Assembly: GCA_036971615.1 (NCBI GenBank)
Contig: JAYKKR010000011.1
Location: 496,001 to 560,000 of the forward strand
DNA: 64,000 nucleotides
Direction: 5' to 3'
From: Amyloporia xantha
Taxonomy: Eukaryota; Basidiomycota; Agaricomycetes; Polyporales; Adustoporiaceae
Notes under the pieces: model-generated
What the model saw: the letters and a program-made list of their open reading frames with translations, nothing else
What the model was told of the DNA's origin: nothing
The model's database searches: none
In this document: piece after piece, positions 1-64,000 of the stretch
Numbering within the stretch: position 1 is the stretch's first letter
Layout of the letters: each line of letters starts with the position of its first letter
Position numbers and translations under genes: made by a program

Positions 1-414
1 ATACCTAGCCAACAACGACCTGATGCTAGCCGTCGTGGATTCTACTGAGTGTGAGCGTTCTATTCGCTTGACGAGTAATATGTCGCACTGACCGTGGACA
101 TAATCTGCCTTCTCGTCGCTAACGTAAGTCAATACCGCAGGCGTCACTATCGGTGCCAACGCGGACGCTGCGCAGACAATCGCTCCTCCGGCGGATATCA
201 TGACGCCGATCCTCTTAGCTCTGAGAAAGAGGTCCATCAGTTATTTCACAGACCGTGACGCGAGAACTCACCTGCACAGGGGACACTTCCGTGTTGTCTC
301 CTTCAGACAGAAGGCATGAAACGCATGGGGACAGCCGAATCGCCTCACAGTGTGTTCGCGAGGAGGTCCGTAGAAAAGCTGCCGGCTACAGATATCACAC
401 CGTGTCTCGCCCAT
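1..414 (-). CDS. RING-finger protein, 3' end beyond the window
   Basis: Two exons are visible: 414-272 and 220-1, separated by a 51-nt intron (GTGAGT to CTCAG). The protein begins MGETRCDICSRQL. It has a RING-like zinc-binding pattern in the first 50 residues: CDIC near residue 6, then CPHAFHAFC, then KCPLCR. The Cys-His spacing is that of RING or RING-like domains of E3 ubiquitin ligases and vesicle-tethering proteins such as Pep5/Vps18 types. After the intron a hydrophobic stretch follows (VMISAGGAIVCAASALAPIV, roughly residues 52-72), which may be a membrane segment. The reading frame stays open to base 1, so the C-terminus is missing. The RING assignment is seen directly; ligase activity is inferred. 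Confidence 0.75.
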
Positions 415-1548
415 GGTGAGGAGAATCACAAGAAGTTGCAGCTTGTGAACACGGGGAGTGAGTGTTTATAGCGTCGTTTGCAGATATCTGAAGCGATGGG
501 CGGCGCGAAAGGCGTCGCATGGCTGGCGATGCTTCCTGTACATGTCAATGGGGAATGTTATGGTATCGTACGAGCTGCAGAAGTCTGAGAGATACGCCTC
601 TCTCTGTGATGCAAGTAATCGAGAACGCAGGTTCCAATTAGGGCCAGGGCGTGCATGGCAGCCGAACAGGACCACGGCGCCTCACTTCGAGAGGCCAATC
701 AGGCAAATTCGGCGTGCAATCTGCCATTGCGACCTCATGCATGACGTATGTTGACACTTGGAATAGACGAGTAATCAAATCAGATGTGAGCTCTGCGTTG
801 TGTGTGACGCATTTTGAACTTGCGTGGCATGCGCCGCCTTGAGGTGATGGGATGTTTGTTCTGACAATATTCTTCTGAGACAGACATGTGGTAGACGGGC
901 GTGCTCATGTAGTAGGCGAGTTGGCTCTGCAAGTATTGGAAATGATCAATCAGCTAACTTCATGGAAGCATGAACGAGCGCTGGGAGGGCAAAGTACAGA
1001 GATCAGTTTCTGACGTCGGGCACTAAGGAGCACCCCAAGATACCTCGAGGATGAATATCTGTTACCTCCGTATATGACCTCTAAATGTATCGGGCACACC
1101 AGCGGGATACTGACGGGAACTAGAATACACTAGTGTCAGTGGCCGACGTTGTGTTACGGAATCATGCCCCAAAAACCCTACAACGATGAAGGTTCTGCCT
1201 CATATCAGAGCTCCAGAGGATACATGAATTTTGTCGACCGGGACCCCGTAACTAGCTAGAAGAAATGAGGACATGGGCACCCTCCGGTCCCGAACGCGCC
1301 ACACTACAAGCGAACTAGGCTGTTCCAGTGAACCGACGGACAGCACTGTTCGTTTCGAGACGATGCAGAGTCCGTTGTCGTCGGTGGCCACACCCAGAAA
1401 GGATATCACCTTCGAAAGCTATATTCCCTGAACGGGGTCTCGTACTCTCGGTACCTACATATTCACCAGAGCTCGAGACAATACAATGACAAAGACCCAC
1501 AGGCATCCCACGGCGCGGGTTGTCTGAAACCTTGGTCATCTGAGCGAA
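415..1548. other. No convincing gene
   Basis: About 1.1 kb between the RING gene and SDR copy 1. It holds only short overlapping open frames with no family resemblance and no splice structure I could join. It contains the upstream region of the RING gene and the downstream region of SDR copy 1. Confidence 0.5.
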
Positions 1549-2653
1549 TTACTTCCGATGGATAACCGATCCGGTATCAGCAGCGCCTGCAAGATCAATA
1601 GTCTTCAAGATCCAATTGACGGCGAATGCAGGCGAAACGGGCGCCGAGTCGAAGTTGGGAAAGATCGCGCTGATTTTCTGCGTCATCCTGGCTATTGCTG
1701 CGTCGCGGTCATCGTCAGCTGTAAGTATAGGATAGATGTACGATGTAAGCACACACACTATCCGTGGATTGAAGCAAGAGATACTCACGTTGAACTGGTT
1801 CTATAGCAGTTGCTGTGACGTCGACATATCCAGGGGCCAGTGCGATCACAACAAATCCCTCGCTCTCCAAGAGCGCAGCGTATTTGGTCATCGCCATGTC
1901 GGCAGCAGCCTTCGTCATCCCGTACGCGGCTTGATCCTCTAGCCGTACTTTCCATATCATCTCACGATCACCCGCGCTACTGCTAATCAACACGAGCTTT
2001 TTGGCCGAGCCTTTGCGAAGCAGCGGCAGGAATGCATTGACGGAGTGGACAAACCCGAGGACGTTTACTTTGAACTTGACGACAACAGGGAGCACTATGA
2101 GTTAGACAGAATCCCCCGAAACAACACTATACTCACAGCTTCCATGAAGTCTGTGTCAAGTTCGTCTTCGTCCTTACTGTATGATTTTCACGGGTTAATT
2201 CCTGGCATATCAGTACACTTACGGTCATGAACGTACTAGTCAGTGAGACCCCGGAAAAAGATCTTCATATCGAGGAGTGCAGCATTGTTTATGAGAACGT
2301 CCAGTGTACCTCCAGTCTTCTCGGCCACCTGAGCTGCTGCAGCCTTAGATAGAGTGAGCAAAAGGCTGAAAACCGACATAACTGGTTCGAAATACCTTCA
2401 TGGCACGGGGATCCTTAACATCCGCTTCCAGGACATGCACATTCGTCGCACCAGATTCCGACAGAAAGGCAGCGAGATATGTAGAACCAGCGATGCTGCG
2501 CACGGTCACGAAAACAATGTTGTCTCTAACAGCCGCCTAATCGAATTTGAGATTAATGAGTGTCGTACCATGATCAGGTCTTGGACGTACCAGCTGGCGG
2601 ACTGTCTCAAGACCGATTCCTCGAGATCCTCCGATAACAGCGTAGGAGGGCAT
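1549..2653 (-). CDS. Short-chain dehydrogenase/reductase, copy 1
   Basis: A six-exon SDR of about 275 aa. It starts MPSYAVIGGSRGIGLETV, giving the nucleotide-binding GGSRGIG motif. The NNAA motif is in exon 3, the catalytic serine in ISSSAG, and the YxxxK pair as YGMTK in exon 5. The stop TAA is at 1551-1549. Introns are about 50 nt; the acceptor before FKVNVLG is an AAG preceded by a CTAAC branch site. The same exon structure recurs in the copies at 36014 and 38348, and the start is shared by all three. These are classical single-domain oxidoreductases of the kind that reduce carbonyls; the substrate cannot be read from the sequence. All catalytic residues are present, so the copy looks functional. 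Confidence 0.88.
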
Positions 2654-3060
2654 GTTTAGTTTACACTTCACCCTTGGGGACCACAGAAACAGACTTTATA
2701 CACAACACCGTCTCGTCCAGAAATGGTGTGATCCCCGAACAACGAGTCTGAATCAGCAAGCTTGGGGAAGGCATCGGCGAAGAGAGGACGCGCGTACCGG
2801 CATGCATGCAAATAGCCATACTCTGGCATTCGTGTCCAAATTCGAAGCTTATCATGACACGAGGAATTCAGACAAGAGTGGATCAGCCACGATCATAGAA
2901 TGGTGTAACCATAACGAGCAAGATCTCTCTGCTAGCCGCGGGACCTTGTAATGATGTAGACATAGGAAAATGTAACCACTATGCAATGACCAGACGTGAC
3001 CACAATAAAGATTAAAAATTCCCATATGCACGCGAGGGATGATGAGTCAGACAAGGAAGT
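2654..3060. other. Upstream region of SDR copy 1, part of the segmental duplication
   Basis: No gene of its own. The first 200 bases match, with many differences, the sequences upstream of SDR copies 2 and 3 (37140-37330 and 39460-39640). Shared stretches include CACAACACCGTCTCGTC and AATCAGCAAGC. The duplication therefore extends beyond the coding region. Confidence 0.6.
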
Positions 3061-3069
3061 CCACATAAC

Positions 3070-3530
3070 GTAGGACCTCTTGATGCAGCTCTTTTCCATT
3101 GGCCCCAGATTTGCCCTCGGCCTTGACGAAAGCTCGATATCATTGTTCGCAGCGCTCAACGATCCGCTAGCCCTCGTCCGGATAGTCCGCCCACTGCATG
3201 ACTAAATAAATTTTGACGCTCTCTCTGCCCCATCTGGCAGTCGTAGAGTATGCTGCCATCATTGATCCGAGTTGGTACAGAAGCAAGAGGAAGGATCGCA
3301 TTCATAGTACTCGCAATCGGGGCACACATGAATGTGCCGCAGTGCATGATTAGAAAGCAGTGGCCGAAGTGAGCGGAGCATTATAAAAATTACGCAACGT
3401 GGGAAGTGGTGCATTCACTCACTTGCGCATAATGCTCAAAGACATTGCACTGCCATGCCCGTCGCCGCTCATGGCGCTAACATCTTGGGCGTTAAATACA
3501 GGAGGCGGCACGGCGAGGTGACTCGAGACA
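3070..3530 (-). pseudogene. Internally deleted ERG27 (3-ketosteroid reductase) copy
   Basis: This stretch aligns with the intact ERG27 at 39890-41415. Bases 3070-3360 match the 3' exon and 3395-3530 match the exon encoding the FGHYAL region. The roughly 400 bp in between, which in the intact gene carries the catalytic LWMSS and YQASK motifs, is absent. Similarity fades just past a MITE at 3532-3640, and the 5' exons are missing. It keeps the same order relative to SDR copy 1 as the intact ERG27 has to SDR copy 3, so it is the decayed half of a duplicated SDR-ERG27 segment. No functional product is possible. Confidence 0.8.
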
Positions 3531-3531
3531 T

Positions 3532-3640
3532 TAGAGTGTATTTGCAGAGACCTAGGTCTCGCTTATCAGCCAATCAGATCACGAAAACGTAAGAAAATTT
3601 CCTTTTTGGCCGTGACCTAGGTCTCTGCAAATACACTCTA
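3532..3640. mobile_element. MITE with 27-bp perfect inverted repeat
   Basis: Bases 3532-3558 and 3614-3640 are exact reverse complements (TAGAGTGTATTTGCAG at the outer end). They enclose about 55 bp of AT-rich sequence. If the outer TA pairs are target duplications, the element is 3534-3638, as in Tc1/mariner-derived (Stowaway-like) MITEs. The corresponding place in the intact ERG27 (near 40806) reads GAGACATTGCCG without the element, giving an empty-site comparison. Confidence 0.8.
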
Positions 3641-3740
3641 TTGCCGAAAGAGTTTGCACTGCGATCTGATGTAGAGTCATTCAGCCAGTGGTGGGCGGTC
3701 ATGCGTCAAGGTCACAGGTCGCAGTCACTGACCCTGCGAC

Positions 3741-3743
3741 TGT
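3741..3743. repeat. Left target-site duplication TGT
   Basis: Three bases directly outside the left CACTG end; identical in direct orientation to 34697-34699. Bases further out differ (GCGAC to the left, CGCCG to the right). Confidence 0.75.
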
Positions 3744-4570
3744 CACTGGGTGGAGACTCCTATACTGTATCGACAAATATGGAAAAGAGATAGAAAAGAA
3801 AGTTTAAATCTTGACAGTATCTTTTGCACCTGAGTATGCAAAAGTTATTCTAAACAATAAGCCTATATTTGATACTGACAACTGTGGAAAATATTCTAAT
3901 CTGATTTATAACATCTATTGCATATTCTTTCCAAAATATTTCCAATACTGTTCCAATAATCAAAGACTGACTATTATTGAAAGATGAAGACAGTATTTAA
4001 AATCATTTGCCATACATTATTGGAAATATATTGTGAAACTATTGTGACATGTGTTTCCAATACTTCTCCTATACTCAAAAGCAGAATTATGGAAAGAAAA
4101 TGTGACAAGCAGGACCACTAGTTTCACAAATATTTTTCTATTATAAAACAGATTCAAATATGAAGAGGAAAGTATTTTGGAAAATGGATATATCATAGGC
4201 ATTGCATGAGGTTCCAATGGTTTCTGGTTAAAATTAAGAAAATACAGTCTCAATAGATCAGCACCAGAATATGATTAAGATATTGGGCAAATATTGTAGT
4301 GTCTCTAATATCTTTGCAATACTTTCACAATACTTTTCATATATCAGCTTCACAATATGATCAAGATATTGTGAAAATATTGTAGTGTTTCCAATTATAT
4401 TCACAATACTTTCACAATACTTTTCCAATCCCGCATGGCACAAAATGACAAAGGTTAGTTAAAGTCTATCAGCTTCTATGCATAATGTGAGACATTGTGC
4501 TGACCTGTCATATCTATGTACAAGTCTGTCACTTCTTTGTCATATCTCTGTACAAGTCTGTCACTTCTTT
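3744..4570 (+). repeat. Left terminal inverted repeat, 827 bp
   Basis: Pairs with 33870-34696 in inverted orientation, with no mismatch found at any place I compared. It is strikingly AT-rich relative to the rest of the window. It contains many short subterminal motifs in both orientations, such as TTCCAATA/TATTGGAA and CACAATACTTT. Such repeats are the known transposase-binding sites of CACTA elements. Identity ends inside a 32-bp tandem repeat at about 4570. Confidence 0.88.
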
Positions 4571-4613
4571 GTCATATCTCTGTACAAGTCTGTCACTTCT
4601 TTGTACATGTCTG
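4518..4613. repeat. 32-bp tandem repeat at the inner edge of the left inverted repeat
   Basis: Three units of a 32-bp repeat (TGTACAAGTCTGTCACTTCT followed by TTGTCATATCTC). The right arm has about two units before it diverges. The array straddles the point where the two arms stop matching. Confidence 0.8.
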
Positions 4614-4801
4614 TGCTGGAAATGGCCTGCATTTCAACTCTAACCACTAACATTACTAGTACATGCACACCATATACAACACTAAGACTGAGCTTCGGGC
4701 ATAGGCGGTGTTGTGCCATTCTGAACATGAGTGAACCTGAGCGCAATGCTGGGCGAAACACCATAATGTGAGCCATGAAACAATCTAGATGCACAGCACA
4801 C

Positions 4802-7800
4802 TCACCGCATCACAGCATCTGTATGCGTGAAGTCTATCATAGGTTGCATATCAAGTGCAGCTACAACTTCGGGTCTCTCTTGTCGCATTCGCGCGAGCCA
4901 CTGTGCATCATAACAATTTGCTGGAAGGCCCGGTACCGGATCCCCGTGACGTTCAGGTCTATCTGAACCATATCTGCGAAATCGGGGAAACGCCCCACGT
5001 TTAGGCTTGCCATTAGAATGGAATCTGCCTGACAAATGCATCCAGTCCATGACTCGCAGCCAGTATTCGAACTCAACTGATCGCCAGGCAAGTCTTGTTA
5101 CGATATACCTGACTTGACCATGCGAATGGTCTGATTCATCTCCGCTCATTGCCGTATACGGAATGGCACGCCAGACTTGTCGATATTGTAACAGATCGGG
5201 ATGGCACCTAGTAGTCCTTGCACGGCGTTCCCACAGCTACAGCGGCGCGCAGTCAGTGCGGAGATATCGAAGCAATGGCCGGTGGAACAGAAAGATGCTC
5301 ACATTTCGCCGCCGGTGTTCACGATTTTCGTTCATTTGTCGATCTAGCTCAGCCTGCGTCGGCTCTTCATCACCACGGAGTTGCTTCTGATATTGAGTGC
5401 GGAGTGTACCAAGGTGGACGAGGAATAACTTGCGTATTTTTCTCTTGTCTGTGCTCTCTGCCCATCCCAATTCGACGAAGTCATCTGCAAAAATATTAGA
5501 AGCTTGTTTATTCCAATTTGAGCTGGCGGCTCCGGTCAGGTGCACGCGGAAATCAGACTTCGATGGACCAATGTGAGTCTGGTCTTCAAAGGCCCGAACC
5601 TCAACGTCTGAAGCTACGCAAATAGGGCTATCCACGAATTCGCGTTGCATGAGGGTGCATGCATGCATGCGGACTTTCGCCTATATGCCGGTCTGAGATC
5701 GTCCATAACAAATGTATATGAGGTCATACCTGTAGCTGTAAAGTAGTAAAATCCCTATGCCGTATCTCACATCGAACGCGGATTTGCCCATCAAGACCAT
5801 AGTTGGGAATCGGATGGGACGGCTGTGAAGACGGTCCAGATGGCCCTGCGAGGTTTGGCGGCGTAGACGTCTTGTGTATCATGTCCATCACCATACAGAG
5901 CATCGCATTGATGTCTTTCCTTGTAGCTGGACGATCCTAGCATAATAGATATCAATCAGTGAATATCAGGCTACGCCTGCCGCAAACGTACCCCCGGAGC
6001 TCCGGTCCAATTTGCAATCATGTCATCCTAATAGAAACATTACCGAAAAACACGATGAAAGATCGGATTCCTTACCAATTCTTGTTCTCCATCAATGAGA
6101 TCGGTATTCGCATCGCCTCGTTTCCCGATTTGTGCTGGGCTTTGTGGAGTGGTTCCAAGGCTGACCCTGGAATTCGGTTTCAGTATCATGTCGGCTGCCA
6201 TTGATCCAGCCCTGTCCTCGTCTTCATCATCAGCATCATTGAAATCCATTTCGTCATTAGGCATACTGGCAGTATTGCCCTGGACTTGCTTTTCCGCTTG
6301 TTTCCTGAGTCCAGATGTCAACTCCTTCTTGGTACACTTGCTACGAATATCCCACCGCCGAATAGGGACTTGCTTCCATACATGGCTTGGAGTGGACTCA
6401 GAGTCATCAGCATGCAGAGAAATCTCGGCGTCGTCGAGATTCACAAAAGCCATCTCGATGTCCATATCGTCGAGTCGTAATCCGGCCCATGGTGGTGATT
6501 TCGAGGAGTTCAGCATGTCCGAGACCACATCGCCGTAGAGACATCCAGGCCATTTGGAAATGGCGGGCTCTGATAGAGTGGATATTACGTGCTGACCCTT
6601 GACGCGATTCACGCCGCTCAGCCAGAGACTGCTCGATCTCGGCACAGATGGTTCTCGAACACATGGAGAACTGTCGGACACTAAAGTGTGTGGCGAGCGT
6701 GATTCAGGCGAGTCGAGAACCATGTCATTGAGTGAAACACCAGCCCATGTAGTCACGGGGGAAAGGCGCTGGAGCGAGTCGATCTCGCATATTGGCGATT
6801 CGAATACCGACTCAACCGGCTCAGACTGGTCAATATCCATCTGATCGAGTGAAACTCCAGTCCATTTGTTGGGAACTGAAGATGAAGCACGATCATAGAT
6901 ACCCGTGTTTCCAACCAAGGGCCCTGTTCCTAACGCATCGCGGGCAGGCAAGTCCGACCAATTGTCATTCAAGCGTCCTGCACATGCAGGCGATTGCATG
7001 CCATCCATCGGGGATTGGACAGAGTGTGGCAGTGGAAGCGGGAACGACGACGGAAGTGGAGGCAGAAGCGGGCCATACTCACTGGCATTCATACGCTCGA
7101 TCGGAAGGCCCGTCCATACAGGCGGTTGCACCTCGTGCGTCGGGGACCGGATAGAACGCAATGTTGGAAGTGGGGGCGACGACGGAAGTGGGAACGACGA
7201 TGGGAGCGGGAATGACGATGGAAGCGGGAGAAGAGATGGAAGCGGGCCAGACTCGCTGAGGTTCATGCACTCGAGCGACAGGCCCATCCATACAGGCGGC
7301 TGCGCAACGCCCGTCGGTAATTTGATAGAGTGCGGTGTTGGAAGCGGAGTCGACGACGGAATTGGAGGCAGAAATGGAAGCGGGCCAGACTCATCGACGT
7401 TCATATGCTCGACCGGAAGGCCCATCCATACAGGCGGTTTCGCCTCGTCTGTCGAGGATTGAATAGAGTGCGATGATGGAAGTGGGGGTGACGACGGAAG
7501 CGGGCCAGACTCATCAACATTCATACATTCAATTGGCAGGCCAGTCCATTGAGGCATTTGCGCGATGTCCGTCAGGGATTGGGGAGGGTGCAATGATGGA
7601 AGTGGGGGTAGAAACGGAAGCGGGCCAGATTCGTCGACATTCATACACTCAACTGGCAGGCCCGTCCATTCAGGCGGTTGCGCAACCTCCGTTAGAATTT
7701 GGGGAGAGCGTGACGATGGAAGCGGGGACGATGGCGGAAGCGAAGGTGGAGGCAGAGGCGGCCCAGGCTCGTCGACGTTCATACACTCGATTGGTAGGCC

Positions 7801-10075
7801 CGTCCATACATGCGATCGCACAGCGCCCGTCGGTGATTGAATAGAGGGCGATATTGGAAGCGGAGACAACAACGGAATTGGAGGCAGAGATGGAAGCGGG
7901 CCAGACTCGTCGATATTCATGCATTCGATTGGCAGGCCCATCCATACGGGCTGTTGCGCAGCGTCCGTCAATGATGGGAACGAGGGCGACGACGGTAGCG
8001 GGGGCGGCGACGGGAGCGGGGGCGGCGACGGGAGCGGGAGCGGGAGCGGCGACGGGAGCGGAAGCGATAAGGGAAGCGGGCCAGACTCGTCGAGGTCCAT
8101 GCACTCAAGTGGGAGGCCCGTCCATAGAGGCGCTTGCACAGCGTCCGTTGGGGATTGTATTGTGGGGAACGAAAACTCCACCTGCTCGGACATATGATAC
8201 ATATCCTTGACTGTACTCGCGGGCAAATCTGCATCGGCAAGAGAGTCACCAATCTTAGTCGCAGGCCGCAGGAACCCGGTGGGACCCTGGAAAGATGAAG
8301 ATGGCGGCTCCTCATTGGCCATCTTCTTGCTGAAGATATCAGCCCCCCCTGTTGTTTGTTGTACCAGCTTCTCACAGCCAACATCGTGATCGATGAATAC
8401 GATCCCTTTCGACGTTCCCTCAGTCATTGACGAGTTGATCGCTAGCAATGTTGATGAGGTCCGCCCAGCTTCGATATCAGAGTAACTAGATGTCACATCT
8501 AGAGAAAACGGCCGTATTAATGATGGAAACCTCGAAACACGCAGGTGACTAACTTACCAATATCATTCGAGCCTAAATTGCAAACGAGTGGCACTCCAGC
8601 CACAATCTCAGTCTCTCGCATGCTATCATCTGAGCATGCAGAGGTCTTGCGCACGCACCCGTCTCCTGATCGCAAGTCTCTCGATCGTGCGCAAGTTGGA
8701 GCCGAAGCGTCTTCGACCGGCTTATTTGAGTTTTGCGCTTTAGAAGCTTCTTCCAACTCTTGTTGCCTTGAGACTTCATGAATATGGTTATCACTCTCGG
8801 CAACTGTACACGATCAGTAGCAGAACGAATGAAAACGGCTGCAACATACCGTGAACAATCGATGGAACCTGGCACATGTTGACCAAAGTGCCGTAGACAT
8901 CTTCCTGTCGGTCGGTATCCTCATCTTCACTTGAATCGCCTTCATCTCCGTCTGTGAGCATACTCGGAGTCCACATGACGATTTCAAGCGGGGATGGGAC
9001 AACGACCACGGAACAGTTCGGTAGATCGACCGACTCCCGTGGATCCTCGGAGATGGCCTGCGACGCAGGAAACTTGGGGCGATCACCGTGCATTGTCATC
9101 ACTGTGCTATACACATCCTCGTCTTCACTGTCATCCTCCTCATTACCGCTGTCGTCGATGAGCATATCCTCTGTCCAATGTACCATGCGAAGTAAATCTG
9201 TGATCCGTGAACGTCAGCGGCTGGTAGAGGTCCTCATGCATGCAAATCACCTGTATCTGCACCAGCACTGGTAGCGGTTTTGGATGCGATCTTGGATAAC
9301 TCATCTACTAATAGATTCAGAATTGCAAATCGCAGAGTACCAGTGCACATACCATACGTCTGGCTCTTGCTCTGCATGATTCCCGTACGCAAGGGGGATC
9401 TTAATCGCTCGTCTCCTGGATTACCAATGTCGACGTTGGAGCGTGACAATTCATCTTGAAGAAAGGTATGAGAGTCGCTTAGATCCGTCTGATGAGTGTC
9501 AGGATGCATCATGGGGGTCGTCAGGACGCATGGCCTCTGGATAGCTATGCTAACATTCTTCTCAGGTCGACGATCATTCGGGGGATCTGTGTATGAGGTT
9601 AGTCTATATTGAATATGATCGGTTCAACAATCACCATTACGAGCTTCAGCTCGAGAGCAAGAGGCGCGAGGTTCATTCAGGTCTGGGCCTCCAGAAAGAG
9701 GTATCTTGTTGTCTGTCGTGGCGTCTGTTCCTCCTGCGGTTCCCCGGTTGACATCAGCTTATACGCTTGTACTGCATAAGGGATATACGTACCTACGGCG
9801 GCCACTGTTTCGACCGCTGCAGCTGGGGTTGCTTGAGAAGGTCCCGCAGCAACTGGCTGAGGTAGTATAACGCCCGCCGGCTGAGGCATCACAATCCCTG
9901 TGAACGAGTCGGTGCGTGCGCATTTGTCTGGTTCCGGAGTAAGAGAGGGTGATCGTTTCCTCTTCGAAGAAGCTAATAACTCATGCTCCATTTCAACGTC
10001 GTCAGAGTCTGCTGAGATAGATGAGGGTGCCGCTGGTTTAGACCATCCTTGGACAAAGGCGGTAAGAAACGACAT
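4802..10075 (-). CDS. 1581-aa chimeric cargo protein: W-T-G-L-P repeat region plus conserved C-terminal module
   Basis: Eleven exons in frame: 10075-9793, 9733-9635, 9586-9353, 9307-9251, 9197-8850, 8803-8558, 8498-6076, 6027-5992, 5936-5730, 5680-5303, 5236-4802 (4746 nt). The start MSFLTAFVQGWSKP is the first strong ATG; an upstream in-frame ATG exists at 10189. Residues 1-420 are low-complexity, acidic, with a basic patch SSKRKRSPS (possible nuclear signal). Exon 7 holds eight close repeats of the type WTGLPIECMNVDESGPLP joined by Pro-Ser-Leu linkers, then degenerate ones (WTGVSLDQMDID, WAGLRLDDMDIE). The last 340 residues (AKVRMHACTLMQ; LTGAASSNWNKQ; MSGDESDHSHGQVRY; PGLPANCYDAQWL) match, from memory, a multicopy Agaricomycete family of unknown function. 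The fusion to the repeat region looks unusual. No biochemical role can be assigned. Confidence 0.8.
6830..8130 (-). repeat. Coding minisatellite of the WTGLP repeat
   Basis: Tandem units of roughly 110-170 bp inside exon 7 of the chimeric gene. Each encodes W-(T/M)-G-L-(P/S)-(I/V/L)-E-C-M-N-(V/I/L)-(D/S)-E-S-G-P-L-P followed by a variable Pro/Ser/Leu-rich spacer, then (Q/T)SPT-like residues. The W-motif core is well conserved while the linkers vary in length, so selection appears to act on the core. Confidence 0.85.
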
Positions 10076-10365
10076 AGAGTATGGGAACAGAGAGCATAGC
10101 AATAGACTGGACGAGTTCCACGATGATATGAGAAACTTAGCATCTCCGATTCGGTCTAGACTTTCAACGAACAATGGGAATTCGGACATGGATACATCAA
10201 TAGTTCGGGTAATAAGTATGGACAGGACGAGTGCAGGAAGGAGGTCACGTGAGGGTACGCGACGCTGTGGCGTCGCCGCTGCTAACCAGTATCAACGGTC
10301 TACTAGTACGCAACCAAAGCGTTGCGTATATCACTAAATCCTTTCTACTTCCGAGATTCATAGCT

Positions 10366-11186
10366 TCAGTCGGTACCCTGGGGACTATTCTCATGCTCTC
10401 TGTCGTCGACATCGTCACCTCGCGCGTCACTGTCATCGTAGTCTCGGAAATCCCAGTGCGGTAGATCTTCCTCTCTGACCGTCTTCTGCAATAATACAAT
10501 TCTGCTATTGTCCTTGATGTATGAAGATGCGTGGTTAACTTGCGAAATTCTCGAGAGTATAGCGTATTCACCATCACCTTCTCGTAAAACCAAATCTCTA
10601 AGGCGTCGCCCAAGATGTGTTGATCGATCTCCATCAAACCTAGCAAGAAGAAACAGATACAAGACGCCATAGGTTAGAAATAGATATATATATATTTGAC
10701 TGGCTGAAAAGAACTAACAAGTTAAACCGTATAACAGGCTGTCCGCCGTGACATCGGGGTTAAACCGCCTGATGATCATCTATGTTCTGGTCATTTTGTG
10801 CTGTCAATGGAGTTAAAATAGGTTTGATAACACACCAACATGTCTTCCGGAGCACCTGTATGCTCCTCTTTAGCACCTCTGTACTCGACAGACCATCTGT
10901 TGTCCAACCACATCCTCGGCCCCTCGTCTTCGCCTATCATGGGACGCTGAAGCATAGAGATGTGAATATAGATATGTTTAAGTGAAACGGAAAGGTTTAC
11001 CAAGATGACAAGGACAGAGTCTGAATCAATATCAAGGTAAGTCATTGCTCTGTTCGACCATTCGATTTGCTCTGGTTTGGGAGCTTTGAGAATTTGCAGC
11101 AGGGTGTGCCCAAATATCTGCGCCATGTGCGCCATCGTGGGTGAAAGGCAGAAGTGCAGCTGAGGGCTCGGAATGACCTTCATCAT
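10366..11186 (-). CDS. Hypothetical cargo protein, exon joins provisional
   Basis: Three coding stretches are convincing. The first is 11186 to about 11022 (MAHMAQIFGHTLLQILKAP, then RAMTYLDIDSDSVLVIL). The second is near 10950-10830 (MIGEDEGPRMWLDNRW). The last part reads RFDGDRSTHLGRRLRDLV, then after a 47-nt intron KTVREEDLPHWDFRDYDDSD, and ends in an acidic tail (stop at 10366). The link between the second and third parts (10730-10830) could not be fixed. I recognise no family. It lies head to tail upstream of the chimeric gene, inside the transposon. Confidence 0.5.
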
Positions 11187-11512
11187 TTAGCGGATTCCGT
11201 GCCGTGAGCACTGCCATTGCTTCTAAGCCGGTTTCCAAGCCGTCCGCGTGTGCACTATATTCCGCAGAACAATGTGAACCGTGCCATCTATGGATTGTGC
11301 CGGTCGCTTTGTTTATAACAATGGAGGCCTTGATGCTCTTGGCCGTCCGGACGAGTCGGAGAACCGTGAAGTTCAGATATTAGGCGAGCACGGATCACGA
11401 CCGAGGTAGCACGTCGTCGTTCGGAAACTGCGTAGCATGTTATTGTAAGAGGTTGTTCACGTGCCTTTTGTTAAAGGCATACATGACGAGGTACAAGCGA
11501 GATACACAGTGT

Positions 11513-12175
11513 CTACGGCCGTGCAACAACGGCAAATAGTATGACGAGAATTATGAAAACAACGTATAAGAGAATACGCCTGATATCGCAAAGCGGTACA
11601 AGATCTGGTAACAACGGGACGGGAGCTCCCCGCATCAAGTAAGGCTGGACTTCCACCACTGCCAATAATTGAGCTGCTACCGTCCGAGCACGCTCATGGG
11701 CCTCTTCGGCATGAAGGCCGAAGCACCGAAGGAGTCGCCAGTAGGTCTCGGTACTCGGTAGTCGAACCTGAAACCACTCGCCGCTGAAGTGCCAGCGTAC
11801 TAGAAGGTGAGACTAATGGGGTTCAATATCAGCATTGATCGTATTCCGCCTAATATCGAGCCACTACCTCATGACTTGCAACACGAACAGTCTCGTCGAG
11901 AAGGAGCGCATAGTAATCTGGACCGTTACCTAACGTGGGCTTGGCAATGAGAACGTCTGTCAGAGACCAGCGGTTAAGAGAGGTTTTCTGACATGTACAA
12001 CACATCACTAGGGCTCACAATTCTTGCTCGGTAATTTGGCAAAGACTATAGTAGCAGGCTGGGGCACGCAGGAGCCCCCACCACTGCCAATTATTGCAAC
12101 TTGTTCAGGATGCTTGAAGTCCTCAACGCGTTCCGCAAAAATAATCTCAATTCCACTATGCGTGCTAATTAGCAT
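11513..12175 (-). CDS. Tail-anchored hypothetical protein, 181 aa
   Basis: Exons 12175-12019, 11956-11868 and 11812-11513 sum to 546 nt. The protein begins MLISTHSGIEIIFAE. It has a charged central part (YYALLLDETVRVASHE; RWHFSGEWFQVRLPS; ETYWRLLRCFGLHAEEAHER) and ends in one hydrophobic segment, ILLYVVFIILVILFAVVARP, right at the C-terminus. That is the layout of a tail-anchored membrane protein with its bulk in the cytosol or nucleoplasm. The frame is open upstream of 12175, so an upstream exon is possible. No family recognised. Confidence 0.6.
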
Positions 12176-12797
12176 GTTACGGATGCAAACAGAGAAATTA
12201 CTCGCAAGGGAGCTAGAGGAGAAGGGCCAGCCTGGGAGGACATTATGGTTGAAAACCAAGACCGTATAAAAGAAAGATATGACATGTATGTTGTATGAAC
12301 CGGCGTGGAGTGGTACAGCAGGTTGAGTAGGGATGAGTGTCGGATTGATCAAGGCGAAGAATGTCGTAGGCTTATATCTTGGACTCTGATCGGATTATCT
12401 AACGTTGAACTATGCAATTTTCTTCCATTGTCTACTGACTTGGAGTCCAGCTATTGGCGAGCGACAAAGTCGGAGAGACGCGCCCGGCACTGCAGTGCGC
12501 ACTGGCAGGATGCCATGGCCAGGAGATGCCAGGCCGTCTTGTCCATGGCTTATCTAAGAGGTGATCGGTGATGATCTCAAGATCTCAGATGCAGATTGTC
12601 TTGGGACATCATACGATCGCTACCTGACAACGGCGTTGCGACCTCACATGGACATTGCCATTGTTCTTTCATGCTGTCTTCACCATTGTCTCCTCCAATT
12701 GGAAAACTCGGCTTCTCTGCCTGATAAACTGAGCTCCTGCCCGCTAAAATGTCCGTATACCCTCGCCGTTCAGCATCATAATCACGTCGCAGACTCG
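12176..12797. other. Divergent promoter region, no firm gene
   Basis: Between the tail-anchored gene and the next plus-strand gene. A minus-strand open frame at 12577-12804 (MPSSLRRDYDAERRGY) overlaps the neighbouring start and could not be joined to anything. Confidence 0.4.
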
Positions 12798-13661
12798 ATG
12801 GCACGGCCTGACGCCATGTATTTCGTCTTTACATTCTGCTAGCATTACTGACATTAAACTGCTCTTCATAGTAACATCGTGCATTTCATTACCACGAAAT
12901 GCCGGGTAGTCGAAACCACAGAGTTGATGGTGTCAAATGAGTTCGACGAAGCGGATTCTGTCCATGTTCATCTCGCAATAGTCGAAATTTTCCCGGACAT
13001 GTGTAAGTACCCTACTATCCCTCGTAATTGGCTTCCTACATCTTATGGAGTCTTTGAAAGATTCGGTTATTGCTACTAAACTGTCGACAATCGAAGATCC
13101 CAAGTGCGTCTTCAAAGGTGTGTTCCACCCCGAGTGGCAATTTTCGTGCAACCAGGTGAGTCATGGCAGCTATCTTCGCGCTTCTATAATGCTCAATTCC
13201 ATGAACAGAGCTCCCTGTATGCAGGCTGGTGGATGCCTGCTCGCTGTGCTTTCCTCCAAATACTCTTTGATGACGAGGCAGACTTCTGGGCCTTTACTAC
13301 GACTTACGAGCGCGGACGAGCCCAAGCAGAGATTCATTGGAGGCACATCCTCGCTGCACTACTTCGAGCGCATTTAGAGCTCTACACCCAAACTCCTGCC
13401 ACTGGCTCTTCTCTGTCTATTCGTCAATCGACGACTGCGCGCGAAGTCTCTGCATCGGTTGACCCCTTGGCTGCATCAGACCCGGAGTACGGCACTCAAG
13501 TCTTGGCCACAGAAACAGAAACGGTGGACATGAGTACAATATCCTTGTATCAGCTCCTTCTCCGTGGCTGCCGAGCCATCCGCAGCTGGATCACGGTATG
13601 TGTCGCGGCGTTTGTCCTGTGATCACCAGTTAATTTTTTGCAATAGGCGTCCCGCAACTAA
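12798..13661 (+). CDS. Hypothetical cargo protein, 215 aa
   Basis: Five exons: 12798-12817, 12872-13002, 13061-13155, 13209-13595, 13647-13661 (648 nt). The first exon has only 20 nt and encodes MARPDA. The protein continues NIVHFITTKCRVVETTEL, later FHPEWQFSCNQ and SSLYAGWWMPARCAFLQ, then a helical acidic-basic stretch and a Thr/Ser-rich C-terminal third. There is no membrane segment or signal peptide. I recognise no family. It is divergently arranged to the tail-anchored gene. Confidence 0.6.
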
Positions 13662-13972
13662 GGCAGGGTCTTATATTAGCGTTGCATCTGGTAATGGTAG
13701 AAGACTTCGTATCATAGCTAGTCCTAGACCATTCGCAATACTGCTAGTCTCCGTCTTTACTGTAATCTCAGCGTTGTGTGATATCTCAGTCAAGAGACTC
13801 AATGCGAACGATACATGTACGAACAGTTTCGTATACGGCCAACTTCTGAAAGAGGTTTAGTGTCGCGGAGTGTGTGATAAAGCTCCGCCGCCGCTTTCAG
13901 AGGTCTGTCTGATCTTTTCGCCTCTGTTTTTTCACCCACCCTCACGACGACCAAATACCCGACCCACTTGAT

Positions 13973-14698
13973 ATGCTCGACCCACTCGATACACCCGACC
14001 CACTTAATTTGCCAAACCCAGTCGATATACCCGACCCACGGGGTACGCCTAAACCACTCGATCATTCTTTCAGTGGATATCCATGGGGGAATGAAGACCA
14101 CTACAGTGGACCGTATATGGTGTTACAGGTCCGCTTACTCAGTCTGGGTTTTGCGGGCTATCCCCCGACATGGGGACTATTGGAGCCGCCTCCAGAGAGT
14201 TTGCGGTTGGGACAGCTGGTCGAACTTAGGGAGCGTGAGGACCCGTCGTCGCGTGGCAAAGCGCGCATCCTCGCTATCAGGGTTGTAGAAGACCATTACG
14301 TTGAATTCTGGCTGGACAACCGATGCTACCTCTGCGTCCCACGGTCAGCAACATCCCACCTGATGCCATCGAAATTGGAGACGAGACTCAGTCTCTCGGG
14401 AAGCCTTCGCACCATTGACGGATTTGCGCCGTTCAATTTCTATCCCCTCTTCCGTGAAGTTTGCCCTCGTATCAGCATCCTTCGTGCAATGTATGTGCAT
14501 GCACACACGGACGTGAACACACATGGCGAAGTGGAGATCGAAGAGATGTATAAGAGTGTAGTGAGGGTTAAGAAGGTCATGATTCCGCCGCTGGAAGAAC
14601 CGAAGTGGGCTGGTTGTGGTTCTCGAGTTGCGGATGGCATGGTGACTGTGCCAGGTTCTTCCGGTTCGTGGTTATTTCTCGCAATATTTGCTTATTGA
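13973..14698 (+). CDS. Hypothetical cargo protein with Asp-Pro repeats
   Basis: An open frame of 241 codons. It opens with imperfect six-residue repeats of the DPLDTP / DPLNLP / NPVDIP type (first 30 residues), followed by a globular-looking region (YMVLQVRLLSLGFAGYPP; GQLVELREREDPSSRGKAR; VVEDHYVEFWLDNRCYL; APFNFYPLFREVCPR; KVMIPPLEEPKWAGC). The repeat continues upstream in frame, so the true start may be earlier. A donor near 14652 (CCAGGTTCTTCC) and open frames at 14804-15226 suggest that it is spliced on into hydrophobic sequence; I could not fix the join. No family recognised. Confidence 0.5.
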   Translation: MLDPLDTPDPLNLPNPVDIPDPRGTPKPLDHSFSGYPWGNEDHYSGPYMVLQVRLLSLGFAGYPPTWGLLEPPPESLRLGQLVELREREDPSSRGKARILAIRVVEDHYVEFWLDNRCYLCVPRSATSHLMPSKLETRLSLSGSLRTIDGFAPFNFYPLFREVCPRISILRAMYVHAHTDVNTHGEVEIEEMYKSVVRVKKVMIPPLEEPKWAGCGSRVADGMVTVPGSSGSWLFLAIFAY

Positions 14699-15387
14699 CT
14701 GAAGGATGATGAGCAGTTGTTTAAAATATACATATGCACTTCTTGTGCAGCCTCATTCTAATTCTCGTGCTCCTGCTATGTTGCGTTCGCGCTCTTCCGT
14801 CACTTGCTTTTCAATTGCTTTGATTGTTCCACCGCTTGGACCCTCCTGTTATCACAGTCATGTTCTCTCCCTACTTGTCAATCTCCTCTTATTTTGCACC
14901 TGCGTTCCTTCTTGTTACCTTCATGTCTCGCCGCCAACGGTTCTCTCGCTACCCGACTCGGAGTCATTATTTGCGTCTACATTTGGCGTAACTATGCTGT
15001 ACATCTCACTACCATCCATATCGGATTTCTGGTATCTGTTTCAAATCAATCGCACATGCTGGCACGGCATAAACAACGACGAGAACACCCGTGTACTACT
15101 ACCCTTTATGGCGACCGTCCCTCCCTCACTCGAGTCGAAGCGTGCTATTTTAGGTCTGCCTACGGGAGACAAACGACTGCCGTACTTAGGCTGTCTCTCG
15201 GGGCCGACAACGGGATGTTAACATAATGCCAAGATTTGCAGAAGCGATTTGAGGTGCAGGGCCATTCTAAATTGTCACCTTCCGGAATGCATTGGGGCAG
15301 AGAATCTTTTGTTCCTTGTCTTCGGAGTAGATTGTCTAGCGGCCATCAGAATGCTAATGGACGATGTATGAAGAGACTCAAACCCTC
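14699..15387 (+). other. Possible 3' exons of the preceding gene
   Basis: Two overlapping open frames (14706-15221 and 14804-15226) contain hydrophobic stretches and one plausible ending (YWRNYAVHLTTIHIGF-like, stop at 15226). Which frame is used cannot be decided by eye. Beyond 15226 I see nothing to 15387. Confidence 0.3.
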
Positions 15388-15663
15388 TTAGTCGAACAAT
15401 ACTGCCGGCAGTCTGTTCGCGATAGAACAATGGACCAGATCCGTATCCAGCACGATCGCAGGCTGAGATAGCTCGATCGGTAACGTTACAGACTCATTTA
15501 AGTCAAGAAACCCTGAAGTACCCGTTCTCCTCAACGGCTTATCTAACATGCCCAAATCTCCTACTCTGACATACCAGCATCGTGAGCATTTACCTTCCTG
15601 GCAGTGACATCGCGTTCTCAAGACTGTATGCAGGCACCGAGAGAGCCATCAGTAGCCTTGTCC
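15388..15663 (-). CDS. Small hypothetical gene or terminal exon
   Basis: A minus-strand stretch ends with VGDLGMLDKPLRRTGTSG, then FLDLNESVTLPIELSQP and ANRLPAVLFD (stop at 15388). It looks protein-like. An ATG-led upstream piece near 15650 (MALSVPAYSLENAMSLPG) could join it only through a 28-nt intron, which is too short to be normal, so the model is uncertain. No family recognised. Confidence 0.3.
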
Positions 15664-15969
15664 AGACGGGAAAGACTACATTCACCACAAAGTCCTTATT
15701 ATCATGTAGTACGTCTTTTCTTGATCGTGCTTCGGAGTGACGCTTACTACAGTGTTGTAACCCTAGTGCGCCAACATTGCAAAGTTGAAGGGAGTCACCT
15801 TGGTACCCAACATTCTGAACGCGTGAAGAGAGCTTTGATCAAGGAGGTGCGACCGCACGTCATATTTTCAAAATACAGGCGAGTGAAACCGCCGTCTATA
15901 GCAGCGGCGCCGTCGCATCCTCTTTGACAGGGAGGAGGGTCTAATCGTGGCGACCAAAGCGGGGATCAA

Positions 15970-16563
15970 ATGGTATACCTACCCAAAACATGGCGTGGTA
16001 CGCTTGCTGACATATTGAACAGTTATACGACTTTCAACAATGAAGATGGAAATGAAGGTGGTGACGTACGTCCTTGCTCCATGCTTCTGATCCATACCGA
16101 CGCACTGAGAATGATATACACGAAAACCAGCTCCTGTTGCAGCTTTTAGTAGATATACGAAACAGGATATCTGCGTTTGAGAAGTTTGCAGATGGCGATC
16201 AGAGGGCCAGCCCGGCTTGTATGCCCCGGGAGATATCCACTCTTGAGCTGAAGGAGTTACCTATGAGGGTCGAATTCCTCTTCCTGGGTATGATGCGGCG
16301 CCATGAAGACGCACGCAGCGCGAAGCTTGAACGGCAGGTACGCCAGTAGTGATTGTCTTAGCTTGATACTAAACTATCGATGCCAGATCACTAGAAAGAT
16401 ATTACGCGCCATGAATGTGTCGGCCAGCGAAACGGACAACGACATATGGAGTGCGATGGATAGCGAGACAGATGGCGAGATGGACCACGAGACGGACATC
16501 GAGATGGACAGCGAGCCGGACACTGAGATGGATTTTGGGACGGATACTTCGAGTGAAGTGTAA
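15970..16563 (+). CDS. Acidic-repeat cargo protein, 166 aa
   Basis: Exons 15970-16065, 16110-16337 and 16387-16563 sum to 501 nt. It starts MVYLPKTWRGTLADILN. The middle is helical with leucines (ENQLLLQLLVDIRNRIS; LELKELPMRVEFLFLGMM). The C-terminal 45 residues are repeats of E-(T/P)-D-x-E-M-D-x, strongly acidic, ending TDTSSEV. Acidic tails of this type occur in histone chaperones and activators, but nothing else supports that here. Confidence 0.65.
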
Positions 16564-16688
16564 ACAATTCATCAGGAGTGCAGTGCCCCCTGTACGAGTG
16601 ATCAAAATACGTTGTTCACTCTAAGACCCGAGAGTTTCTTCTCCCACCTTAGCTACCTTAGCCAACTCTCATAGCCCTTGAATATGCA

Positions 16689-17252
16689 TTAGATATGTAC
16701 TCCAATAATGTCTGGCTTGGTATGACGGCGTTCAGTATTAGGTTTCACCCAAGCTGGATCACCGCTCTGGGAGAACGTTAAAACTAACTGGGGGAGCGCA
16801 GGGTGCCTATGTTCCCTCCCCAAAAGTACATTTATCCAACCCCCTTCACTTGGCATGAATATCCAGACTTGTATGCGAACGGGCCGCGCAAGGTCATCAG
16901 ATGGAAGACGATGGACATACAAGTCTCCTGCGGCCGGCCGAGCACCGGGATGAATGCGGGTGGGTTTGACTAGGGGCTCTTCGCCAGTGCTGCTGTACCA
17001 AACGATATAATGACTCGTTCGTCGAATCTTGTGTCTCAGCGGTTCTAGATACTGGACTCAAATACGTCAGCAACTTTCTCGTGAATAAGGCTTATTAACG
17101 AACAGCATGCTGCGGTACCATTCCGGGAAGACCAGCCGTCGGCTGCAGAGCAAACAGTGAGAATTCAGATGCAAAGTCAGCGATATCAAACAAACTTGCG
17201 AGCGAGTCGCCGTGCCATTATGTGGAGGCGGAGGCAACTGTGGCTCGGACAC
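16689..17252 (-). CDS. Hypothetical cargo protein, 151 aa
   Basis: Exons 17252-17196, 17142-17100 and 17044-16689 sum to 456 nt. It begins MSEPQLPPPPHNGTATRSQ, a proline-rich leader. The body reads PLRHKIRRTSHYIVWYSS, then EEPLVKPTRIHPGARPAAGD, RIQVWIFMPSEGGWINVLLG and ends TKPDIIGVHI. It is small and without membrane segments. No family recognised. Confidence 0.6.
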
Positions 17253-17653
17253 CCTGTTCGATTTATCGAAGTTGGTCGCACGATGCTCCGACTGTTCACG
17301 AATTAGCAGAAACTGATGATCAGTTCAAGATACGCACTGTAATCTGTTTGACTTGAAAGTTCCTACGTAAGGTGTAGGTGACTGCCGAGTCCTGTATGCT
17401 AGGTCCAGAAGCCGGAAGCTCACAATGGGTGACAGTCCCGCGTTCGGCCACCGTGAAGTGTACGAGCCATTGGGGCGATATGTTCGCAGATGTCCACGGA
17501 AGAGACATGATGGCCACAACAAGAGGATCGTTCCTATGACAATTTATGTTCAGTCGATGTCTTGGCAAAATTAGTTTTGCATTGTTCCTTGAGCGGCTCA
17601 CTGTGTCGCGATGACGGCCGCAACGAAACCGTCCTTCATTATTCTCCCCCGCC

Positions 17654-19572
17654 ATGCTTGCGGAAGAGCTTCACCTCAACATGCAAAGCGAGATCCTCGA
17701 AAAATTTGAAGAGCTCTTTCGGTCGGCAGCTGAACAGCTTGGAAACGCCAGCCTTGGGGAGGAAACGATCCGGCTACGGGCTAGCCAAATCCGAGCCCTG
17801 TTGACCGATGCGATCGAATCTGCTAATATGGGTTCAGCCGCACATTCCACAGAAGAGTTGCTCAACGATATCTTCCCCAACAGCGAGCAAGACACGCTTT
17901 TATATGATCCCGAAACAGTTTTGAACCGACTGCTGGCGAAGTTGCAAAGGGATGTCGATAATAAATATATCAGGCGGAAGGCAGACAAGCCGTCTGCCGA
18001 TCGCAAAGTGGAAGAGAGCCAGAAGGAAACGGCGGGTCCACGCAAGTCCCTCGATATCCAAATACAAGGTATGCCTTCAGTTGGGTTCTTCTTTGATAGC
18101 TGATGTCGAAGCATTGGGAAGATGGAAGTCCCTCAGATCGTGAGAGACTGGGCAACATAGACGCGACCTTATCGAATCTAAATGCTACGCTTTTCGAACT
18201 CGAGACACGGATGGAAGGACGAGACGAACGGATTGAAGAACATTGCGGATCAACCCGTGATGAATTGAGTGACATGAAAGCAGAGCTGGTGAGCTTAGAG
18301 ATCATGCGCATGGGCAACAGTTAATGGACGGGCTGTGCGGTTCTTACAGAAGCGTCAACGGGTGGAAGTCGAAGATCTCCTTGATTCATTATCGAAGCTG
18401 CACGGACGAGTGTCGACTCTCGAGAGTACTGTACCCTCCGTGAAGGCAGCTTTGAGACGTTCTCATGGTGAGGTTCCTCTATCTACCAGGGGCACGGCGC
18501 TATATACAACGCTGTCAGGTAATCTCGAGAACCTACTCGGCGATGTCAAGCTTGAGCTGCAAGCTTGCATTTCCCGATACCGCGCCTTGTGCATTGCCGA
18601 CATTCGCAATGTAGACAGGAAGTTAGTAACAAAGGTGACCCAGTTGACAACTATCCTTGACCAGTACATCGCCGTTGGCCACACCCTCAATACTCTCGCG
18701 CGAGAAGTCAACCTAGGATTAACAGACCGTGATACGGTATGCACAAATCGGACGGACACATGCAATACTAAACTAATCCTCGTTGACAAGACCGCGTCCT
18801 TGCACCCCACCGTTCTTTGCACGCAACTAGGTCACCAGTACGGGAACAATGTTCCTGCACAGGAACGGACGATCATCGGTTCATTGCGGTCCCAATCTGT
18901 ACTGGTACGTTGCCGTTTGCCTACTGCCACTCAGACTACTCTAGAACGACTTCCTATTCTTCATCAGACCCACCAAAACCCTGGAAAGATTGCTGAAGCC
19001 GAGTCACCTACAAATTCTATATCAGCGTTATGGCCGGACATGACTGCCGATATGTATAGCCCTTCTGTAAGTATCTCACTTGCGCCGTTACTGGATAGTT
19101 TCTCAGCCAGTTCAAACCTTAGGCTAGTCGGAACTGGTTCTCCAAGCAAGTCGCTCTCTCCGCGGAAACTGGTTTGAACGTGGCAAGCATTCTCAGTAGG
19201 TTCCATATGTACTCCAGGTATGTTGTTAATTTTCTTGCATCAGCGAAGGATAACATTAGTGTCGCCAGTGCTCGGATGGAAAGCATCTTCGTCCGCATTG
19301 ACAGTGCTTGGCGCATGTTTGAATTTGGAAAGATGACCACTATATTTCGTCTCAAGTCTCCGCCGGCATTCTCCTTCTCTCGCTTCAAGATAACGGCGCA
19401 ATCTCGCTTCGCTTTTGAGTTCCTTCCCATCAAGTATCCAGCCTTTGTCATCTCATTATGCATGCTGCTTGCGGCTATCATATCCCTTATGTATGTTTTT
19501 GAGATACTCTTCATCATGCAGGTCGATGGTGAGCTCAGGGAAGGGTTTATTGGTAACGACATTTGTATGTAG
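17654..19572 (+). CDS. Coiled-coil protein with C-terminal membrane segment, 582 aa
   Basis: Exons 17654-18068, 18122-18288, 18350-19066 and 19123-19572 sum to 1749 nt. Heptad-like charged helices fill residues 1-300 (MLAEELHLNMQSEILEKFEE; LSNLNATLFELETRMEGRDE; VEVEDLLDSLSKLHGRVSTL). A helical stretch comes before the single hydrophobic segment at about 541-565 (FVISLCMLLAAIISLMYVFE), which is followed by a 17-residue tail. A 54-nt in-frame segment at 18735-18788 has GTATGC and AAG ends and may be a further intron. The layout of coiled coil, one C-terminal membrane span and a short luminal tail is that of nuclear-envelope or organelle tethers. The neighbouring SUN-domain gene makes a nuclear-envelope role tempting, but the tail has no KASH Pro-Pro-Pro ending. 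Confidence 0.7.
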
Positions 19573-19730
19573 ACTCATCTAGTGCATATACTCAAGTGGA
19601 ACGATAGCGTAAGACAGCAAAAGCACGTGTAAACGACAGCAAAAGCGCGTGTGAACGAGATGTTGCAAACAAAGTTATTGTGAACGAATGATAGGAAGGC
19701 AATTGCATACGAAGGTAATCATGCTTATGC

Positions 19731-21260
19731 TTAAGGCCGCTTTATGCCCAGGAGCTTGAATTCTGCTCGCCTAATCCTCAGCTCATGACACATAAACTGA
19801 CTAATGCACTCACGGAAAAACAGCGGCGAGCCACGATCGATATTGATGTCGAACTGTCGGTCACCGAATGCCGCTGCAGGGAGCTTGATGATGCGAGAGC
19901 CCCCGGCCTTCATTCCAAGCATTCCATTCTCTATGACTGGTTTGAAGACTGGTCAGTTCTGTTTCTGACAAGTAAAACATGCCACGCACCAGTCAGCATG
20001 GTGCCACTTCCTACTGTCAACTCGAGCTACAAGCGATGTTTGAGTTCGGGCTGAGTGGAGGCACAATAGTATACGTACGCCCTTGCCTTCAACATTCTCA
20101 TCGAGGACTTTACCGTCTGGTAACTGCAGCTTAAACCACACGTTGATGATATCCCCAACGGCGGTTGATAGTTCTCCTTGACCAATGTCAACATCTTTGA
20201 TGGTATAGACATCACCTCCGGATATCTTAGTCGGAACGACCTCCTGCTTGACGGTAACCGAAGACTGCGAGGCATAAGTACCTGGTCCACGGTGCTCCTC
20301 GCGAGAGTTGTCGCTTATAAGCAGGGAGTCTACAGCAGAAGATTCAGAAATCTTTGTAGTTTCTTGAGTCAAACCGGCCGATGCCTGCTGAGAGTCAGCC
20401 AAAAATAGAGTGCAATCATGGAGCAGATACATACATCGGCTTGTGGACGCTTGCCCCGCGCGTTATCCGAAAGAGGCTTTCCGACATAGCCCGCGGAACG
20501 ACGTACGTCAGCAGGTGTCGTCGAGTGTGCCATGTGAGACAGGCCGTTACGGGTTGGAACTGGGCTGGCTCGAGGCGCGACAATTTCGTACTCTAATTTG
20601 GTACGCTTCCTTTTTACTTCGTGGAGGTCGTCGACGTTTTCCTGTGCGGAGGCGACTCTTCTATAACGTAATCAGGAGAGAGGCCAAGACTGATGTAACA
20701 TGCCCTTGCCTGTCTGTGAACGGCATGGTCACTGCGGTTGCAATGATAGAATTGCTCCCTGCCTGCGACAGATCACCTGTGCCGAAATAGTTCCCAGCTA
20801 GGCATACAGGGCTATACATATTATTAAATGCGGTTCCCTCGCCTCAGTAGATACACGTACTTTGACCCGATGACCTCGAAAAGGACTTGCTCATTCGCAT
20901 TAAGGACGAGGTTCAGCGTGTAATGTTCGACCTAGAATAGGCAAGTTCAACTATAGTAGTTGTGAGACATAAAGGCCTACCTGTCTGGGAAAAAGAGTGA
21001 AGAGAATGACACGCTCGACGGACGAAGTCGACGACGGGTCGAACGGCTTCTTCGTGAAGGTCATCAGGACACATGTGCGGGTGGAGCCTTCACCTTCTCC
21101 GAGGGCAGCGTTGGTGATACGTAAGTGAACGCCTTGCGGTTTGACCTCTTCTTTCCGCCCGGGCTGCAGTGTAGTCCCCCTGCAAGCGATGATCATCAGT
21201 GGACAGATCAACAGTCCAGCCCGGCACTCACCAGAGCCCAACTACCTGTTCCGAAAGCAT
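19731..21260 (-). CDS. Nuclear FKBP (nucleoplasmin-like N-terminus plus diverged FKBP domain)
   Basis: Start MLSEQVVGLW at 21260, stop at 19731. The N-terminal nucleoplasmin-like fold is clear from TTLQPGRKEEVKPQGVHLRI and TNAALGE, then VEHYTLNLVLNANEQVLFEV and AGNYF. This is the layout of FKBP39/Fpr3/Fpr4, nucleolar histone chaperones with peptidyl-prolyl isomerase activity. The long acidic tract of that family is much reduced; a short basic patch EVKRKRTK remains. The C-terminal FKBP domain (SGGDVYTIKDVDIGQGEL; GKVLDENVEGKG; GMLGMKAGGSRIIKLPA; EFKLLGIKRP) keeps the fold signature. At the positions of FKBP12 Tyr26, Phe36, Trp59 and Tyr82 it has Phe, Leu, Ile and Phe, so isomerase activity and drug binding are doubtful. 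One intron (20709-20661) has a GC donor. Confidence 0.82.
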
Positions 21261-21631
21261 GATTGTACGGCAAGTCGAGTATAGCACAGGTCAAAGAAGT
21301 ACGTAGTGATCCCTGGTGCGGAAAAGGTTGGAGGGAGAGCTCTTGATTGAGCTACACTCGCATTCAAGTCATTTATACTAGGGCTTAGGGGTCAAGACCG
21401 CACTGTGACTGATCATGAGGGTGAGACAAAGGAGGCGCGATCGCATGCACGTGTATACCACGTCTCCAGATCGGCGATTTTCATATCCACGCCCGGGCCC
21501 GATCGTATGTACTAGGGACACAAAGGCATCTGACCGCCATTGTTCGATTTAATCAGGTATACATGGTCAGATAATAGACCCATTCGTCCGACCAAGCTCG
21601 CAGCTTCATGATCACTTCTGTCTCATCGACG

Positions 21632-23282
21632 ATGGCTCAGCAAGAGACATTTGCTGCCAGAAGACTCTTAAGAGAAGAGCCTTCCTACACCGATCTAACA
21701 GCTCTGAGCCCAGGACATCCTTCGGTATGTGCAGAGAAACACCAAAGACTACACTTTTGGTATTGACAATGTCTATGTTAATAAGTGTTTCAGCCCTAGT
21801 TCTCGTCAACTTGAAGTCAGAGGCCGTTCCCGACCCACTATGAAGAAGAACGACAAGAACGACAGATTTCAGGTAAGCATCATCCTTATTCACTATAGCA
21901 TATAGCTCTCAGCCTGCAAACAGAGAGACGAACCATCCTCATACTTGCGAGGCGAATCCATCAATAGGGGAACATTTAGTACGCAAGGGAGGTACACGCA
22001 CCGGTCAGCCTCTCCAGAAAGGCTCGTGCGCTCGAGTCCACGGTCACTCTCGCGTTCGCGTTCTCCTTCGCCGATCTGTATGGTCCGTGTTAAGCCGATC
22101 TACGAGGAATCGTCCTCAGATACGATGCGAGCTTTACGATGCGATTCACCTATCACTGCGATCCCTTCATCGACTCTGCCTGCCATGAGTCTCCCAGCTG
22201 AGCTCCCAGCCCAGTTCACTGTCAGCAGATGGAGTCCCATTCCAGCTGTGTGGCCTGCAAGCCCAACGGGCTCTACAACGCCAAGCTCTTCTGTATCGCT
22301 TAATATCCATCAGCCAGTCCCCCAACATGGCATCTACGAGCCCGAGCGGGACCTATTGCCTCTTGATCTTGCACCTACACCCCTTCCCGATCTTGCCCCA
22401 ACGTCCCATTTCCTACGTCGCTCACGGAATGTGGCGGCGAGAGTCAGATATTGGACATGCTCTATGCTATCATTTTTTGCACAGTATCTCATACGACCCG
22501 CGCTGTGGACCGCAGTCACTGGACTGGCAGGTGCGGTCCTCCTACAAATGATATGCCGAACTGCAATGCTTCGGGAGCGTTTTCCGGAATTGCATTATCT
22601 CTGTCTTCACGAGGCCCCGTGCGTCAATGGGATGGACCGTGGGTCTTCGTCCCCATGGATGCTCACAGAATCACCTGTCCGATACGATTTCGCCAATGTT
22701 GAGACTGGGGCACGACCTATCATGTCTCTCACGTCGACAACGTACGCCACCCAGGAGCGGCATGTTGCCGCATTTTTCCAGCGACTATTGCGCTTCAAAG
22801 ATGCCAGATCACACACGCCCTCAGTTGCTCTTGGTGCAGACTTGCGTCTGGGCAGCTGTTGGCCAATGTCTGGGTCATCCGGACATATAGGTATCAAGTT
22901 ATCATACCCTGTCCACGTCTTCAGCGTCACGATCGACCACGTACCGACGCAGTTCGCTCGCGACATTCAGACTGCACCTCGTTCTTTCGTGTTATGGGGC
23001 CTAGTCCCGCACGGCGCACCTCTACCTGTATCCGAGCCCTTGCAAGGGTGGACGACCTCGTCTACACTCCCAGAAAGACTGCACGTGTCTGCGGAGTATA
23101 TGCTGTTCCCACTTGCTGGTTTCGAATATAACATCAATTCATCCCAAAATACTCAGTCGTTCGAAACGGATGTTCGCTTACGTCCACTTAAGTTCGAGCA
23201 GGTCATCTTAGAGATCCTCGATAATTGGGGTCATAGCGAGTTCACTTGTCTCTATAAAGTGGGCATTCACGGAGAGCTGTAG
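21632..23282 (+). CDS. SUN-domain (Sad1/UNC-84) protein, 512 aa
   Basis: Exons 21632-21724, 21786-21872 and 21924-23282 sum to 1539 nt; an in-frame ATG also lies at 21608. The first intron uses an AAG acceptor. The N-terminus is rich in Arg-Ser (RSASPERLVRSSPRSLSRSR), then Pro/Ser-rich. A membrane segment lies at about 249-270 (LIRPALWTAVTGLAGAVLLQ). The SUN domain fills the last 145 residues: LGSCWPMSGSSGHIGIKLSY, APRSFVLWGL and the diagnostic NWGHSEFTCLYKVGIHGEL. SUN proteins sit in the inner nuclear membrane and bind KASH proteins to link nucleus and cytoskeleton. There is little coiled coil between membrane and domain, so it is shorter than host-type SUN proteins. It is transposon cargo, divergent to the FKBP gene. 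Confidence 0.88.
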
Positions 23283-23636
23283 TATATGTATAGACTGTAT
23301 ATAAGGATGAAAGCAGGCTGTCTGAAGAGAATCCAGGAAGATAGCGTCATATGTAGTGACCGCGCGGTGAATGAAATATGAGCAATCAAAACATTATATT
23401 TGGTGTGTGCATATCAGGACAATATCCGGCTAGAACGAGGGGACATTGCTAGATTGTATCGCGCGCAGTGACAGCGCGCACAATGGGTCACATCCTAGCC
23501 GCAATGATATGTGACTAGTCACTGAACAGACAAAGGAATACGGACGTACCGAAGCTATGAAAGAAATCCGAAGTCGGCTCGACACTCTCAGATCATCTCT
23601 GCTCTTTTCATTCAGCAACTCCCTACATATCCAACA

Positions 23637-24876
23637 TGCCTGTTGTCAGATTCACCTATCGCGAGCGTGAGTTAGAACCTGAAACTGGTTCATACAGCGT
23701 CCTAAGTTGATCTGATTTAGGTATGCGCGCCGCTCTTATCGCGATCACCAAAGAAGGCTTGCAAGATGTTCCTCTGGAAGCGCTACTGAACCGCAGTGAA
23801 TATACAGGCTACTATAACAGCGAATAGTTACTGAGCGCTTGTAGTCCAACAGCATGCAGAGGAAACAGGCTCACCTGTCAAACGGCTTGCAAGCAGTATG
23901 AATAAGTTGATAATGTACGAGGTACATACCTTCTTTCTCTCTCCATTTCTGTTGCTTGACAAAACTACATCGAAGAGGAGATGTGGTAACGTTATCTTGG
24001 ACGAGGGACGCAAGATGATAACCATCACCCACAAGGGTAGGGAAAGGTCTGTCCTTAAAGTAGCTGCCCATTTCACTGAAGATCAACGACGGTTCAGGTT
24101 CCTCGTCACGAGTGTCAAGCGTGAGGTCAAGTGTAAGAAGATGGATACCGCGAAGGACGCACAGGTAAATTGAACCTCATTAATATTAGGGCAGGTTCTC
24201 ATTACTGATTCTCAATATAAGCTTACAGAAGAGAATTGCATGCTACGCACCGCTCTCTTGAGAATTCTGGATTATGTTGAAAACAGCCCCATCTCCGGGT
24301 ATATTTCGGGCATCGTATCCGCTCGCGACGCAGAATACAACCCGTTGGACAATACGATTTGGGCGTCCACAAGGCCACTTGCACCCTCAACTCACGCATA
24401 CGATATCGGGCTTGACAATGCAAGTGGCTTTGCTTTGGCAGGAGTCGCTCAGCCGCATCGACAAGGGTCCTCGGATAATCTGGGATCGGCAGCTACAACT
24501 GTGAGCAATGCTCAAGATGAGATGGGCCCACCGTCTGTCTTGCAAGATAGTACCGGCGTTGTCCTCGATCGAAGCAGGGTGGATAACCTTATGCAAAATG
24601 TGAGCCCCTACTGTTGTTGCTCAATAAAGATACCCGTGCTGAACACCACATGCCACACGCAGATAGACGCTATGGTGCACCTGGTCTTGCAAAATAATGA
24701 TATGGTGAGACAGTATAGCAGTTGAAATCGCGACATATGCTCACCATGACTAGATGAGCGATATGCTGAGTGCACACGGTGAACGTAATCGAGAGATCAT
24801 GGAGATTGAATGGTGCTACCAGCGTTCGGGATGCAGGTGCGGTGATCGGGAGGGGGAGGCAGGTCCTAGTACTTGA
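23637..24876 (+). CDS. Hypothetical cargo gene, 5' joins uncertain
   Basis: The first exon (MPVVRFTYRE at 23637) splices well to MRAALIAITKEGLQDVPLE, which runs to a stop at 23827. From about 23851 a second block reads HAEETGSPVKRLASSMNKLI, then NVILDEGRKMITITHKGRER, EDQRRFRFLVTSVKREVKC, LTEENCMLRTALLRILDYV and VDNLMQN. After short introns it ends IDAMVHLVLQNNDM and MSDMLSAHGERNREIMEIEW, with TGA at 24874. The two blocks may be one gene with an unrecognised splice or two genes. There is no family match; the C-terminal half looks helical. It sits directly upstream of the transposase. Confidence 0.45.
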
Positions 24877-24990
24877 CTGGTACACGTCCCTAGTGTAACA
24901 AATGAGAATGAGCTGGCGCAAAGCAGTACATAAATGAACTGATCACAAAGAGTCGACGTCTGCAAGTCCAATCTTCACTCTAGTCGCGGG

Positions 24991-25031
24991 GCACGTGAGA
25001 CGCGAATGCACGTGAGATGCGAATGCACGTG
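24991..25031. repeat. Direct repeats with three CACGTG palindromes before the transposase
   Basis: A 17-bp unit GCACGTGAGACGCGAAT is repeated two and a half times, placing three CACGTG E-box palindromes at the start of the transposase frame. It may be a binding site for a bHLH factor or for the element's own proteins. Confidence 0.6.
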
Positions 25032-28000
25032 GGTCTGTTATCGCGTCCTATTGCGTCCTCTCTCGCGATCGCCATTGTCCTTGTCGCCCTGATCATTGTT
25101 CGTGCGGATGCCTATGTACATTATAATAAATGGTATGACTCCCTTCGCTCACCCCGCGCTGCACTCCTGATGTGTCCCCATCTTAGAGGCGGAGTTCCTG
25201 TCGAACAACGTTCTCGCGCATATAAGCCTGCCCGGGTCTTCCTCTGCCAGTGTTGGCAGTGTGCGGCTATATCATCTCTTGATCCTAACACCAACGAGCC
25301 GGTGCGGGGTGTATTTCTAGGCAAAAAGGAGCACGACGAACATCGCCGTCTAGAGTCCGAGAGACAGATCCCACCTCCATTGACCACGTTTCCTGCAGCA
25401 GTCCCTTTCTCCCCTCCGACTTGCGATCCCATAGTCAAAGGCTTTCCTGTCAGGCTTCCTCCTGTCAAACTCGGTCCTGCTCAGTTGGAGGAACAAGTGA
25501 AGGCAGGAAACTGTGTTAAGGCGGAATCCTCCGCTCCTTTGGCAACTCTCGATCTTCCGGACGTAATACTCCGAGAACTAGCAAGCATCAAGGATGAACT
25601 CATCGAGAGGCGCAAGACCGCCGAAGATTATGGCCACCTGGTGTTCGTTTCCCATCCAGACGCATCTTCTGTCCCTATCCTTCTGCAGCCTCGTCAGACG
25701 CACTCCAGAGAGATAAACGACGGCCCATTTGCCCTACGATACGACAAGCCTTGCAACACCTCGCTTCTGTCATATGAAGAATGGTTATTGTCCGCCTTCC
25801 TTCGAGTTGAGGCTCATCTGAAACACAGCCATGTCCACGTCCGACTCCGCTCTTCATTACTTCTGGACGATCTGAAGGATGGCCTGGAAGAAGTACAGAA
25901 CTGGAGGATGGTGGAATGGGAGAAGCAAAGATGCTCTTCCGACTCGCGAGAGGAGCCAGCCGCTTTGAACCCGATGCATGCGAGTGTGATCGCCACCGGT
26001 ACGCCTCATTAGTCCATTCCGATTGTTACTTGTCTGATGATCATGTTAGAGGCATTCCTCAAGCCAGCAGTTTCCGGCTTGGATCCAATTGTCATACTCT
26101 GTTATCTCCTAATATCTGTCCTACACCTTCTCTGCCGTGTTTCAGTCAAGCGCTGCGTCTTCCTACTTGGTAGCATTCGTCTTTTGCTCCAACTCTCGCT
26201 TTCCCGTCAGCAGCCGATGGAGGGTGATACCGAAGCGATTCTGACCAGCATTCCTGGAGATGTGCGCACCTTACTTCAGCGTATGGACGTTCTACCTGTC
26301 ACGAAATCATTTGTTTGTTGCCCGGCTTGCTTCAGCCTCTATCCACTCGAGGCACATGATCCCTATCCCGATCGCTGCACCGCGCGGCGCGCTCCTCTTA
26401 GTCCACCTTGCAACGCCCAGTTGCGCATTACCCGCAAAATCCGGGGTACCACTACTTCCTTTCCAGTTCGACGGTTCCTATATCAAGACTTCAGGCACTG
26501 GCTCGGTCGTCTCCTGTGTCGTCCTGGTATGGAATCAATCATGGACAGAGAACTGCTTTTCCCACACGAAAGCCCCCCGGATAGCTGCGGAGACATATTT
26601 GACACGGAGACAATGCGATCATTCAAGGGATCAGACGGCAAGAATTTCATAAGGCACGACACAGACGAGGGGCGATATGTCTTCAGCCTTTGCATGGATG
26701 GACTGCAACCGCATGGACGAGGTGGCCCTCCCGATTCTGTCGGAGCAATTTATCTTGCGTGTTTGAATCTCCCGCCCGACTTACGATACAAATTCAACAA
26801 CATGTTTCTTGTAGGGATCATCCCTGGACCTCATCATCCCTCGCAAGGCGACATAAACCCCGTCATCAGGCCGATGATTGATGACTTCATCGATCTATGG
26901 CATGACGGTGTCCATTATTCCATGACACCAAGTTGCTCACGAGGAAAACATGTCAAATGTGCGATTGTTCCCCTTGTGTGTGATATACTGGCTGCGCGAC
27001 AGATGGCTGGTTTTACTGTGCACAGTCATACCTTATTCTGTTCCTTCTGCCTCCTTCCACATAGCGATATCGAGAATCTAGACTGGAAAACATGGCCTGC
27101 ACGCACCTCCGATCGTCATCGCCAAGACGCCGAACGGTGGAAGAATGCCGAAAGCGAAGCCGAGCAGCGCGAGATCTACAACAAGACGGGTGTCAGATGG
27201 TCTGAGCTGCTTCGTCTTCCCTATTGGAATCCAATCGAGTTCACTGCACTCGACCCGATGCATGCTCTTTTCCTGAATGGATTCCGCATTCATATCGAGG
27301 ATGTGTGGGGCATCGACGCCAATTACGACGACGATCTAAAAGGTAAAACATTCGACAGAGGCAAGAAGGCACCGTCTGCCGATGACATGCAGGCGGCTTT
27401 CATCACCTTACGCACAGGTACAAAGTCGGCGCTCGAAGCGTTGCGCATTGACGTTCTGAAACAGCTCTGTGTTCAACACGGTTTGCGCTTTGGGGGTGTC
27501 AAAAGCACTCTGGTGCACCGGCTGCAGAATCTTGTAAGTACATGCTACGCAGCGATGGCCTTCACAGTGTAACTTCTATTAACAGCGTCTTGAACGAGCA
27601 TGGATCGACAAGGAAGGCAAAGTAGTTTCTGGAGAACCAAGTGCAGGAAGTATTCTCACTGAGCGTCATGAACAAGTACGGCAGGCGGGGGATGCAGTTG
27701 AAACGAAGACGACCGCGACACTGAATACGTATAAGCGGGCAATACTGCAGGATGTCTGTCTATCCAAATGTGGCGGTGTCGCTGAAGACTATAACGACCT
27801 GAAGAAAGCAGAATTGATCGGGAAGCTGACTGAATATGTAAGTCTTGCGCCCTAGCCGCATACACTCTTATGGTTGATTAACACCTCGTACAGCGTCTGC
27901 GAAAAGGGATCATCAACGCGAACGGGCAGTTATGTCAACCTCAGGTTCCGAAGACGGGCGGTGATCCGACTGTCGATGATATTGCCAAAGGAATGAGGGT

Positions 28001-29979
28001 GTTGAGGCAGGGGACGAATACGGATCTAAGCAAGTTAACAGTGGCAGTGCTGGTAGAGTTGTGTGCCGAGGAGCTACAAGAGGGGCCACGTCAGCACTAC
28101 AAAATGTTTCGGAAACCGGAGCTGCTTGCCAAACTGCACAAATATGTAAGTGAAGAGATCTGTCTCATGTTTGATTGGCTGATCATGTCGTCTACCTATG
28201 GTCAGCGAGAAGATCAAGGACTTGGTAAGATTGCGATGCAACGAGTGGCGGCTGTCTCCAGGACGCAGAGCGTTGCGAACATATCAAGGACGAGCAGCAT
28301 TGTGAATCCTCCCCGCCAAACGACGTCAATGATTTCCGTCAATGGACAGTCGCTGACTCTCGAGGAGCTCGCCAACGCCGAGTACGTGCTTGAACACGGA
28401 GGGAAGACCAAATTTAGGCGTCTAAGCCCGGCTGCCTTATTTGCTCTATGTGAGACGACACTGAAGATGCCCGATGTTGATGGCATGAATAAGGAAGAAG
28501 CTATAGCTGTGCTACACCGATATGTATGTGATTTTTCACCAGTATGTGCCTCAATTGATTCACATGGACCATAGCGTGTTGAGCACCAGATATGCGATCC
28601 AGACGGACTCCTCATTGATAAGGCTTATCATGCTCCCAAGAAGGGAAGAATACTTGGTCGTAACATGATGAATCTCGTCTGGACAGACATGGACAGAGTA
28701 GAGTTGCCGTCATGGGCGACGCGTCTGTCGCATCGGGTGGGCTCAATCAAGGATGCGACGGGCCTGGGCCTCGGGGCTGATGAATGGCGGTCGCTTTGTA
28801 CCGTTTACCTGCCCATGACATTGATCGACGTCTGGGGATCATCACCGGAGTCGTCGCGTGAATATCAGGTACTTACTAATTTCATGGACCTGGTCATCGC
28901 CGTCAAACTCGCTTCAATGCGAGTAACGACTCGTCAAAGACGTCAAAAGTGCCGTGAGTATATGTACAGGTACCTCAAGAATCTACTGGCCATATTCCCA
29001 GGTACGACAATCATAGGAACGCAACATATGATTCTCCATCTTCCTGATGTCTTGGAGCGACTCGGTCCAGCGCAGACTATTTGGTGCTTTGGGTTTGAAC
29101 GGGCGAACTACACCATTCAGCAGACTAGTAGTAATAACAAAATGGGTATGTCCTTTTCGATTTGACTAGCGCCTCAATCGCTCATGAGTTACCACATAGA
29201 TGATCTGACAAGCACTTTGTTGACGCGGTTTTGTTGCAAGCAAGCCTTGCGCAATCTTTTCACTCCGCTCACGCTGCCGCCCATCATCCGTTCACTCCTT
29301 CCCGAATTCTTACGATCGTTCGAGTCTGATGTACGCGGGACTCTTCTCAGCGACATTCTCGCAGGAGACTTACCAGAGCCCGATGATTCATGCGAGGACG
29401 ACCACGACATCAAGGCCAGCGAGCATGTCAAACTTCCGGGACACTTGATATCGACCATCGCCGCTTGGCTAGCCGTACACGACCCTAGAGAAGATACGGT
29501 TGCTGAAGCACCCGTAAATCCGTATGTCCTGCCTCTCGAGCGAGCGGAACATCGTGGAGTCGTATACCGTACTTCTTTCGCCTCCATTGCAGACTCCAGC
29601 GTCATATTTGCTATCGACCAGGATCAGTGGAGAGCTGGCCGCATCAAGCAGATGTTCCGCTACGCACAAGTTCGCAATGGCTTCAAGTTCGAGAGGGTGT
29701 TTTTTGTGGTTCAAGAATATGTCTCATTAACCTCTAATGATCGTATCCGTGACCCTTACAGGCGATTTCCCATTGCTGGAGGACGACTCTTCTATGACCG
29801 ATACAGTACGAGTGATCGACTTCTCATTGCTGATGATATTATCTGTCAGTTTGCATCTATCGCGCGAATTTTGCCAGGAACAACGACCAAGTGTGTCCAT
29901 ATCCTTCCATTGGACAAGGTGAGTGCTATCTCGTAGGTCGGATCCGTAGTTGATCAGTTGCCTTCTCTGCAGTGGTAGA
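25017..29979 (+). CDS. Tnp2-family (CACTA/EnSpm) transposase, 1527 aa
   Basis: Eight exons: 25017-25998, 26050-27533, 27586-27837, 27894-28145, 28206-28523, 28575-29145, 29200-29918 and 29974-29979 (4584 nt, no stop). The N-terminal part has the cysteine-rich LCQCWQC. The Tnp2 core is plain: LPPDLRYKFNNMFLVGIIPG, MIDDFIDLWHDGVHYS, ILAARQMAGF, CSFCLLPHSDIENLDW, RWSELLRLPYWNPIEFTALD, PMHALFLNGF. The C-terminal part keeps LIDVWGSSPES, GTQHMILHLPDVLERLGP and IRDPYRRFPIAGGRLFYD. Between core and C-terminal part lie four SAP-like repeats, each closing at an intron. The start is uncertain: the first 35 codons are hydrophobic and may be upstream sequence. The product would excise and reinsert the element at its CACTG ends. 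The uninterrupted frame suggests a recently active copy. Confidence 0.88.
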
Positions 29980-30537
29980 TGTCAGGTGTTGCATTCCGTA
30001 ATAACAAGTAGTTTCACATCGTTTTCGTCCGATGAACAATATAGAGATCTGCAGAGATCGCTCTTGATCGCTCTTTTGCCGCTCTTATTGTCCACTGATA
30101 ACGGATAAAAAGGTTTGATACACGTTGTCCCTTGGCATGTTCAATGCTGTGCTTCTTCGGGCGCCCCTCTGAAGCACGGTAATCAAGGTACTCGTCGATC
30201 CGTCCAGATATCCGCTATAGTGAGCTGAATATCGCAGTGTGTTCATATTCCCAGTCAGAGTCCAGGCGACCGCTCTGATTGCCATTGAACGCTATTGTCC
30301 ATATAATCTGAGCGGCCATTGTCCTCACACTCCGAGCAGCCATTGTCCGTGCACTCTCAGCAGCCATTGTCCGTACAGCCATTGTCCGTACACTCCGAGC
30401 GGCTATCGTCTATATACTCCGCGGCGCGATAGCTTCTTTGGATTGATTGATGCGTGCGAACATGGCAACAAACCATAAGTACACTGAACGTTCCCTTTTT
30501 TCTGCTTTTTCTCTCTTACCCTTGCCCAGCTGCTCTC
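29980..30537. repeat. Spacer with a 24-bp tandem repeat (30310-30430)
   Basis: Between transposase and accessory gene. About five units of GAGCAGCCATTGTCCGTACACTCC, with variants, lie at 30310-30430, and degenerate ones upstream near 30240-30300. No gene seen. It may be the promoter of the accessory gene or an internal binding array. Confidence 0.65.
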
Positions 30538-32000
30538 ATGAACATGGATCCTGCGACCATCCTCCCGTTATCCAAGTGCTACTTAAGCCCTGTGGGGATA
30601 CACTCTCTGCGAATACATCTTAATCGAGACGAGAAAACGTACAAGAAATACAAGAAACAGTTCGACACGGCTGACATTGCCTTTTTTGTTGGTGGATTAC
30701 ACGACGATGGACGCCACGTTCTCGAGCGCGACCAACTTCACGACATGTGGAAAAAAGCTCGCGATGGCACAGGTACTCACGCCGCCGGTCGAACAGCGAG
30801 AAATCTATTTCGCCGCCAGTTCGAGGACGTCGTGTTTGACATGGTAAGTTACAGGAAATTTCTGACATTGATATCCCTACTTATGCAATGTGTAGCTAAC
30901 CGCGTATGATCGCATGACTGGAGGATCCACGATTATGGTGCATGTCGACGGTAGTCAGGCTCCGGGGGCCCCCGTAGTCCCAGAGCAGATGCGGGCCCAT
31001 GTTTACTTCAACCCTGCCTTGCGAAGCGAGATGCCGGAGACGTCTATCAGCATAGCGAAGATTGTTCAAGAGTTTATGGAAGGAATGGCTGTACCGGCCT
31101 TGTTGAGATACAGGCGCGCTACGACAAAAGTTGGCTTCGATTTCGACGCAATGATCGGAACGATCTCCAACTTACGCCCTCCAATCAGTCAGCCCCTTAT
31201 TCCTTCGCCTCAGCAGGGAACACACTATGTCTTTTGGGGCCGTCCTCCTGGAGAGCTGGAGGATCTTATCGAGGCGTTTCGCGATGATATGGCGTGGAGA
31301 CAGGGCCCTATTGCCTCCCCCGGCATTCGCATTGAGAGGGACCACCGTATCGAAGAACTTGATCGAATGCGCGATGAAGTCCTCCGATTAACGAAGATCA
31401 ATGCCGATCAGGAGAACGAAATCGACGCTCTGCGTGGGCAACTCGAAACTCTATGTCGTCAGCATGGTATGAATTCGTTCACACATCGGGTTATGTTTGT
31501 ACTGACGAGCTTTCACATTCCTGATAGGACTGACACCGTCCCGAGCAGGATTGACACCACCTCCGGCGCCCCGGTTTGGTTCAATTGCCCGCGCGGTACC
31601 ACCTACCGTGCTCGCACCCGCACCAGTCGTCCACAATGCCGTTCCTACTGATGTCTCATTGTCGGAGACCATCAGTAGTGTTTCTTCCATCACTCCGTCT
31701 GTCTCGCGTTCGTCTGACAGACTGCCCGCTGCGCCCCCATCCACCCCCGCGCAAGGATCCAAGTATATGCAACGGCTTTCGACGTCGCATGATCGATTCA
31801 CTGAGTATGGCCCTCATACCGCGACACTGATTCGCGCCAAGGGCCTCAAGAACGGCGTTCATCGATGCTTATGGGACATCGAGCGGGCCGTTGTTGACAC
31901 ACGTTGGGCACCAGAGCTGGAACTCCGTTTGGCATGCTCTGAGGAGCTTGCCGAAGAACTTGCTGCTGCTATGAGACGCGATGCACCTCTCTTGTTGTAG
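30538..32000 (+). CDS. Coiled-coil accessory protein of the CACTA element, 449 aa
   Basis: Exons 30538-30843, 30896-31466 and 31528-32000 sum to 1350 nt. It begins MNMDPATILPLSKCYLSP. An N-terminal globular part (DIAFFVGGLHDDGRHVLERD; ARNLFRRQFEDVVFDM) is followed by a coiled coil near residues 240-290 (RIEELDRMRDEVLRLTKINA; ENEIDALRGQLETLCRQHG). Then comes a Pro/Ala/Ser-rich linker and a C-terminal helical part (HTATLIRAKGLKNGVHRCLW; LACSEELAEELAAAMRRDA). It lies 558 bp downstream of the transposase on the same strand. Plant CACTA elements carry a second, DNA-binding TnpA-type protein; position and coiled coil fit that role here, but there is no sequence proof. Confidence 0.7.
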
Positions 32001-32440
32001 TACTGTCCTGGCACGAACTTTCTCTGTTCTCGTTCGCTATCCTGTACCAGTGTTGTGTTCCGCTATCCCGTAATGTCGTATTCTGCTATCGTGCACCGCT
32101 CTGTACTGTCATATACAATGTTCTTTGTGTCTGCTGCTCGGCATTTGAACAACAAAATATTATAGAGTATTCTGATCATTAGTAGTTTGATGCAACAGCC
32201 AAGGGTGAGGTTCAGTAAGAATCCACGTCGTAAGCGGGCGACGCGTTGGGCCGTTGGCCGACAATATGGAGACCGAGCGGAGCACGTGCTCGTCTAGCCC
32301 GTAACGTCCGCTGGTACCGTACTACTGCGAGGTCTTCCTCGACGTGCACCCAGGAGTCTTGAGATCAGAGGTAAGCTTCGTCGCATTGGTCAAGGATACT
32401 GCTGAAACTTACCAACGAGTTCCAATTGACTCGTTTCTAG
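32001..32440. other. Spacer and 5' leader of the WD40 gene
   Basis: No protein-coding frame. A likely untranslated leader exon ends at the donor GAGGTAAGC near 32370, and its intron ends TTTCTAG directly before the WD40 start ATG at 32441. Confidence 0.5.
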
Positions 32441-33827
32441 ATGCCTCTGCGGTACACCTCGAAGGCTGTGCTTGCTGACGAGCACCACGACTCGATCAAC
32501 TGTGTCGCGTTCAGTCCCGATGGTAAATATCTAGCGAGTGGAAGCACTGACAACAAACTTATAATCTGGTCTGTCTGGTCTGGTCGAGCGTTGCATCGAA
32601 TCATACCCAAGTCTCCGGTCCTAACAATCGTGTGGCCCAAAGAGCCTGTGCGCATCTTAGCGGGCACCGCGGACGGGACCTTATTGATGGCTATGTTTGA
32701 TGAGGTACGGTTGCGCTTGCTGCATTGAACATTATACATGTCTCATTTTGAACAGGATGTGGTAACCGTGCTGGGAATCCATGTGCATGAGAGACCGATA
32801 GAGTCCATGTCCGTCAATAGTCGACTCCAGTTGGCATCCGCAGCTTTTGAGGTCATCAAGCTCTGGACATGGAACCATGAAGGCATGTCTTCTGCAGAAG
32901 ATTATCTATCTATTACTGTCACCATTTCACTGATTCATGACTAGCCAGCAATTGGGCTGCCGATGATCAGCTCAAGATACCATTACCAAATTCAAATACC
33001 CTTAATGGCAACAATGACATAGTAGTCACCTCACTACAGTGGTTGAACGAGCCAAATGCAACATGCCTTGTGGTCTCGTACTTGTACCATGGGATTGTGT
33101 CAGTATTCGTCTATATCATATTAAATGAGTGTTTGACTAGTGAAGATTCACAGGTGTTGGCAGCTAGATGAAGTACCAATATTTCCTGTGTGGTCCATTC
33201 ACACTCCTTTGTGGTAAGTTTATCTGATGTGAAAATGAAAATTTGCTGATATCCCAAAAGTGGCTCTTGTAGCATCTCTTCTGACAATCGCCTACTTGCT
33301 GCTTGTGACATCACCTCAGGCTTCTTGCTCCATCATATACCCTCGGGGTTGCAGAAGTTTGTTCTTAATGATCCCAATGAACAATATGGAAAGGTTTTAC
33401 CTGTCAAGTTTATACACAATGGATCCATGCTACTTGGGGGTAGCACAAGTGGAAAATTAAGAGTATGGAATTGTAATGACGGCAGTGTGGTGCATACTCT
33501 TAGGTACAAAGGTATGAGCCTCATAACTGAGTTACATGATCACTTCAACTCAGTTCATTCATAGATGAGAGTATAATTCAAGCAATAGCAGTGTGTTCCT
33601 TCTGACAATATGTTGAATTATTGACTGAAATACACTCTAGGCCCACTACATAGCTACAGTGGATAGATTCTATATTGCAACTGGTACTAGCAGTGTTGAC
33701 TCCAACAATCAGATTCAGATTTGGGAGACCTCAGAAGTTGGTATGTGATTGTCACAGGCACTCCAGATTTTGTAATGTGAATGGAGATTGGCTATTGTAC
33801 AAATATTGTGCAGGCAAACTTGTATAG
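32441..33827 (+). CDS. WD40-repeat cargo protein, 331 aa
   Basis: Eight exons: 32441-32704, 32756-32882, 32945-33098, 33154-33213, 33261-33511, 33565-33590, 33641-33740 and 33814-33827 (996 nt). WD repeats are clear: [82 protein letters not shown]. It lacks the repeats of a full second propeller and ends abruptly GKLV, 43 bp before the right inverted repeat. Intron 2 has a GC donor (GCATGT). From about 32900 the gene becomes much more AT-rich than its 5' part. It is a predicted scaffold protein; partner unknown. Confidence 0.8.
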
Positions 33828-33869
33828 GTATGACAGTATAGTTATGACAGACTTGTACAGATATGTGAT

Positions 33870-34696
33870 AAAGAAGTGACAGACTTGTACAGAGATATGA
33901 CAAAGAAGTGACAGACTTGTACATAGATATGACAGGTCAGCACAATGTCTCACATTATGCATAGAAGCTGATAGACTTTAACTAACCTTTGTCATTTTGT
34001 GCCATGCGGGATTGGAAAAGTATTGTGAAAGTATTGTGAATATAATTGGAAACACTACAATATTTTCACAATATCTTGATCATATTGTGAAGCTGATATA
34101 TGAAAAGTATTGTGAAAGTATTGCAAAGATATTAGAGACACTACAATATTTGCCCAATATCTTAATCATATTCTGGTGCTGATCTATTGAGACTGTATTT
34201 TCTTAATTTTAACCAGAAACCATTGGAACCTCATGCAATGCCTATGATATATCCATTTTCCAAAATACTTTCCTCTTCATATTTGAATCTGTTTTATAAT
34301 AGAAAAATATTTGTGAAACTAGTGGTCCTGCTTGTCACATTTTCTTTCCATAATTCTGCTTTTGAGTATAGGAGAAGTATTGGAAACACATGTCACAATA
34401 GTTTCACAATATATTTCCAATAATGTATGGCAAATGATTTTAAATACTGTCTTCATCTTTCAATAATAGTCAGTCTTTGATTATTGGAACAGTATTGGAA
34501 ATATTTTGGAAAGAATATGCAATAGATGTTATAAATCAGATTAGAATATTTTCCACAGTTGTCAGTATCAAATATAGGCTTATTGTTTAGAATAACTTTT
34601 GCATACTCAGGTGCAAAAGATACTGTCAAGATTTAAACTTTCTTTTCTATCTCTTTTCCATATTTGTCGATACAGTATAGGAGTCTCCACCCAGTG
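33870..34696 (-). repeat. Right terminal inverted repeat, 827 bp
   Basis: Reverse complement of 3744-4570. It ends CCACCCAGTG at 34696, then the target duplication TGT at 34697-34699. Confidence 0.88.
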
Positions 34697-34699
34697 TGT
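34697..34699. repeat. Right target-site duplication TGT
   Basis: Direct copy of 3741-3743, immediately outside the right CACTG end. Confidence 0.75.
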
Positions 34700-36013
34700 C
34701 GCCGACTTTCCACCAACCGTGAAATGAATGATTCAGCCACTACCCGGCGGGTGCTCGGCTTCGTGGCCCATCATGTATATGGAAGTCCATGTGCTGTATT
34801 CAAATGCATGATATGCTGTGTCAGACTCCAGTGTCTGAAATGCAGAGCAAGATGCGCCTAGACTACTTAGTAGTGAACCTCGTTAGGCCATGGCAATTGC
34901 ACGGGATCTTGTGGGGCATCAGTCGTCTTCTTTATCCCTCCGTGTGAACATTGTGGGTACCTGTATAGTGGTGAATTGAAACCGGATGATGCCATCTCAA
35001 GCTCTGCTGCGTAACGTCCTTGCGACACAACTCTGATGTGTTTTGTTAATAGTGACTGCATATTGTTCCGCTAACCTATTGACGACGTGGATACGTGCAG
35101 AAAGCTGTTCTTGAATTCCGACTTCAGGGAGCAGATGGAAGGGTTGGAGAAATCGAGATCCTTGATCCTCAGCTAGCACGTGACCGCACGCGTCCCGACG
35201 CGTCGTGTCACACTCCGTCACTCGTCACCTCCGTCAACTCCTGGCTTATCAGTATTCTTTAAGTGCTATAGGCGATCTCATATTCTTTCGAGGCAGGTGT
35301 GTATCGAAGATCTGTTTTATATGGAAAGCACAATTGGTTGAAGAAAGTGCGTGCGAACTCGAGAACTAGTTCGCTTTAAGGTTCAATTTCCCTGGTCCTC
35401 AGCAATTACACGCTGCGCACCTAGGCTATGACAGTCAAGGTGATGGGCCCGGCGTATATCAGGACTCAGACGCGCGTACCAGTTCGGCAGACTCCTGCTT
35501 AGGTGAAGTATGGTTCTTTGCTGAGAGGACGTGTAAGTGTTTCGGAAGAGCTGACGGCTGTTGAAGCCTAGTGCGCTGCGGCTACGGAGACGTGAGACCG
35601 CAATCAATACCAGTTACTGCGTCAGCAACAGAACCATGGAATAACGTACTCCTTCAAGGGGCATGGATAACGTTCTCGAGATGAAGATGGGATGTTAACA
35701 ACCAGGTGACGCAGAATGTATATATGGCAGCCGCGAGCTACGAGTGACTTGAAGGTCGAGCAGGGGCGATGACTCAGGTTCGAAAGCTTTCAGCTTCAAG
35801 ACGCGTGTTTCAAGCGATGTTGCCAAGAGGTTCCACTCTGCGAGGATAACGCTTGAATAAAGGCGGACGGCGCGATGATGGAGACGTTTCCTGCACGCGT
35901 TACACGAAACACAGTTTACGTGTGAGGATGTACAGTCCTCATCGTGATAGATGCGATTTTCGTTCGGTAAGAGCGCGAGAGTCCACTGCGGCACTGCCCT
36001 ACGTGCCTAAACA
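34700..36013. other. Right flank of the transposon, no firm gene
   Basis: A minus-strand frame at 35607-35383 (MIAVSRLRSRSALGFNSRQL) resembles a mitochondrial leader but could not be extended. Bases 35690-36010 match the sequence 3' of SDR copy 3 (37990-38330), sharing stretches such as TATATATGGCAGC/TATATATAGCAGC. This is the downstream half of the SDR duplication unit. Confidence 0.45.
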
Positions 36014-37134
36014 TTAAACACTGGTCGTGGGAACGACTTGCCTCCGGGCGATGAACGATCCAGTCTCTGCAGGGCCCGCATGGTCAATGGTCTTCAAAAT
36101 CCAGCTGACAGCTACTGAAGGCGAAACGGGCTTCGGGTCGAAGTTCGGATTGATCGCGCGGAATTTGTCCATCATCCTGGATAGTGCTGCGTCGGCTTCT
36201 TTGTCACCTGTTTAAGTAGAGTATAAATGTGTCTCGTAAGCACATACACTATCAGTGCCAGCGGGAGCGATACTCACGTTCTTCTACGGCAGTTGCTGTT
36301 ACGTCGACATATCCAGGACCCAGTGCTATGACAATGAATACCTCGCTCTCCAAGAGCGCTGCATATTTCGTCATTACCATGTCGGCAGCAGCCTTCGTCG
36401 CCGCGTACGCGACCGAACTCTCCTCTCGTGCTTTCCAAATAGCTTCCCGATTGCCGGCGCCACTGCTCATTAATGCGACTTTTTTGGCTGAGCCTTTCCG
36501 AAGCAGCGGCAAGAATGCGTTAACAGAGTGGACAAAACCAAGAACATTGACTTTAAACTTGGCGAGAATAAGGAGACCTGAGGGTCAGACAAGATCCTGC
36601 GAAACGGCAATATACTCACAGCATCCATGAACTCTGTGTCAAGTTCGTCTTCGTCCTTACTGGATAATTTTCAAAAATAAATTCAGTCCATTGATACACT
36701 TACGACAGGGAACGTACTAGTCAGTGATTCCACGAAACACGGATTTGGTATCCATGCGTGCAGCATTGTTTATGAGAACGTCCAATGTACCTCCAGTCTT
36801 CTCGGCTACCTGAGCTGCCGCAGCCTTGAATATCGTGAGCAGAGGATCAGAATACGACATGTCTGGTTGAAAAATACCTTCAAAGCGCGATGATCTGTAA
36901 CATCCGCTTCCAAGACGTGCACATTCGTCGCGCCGGATTCGGACAGAAAAGTAGCAAGATGTGTGGAACCAGCGATGCTGCGCACGGTGACGAAAACCGT
37001 GTTGTGGCCATCAGCCGCCTATTCAAATTCAAGCCTGATAAGTTTGGACTAAGTTTAAGTCTTGCACATACCAGCTGGCGGACTATTTCAAGCCCGATTC
37101 CTCGAGATCCTCCGATAACAGCGTAGGAAGGCAT
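36014..37134 (-). CDS. Short-chain dehydrogenase/reductase, copy 2
   Basis: Same six-exon structure as copies 1 and 3. It starts MPSYAVIGGSRGIGLEIV; NNAA is in exon 3, the catalytic serine is in MSSGAG, and YxxxK is YAATK. The C-terminus is longer than in the sisters: after GSFIARR the frame continues QVVPTTSV to TAA at 36016-36014, because the stop used by copy 3 is lost. The sequence EESSVAYAATK also diverges from the DQAAYGMTK and GQAAYGLTK of the other copies, so substrate preference may differ. All catalytic residues are kept. Confidence 0.85.
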
Positions 37135-38347
37135 GTCTGCACTTTTAGACCACTTTCAGAGCTACAGAAACCGACTTGATATACAACACAGTCTCGTCTA
37201 GCAAAGATATTCGGAAAGAGTACCTGGATCAGCAAGTTTCCGTGTAGGAGGTGCGCGCACCTGCATGCGCACACTCAGGTACTATTTGTACCCAGACTTG
37301 AGGTTTTCCCTTACATGAGAAATTCGGACAGATGTGGGTCAATCACGGTACCACTATGACCAGTGTCTCTCCGCGCCTTGAGTATGGCTTTCTGAACTCC
37401 GCAGTGGCTGCCGCCCCAGAGCAAGAGACAAAGTCCCCTTGCCCTTGGACAACTTGTAGTCTTAGAAACTTCATCAGGAGCAATAACCCTTCATTAGCAG
37501 TAGTGGAAATCCTCGCACGCCACTCCAAGTTTCTCTTCTCCATTAGGATAATATGATATACTGCTGTTTATGCCAGAAGTGTTAGAGGGATTGTAGTACG
37601 CACTTGCAGGTTTGATGGCGCAGATACTGCATGGCATCCACTGGGAGGTATTCGATGTATCAAAATTCATTTCAAAAGTGTACGTTTGATAATTCGCGGT
37701 GGCGGGGTGCGGTAGTATAAGTAAACGGTTTGGGTACGAGACCACAGCAGCGCTATTCCTGGTCTTGGAATCGATAATTGCGGTCCAGGGGTAAACGCCG
37801 AAGTATCCCCGACATCAGCAACGTGATATGGGGAAACGGCGCTCGAGGTGGGGCTGCAGTTGGGCTGCAGGCGCGATAGGACTTGAGTGATGCTACTTAT
37901 GTAGACACGTTTCAATATTTCTACCAACATCATTGCGAGCTTGAACGAAGGGTATGACGATTAAATGCGTTTCTCAGGCTGGTCAGACATCTGTTACCAA
38001 ATGATAATTACAAACTCAATAGGAAAGACGAAAAAGCAGACAGCATCCACCCAGACGGCCCTTGCTATATTTATTGCTGCGTAACCTTGTAATGGTATAA
38101 AGGCAACCAAATCACGCAATATATATATAGCAGCTGCAAGCTGCAAGTGATTCCAAGGCGGTGTATGCTCGAAAGCTCTTAGCTTGAACGTAAATGTTTC
38201 GATCGATGGCTGACAAGAGATGATACTCTGTAGGAGAGAATCATCATACATGGGACTTCCGTTCGGGAAGATGGCGACCTCGCATGAACCGCTTGTCCGA
38301 CCATTGCTCTACGTGCCTACAAATTAAACATCGGTCGTCTGAGTGAG
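37135..38347. other. Spacer with duplicated flanks and a possible peptidase relic
   Basis: 37140-37330 repeats the upstream sequence of the other SDR copies. 37990-38330 repeats the downstream sequence seen at 35690-36010; its minus-strand frame (FKLRAFEHTPPWNHLQLAAA) is not clearly coding. The piece between is described separately. Confidence 0.5.
37494..37933 (-). pseudogene. Possible degenerate A1 aspartic peptidase fragment
   Basis: The minus strand reads NYQTYTFEMNFDTSNTSQWM then PASAYYNPSNTSG. This resembles the DTGSS-LW region of pepsin-like peptidases, but the active site reads DTSNTS. Neighbouring pieces lie in different frames. Resemblance is weak and the call is tentative. Confidence 0.3.
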
Positions 38348-39456
38348 CTACTCCCGTGGGATAAAAGATCCAGTATCTGCAGGGCCCGCAAGATCAATGG
38401 TCTTCAAGATCCAATTGACGCCGAATGAAAGCGATACGGGCGCCGGGTTGAAGTTTGGAATGATCGCGCTGAGTTTTTGCGCCAGCCTGGCTCTTGCTGC
38501 GTCGAGCTCAGCGCTACCTGTAAGCATAGTATAGATGCACGGTGTGAGCACACACACTATCCATGCACTGAAGTAAGAGATACTCACGTTGCACTTGTCC
38601 TATATCAGTTGCTGATGTGTCGACATGTCCAGGACCCAGTGCGATCACAACAAACCCCTCGCTCTCCAAGAGTGCAGCGTATTTGGTCATCGCCATGTTG
38701 GCAGCAGCCTTCGTCAACCCGTACGCAGCTTGACCCTCTAGCCGTGCTTTCCATGTCAATTCACGATCACCGGCGCCACTGCTAATTAACGCGACCTTTT
38801 TGGCCGAGCCTTTTCGAAGCAGAGGCAAGAATGCGTTGACGGAGTGGACAAACCCGAGGACGTTTACTTTGAACTTGACGACGACAATATGGAGCACTAT
38901 GAGTTAGACAGAATCCTGCGAAACAACGCTATACTTACAGCTTCCATGAAATATGTGTCAAGTTCGTCTTCGTCCTTACTGGATAATTTTCCAAAAATCA
39001 GTCCGCAGCCTATCAGTACACTTATATTAGTGAACGTACTAGTCAGTGAGCCCTCGAAAAGCCGTCCCGCCGCCCATGAGCGCAGCGTTGTTTATGAGAA
39101 CGTCCAGTGTACCTCCAGTCTTCTCGGAGGCTTGAGCTGCTGCAGCCTTAGATAATATGAGCAAAGAGCTGAAATACGACATAGCTGGCTTGAAATACCT
39201 TCATAGCGCGATGATCCGTACTATCCGCTTCCAAGACATGCACATTCGTCGCGCCGGATTCAGAGAGAAAAGTAGCAAGATGTGTGGAACCAGCGATGTT
39301 GCGCACAGTAACGAAAACAATGTTACGAGCATCCGCCGCCTATTTGAATTCAAGTTTGATAAGTATGGCACTATAGGTAAGTGCCGTACGCACCAGCTGA
39401 CGGACTGTCTCAAGACCAATACCTCGAGATCCTCCGATAACAGCGTAGGAGGGCAT
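38348..39456 (-). CDS. Short-chain dehydrogenase/reductase, copy 3
   Basis: Six exons, start MPSYAVIGGSRGIGLETV at 39456, stop TAG at 38350-38348. NNAA (LINNAALMGGGTAF), catalytic serine (LISSGAGDRE) and YGLTK are present. It is close to copy 1 in exon 5. It lies 434 bp downstream of the intact ERG27 on the same strand, the arrangement from which the decayed pair at 1549-3530 derives. Substrate unknown. Confidence 0.88.
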
Positions 39457-39889
39457 GTCTGCAATTTTAGACCGTCTCCGAGACTACAGACACAGACTTT
39501 ATATACAACACCGTCTCCTCCAGCCACGCCCGCGTGATACTCGGAAAACGCATCTGAATCAGCAAGCTCGGGCAAAGCTTCCGTGAAGGTGGGGCGTGCG
39601 TACCAGCATGAATGCAAATCGCCACATCCTGGAATCCGTGTACAGATATGAACTTTGTCATGATTTCGGACAAGAGGTGGGTCCGTCGTGTGGTCATTTC
39701 ACGTACCGTCATGAGCAGTGTATACATCGTGACCTTGTAATGATGTAGAGATAGAAGGATGCACCCATTATGCGATGACTAGATGTGTCCATGATAGAGA
39801 TAGTGAATGAATATCAACAAAAATCCCAAATGCACGCCGCGGCGAGAGATGCTGAATCAGGCAAGGAAGCCCATATAACATGGGACCTC

Positions 39890-41415
39890 TCAATGCAACT
39901 CTTTTCCGTTAGCCCCATTCTTGCCTTCCGCCTCTAAAAAAGCTTGATATAATCGTTCGCAGCGCTCAACGATCCGCTTGCCCTCTTCGGCATGGTCCGT
40001 CCACTGCGTGACTGGCTCAATTCCGACTCTCTCTCTGCCCCACCTGTCATTCTCTGCACAGAACTTAGGATATGCTTGTGTATCTGACGAGCTGCCATCA
40101 TCGATCCGATTTGGTATGGAGGCCAAGGGGACGAGAGAAAGCTGAGACGCAGCGATGGCGGCAACATATGTGGAGAAGAGGACATGTGGCGAGCCTAGGA
40201 ACCGGCACTGACATATCGATCATTTTCTAGTCTGGTATGTCTCCAGAGGACATAGACACTCACAAAATGGAAGAACAGCAACATCAGCCATTCGAGAATG
40301 GACGGTCGTAGAAGCTCCGCGGCCATTTTTGTTGCTGTGATTCCTGGCGACACCAGCACATGCGCAATGTCTCCCGAGCTACCTGAAAGTTTCGTGCCTT
40401 GAGACTGCGCCAGCTCCATCACCATCAGGTCGATCTGTGACTTCGACGCTTGGTAAGACGCGTCGGTCTTCGTCAGCTGCCAGTCGTCGTCCGGATCATA
40501 AGTGGGAAGTGCATCGACAGATGACATCCACAGCACTCGCGCGGAAGGAGGCACACGGGGCGCAGATGAGTGTTGCAGGGCATACTTAGAGAGCAGTGGT
40601 TGAAGCGCGCGGAACTGAAGTGGGGATATGAGGATTACGTATGAGGATTACGCAACATGGGAAAATAGTGCCTCCACTCACCAGCGCATAATGTCCAAAG
40701 ACATTGCACTGCCATACGAAGCCCAGTCCATCGCCGCTCATGACACCAACTTTTTGAACGTTGAACGCAGGATGCCGCACGGCGAGCAGTGGTGACTCGA
40801 GACATTGCCGGAAGAATACGAAGTAGTTCAGGTGGCTGTATGTTGCAACGCCAGCATTGCAGATTAAATGTGATACATACGGATATCTTCAGCGCGATCG
40901 GGTGAGCGAGGAACAGTATCATGACCACTGGACAACATACTTTGCCGAGACCTCCTTCCCGAACTGTAGCACACTCCTCGTTTCACTCAAGTCCAGTCGG
41001 TGAATATCGAGCTGCACCCTGCGCCGAAACTCCACTGCATATGCATGGGTATGTGAGTGTTCGGGTATCCCAGCTATGTGCGCATCAAGGAGACCGTAGA
41101 GCTGTGTTCTGGCGCTCTCTGCACGCTTTAGGTCGCGACACGCCATGATAATCGTCACCCCAGAAGCCGACGCATCATAATCGGCCAAATGTTCGTCCAT
41201 CCGTGCATTGGGTATTAACGATGTAAAGCGGGCTTTAGAGTCCGCTGGATTAGGTTCCGAGAGTTGGACCAGGAGACGGTGACATACACCGAAGCCGATG
41301 CCGCTTGACCAAGCTCAGCTACTTTGCAGGGGAAAAGAAGGACAAGAGAGACTTACCCATTGGCTCCCGTTATGACTATGATGAGACGTGGATGCCCATT
41401 TTCAATGCGTACCAT
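39890..41415 (-). CDS. ERG27: 3-ketosteroid reductase (ergosterol biosynthesis)
   Basis: Start MVRIENGHPRLIIVITGANG at 41415, stop at 39890. The NADP-binding motif TGANGGIGFG is split by the first intron. Other landmarks are SHLICNAGVATYSHLNYFV, DGLGFVWQCNVFGHYAL, the catalytic serine in VLWMSSVDALP, and YxxxK in ASYQASKSQIDL. These match the ERG27/HSD17B7 family, which reduces the C3 ketone during C4 demethylation of sterols at the endoplasmic reticulum with Erg25, Erg26 and Erg28. The C-terminal LEWLMLLFFHF and YVAAIAASQLSL stretches are hydrophobic, as expected. Length is about 430 aa, longer than yeast. Being single and intact, it is probably the essential host copy. Confidence 0.88.
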
Positions 41416-42039
41416 ATCTGTACGTCGGCTCCAGGTCTTCTGTCACGCCGAAGGAACGAACAAGAACTTTTCAGTCTCCACTCACCCAGGCCGGGCAGCA
41501 AGAAACAGTATTATGAGGCCACGCGGTCAGCACGTAGGCAAGTGTTTAAATAAATCCAAGTCGTAAGATGTAGCTCTAGCTAACAGGTGCAGCGGCCTGT
41601 AGTGGCTATGGTAGGCGGATTGGTCGCGGTTCGTTTTGCGTTTTGGCACCCGCGCCACCTTGAGCGCCAAATTACCGCGCCGCGAGCGAACTCCAGCTGC
41701 ATTGACTACTGACAGTTTACTGTGTCTCCGGCTCCAGGCGAGACAAATGAAGAGCGCTACTTACCGCCTTCGGACGTCAGAACACATCCATCCCGTGTTT
41801 GACACTGGAACTGCGCGGCTGGCTGCGATTCCGACGAACCAACCCCAAGAGTCTTCCGGCAGCGAACGCTTTGCAGCCACATTGAAAGCGATCAGTGAAT
41901 GATTAATTGAAAGGTGATCTTGTATACTATAATAGTCTATATATAAATTATGTGTATGGCGGGGCGTTATCGTTTGGGCCGGTGAACGGTGTCGTGCGCA
42001 ATGAGATCTCTGCTGCATATCTGACAATAGCCATTGCGT
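41416..42039. other. Intergenic, no gene seen
   Basis: Promoter region of ERG27 and upstream sequence of the FRAG1-like gene. Only short unrelated open frames. Confidence 0.5.
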
Positions 42040-42668
42040 GCAGGAACTCTCCTTGCCATGCTGGTTACATGGCTCGCGACCGGTCGACCAAAATATATCA
42101 CTCAGCAAGGGAAGATCGCGTACATCTCGGATTTCGACGCAAGTTACCTGAACCCCTCTTCATCCTATGCTGCTGTATCACAGGAGTGTCGTTCTTCCTC
42201 ACGCTCGTGGTCGAGCAGTGGCTGCAACAATCTGGGCGGTGAGTAGCGTCCTACAGACACACTTGTGTCCGTCTGTGATATTGACAAGTCACTTCCTAGT
42301 CTCCTTCTGAACATGCGCCACCGAGAGCGAGTGTTTGCCAGCCTCACAGTACTCGGATCCTTCATTGGAGGTGCAGGTCTTGTCCTGCTGTCCATCTTCA
42401 ACACAGGCCTGCGCCCAAGCCTGCATCATGTCTTCCTGCTCGCTTTCATCGTCGGCGTCAGCCTGAGTGCCCTCTTCACCATCATCGAAATGTATCTTGT
42501 CAAGCCCTATAATGATGTGAGTTCTGCTTGACTGAGCATCAACCACAGTACCACTGGATCAGCCACGACTTTGTCAAAATCTGCGACCTAAAATTTTCAT
42601 ACATCGCGAAGGGCATCAGTGCCATCACCCTGATCATACTTGCCATCGTATTTGCCATAACACTGTAG
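42040..42668 (+). pseudogene. FRAG1/DRAM/Sfk1-family membrane protein, apparent frameshift
   Basis: The first block reads LLAMLVTWLATGRPKY then GKIAYISDFDASYL. The frame then shifts by one base near 42153, and the protein continues in another frame: PLFILCCCITGVSFFLTLVV, NMRHRERVFASLTVLGSFIG, LHHVFLLAFIVGVSLSALFT, KGISAITLIILAIVFAITL, stop at 42668. Conserved motifs and four or five membrane spans fit the Frag1/DRAM/Sfk1 family of plasma-membrane and lysosomal proteins. An ordinary first exon with the N-terminal span was not found. The shift (CTGAACCCCTC where CTGAAxCCCCTC is expected) is either a real lesion or a sequencing error. Confidence 0.6.
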
Positions 42669-42838
42669 ATTCTCTGACCGTCTGAGGAACTGTCTGAATG
42701 ACGGTGGACGCTCAGGGGGGTCATGTTGATGCCGTCTGAGCTATTTGAACAGTCATCACTGGTGGACCCACCTTGGTCTTTGTCATCCTCAGATCGTGCG
42801 CAAGAGTAGAAAACAAAGAAGGCAGACAGAACGAGCAG

Positions 42839-43490
42839 TCATAGCTTAGAGGTGGCCGGGACGTGCGCACACCATGCAGTCTGCGAGAAACATGGAAAGC
42901 GGAGACTCATTAGCAAACTGTGGCTTCGGGCCCCTTTTCATTCGAGCATTTTGCAATCTGGGTGCATAATCCTCTGCAGTGGTGCACATACAAAGTATGT
43001 ACCTTCCAGACATTGGCCCGAAACTCGTTAGTTGCATGCCGACCCGTTTCTCCGACTTCGAGGAGCTTTCCTGGATGATCTGGAGATAGATACTGAACCA
43101 ATGGCTTGAGACGGGAAAAGTCAACCTCCCCTGAAGCAACGATGCGACAGTTGTTCGAAATCCGCTGAGCAGCGAAAGGGTAAATGTGAGGACCACCGGT
43201 ATACTAAATGAGGTGGCAGGCACACTTACGTAATGCGAAACTGCGGAGTCGAAGTTCAAAAAGCAACCTCGACCAACCCGCGTATGATAATAGTCTCGGA
43301 GCCAGCCGTTCGGAGCATGAAGGCGGAATCGAAAAACCGGGTGATCCCGCGCTCCTGAACCCCGTGAATTCAATTCAGATTCCAGCTCCGAACGGCTGGC
43401 CCCGAGACTAGTATGATAAGTGGCTGAGGTCGTTGGGGCAGACAAAGTCGCACGATCGCCCAATGGTCGGCGAGTATATGAAGCGTACAT
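42839..43490 (-). CDS. Hypothetical gene with a MITE inside
   Basis: The 3' part is convincing: EVDFSRLKPLVQYLSPDHPG, then KLLEVGETGRHATNEFRANV, WK, and after an intron (GTACAT to CTCGCAG) TAWCAHVPATSKL, stop at 42839. Upstream (43260-43490) two frames are possible. One (DFVCPNDLSHLSY, then AGWSRLLFELRLRSF) is stopped by TAG at the first bases of the MITE; the other reads through it. I recognise no family. Whether the gene is broken depends on which frame is real. Confidence 0.45.
43291..43410. mobile_element. 120-bp Mutator-type MITE with 9-bp target duplication
   Basis: The ends TAGTCTCGGAGCCAGCCGTT and its complement form 26-bp inverted repeats with one mismatch. The 9-bp direct repeat GTATGATAA flanks both sides (43282-43290 and 43411-43419). 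A 9-bp duplication is typical of MULE transposition. Confidence 0.88.
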
Positions 43491-43801
43491 ACATTGCATA
43501 GATATACTCAAGTATCCTCGAGACCTTAGGAAAGAGCGAGAAATCTGAGAAGAATATGAGAGGGACCGATGCTCCTAAAGCAGCGAGACTACATAAGTTG
43601 AACTAATTTCAACAGGTAAATAAGACCGCCTCCCGCCAGCTCCCGCCCGCCCTCTGCTGCCGCCACCAAGCGGCCACCAGCGCGCAACTTGAACAGAACG
43701 TCTTACCTACCAGCCAGCTTGCAGCTCTTCAGCATTGTATTCTGTCATCACTTCTGAGAATCAACCACCGAGGATATATACAATTTTCCCAAACACTCGC
43801 T

Positions 43802-45109
43802 ATGTCGCCCTTCGAGCCCGACCGGTGGATAGAACAGCTCATGGAATGTCAGCACCTTGCCGAACCTGACATGAAAGCGCTATGTGAACGAGTACGCTCA
43901 ATTCTGATGGAGGAGTCCAACATTCAGCCCGTCTCGAGTCCAGTAACAATATGCGGCGATATCCATGGACAGTTTTGGGATCTTCTTGAGCTCTTGCGGA
44001 AGGGAGGGGATGTGCCACAGACAAGCTACATTTTTATGGCACGTATGTGTCCTCCAGCCCGTTTCGAGAGGACTGCTCAGACCTTCATAGGGTGACTTCG
44101 TGGACCGCGGTCATTATAGCTTGGAGACTGTATCCCTGCTGTTAGTACTGAAAGCGAAGTAAGGCTTTCCTGAATCAGCAGGTGCTGGGATCATGCTTCA
44201 TACGCGGTCGGCAGATATCCCGACAGAGTGACACTTCTCCGGGGGAATCATGAGAGCAGACAGATCACACAAGTGTACGGGTTCTACGGTGAGCTAATCA
44301 TTCACGCTCGTCTGTGCACGCACCAAACTGGGCCTAGATGAGTGTCAACAAAAGTACGGCAGCGCGCTCGTATGGAAAGCATGCTGTAGTGTCTTCGACT
44401 ACCTGAATCTGGCCGCGGTGAGTATACCCCCTGGTCAATCACAGCCGCTATTTAACGCTCTGCAGATCATAGATGGGGAGACGCTGTGTGTACACGGTGG
44501 GCTGTCGCCAGACATTCGAACACTAGATCAGATACGTGTACTCTCGCGCGCTCAGGAGATTCCTCATGAGGGCGCATTCTGCGGTAAAGACTAATCGCTG
44601 GCTAATGTCCTCTTTTTTGCTAATGCGTTGAAAAGATCTTATGTGGTCAGATCCGGACGAGATAGAGAACTGGGCGATCAGCCCTCGTGGCGCCGGTTGG
44701 CTCTTCGGGGGAAGCGTAACTCAAGAAGTATGGTTTATCCGTCGCTCTTCTCAACGGCTACTTATTCCTCTCAGTTCAACCACGTTAACTCTCTACAACT
44801 GATCGCGCGGGCGCATCAATTAGTTCAAGAGGGCTATAAGTATATGTTCGACGAGCAGCTGGTCACTGTCTGGTCTGCACCAAATTATTGTTACCGATGC
44901 GGTAATATGGCGTCTATCTTGACCATCGGAGAAGACGGAGGGAGAGAATTCACTGTGTACGATGCTGCAGAAGAGAACGAGCGGGACAAAGGAATGCAGA
45001 GGCAGCGTAAGATGGTGAGTAGTTGTTCCGTGTCGTTGGGTATTTGGCGCAATGTTCTGACATACTGCGTGTCGCCCGCCAGGGCACGGTGTCATCATAT
45101 TTCGTGTAA
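43802..45109 (+). CDS. PP6/Sit4-type protein phosphatase catalytic subunit
   Basis: Start [20 protein letters not shown], stop at 45107-45109. Metal-binding and catalytic motifs of the PPP family are complete: [115 protein letters not shown] and [12 protein letters not shown] favour PP6 over PP4 or PP2A. The C-terminus SSYFV replaces the usual YFL. The first intron (44039-44090) has a GC donor (ATG, then GCACGT), needed to keep GDFVDRG in frame. Host gene for cell-cycle and stress signalling. Confidence 0.85.
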
Positions 45110-46573
45110 CTTCATACCAGATACTGTATCAAGATATGTTGATCGTTTTGGCTTCTACTCCTGCTGGAGTTTACATGGTGAAGGACGTATTATCAAGATT
45201 AGTTCCGCGTCATTGGCCACAGTCATTGAAGGGGATGCTCATAGCGCTTAATATTTTGGCGTGAGAGCTTCATAGAAAGGCACAACGGGAAGTATGGAAG
45301 CACGTGCTTCCGAGGTAGGTGCATCATTCTTTCAGAAGGACCTTCGTCTTCCTTCTTGCGTACTAAATTTATCACTGTCGGGCTTTTACGGGCCGACCAA
45401 CAGGATACTCATAAGATGCGAAGGTTGGTCGTCGTCCGTTGATATTCGTCGTCTACGAGCGGGTCTCTACCTGATCTCTGTCTGCGTTGTTGATATCAAC
45501 AGTCACAAGCCAGTGAATTGGTCGGTTGGACCATACGTTGTTTGACATAACTTTCAAGATTTGGCAGGACCGAGCTTCTAGAAGAAAGTACGGTCAAATG
45601 GCAATGTGATATTCGAAGCATGGCTTGTAGGCAAGCGCATATACACCTCTATGGCTCATTCGTGCTTCAAGCATTCTGAGGTTGATCCTTCTGGGTTACA
45701 TCTCGTGCAGGGAGGGCCCGAGCAAGGGATAGAGTGCTGCACATTCAACCACTTTCTGAATTCGACACGAACGATGACATTACATAGCGCGCCAATGCTG
45801 TCAAGGCGTGTACAAGACCAAGAACTATCTCCGGCCATATCGGCTCCTCTCGAAACTCACTGTAATCACCATGCTTATCGGGGTCTCTCCTTGTGGAACT
45901 AATGAACACCATGTAGCGCAAGAACGCGGAGCTTGACATCGCTCTTTCGACAGGCCCGCGCCTGCCCACCAGACTTTGAATATGTTGGATTTCTTGGTGG
46001 GAGTTTCTGGACTTGTGCGTATGCCATACTCACGATGCTCGTCTATTGAGCTCTATTGGCAGGTTGGGCTGTCGTAGATATGATCGTATCCGCGGCTCTC
46101 TATTGGGTGTATAAATGTGCGCTTGAGAATCACAATCCATGACTGTCCGGAGTTCTCACCACGAACTTCCTTCAGATGTAATGCCGCTCAAACCACTGAC
46201 ATGTGAAGATGTGTTGCTCGTATATGACGATGAGTGGCAGGTGGACAATTTTAGTATATGATACGTGCTATGATCACGGGTAGTGCACACTACACACTCA
46301 TGTCTACGGTTTCACCATTTGCATTGTTATTACGCTGTGATTACAATACACGTACAATCGGCCTTGCCTTAGACATGAGCGCCTATATGCACCTCTGGAT
46401 CTTAGCAAGGCGCGCCGCGCCCTCGTGTCGAGATTGATATCAGAAACCGGAGTTCAACTGATTGATACATCGTTCAAGTCAGACGCTATGATCTAATTTC
46501 AATTCACATGTTTCACAGCAAATAAAGTAAGCCCATGTCTGTTTGACAGCAACTAGACACCTCCGGATCCGTC
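45110..46573. other. Intergenic, no gene seen
   Basis: 1.4 kb with only short frames and no family resemblance. It ends with the promoter of the acyl-CoA oxidase gene. Confidence 0.45.
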
Positions 46574-48524
46574 ATGAACACACTCTATGACCACCCGGTA
46601 TATACCACTCGAGCAGAATTCCTCAGTCTCGACGAACGCGTGCAATTAGCTTATGACCGTGCTAGGGTCGTTCTACGGACATGGGGTACGTGTCGTCATT
46701 CTCTGCGAAATAGGGAATGAGTTCATGACTTGTGCAGATCTCGACGTGAACGACATTACGAAGTGTTCCCCGAAATTCTGGCATATGCAGGCTGATCCAA
46801 TTCTCGTCCGCGACATTGGCTGCAACAACATCTTAGCTTGTCATGTCAATCTCTTCATGGGAACCTTGGCACCATTACTCCCTAGGCGGCCGGATTTAGT
46901 GCCCATCCTTCGGAAAGCTCTAGCCGGCGAGGTCATTGGGAACTTCCTTCTGAGTGAGATTGGCCATGGACTCGATATCATGAATCTGGAAACCACGGCC
47001 ACGAAAGTTGCAGATGGTTTTATCCTCGACAGTCCGACGCAAGGTGCATCAAAGTGAGCAGTATGTCGTGAAGCCTTTTAATTTTACTAACGCGCTTTTT
47101 CGTGAGGTTCATGCCTCCGACAACTCCCATCCCGGGATGTCCCAAGATGGCCATAGTGTTTGCCAAGTTGTTAGTGGACGGAGATAACAGAGGAACACAC
47201 CCTTTCCTAGTGTGTACGTCTGACGGACGTGGGATGTGCGAAGGAGTCAAGTCTATTCGACTCCCGCCCCGCAATGGGAGCTCTCCGCTTGATTTCTCTA
47301 TCACATCTTTCCACCAGCTCAAACTTCCAGAGTCCGCTTTTCTGGGAAAGAGCTTGGATGCGCCAAAGGATCCACATGCTTCGCTTCATGCATACATCTG
47401 GCGTATCCCTATCGGCTCTATGTGTCTTCCAGTGACTGGAGTCAGTTCGGCGAAGGTAGCCGCCCTCATCGGTATAGACTATTCATTTCGACGCCACGTA
47501 CAAGGCAAGGGTGCACAGAAGGTACCCATCATCTCCTTCCGCACGCAGCAGTTGCCAATATTGTACTTGACTGCAATCGCATACGTCCTCGAAGCTTGGG
47601 CTCCTGTGGCGATACAACAATTCATGTCAGCCGAATACTCACAGGGGACGCGAGCTGGAATATGCGCCGTATTCAAATTGACCGTATGCAGATTGCTAGT
47701 CCTCCACTTTCGCGAAGTCGGCGAACGTTTGGGCGCGCAAGGAACATTCGGACACAACCTGCTGAATCAAATGGAGGTGAGTGTGCTTCTAGATGGCACG
47801 AAATATCTATAGCTGATTTTCCCCTTACTAGATGGACGTTCGTGGTATCTCTATCGCAGAAGGCGACATCCTTGTTCTCAGCATTCGCCTATTTTCTGAA
47901 TTGCTTCTGGGACGATACTCTTTACCATCGCCGACGCACCCGGACGCACTTGTTTCTCAGCATAGCGCTGCGATCTTTTCCCACTGCAGCCGATTGTTAG
48001 CGACATTCCCTGGGGGACACCGCGACGACCGCTTTAACGATCTCATTTTGCCGCAATCCGAGCCCGCTGTTCTCGCTCAAGGATGTGCATATGCTTATTC
48101 CTCTGCAGTAGATGCAGGAGTTCCTCGACCGCTGCTGGATCTTTTCGAGCTGTTAACAATCAAGCTCGATCCAGCTTGGTATGCGGAGAACGCCGGTGTC
48201 ACGGAGACCGAGCGGCTCACGCGGGAAGACCGAGCGGTACGAGCGGCACTCCCTCACCTTCAACAGTACGCGGCTGGGTTGAATGTGAGGAAGTGGGTGA
48301 ATGCCCCCATCATTGACGATGCAGCATGGGAGGATTGGATGAGGGAGCTCACATCGCTTAAATCCCACACCGGCCATGGGATGCAGTATGTCTGGGGAGT
48401 ACTGAATGTGCCTTCGGACGGAAGCCGGACTCGAAGTGGTCATCTCGACGGTTCCTTGACGAATGATACTGCATCGGGCGTTGACTTCAGAACCCGGAAT
48501 CCGAAAGCCGAGGCGAAGCTGTGA
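46574..48524 (+). CDS. Acyl-CoA oxidase/dehydrogenase family protein, peroxisomal, 596 aa
   Basis: Exons 46574-46685, 46738-47053, 47107-47776 and 47832-48524 sum to 1791 nt. It starts MNTLYDHPVYTTRAEFLSLD. Recognisable segments include HVNLFMGTLAPL, AKLLVDGDNRGTHPFLV, GVKSIRLPPRNGSSPLDFSI, and AKVAALIGIDYSFRRH with SFRTQQLPIL. These are the flavin-binding middle and helical parts of acyl-CoA oxidases, which start peroxisomal beta-oxidation. The C-terminus EAKL ends in AKL, a peroxisomal targeting signal type 1. It lacks the usual long fourth domain of fungal Pox1, so it belongs to the shorter fungal subgroup. Confidence 0.82.
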
Positions 48525-49730
48525 TAGACAGTTAGTGTATAGGCCAAGGTTCGCTAGGGGACGCATGAAGACTGCGCATGCTCGGAAACAACCTGCTTCA
48601 CACAAGTCAGGCTCAGTTAGTATACAAGTCCAGGTTCTTGATGTCGGATGTAACGACCAAGTTGATGTGAAGAGCCACCCTTCACAGGTCGCGCCTATGG
48701 ACATCAGTTCCAAGGAGTACTATTGCATCATATATACGCTTTTCAGTACATATCTGCCATCGTCTTGTTGAGTGCGTCACCTTTCACCTCAAATGTCACG
48801 TATCCACATCCTACTACCTCACACTCCTATTTTATACACGCCAACTTCTTGTATATCCAAATACCTAGAATGAACGAGATTTTGTTCCGGCTGTATTCTT
48901 GCTGAAACAGAGGCGCAGTGCGGTATATAGTGTATAGCCGTATGGCTTCTGTTCCTGAGCACGTAGGGTACTCTGTACAGGTAAGCACTTGCCGACAGGA
49001 AGCAGACTTGCTAGATAGTGGTATAGTGGTCATAGTGATCCACAGGACATGGGCGCTGGAAGATTGGTTAACTTTGGGATGGTAATTACGGCCCGAACGC
49101 CCGCCTGAAACTGTAGGGTGAGTTAGAACGATACTGAGCAGCGCTTTACTAGAGGGGGAAAACAGTACCATAAGAAGGGGCAATTCCGCACTCCGGAACT
49201 TAAGGCACAGAGCCCAAATTCAGTCAGATTGTGGCACTAAGCATGTACTTACGAGTATGGGATAGAATTTATGAGACAAATCTTGGTCGCCGGATGGAAG
49301 TGGTGTGGCGTTCCGCCCTTGGATAAAGTCATCCATTAAAAGACTCATGACACATTAGATACGGAGATCCTGAACCTGTAAAGGTTGAAGGAAGTATATA
49401 CTCTGCTCCCAGGAAACTTTGCTACATGAACGATAGTCTGAGTCTCTGAGACTCTGACCTCCCTTTAAACTTCCTGCATCGTGACCCAAATAACGCGCAT
49501 CACGTGCGGATCATGCGAAATGATCAAACGCGTAACGCATTTCTCGTAGCGCACAGTTCACGATGCCTGTGCACGCGACGTCGGTGACATCTTTTTATAA
49601 TTTGAGAATAATTCACATTTATTCATTCCATCAGATCAGTACGTGGCGTGCATATGTGAGGCAAATTGAGCAAAGGGCCTGTTTATCGACTGTGTCTTCT
49701 ACGGTAACATTGGAGACGGAGAAAGGTCAT
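48525..49730. other. Intergenic, no gene seen
   Basis: Between acyl-CoA oxidase and terpene synthase 1, which converge on it. Only short frames. A small palindrome, AGTCTGAGTCTCTGAGACTC, lies near 49437. Confidence 0.5.
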
Positions 49731-51031
49731 CTAAACGGGGAACTCGACAAGAGGTACGATTACGTCTTGTAAATGTAACCCCTTTTCGGGCACGCTCTTC
49801 GGTAATAGAGGCACACAGCGTGTCCTCTGAAACTCAAGGCCTTTATCACCAAAGTATCTTCCACCTTCAAAGTTCCAGCAATCATTCGCTCGCGCCCAGT
49901 TGGCAAGCCCCAGCACGTATTCGCTGACCTGCGCGTCGAGCTCAGGTCCCCACGATGGCACGTTGCTTAGAGCGCGCAGGAACCTCTTCTGTGCCTCACG
50001 GTGCTGATCCGCGGCCCACTGGATAGCACGGTTGATGTCGTAATGGAAATGGTGCATCACGACCGTAAGGAGGTTGTGGAGGTCGCTTCCTGTGGCCTGC
50101 TCCTTGTTATAAGATGCGAGGTCCTGAAAGAGGCGACGTCAGGTCGGTATGCATTGGTAGGGATCAGTCATCGATAGCACTGCTCACGTTGTCGATAATA
50201 ATGATGTCAGTGATGCATGTCGAAAGTTCGACAATGACAGGGTGATCGAGCACTTCGTCGGGAAGATCCATTGCAAGTCCTATGAGTGCGTAGCATGGGC
50301 GTATTCCAACATCCTCGCGGCGGTTGGTGAAGTAGCTCTCCACGGTGCGGACGGTGTTATTCTCGCGATCAGCGGCTTGGGAAATGACAGCCTCGAGATA
50401 CGCTCGAACGCTGTTGACAAAATACTTCTGAGAGCTTGGACTGGCATTTTGGATCGCTAGAGCCCAGAATCTGTCATTGTGTGATTCAGAAAGGTCACTT
50501 GGAGTCATCAATGTGAACCTACTGCCGCGCAATCTCACTCAAAAGAACCTCCCCTTCCGGGCGAGGCTTGTGAGGATTATCCAATGCATCCATGATGGCG
50601 TCTACCATTTCACGACACCCAGCCGCATCTTCAACATCGGTATATTCGTCAATTGCGAAAAACAGATTCATTAAGTCGCATCCCGTGCGCAGGTGCTCTG
50701 TGCACACATAACATCTCATAATGAGCGAGATGCACATCCAGTAGTCGGTCTCACATACCCTTGCGAGCCCATGGATATGCTAGACCTGTGAGGCGGCCTG
50801 TTGGGGAGGGGGGTCAGAATGGAAGGAAAGAGGCGCGAGTTTGAGCATGAGATACCTACCGAAATCACCCTTATCGAACGCACGCTGCGACTCCGGGGTA
50901 AAAGCTTGGAAGCTTTTGAACCAAGCATCTGATTCAGCTTTCACCTCTTCATAGTATGGATTGATCGTCCTGGGCCAAGACCAGGTAGCCATGGTTTTGG
51001 GAAGATGAATAATCTGTGCTGTCGCGGACAT
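49731..51031 (-). CDS. Sesquiterpene synthase 1 (class I terpene cyclase)
   Basis: Start [20 protein letters not shown] at 51031, stop at 49731. The N-terminal [20 protein letters not shown] is typical of Agaricomycete sesquiterpene synthases. The metal-binding aspartate-rich motif is DEYTD ([12 protein letters not shown]). The NSE motif is N-D-L-A-S-Y-N-K-E, split by an intron after IIIIDN. The C-terminal RY pair is in NFEGGRYF. All catalytic features are present, so the enzyme should cyclise farnesyl diphosphate; the product cannot be predicted. It lies 328 bp from the 3' end of synthase 2 on the same strand. Confidence 0.9.
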
Positions 51032-51358
51032 GAGTCTTGGTTAATCTTGCAGCAGGGGAACGGATGGTTATATGAGAGATAGGCAGTAGAATGGGGAGAA
51101 CTGAATATGTATGTTTCAGATTGACGAAGGTGCGGCCTCACTGCTACGATTTATATCTGGCGGACACATACACACGCGTGATGGATTTGGAATGGAGGTG
51201 TAGAGGTGAAACACCTTGACATTGGAAAATTTCCATCAAGACACAGAAATTCTGGATTTTCGGAATCATTCATGTGATATGAATGGGAGCTTTTAGCAAG
51301 GTGTTTGTCTCTAGATTGTGTCCTCTATGAAATTGACACTTACAGAGGAAGACCATAT

Positions 51359-52663
51359 TTATATCAAGAAATCGACGAGAGGCACGATGACGTCTTTTAG
51401 ATGCAAATTTCTCGGAGGCACGCTCTTGGGTAACAGGGGCACAGAGCGGGTCTTCCGGACCTCGGAGCCTTCGTCACCAAAGTATCTTCCACCCTCAAAG
51501 TTCCAGAAATCATTCGCTCGCGCCCAGTTGGCGAGCCCCAAAACATATTCGCTGACCTGCCCATCGAGCTTAGGCCCCCACGATGGCACGTCGCTCAGAA
51601 CACGTAGGAACCTCTTCTGTGCCTCACGGTGCTGATCCGCGGCACACTGAATGGCATGGTCGATGCCGCAATCGAACTGATGCATCGTGACCGTGAGGAG
51701 GTTGTGACGCTCGCTTCCGGTGGCCTGCTCCTTGTTGTATGAGGCCAAGTCCTGCAGGCATCAGCATTAGCATTTAAGGGCTTGCATCATTGCTGCCGCA
51801 GCCCCTGAACGGAGACAGCGAAGGGAACACACACATTGTCGATGATGATGATATCCGCAATGCATGCGGAGAGCTCGACAAGGACAGGGTGTTGCAACAC
51901 CTCATCCGGTAGATTCATGCCGAGCTCCATGGGAACGTACGACGGATATGCACCGATATTCTGACGGCGGTTGGTCAGGTAGCTCTCGATAGTACGGATA
52001 GTGTCGCTATCGCGATCAGCGGCCTGGCACATGACGGACTCAAGGTACAAGGTGAAAGCATGGAGGAAGTGGCGCTGGGCGTTTCGGCTGGCGGTCTTCA
52101 TTGCCAAGGCCCAGAACCTGCCATCGAGTAGCGTATCAAGATATGCACTGAAGTCCCCAGTATGAGCTGATCATGACTCACTGACGTGAAATCTCTCCCA
52201 GAATAACCTCTCCTTGTGGACGGGGTTTATGAGGATTGTTTAATGCATCGACAACAACGTCGACCATCTCGCGACATACAGTCGCGTCTTCGACGTCCGT
52301 GTATTCGTCGATGACAAAAAACACGTTCATCAAATCACATCCTGTACGCAAGTGCTCTGTGGAAATATAGCATGTGAGTGAGGCACGTTTTCAGCTGCCT
52401 CTACGACGTGCCTTTACTAGCCCAGGGATACGCTAGAGCTGCGAGGCGGCCTGTCAAGGCAGGTGACAGTCAGAATAGTAAACATGCAGTCAATGATGTA
52501 GGAAACGCGCACCAAAATCACATTTATCAAAAGCATGCTGCGATTGCGGCGTAAACGGTTGAAACCCTTTGAACCAAGCGTCAGAGGCAGCTTTCATTTC
52601 TTCATAGTGTGGATTGATGGCCATGGTTTCGGGAAGATGAAGCAATTTTGCGGTTGGGGACAT
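51359..52663 (-). CDS. Sesquiterpene synthase 2, with a 7-residue N-terminal deletion
   Basis: Start [15 protein letters not shown] at 52663, stop TAA at 51361-51359. DEYTD ([10 protein letters not shown]), NSE (NDLASYNKE) and NFEGGRYF are intact. Compared with synthases 1 and 3 the sequence goes straight from ETMA to INPHYEEM, so the seven residues TWPWPRT are missing through a clean 21-bp deletion. The intron after YPWASK has a GC donor (GCACGTC, 52411-52358). The coding frame stays open. Loss of the N-terminal WxWPR strand, which caps the active site in this family, may weaken or alter catalysis. Confidence 0.85.
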
Positions 52664-53559
52664 AGTACACTGGTGCGCTACCTATACAGGCCGATGACGC
52701 TTGGAATATAAATTCGACCACATGACGCGCGTCAGGGAGCAGTCTCTTGAGCGGCGTTTTGAACTACCGAGGATACATTTCTATTGGTGCAAGTTATACC
52801 TCCACCGGTGGAAGGTGGTAGATTTACAATGATGGCTTCACATAGGAACAAATCAACCTTACCGATACGGGTGAGAGGTATTCTCAGGCGTGATCACCTG
52901 CAAACATCAATATAGATTCATTCTCTGATGATATCGCCGCTGTCGGGAGCCTCACAAATATTCTGACGGGTGCAAGCTCTCATCAATAAGAGTGCTAAAG
53001 GTGTCAGAGATGAACAATGATCTGTTTGGGGCGAGAATCTCGTGGCTATGAAACGATTCCGTTCCAGAGCTTATACGTGCGCTATGCCTTTTGAAGCATT
53101 CTGCCATTATCCGGTCGGGAGCGGTTTCATCGTAGGGTCATGTAGCTCGTGGTGGACCAGCTCCGAGCTTTCATCCATCTGTCAGTGAAGCAGATTGGGA
53201 GCTCCATGATCTTTGACCAGACTGTCGGATGCGCGCGTTTGTCTCAAAACAACTGTCTGATCTTTCGAAACTCTGGATCATTCTGCCGAGCTTGAATACA
53301 TGGGTGCATTTTACATGTCAAGGGCAAATTTTCATTGGTCAGGTTGGTACTTAAGCTCAAGACACTGTACGTACCATATGGTCCCACTTGGAACGTGCTT
53401 CTGGTAATAATCATGCAGCTGTCAAGTTGTTGGATGACTTGTTGCATCATTACTCGGAGGGATCGGGGTCGAATATTGAGTTACCTTGGCCAGAGTAGGC
53501 TGAAACTAGAGAAGGGTGCCTATGAGGTGATCGGTCTCGATACGTCACCGGTGCTAAGC
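52664..53559. other. Intergenic, no gene seen
   Basis: Upstream region of synthase 2 and sequence leading to a terpene-synthase relic; no coding signal. Confidence 0.45.
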
Positions 53560-53690
53560 TATTATTTTCTCAAAATTAAGCGCCCCGAATTGCCGACTCT
53601 AATGGGGCCTTTCCCTCGAGGCCAGTTTGTAAGCCCCAAGATATAGTCGCTGACGGCTGGTCTCAAAGTCTGAAAATTTGCGAACCTTGC
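53560..53690 (-). pseudogene. Terpene synthase relic
   Basis: The minus strand reads TLRPAVSDYILGLTNWPRGK. This matches the [16 protein letters not shown] segment near the C-terminus of synthases 1-3, followed by unrelated sequence. Only this segment is recognisable. Confidence 0.5.
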
Positions 53691-54442
53691 CATGCTATTC
53701 GATCTAGCCGTGGGTTCTGATGAAAAGGGCTAATTATCTAGAGACATGTACTCAGCGTGAACGGTCTATGCATTTAAACGACCCAACTGATTGTCTGTAT
53801 CGACAAAATTGAGCACGAGCCTAAAACGGCGAGCGACGTGTTGCAATCAAAGTGCAGGGGACTCGGACCTGAATGGCAATAGCTTGAGAGGCATTGATTG
53901 GTGAAAGTAGAGATTCCAACGCAACCTGCCTAGATAGCCGATTTCGAAGGAGTTTCTAATAGGGACCAGAGCTGGCGTAGACCTCGGTCATCTTCCATGC
54001 TCTTCGTGCGGCGCGCGCGAGAGTCCCAAATGACCTGTCATTTGGTTATCAATTCATGTACGGTGTGTGGTGCTGACAAATCAGCTCCACCCATTGGAAC
54101 CTAAACGTTTATCCGATCATGTGCCTACTCTCCATTCCGTATTGCAGGTGTTGCTGGAGGGTCCACATAATTTATTGCAGGTTTATTTTGTTATATTGGG
54201 CTTCAGTCAGTGTGCTGTCGACTTGCGTATTTTTTTCTTGTCTTTCGCATTTTAGTTTATCGTGTGAGAGACAGTATTGCACATTAATCACGTGGATTGC
54301 AATCAAGCTCACGTGCAATCTCACGTGCAAGACGCGTCGCGAGCGAGCCTTTGAGCTTCTGCTTGGACTCGTCGCTTCGTGGTCTTGGACTCGTCTACCA
54401 CTCTCGAGATTCGCCTCAGGTCACCTAAGTACTTCACTCCCA

Positions 54443-54810
54443 TGGCTGAGAACTCTAGAATTGCATCATTTTTCTTTGTGGATCACTCTAAGCTAATTGT
54501 ATCTCAGCTAAAGGCTCTGTGCAAGGAGCGTAAAATTATGTGATATTCTAAGCCTGGTAAAAATGCTCTCATTGATAAATTTTCACCTGTGGAAAGCTTC
54601 GCAAGTCTTGATGACAGTGCAGCTCTGGAGTCTTTGGCATGGTGGGGCTCCCGCATGAAGTGTAGACAGTACAATCCTTGGCGCTCTCTCGACGACTCAG
54701 ACTCAGTCGTGCAATATTGTTTCCAAAGAGTCGTCTGTGCTTACATCACCTGGATCCGTGCAATGTGCATGTTTGTCGATGATGAGGAGGAAGATTACAA
54801 CGAGCAGTAG
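54443..54810 (+). pseudogene. SAP-domain relic of a transposon-type gene
   Basis: Starts MAENSRIASFFFVD, then LIVSQLKALCKERKIM, a TGA stop, and YSKPGKNALIDKF in the same frame. SAP motifs of this kind normally read KERKI-x-G-YSKPGK, so the stop replaces a glycine codon (TGA for GGA). The frame then continues LESLAWWGSRMK to 54810. Nothing complete remains. Confidence 0.5.
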
Positions 54811-55634
54811 ACCTCAGACTACTCTCACCTGTACTTCCGTCTCACCTCCTCGTTGCAATGATCTAACAATGGGCAGTACTGAGTAGACCTTGGGATACTC
54901 TCGCCAGTACTTTCTTCTCACCTACTTTTTTGGTCTCCATTTATTGTCTGCGAGGGCACCGCCCTATGTAGACAGTAGGTACGGGATTGTCTACGAAGTA
55001 TCTGTAGAATTATCATGGTGAACTCGCCTACTTATCACAATCCAATCCTATTCATAGAGAACACTGCTAGGGTTGCTTCCTCATGTGAGCACTGTCAGAG
55101 TGTGTTCATGCTCGTAGGTCATTTGGTAACGGGCGTGCGGAGCATCGCCATCTCTGCACAAGTTAGAATGAGACCAGAGGTGATATATATCATCTTGGCA
55201 ATGCTCATCAAGTCACGTTACATACGGTTCAAAGCTATCGATTTTATGCACAGCGGAACCAACGCTCTCTGTCAGCGGACAGTTATCCAATCATTGAACC
55301 ATCTAGACAACTGGTACATGTGCACGAGTAACGGCTCCAAGTGCAGTACAATTGAACAAGCGACTTAGGTATAGATTGCTGTCCAAGGATGCACAATAGT
55401 TGTTACAGATAGAGCGATTTACAAGATGATCAACACCTTGCATGGTGTACAAGGATCACGTATCGTACAAGTACAACATGGTATCCCAAATCAGTCACAT
55501 CCACCACAATGACATGCTGGTATACAGTCATCAAAGCACGTCGTTGTCAATGGTGACCCAACTGCTCCTCTTGACAGGAGATCTATTCATTACGTGGCAC
55601 ATTGAGAAACAATATACTTATAGAAAATGTTAAC
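54811..55634. repeat. Spacer with imperfect direct repeats
   Basis: GTAGACCTCAGACTACTCTC at about 54808 and GTAGACCTTGGGATACTCTC at about 54884 begin two imperfect copies of a roughly 45-bp block ending in TCTCACCT. Open frames at 55015 and 55442 have no recognisable content. Probably decayed transposon sequence. Confidence 0.4.
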
Positions 55635-58600
55635 TCACGCCTCAGTAGACACAGAGGCCTTGCCGAGGACAATTTTGACCGTCTTGACCTCGAATCCGTG
55701 GAAGTCCAACTTCAGAGATGCCGAATGGTCTTCCTCCCTGAGGATGTCCATCTCCGCTCCTTCGTCCTCCAATAAGTTGGTCGTGACGACCTTCACAACT
55801 GGGACGTGTTTCGCAATCTTCAGCTTCGTCTGAGCATGGCCTCCGAATGCCTCGTACAGCCGCAGGACAACAGTGACGGTAGAAGTGGCGCCGAAGCTCG
55901 ACCCAAAGTCGTCATCAAGGCCACGTTTCACTGTCTCGAGGAAGACGTTGCTGGCACCCTCGAGGGTGAACGGTGGCTTTGACGAGAGTAGCGGAGCTTG
56001 AACGTTCTCATCAAGAAGATAACGAACTACAAGCTAATTAGAAAAAGGTCTCATGAGATAGATCCGACCGGCGTACCGTGCAGAGGCGAGTTGAAAATAT
56101 ACGCAGCTTGGGGCACATCAGACTCCAAGAAATGGCCTTTGTGAGGCATGACTGCCCACGAAAACTCATGCGTTCCTTCGAGACATGGTTGTATCAAGAT
56201 TTGTACTTGTCGAGAGTTTCTGGTGCATACCTTGATCTTGCTCCGAGTCAGGAGCAGTTGCCGCTCGTAGCAAAGAGATGCGAAGGACGTTTCCTCGGCA
56301 AGAAAACCCGTATTTGGACTCAGACAGGAGCGCAACACCGTATCCGAATTCGCTCAGATCGGCGTACTAGTGAAATCGGGTCGTTGTTGATCGAGGCACG
56401 GTGTTGTTACCCACAATCAGCTCACCTTGTGTCCACAAACTTCGAACTTCGCCATATCCAAAGTGGTGTTCTTGTGAGTCGGCCTCTGGACGAACCCGAA
56501 TTGCGTCTCGTAGGTTGCGTTGTCATTGTGAATTTTGAGAGGAACCTCAACTGCATATAGATAGTCAAACCGTCAGTGAGGACAGCAGTACATAAAACAA
56601 AACGAACACTTGAGGAATTCGTGTCTTTCGTGCCAATCGACAACGGCGTCGAAAACGAACATTGACCGCGATTCCTTCTTCATGGACGCTGAACCAGAAG
56701 TCAGATCGTGGCCACCAAGCCTGTTAACCATCGAGCTCACCAGTGATCGCGTCGAGAGAGATCTATCGGGACATTGTCAAGCCACCGCCGACTAACAAGC
56801 TTACTAAAGACGACGTACTGTCACAGAAATCGTGCTTTGGCGGTATTTGACTTCAGACTTGATCGATGCGCGCAGTGGTCCCTCTGCCACAACCGAGATG
56901 TTTGAGAATTCCAGCGCGTGTGGTGTTTCAAGGTGGTGAATTTCAACATCTTAAAAAGTGCAACAGACCATGTGTATGAGCGACCACCACTAGAACATCA
57001 ATTCCTTACCCCATGCATCCCAGTAGTTGGGGCGGTCATCGAAGATGACTAGACCGCCCGTTTGACCGGCAGGAATCAATTCCCGTCTGCAGAATGTAGT
57101 TCATGAGCCAGAATCGGATAGTGGCTATACATACACACCCAAGAGTTACATCGAGCAAATTCGTGATCCTTCCTTTCGCAATGGTCATCTGCACACTAGC
57201 GTTTCTCAGCACGAAATGATCTGAGCCATTTGTGAACACTAGGAACGGCCATGATTATTAGTTGTACTTGATAACTGAAATACTGCTGAAACTCATACCG
57301 GAAACCGGCATGCAATCCGCGTAGAGTCCGGTTGGGATCGACATATTGCCATTACCACCCGCGGGGCAATCCAAGAGGGCGTACCCAAGACGGCCGTCCT
57401 TCGATGTCTGTACGACCTGACTCTTCAGGCGTGGAGCACTGCCGATCAGGGGGACTTTAACGATATCCCGTCGAGCGAAGGGCGTGGTATTAAACGCGAT
57501 CAGACGCCCTGGCTTGTTCATGGCTAGGCTCAATGAGGCAAGCGAGACAGACTTTGGGAAGAGCGCGCTAAATGCCTCCTCAAGCAGTTTCTCGCCGTCC
57601 TTACGGACTTCAGCGTAGAGCTTCTCAGCGTCATCGTATACCATACCACTAAAACAGTCCAAAGTCAAGCCTGGCATACTCTCTTATATAAGAATGCGAC
57701 TTACATGGCGGATCCAGGCAGGACTTGGTGACCACAACATCGGTCAGCCTCATAATGGCATACGAAGGTCCGTACAACTCACCATCGTGGACTACAATCA
57801 ATCTGGTCAAAATCTGTGACGATCCACTGAACGAGTGTCACTCACATTGGTTCAGCAACACCTTTTCCCAGCAATTATTGATCTTCTCATTGGGGTACAC
57901 ATAGTCCTTCTTGTGGTAACGATACAACGACGCCAACGTGGCCACAATCTATATAAGAATAGATGTAAACCTGTCACAACGGGCCCACAAGCAGCCTCGC
58001 GTATAACAATGCTAACCTCGATATCTCTGAGGAGAATTTCCGACTTGCGGTTGCCCTTCTTGATCGAACCTAGAGTGACGATTCATCGCCGGTCAATTCA
58101 ATCCACATGAACAATAACTAGAACGTACCATGCGAGGTGTATGTTCCTCTGTGGAACTACAAAGCTCCGTTAGCAGCTGGTCAAAGTATCCAATTCCGTC
58201 GATAGAACTAGGCAGTAGTCACCTCGAGATACAGCTCACCGCTCCAATTGGGCAGCTTCCTGCCCTCATCCGACTTCTTCTCGACAGTCTCGAAGAAATC
58301 CTCGACGGAGCGCCCCATGCTTACGGGTGGAATCTCCCGCGAGTTGTTCGCCGCCGCACGGATTCGGCGGAGCTTTATGTATATTTTTAGTCCTACATTT
58401 CCTCTTGACGCGGAAAAATATGAGCTCACGTTCTCAAGCATCTTGGCCAGCGGGCCTCCTCCACCGTCGCCGTTTCCGAATACGAGGAGCGAAATATCGG
58501 ACGATTCAAGGTTCTAGAAACATCACCTTAACTACCCGTGGACAGGGTACGCCTTGAGGATATAAACATACCTTGTGGTTCGTGACACCCTTGTTAACGT

Positions 58601-61078
58601 CACCAACCGTGGCTTGGGCGGTGTAGGTATCTACTCTAGGCTCAGTATATCTGACAGGGGGAAAGTCCTGGCGCAAAGACTGACCGACAGGCGTCATGTG
58701 GCACAAGACTTGTGAGCCATCGATACCAACCCAGTTGAACGTCGAATGTGGGAAGACATTTCTGAGCAAGACAGGACAAGTTCATCAGTCAACCAACCTG
58801 ACCTTCACTCTGATGGGCACATACATATTGTTCCTATACGACATGGATTTCCAATTAAACAGTGCATCGCAGGGGTAACACCACCACTCACCAGCTGAGC
58901 TTCTGTGTGAAGAAATACTTCATGTCCGCCAGCCGAATCAGCTGAGGCAGCGCGCCCGTCAACCCGAACGAGTCCGGCAACCAGGCCGTCTCGCATCGCA
59001 CGCCAAACCGGCTCTCGAAATAGCGCTGCCCAAAGATGAATTGGCGCGCGAGGGCTTCGCCAGAGGGCATGTTCGAGTCGTTCTCGACCCAGGAGCCACC
59101 GACCGGGTGGAACTGGTTCGAGGCTATCTTCGCCTTGACGCGTTCGAAGAGCGGGGGATACAGCTATACTGGCATGTCAGTCGAGCTTCGCAGGGGGGAC
59201 TCAAACGCGACGTGCCTGTTCGAGCCACTTGAACTGTTGTGCTTGGCTGCAGGTGAACCGGTGCTCAGGGTATCGCTCCATCAGATCAACCTGCGTCGAC
59301 CACGACCGTGCAACTTTCTGCTGCGTGACGCGGTACGGCCAGAGCCTGTGTGTACACATATTCAGCGCTGTGCCAGTTGGGACACGAGCACCTGGTACTT
59401 ACCATGCGGTGTCGATGTGACAATGTCCGATGCCCCACACGCTCTCCTCACCCTTACCTACGCCTTCCTCGTACACGCCCGCGCCTTTCTTGTCCCAGCC
59501 CTTACCAAATACACCCTCCGCGATGGCCCGCGCCGCTTCGACGCTCGTCGCGTCATCCTTGTCGAAAACATTCATGATCTCATTCGCCGCAACGAGCGCA
59601 CGGTTCTGCAGTGACGTGTTACCCGGGAGGGACTCGGACAGTTCGCGCAGCGTCGTGAAGTCGTGCAGGAGGTGCCAAGCAGGCTGGTTCGGCACGACAA
59701 GGTCGGCCGAGTTCAGCGAGAAGTACCGGTTCATCTGGGGTATGTATGTCAGTATTGTAGCCCGGAAACAGTCAGGAATGAGATGCGCACGTCTGGAGGC
59801 TCAATGGTGTCCCCGTTCCAGGGCACACCGAACATGCCATTGCACGTCGATTCGATTACAATATCAAGCGTCCCTTTCTTACGCGCCTCGGGTGGGATGA
59901 TGAACTCTACGCGCCGATCTCCACCATACCCACCGGTAATTCCCTGCAAGGGCACACCGTCGGTCGTGTAGATCATTGCTTCGCATCCAGGGTCGAATTC
60001 GACTGGAGGGAAGCGAGCGGTCAGTTCGGCACAACGAAATAAGAGGTGAGAATAGAGCATGATTCAATGGCACCGAATGGCACCATAGTGTTGCGCTGAG
60101 CTGGATGCAGAATTCGAAGGCAGGCCAAGCGAAGCCCTTGACTTCAGTAGCTAAGCTAGGCTTTGCAACCCAAATTCCGGCCTGGCTTGCGAATTCGTGA
60201 AGCCCTAGCTATACTTCCAACATTCTCTTTGCCAAACCTAGTGTTGCTGGGAGATAAGATAAGAGTACTCTAGCCTGCTCCGCCGCTCCCTCGGCTTGTG
60301 TTGGAGTCGGTCGTGAACAGCAGTCGCCGAACTCTGCCGTTGGCACCAACGAAGAGCTACCTTGTTACCTTGGGTAAAACCCCTTCCAAGGTACCTCCAG
60401 GTAGCCAGCATCTCGTGCCGTCAAGTCAAGGCGCGCCTTGGTCCAAGTTGCCTTACCTCCCAGCAACACTAGGGCCCAAACCTCCCTGGCCTTCGGCCAA
60501 GCTAGAGCCGGAATTCCAGGCTTGGCTCAAGTCCAGTTAACCCATCCAGACTCTGCACAACACTGTGCACCGCGTTGAATAGGCCGAGAACGTACATTGT
60601 ATGCGTTCATATTGCTCCCAGTACGCGGGAATAGTCAGCGAGACCTTCCACCAGTGATTGGTCTATGAAGCAAATGTCAGATCACCTCGCAGCCATCGTA
60701 CCCTGGCGGACTCTTACCCCTGCATCAATAATTAGCGCAAAGAGACCAATCACAAATGTACAGACACGTACAAGAAGGCCCAAACGAATCCCCCTTCTTG
60801 GCGGGCTTGAACTTCTGCTTCAATGCCTCCTCGAATGTCGGTTTCTCGAGACCGGGCGCGCTCCACACCTGCAGCTTGACGAAATTGGAGTCATCGATCC
60901 GATGCGTATACAGAATGGATTCGAGGTTGACACTGGCATAGTGCCCGCCATTGAAAGTACCGAGACGGCCCTGAGTGAGGTGCTTGATCCACTTGTTGCC
61001 AGCACCGTAGTTCATCTTGGGGTAGTCGGCGAACTCCCCAGACGATGGTGCGCGGTGTGCACCATGACAAGGTGACAT
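55635..61078 (-). CDS. AMS1: GH38 alpha-mannosidase (cytosolic/vacuolar type)
   Basis: Start [20 protein letters not shown] at 61078; an in-frame ATG at [10 protein letters not shown] is an alternative. N-terminal motifs are [33 protein letters not shown] and [13 protein letters not shown]. The catalytic domain starts [14 protein letters not shown]. It continues [46 protein letters not shown] and [17 protein letters not shown]. The C-terminal lobe keeps [30 protein letters not shown] and [14 protein letters not shown] (stop at 55635). The family trims oligomannose in vacuole or cytosol with zinc. The gene has many short introns, one GC-AG intron (59215-59164), a predicted 2-nt micro-exon (60719-60718) and one oversized intron (60595-60003). 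Confidence 0.88.
60237..60473. mobile_element. Palindromic element inside a long intron of the mannosidase gene
   Basis: CCTAGTGTTGCTGGGAG at 60237-60253 is the exact reverse complement of 60457-60473. They enclose about 200 bp within a 593-bp intron, when other introns here are near 52 nt. Surrounding bases 60100-60235 and 60475-60540 are rich in AAGC and GCTT blocks. A non-autonomous element is likely, but I found no clear target duplication. Confidence 0.55.
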
Positions 61079-62670
61079 TTGGACGGGATTGTCAGATATG
61101 TAATCTGCCTACACAGTATCAGGACTGTACGGCGTAACCGTGTAAGTAGTCGTGTATGAGCGTCGAGCGTAGGACAGCGGCTATCTCCGGCCTTTAATCA
61201 AGTTGGCGGGTAGTCACTTGAAAGTCTAATTATAACTTCCTGGATTTTGCTGGCCTCCTTTGACTTTGGATGCATATGATTCTCCAATATATTCGTCGTT
61301 TATTCTTTCATTCTAGTGTGTTGTAAAGCGACTGTCCAAGGGCTCAATTACGCGTATGGGGCTCGGTAAACTCGTCCGAGTCTACATTTATGACGAATCC
61401 GAGTCAAGGAGAGGCGAAAGCTGGATAGGTCTTGAATCTGGATGCATTACAGTGTCGATGACAATCATGCACCGATTGATGTATCACACATTTCTACCCC
61501 GATTTCGTGCACGGGTCGAGCATGGTAAATCAATTTTCTCGTCGATCCCTATTCTCGAATCGCTGTGCTGACTCGTTTATGATTTTTTCCTGTCTGTTAC
61601 CATGTCGATGACAACATCAAGTCTACTGCGCTATCTATCGGAATGCATACAACGGAAATTCCCTGTGCAAGTCCAGGTCTCCGTATATTTCCTATCGGCT
61701 CCATTCGCAATCGAAAATCGGTTTCACTTATTTCCTGATGTGGGAGACTGAACTCGCCTGATGGAGTTTATGCAATGTTCGGGTCCCTGCTTAGGACTGT
61801 TCTTCAAGTCAAGAAGTCACTCGACATATGTATGTAACTGTTCGACATGGTGACTAATGTGCATTAGTCCAGTAGCTGATTACATCCACTGGGAACAGGG
61901 TGGCAGAAATGGTACCTGAATTGTGTTAAATATGCGTGGTTCATAACCTTCAGTGAGTAGCTAAAGTATCATGACTCGAGCCACCGGACCACCTAGTCGT
62001 TTTTCTACCTCTTATCGCAGCCATTGTTGACAATGTGCGATTTCTTCACACACATACATGGCCCTTCCTGAGTGAATTGTCAAACTAGTCCAACTTCCTG
62101 ATATGTGGTCCCTATCTCTGAAGGAATCGTGGTGTCGGATGTTGTTTCCGTACTACCGTAGGTTTGGCCAACTTGGGAGAAGTCTTTCGTCATAGATACG
62201 CCACAGGAGAAATGCATCCTGCCAACAACAAATCACTCACGGGATATCAGTGTTACTGCGAGGTAAGGCAGGGGTGCCTCAACTCGAAGGCGTCGATTGG
62301 CTGCCTGGAACAACCTCAAGGCTCATCGAGGCAGCCTTGACCGCGAGCGTTACACTCATAAATTCAGGACGGCCCTTTCTGTAGCTTTCCCTTACCTCAT
62401 CTGCTTCGCCGGTCCCTCGTTCTTATCGTCGAGCACAGGTATCCTCATACCCATTTCTAGCGCTCTGAGTGTAAAGGAAGATATAAATCTGAGTCAAGTT
62501 TGACACATTGATAGGGTACCTCATGTGGTAGGTATATTTGACCAGATATAAATCATGTCATCGAAGGTGCACGTTTGCTGATATAAAGCCTGCACATCCA
62601 GTTCTCCTCATTCCATCGTGTGCCCTCCCACATAATTCTCCGGTTCCTGCTGCAAATCTAATCAGGATCC
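61079..62670. other. Intergenic, no gene seen
   Basis: Divergent upstream regions of the mannosidase and terpene synthase 3. Short frames only, no family resemblance. Confidence 0.5.
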
Positions 62671-63971
62671 ATGTGTTCGATAATACCGATGATTCATCTT
62701 CCTGAAACCATGGCCACGTGGCCGTGGCCTAGGACGATCAATCCACACTATGAACAAGTGAAAGCTCAATCGGATGCTTGCTTCAAAAGCTTCCAAGCTT
62801 TTACCCCTGAGTCGCAGCGTGCTTTTGATAAATGTGATTTTGGTACGCGATTCCTACACCATTGACTGTATATTTGCTATTCTGACTGCCTCCTCCCCTG
62901 ACAGGCCGCCTCGCAGCTCTGGCATATCCATGGGCCCGCAGAGGTATGCGACAATTACTACTTGATGTGCAGCTCTCTCAATATGAAGTATCATGTGTGC
63001 ACAGAGCACTTGCGTACAGGATGTGATTTGATGAACGTGTTTCTTTGTCATCGACGAATACACGGATGTCGAAGACGCGACTGTATGTCGCGAGATGGTC
63101 GACGTTGTTGTCGATGCATTAAACAATCCTCATAAACCCCGTCCACAAGGAGAGGTTATTCTGGGAGAGATTGCACGTCAGTGAGGTTCACAATGATCAG
63201 CTCATACTAGGTGGACTTCAGTGCATATCTTGATACGCTACTCGATGGCAGGTTCTGGGCCTTGGCAATGAAGACCGCCAGCCGAAACGCCCAGCGCCAC
63301 TTCCTCCATGCTTTCACCTTGTACCTTGAGTCCGTCGTGTGCCAGGCCGCTGATCGCGATAGCGACACTATCCGTACTATCGAGAGCTACCTGACCAACC
63401 GCCGTCAGAATATCGGTGTATATCCGTCGTACGTTCCCATGGAGCTCGGCATGAATCTACCGGATGAGGTGTTGCAACACCCTGTCCTTGTCGAGCTCTC
63501 CGCATGCATTGCGGATATCATCATCATCGACAACGTGAGTGTTCCCTTCGCTGTCTCCGTTCAGGGGCTGCGGCAGCAATGATGCAAGCCCATAAATGCT
63601 AATGCTGATGCCTGCAGGACTTGGCCTCATACAACAAGGAGCAGGCCACCGGAAGCGAGCGTCACAACCTCCTCACGGTCACGATGCATCAGTTCGATTG
63701 CGGCATCGACCATGCCATTCAGTGTGCCGCGGATCAGCACCGTGAGGCACAGAAGAGGTTCCTACGTGTTCTGAGCGACGTGCCATCGTGGGGGCCTAAG
63801 CTCGATGGGCAGGTCAGCGAATATGTTTTGGGGCTCGCCAACTGGGCGCGAGCGAGTGATTTCTGGAACTTTGAGGGTGGAATATACTTCGGTGACAAAG
63901 GCCTCGAGATTCAGAACACCCGCTGTGTGCCCCTGTTACCCAAGAGCGTGCCCGAAAAGGTTTTACATTGA
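62671..63971 (+). pseudogene. Sesquiterpene synthase 3, frameshifted and truncated
   Basis: Starts MCSIIPMIHLPETMATWPWP, and exon 1 (62671-62842) matches synthase 1. At 63040-63047 it has TTTCTTT where synthase 2 has six T. This extra base shifts the frame just before the DEYTD metal-binding motif, which therefore is not translated. Exons 3 and 4 are otherwise nearly identical to synthase 2, including the intron after the NSE asparagine. Near the end a TGA at 63969-63971 replaces a leucine codon (VLH then stop), removing the last dozen residues. The 3' end resembles synthase 1 ([20 protein letters not shown]), so the copy looks like a mosaic of the other two. Opposite strand to synthases 1 and 2. 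Confidence 0.82.
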
Positions 63972-64000
63972 CAAGACGTGATCGTACCTCTTCCGGTTCT

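Follow-up and report, generated by a model that had tools for sequence, protein, structure and literature searches.

How does a DNA transposon come to carry a block of genes as long as that between positions 3744 and 34696 of the window (the whole stretch of DNA analysed, 64,000 nucleotides), and are these genes chance passengers or part of the transposon itself? We are highly confident that the block is a giant unit of EnSpm/CACTA type, one of several related units of 31-36 kb that share a kit of genes. The relatives in the same genome, which is probably fungal, include a second element to the right of the first (C3b) and three copies of another family (C60, C23 and C13). The borders of the window element are as follows.

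3741..3743, no strand: left target site duplication TGT, read from the sequence
3744..4595, plus strand: left terminal inverted repeat (TIR), starting CACTGGGTGG, AT-rich, with 32-bp tandem units at its inner end
33845..34696, minus strand: right TIR, terminating CCACCCAGTG
34697..34699, no strand: right target site duplication TGT, read from the sequence

Read inward from 3744 and from 34696, both ends start with CACTGGGTGG, and their GC content is 0.31. The initial annotation had given CACTG termini, TGT on both sides, a span of 30,953 bp and inverted termini of 827 bp, all of which the sequence bears out: the outermost 827 bp of the two arms are identical, and the repeat extends to 852 bp with 3 mismatches (849/852). 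The inverted ends are not a product of chance. In the 46.8-Mb genome the end sequence was found at its own two sites and otherwise as one 107-bp match of 77%. The search for further copies with the same ends that had been proposed gave no other copy apart from that match, and the companion check, for an empty site joining 3743 and 34700 with a single TGT, found no such junction within the window, where it was sought.

Some features of the surrounding DNA may be recorded here. Three stretches (1527-3236, 36050-37205 and 38302-40046) are repeated, 78-80% alike; the first contains a short-chain dehydrogenase match, and the element sits between the first and the second. A MITE-like short foldback (3529-3640, with 30-bp arms 97% complementary) precedes the insertion by about 100 bp on its left side. 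Farther to the right, 49749-52618 and 62646-63992 are related and partly inverted, with identity reaching 98% over 740 nt; they are perhaps duplicated genes or another element.

To which class does the element belong? The termini are CACTG in the window, C60, C23 and C13 elements and CACTC in C3b, and the 3-bp duplications match at all five elements of which both ends were read (TGT, CCC, ATA, CGA and TAT). In the transposase of the window element Pfam recognises Tnp2 (PF02992, 1.7e-13; 50.7 bits, where the cut-off is 28.6) together with SAP (1.8e-5); among Tnp2 homologues, the best 120 of 528 were listed. It contains the strings CMDG, VCDI, CSFC, DPMHALFL and FERAN, whose residue roles are in part our presumption. 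One criterion for EnSpm/CACTA is a DDE triad in which C(2)C and H(3-4)H separate the second D from the E, and for this the strings provide candidates; the roles are otherwise assigned after the available text of PMC12730594. By its ends, its duplication and its Tnp2, the window element is an EnSpm/CACTA transposon. The ends of Plavaka, given as TGT..ACA or CATCA..TGATG in the same text (PMC12730594), differ from those of the window element, which are CACT..AGTG. No tyrosine recombinase captain of the Starship kind came up in 20 partly overlapping Pfam queries drawn from a selection of the ORFs of the window element.

EnSpm/CACTA elements have a second protein, TnpA-like, which binds the subterminal repeats. 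Where two transposition proteins had been counted in the window element, Tnp2 stands, and for the second place gene A could be a candidate. Tnp2 had also been called open: it is present, but its frame is broken by intron-like gaps, so that it is open only if the predicted introns hold. Most likely, Tnp2 would excise and insert the whole block between the long TIRs with a 3-bp target duplication, a chemistry extrapolated from the family; the footprint of TIRs and 3-bp duplication is the observed part of this cut-and-paste proposal.

The genes were delimited with a home-made gene finder together with stop-to-stop open reading frames (ORFs), and the exon links are predictions. About a dozen predicted genes besides Tnp2 were estimated in this way, in agreement with the earlier count of about a dozen further genes, and the description as one mobile DDE/CACTA unit bearing them is supported by the TIR, the duplication, Tnp2 and this estimate. 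Pfam named the domains Tnp2, SAP, SUN, nucleoplasmin-like plus FKBP and WD40; the remaining queries of the window element gave no domain above the curated cut-off. From left to right, the genes are these.

4805..8621, minus strand: gene A region, with conserved C-terminal exons at 4805-5936 and the string MSGDESDH
6040-8621, minus strand: long repetitive Pro-rich ORF upstream of the gene A exons, possibly the same gene, with uncertain exon links
8791..11186, minus strand: further ORFs (8791-9512, 9677-10189, 10366-10634 and 10794-11186)
11516..12394, minus strand: g12, ORFs of a small protein that by eye is hydrophobic over a C-terminal stretch
12927..13679, plus strand: ORF cluster without assigned function
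13973..14698, plus strand: ORF of a 241-aa protein without assigned function
15548..16563, plus strand: small protein without assigned function, one ORF of which is common to the C3b element (3e-7)
16692..17508, minus strand: g17, a conserved protein with relatives within C3b and the C60-family elements
17654..19572, plus strand: CC, a coiled-coil-like protein whose C-terminal part has a single strong hydrophobic stretch and then a tail of about 16 aa
19742..21260, minus strand: nucleoplasmin-like plus FKBP protein (PF17800, 1.5e-15; PF00254, 4.6e-11)
21840..23282, plus strand: SUN-domain protein of 463 aa (PF07738, 4.9e-21) with one weak hydropathy peak
23636..24876, plus strand: ORFs of a protein without assigned function
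25017..29936, plus strand: Tnp2 transposase gene (PF02992, SAP) with several predicted introns
30841..32000, plus strand: ORFs of a protein without assigned function
32441..33745, plus strand: WD40 protein, adjoining the right TIR

Within the Pro-rich ORF region, a unit of about 137 nt occurs eight times at 7028-8172, its open frame reading as a Pro-rich repeat, and repetitive ORFs precede gene A in the C3b element as well. A model of the 122-aa ORF of g17 is all-beta (pLDDT 77.9) and has no accepted fold match.

Which of these genes belong to the transposon? One comparison is with C3b (C3:573706-609819; 36,114 bp), a neighbour of the window element 43 kb farther to the right. The TIR of C3b (CACTCCGTGCATGG) differs in sequence from that of the window element, its duplication is CCC/CCC, and its ends are identical over the first 369 bp, followed by a divergent tandem array (89% over 845 columns). 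It contains Tnp2, gene A, g17, SUN and WD40, all shared with the window element; its Tnp2 is 44-45% identical to that of the window, and its WD40 gene likewise adjoins a TIR. At 1e-5, 14 of 634 ORFs inside the window element matched the fetched 50-kb stretch of C3b, against 0 of 755 outside; in the opposite direction, the window was matched by 12 of 722 C3b ORFs from inside that element and by 0 of 283 from outside it, always at places within the window element. These counts cover ORFs of at least 30 aa, with border-crossing ORFs set aside (9 in the window and 11 in C3b), and they exceed gene numbers because ORFs overlap on the two strands. Judged from these matches, the genes common to the two elements end at the TIRs.

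What might such genes do for a transposon? The best solved relatives of the window SUN protein, in a solved-structure search, are SUN1 (1.8e-18) and SUN2, and its single weak peak is one span of 19 residues at hydropathy 1.74. SUN proteins, components of the LINC complex, reside in the inner nuclear membrane and bind tail-anchored KASH proteins. The middle part of CC is coiled-coil-like according to sub-threshold Pfam matches, and its layout, with a putative tail anchor and a short C-terminal peptide, would be KASH-like; a canonical KASH ending was not seen. Outside the window, CC has a match in C12 (5.8e-11) and nowhere else among the candidates scored; in C12 a similar hydrophobic stretch is visible by eye at the expected place in a piece that ends before the stop. 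In C3b, the gene directly after SUN also encodes, by eye, a hydrophobic stretch and a short tail, and its similarity to the window CC (phmmer, 0.014 against one target) is not significant. C3b further encodes a HeH/LEM protein (PF12949, 1.4e-8; one of nine scanned ORFs with a domain above the cut-off), whereas HeH was not found in the window element or in the relative C34. Together, SUN, the layout of CC and the HeH/LEM protein of C3b suggest a nuclear-envelope theme.

On this basis a mechanism can be sketched. Element-made SUN and membrane proteins would attach either the DNA of the element or its transposition complex to the inner nuclear membrane, with the tail-anchored coiled-coil protein perhaps serving as a KASH-like partner and gene A perhaps as a DNA-binding partner, and this tethering would help the element to escape silencing, to find targets or to travel with nuclei. 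That the kit acts as an element-made tether at the nuclear envelope is the likeliest of the roles considered, though a tentative reading. Its fuller form, in which the transposon family would encode its own nuclear-envelope bridge (SUN with a tail-anchored KASH-like partner, and HeH/LEM in one member) and so fix its DNA in place or transport it, perhaps from one nucleus to its partner in a fungal dikaryon, we regard as conceivable but doubtful. No recognised SUN gene was found in the C60, C23 and C13 elements by the genome SUN searches, Pfam included, which score best candidates only, so that absences are soft; as these units have nevertheless moved, SUN would not be needed for moving or for the basic transposition machinery. 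An anti-silencing kit could also be imagined, in which the nucleoplasmin-FKBP, WD40, SUN and HeH proteins alter chromatin or position with no physical tether. The nucleoplasmin-FKBP and WD40 domains are indeed present, and TET/JBP in fungal EnSpm and Plavaka elements offers a precedent (in the available text of PMC12730594), but escape from silencing does not itself account for SUN and HeH proteins; it is a possible explanation, although an unlikely one. A SUN-domain gene in a mobile element would make it directly testable whether transposons manipulate nuclear architecture.

How far the load is shared can be judged from the genome as a whole, in which Tnp2 has 13 loci above 200 bits. All but two of these 13 (C21 and C33), hence 11, have gene A no more than 70 kb away, and all 11 gene A loci are so placed, three of them with weak matches of 1e-5 to 2e-4 (C45, C7 and C29); relatives of gene A adjoin Tnp2 at 10 loci further to that of the window. 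For g17 there are 12 matches including that of the window, nine in regions with a Tnp2 above 200 bits (that of C13 being 80 kb away) and three outside them (two on C58, and one at 1752k of C23, 10 kb from a weak Tnp2 hit). Seven of the nine SUN loci recognised by Pfam lie within 61 kb of a Tnp2 above 200 bits, and an additional weak SUN match on C45 is 35 kb from Tnp2. The other two, at C60:624k (outside the C60 element) and on C58 (44 kb from a weak Tnp2 of 51 bits), may be host genes. In the fetched 70 kb of C34, matches at 1e-5 were found for 31 of 634 inner and 3 of 755 outer window ORFs; the three outer ones are one short repeat at 54.9 kb, and at 1e-10 the numbers are 14 and 0. The nucleoplasmin-like part matches C34 at two places (3e-8 and 1e-7), and g12 matches it weakly at two. 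No TIR pair was found around this relative within the 70 kb, so that it is no proven unit.

Trees were made from alignments anchored on the window protein. That of Tnp2 places the window with C12, C34 and C3b (support 98) and the C60 family with C59 (100). Within the former group the branches of the SUN tree have poor support, and the SUN proteins of C33 and C21 group with C60:624k (83), which is 39% identical to the window SUN, against 38% for that of C3b; as far as such a tree can tell, it would fit one capture of SUN by the elements or several. As side observations, C33 (L017/L019 and L040/L043) and C21 (L016/L020) contain inverted same-contig pairs of Tnp2 or SUN regions, 99.7-99.9% identical, which are inverted duplications or assembly foldbacks. 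The Tnp2 regions of C29 (L015) and C7 (L018) are near-identical too, at 99.9% over 4.1 kb, and gene A is almost equally far from Tnp2 in both; they perhaps represent a second recently active family.

Gene A and g17 are thus present in all three TIR-defined families, and SUN and WD40 in the window element and C3b. Could the load still be passenger cargo, host genes captured occasionally by a CACTA element in a Pack-CACTA-like or Starship-like way and without a role for it? Nucleoplasmin-FKBP (window) and HeH/LEM (C3b), each in a single element, and several ORFs are not found in every element, gene order varies between the relatives, and the C60-family units are without a recognised SUN, all of which fits such cargo. 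Against it, gene A and g17 are found again within the TIRs of elements that have a Tnp2 of only 35-45% identity to that of the window, SUN and WD40 lie inside C3b, and the sharing with C3b ends at the TIRs; we consider cargo of this kind improbable as the whole account. Since several of the extra genes occur in strongly diverged relatives as well and, for C3b, end at the TIRs, the load is in part a conserved kit rather than swapped or chance cargo. Of the Starship-like lifestyle that the initial annotation had seen in this element, the giant gene-carrying mobile unit stands, but the swapping of cargo does not for this part of the load.

Do such units move whole? The C60 copy (536878-571109; 34,232 bp; duplication ATA), the C23 copy (1591819-1626053; 34,235 bp; CGA) and the C13 copy (343729-445944; 102,216 bp, with about 68 kb of extra DNA inside; TAT) all read CACTGGGGGCAGAATATAATG at their six ends. 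Around Tnp2, over 4.3 kb, C60 is 99.86% identical to C23 and 99.25% to C13. Among 33 C60 probes of 80 bp, all 5 inner ones match all three loci and all 28 outer ones match C60 only, and probes taken close to either end also have an inverted match close to the opposite one. The six flanks (about 0.8 kb each) show no mutual match in 15 of 15 comparisons, so that the copies are not alleles of one site. A unit of about 34 kb that is present at three unrelated sites, with a different 3-bp duplication at each, indicates that such units move whole, and on this comparison of sequences unit mobility is demonstrated for the relatives; the window copy, with its own TIR and duplication, is very probably mobile as a unit too. 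That the block was never a unit, its inverted ends being an assembly artefact or two solo elements, is extremely improbable: the near-perfect arms, in single copy in the assembly, and the inverted pairs on C33 and C21, which could be foldbacks, are compatible with it, but the duplications match at five of five elements and three dispersed copies of one family have unshared flanks, which opposes it for the relatives, as TIR and duplication do for the window copy. There is thus a DDE/CACTA system that moves 34-kb blocks whole, with 31-36-kb relatives in the same genome carrying about a dozen genes.

How does this system compare with known ones? The EnSpm/CACTA superfamily has the same CACT ends, 3-bp duplications and a Tnp2 with a CxxC string, whereas the present elements reach 31-36 kb with about a dozen genes including a SUN-domain gene. 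The initial annotation held that no such system had been described, which is too strong, since giant EnSpm elements with accessory genes are reported from red and brown algae: 16-20 kb with 4-5 ORFs in the red alga Chondrus (as cited in PMC6431247) and up to 15.2 kb in Ectocarpus (PMC12477816). Likewise oversized, these are about half the size, with fewer genes and in other hosts, and no SUN or WD40 kit is described for them in the available portions of the two articles. Giant KDZ elements, which reach 30.3 kb in Ectocarpus and 31.7 kb in Chlamydomonas (available text of PMC12477816), are of the same size class, DDE-type and with accessory genes, but differ by transposase group, and the 20 Pfam queries gave no KDZ domain for the window element. 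In the TET+ EnSpm, Plavaka and KDZ elements of fungi, many copies have kept a captured TET/JBP gene, for which silencing escape has been proposed (available text of PMC12730594); that gene is a dioxygenase, of which the same Pfam scans of the window element gave none. Teratorn and Mavericks are giant DDE-type elements too but with virus-like genes (PMC6431247, in its available portion), of which these scans of the window element gave none. Starships are also giant gene-carrying mobile units of fungi, but with a tyrosine-recombinase captain; nor are they confined to ascomycetes, as had been assumed, for the available text of PMC13066641 reports them in the basidiomycete Tremella. Within the accessible open-access PMC literature, which leaves subscription papers and Repbase outside its scope, no description of a SUN-carrying transposon or of such a kit was found. 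The novelty of the present system lies in the size and the conserved kit of an EnSpm/CACTA element.
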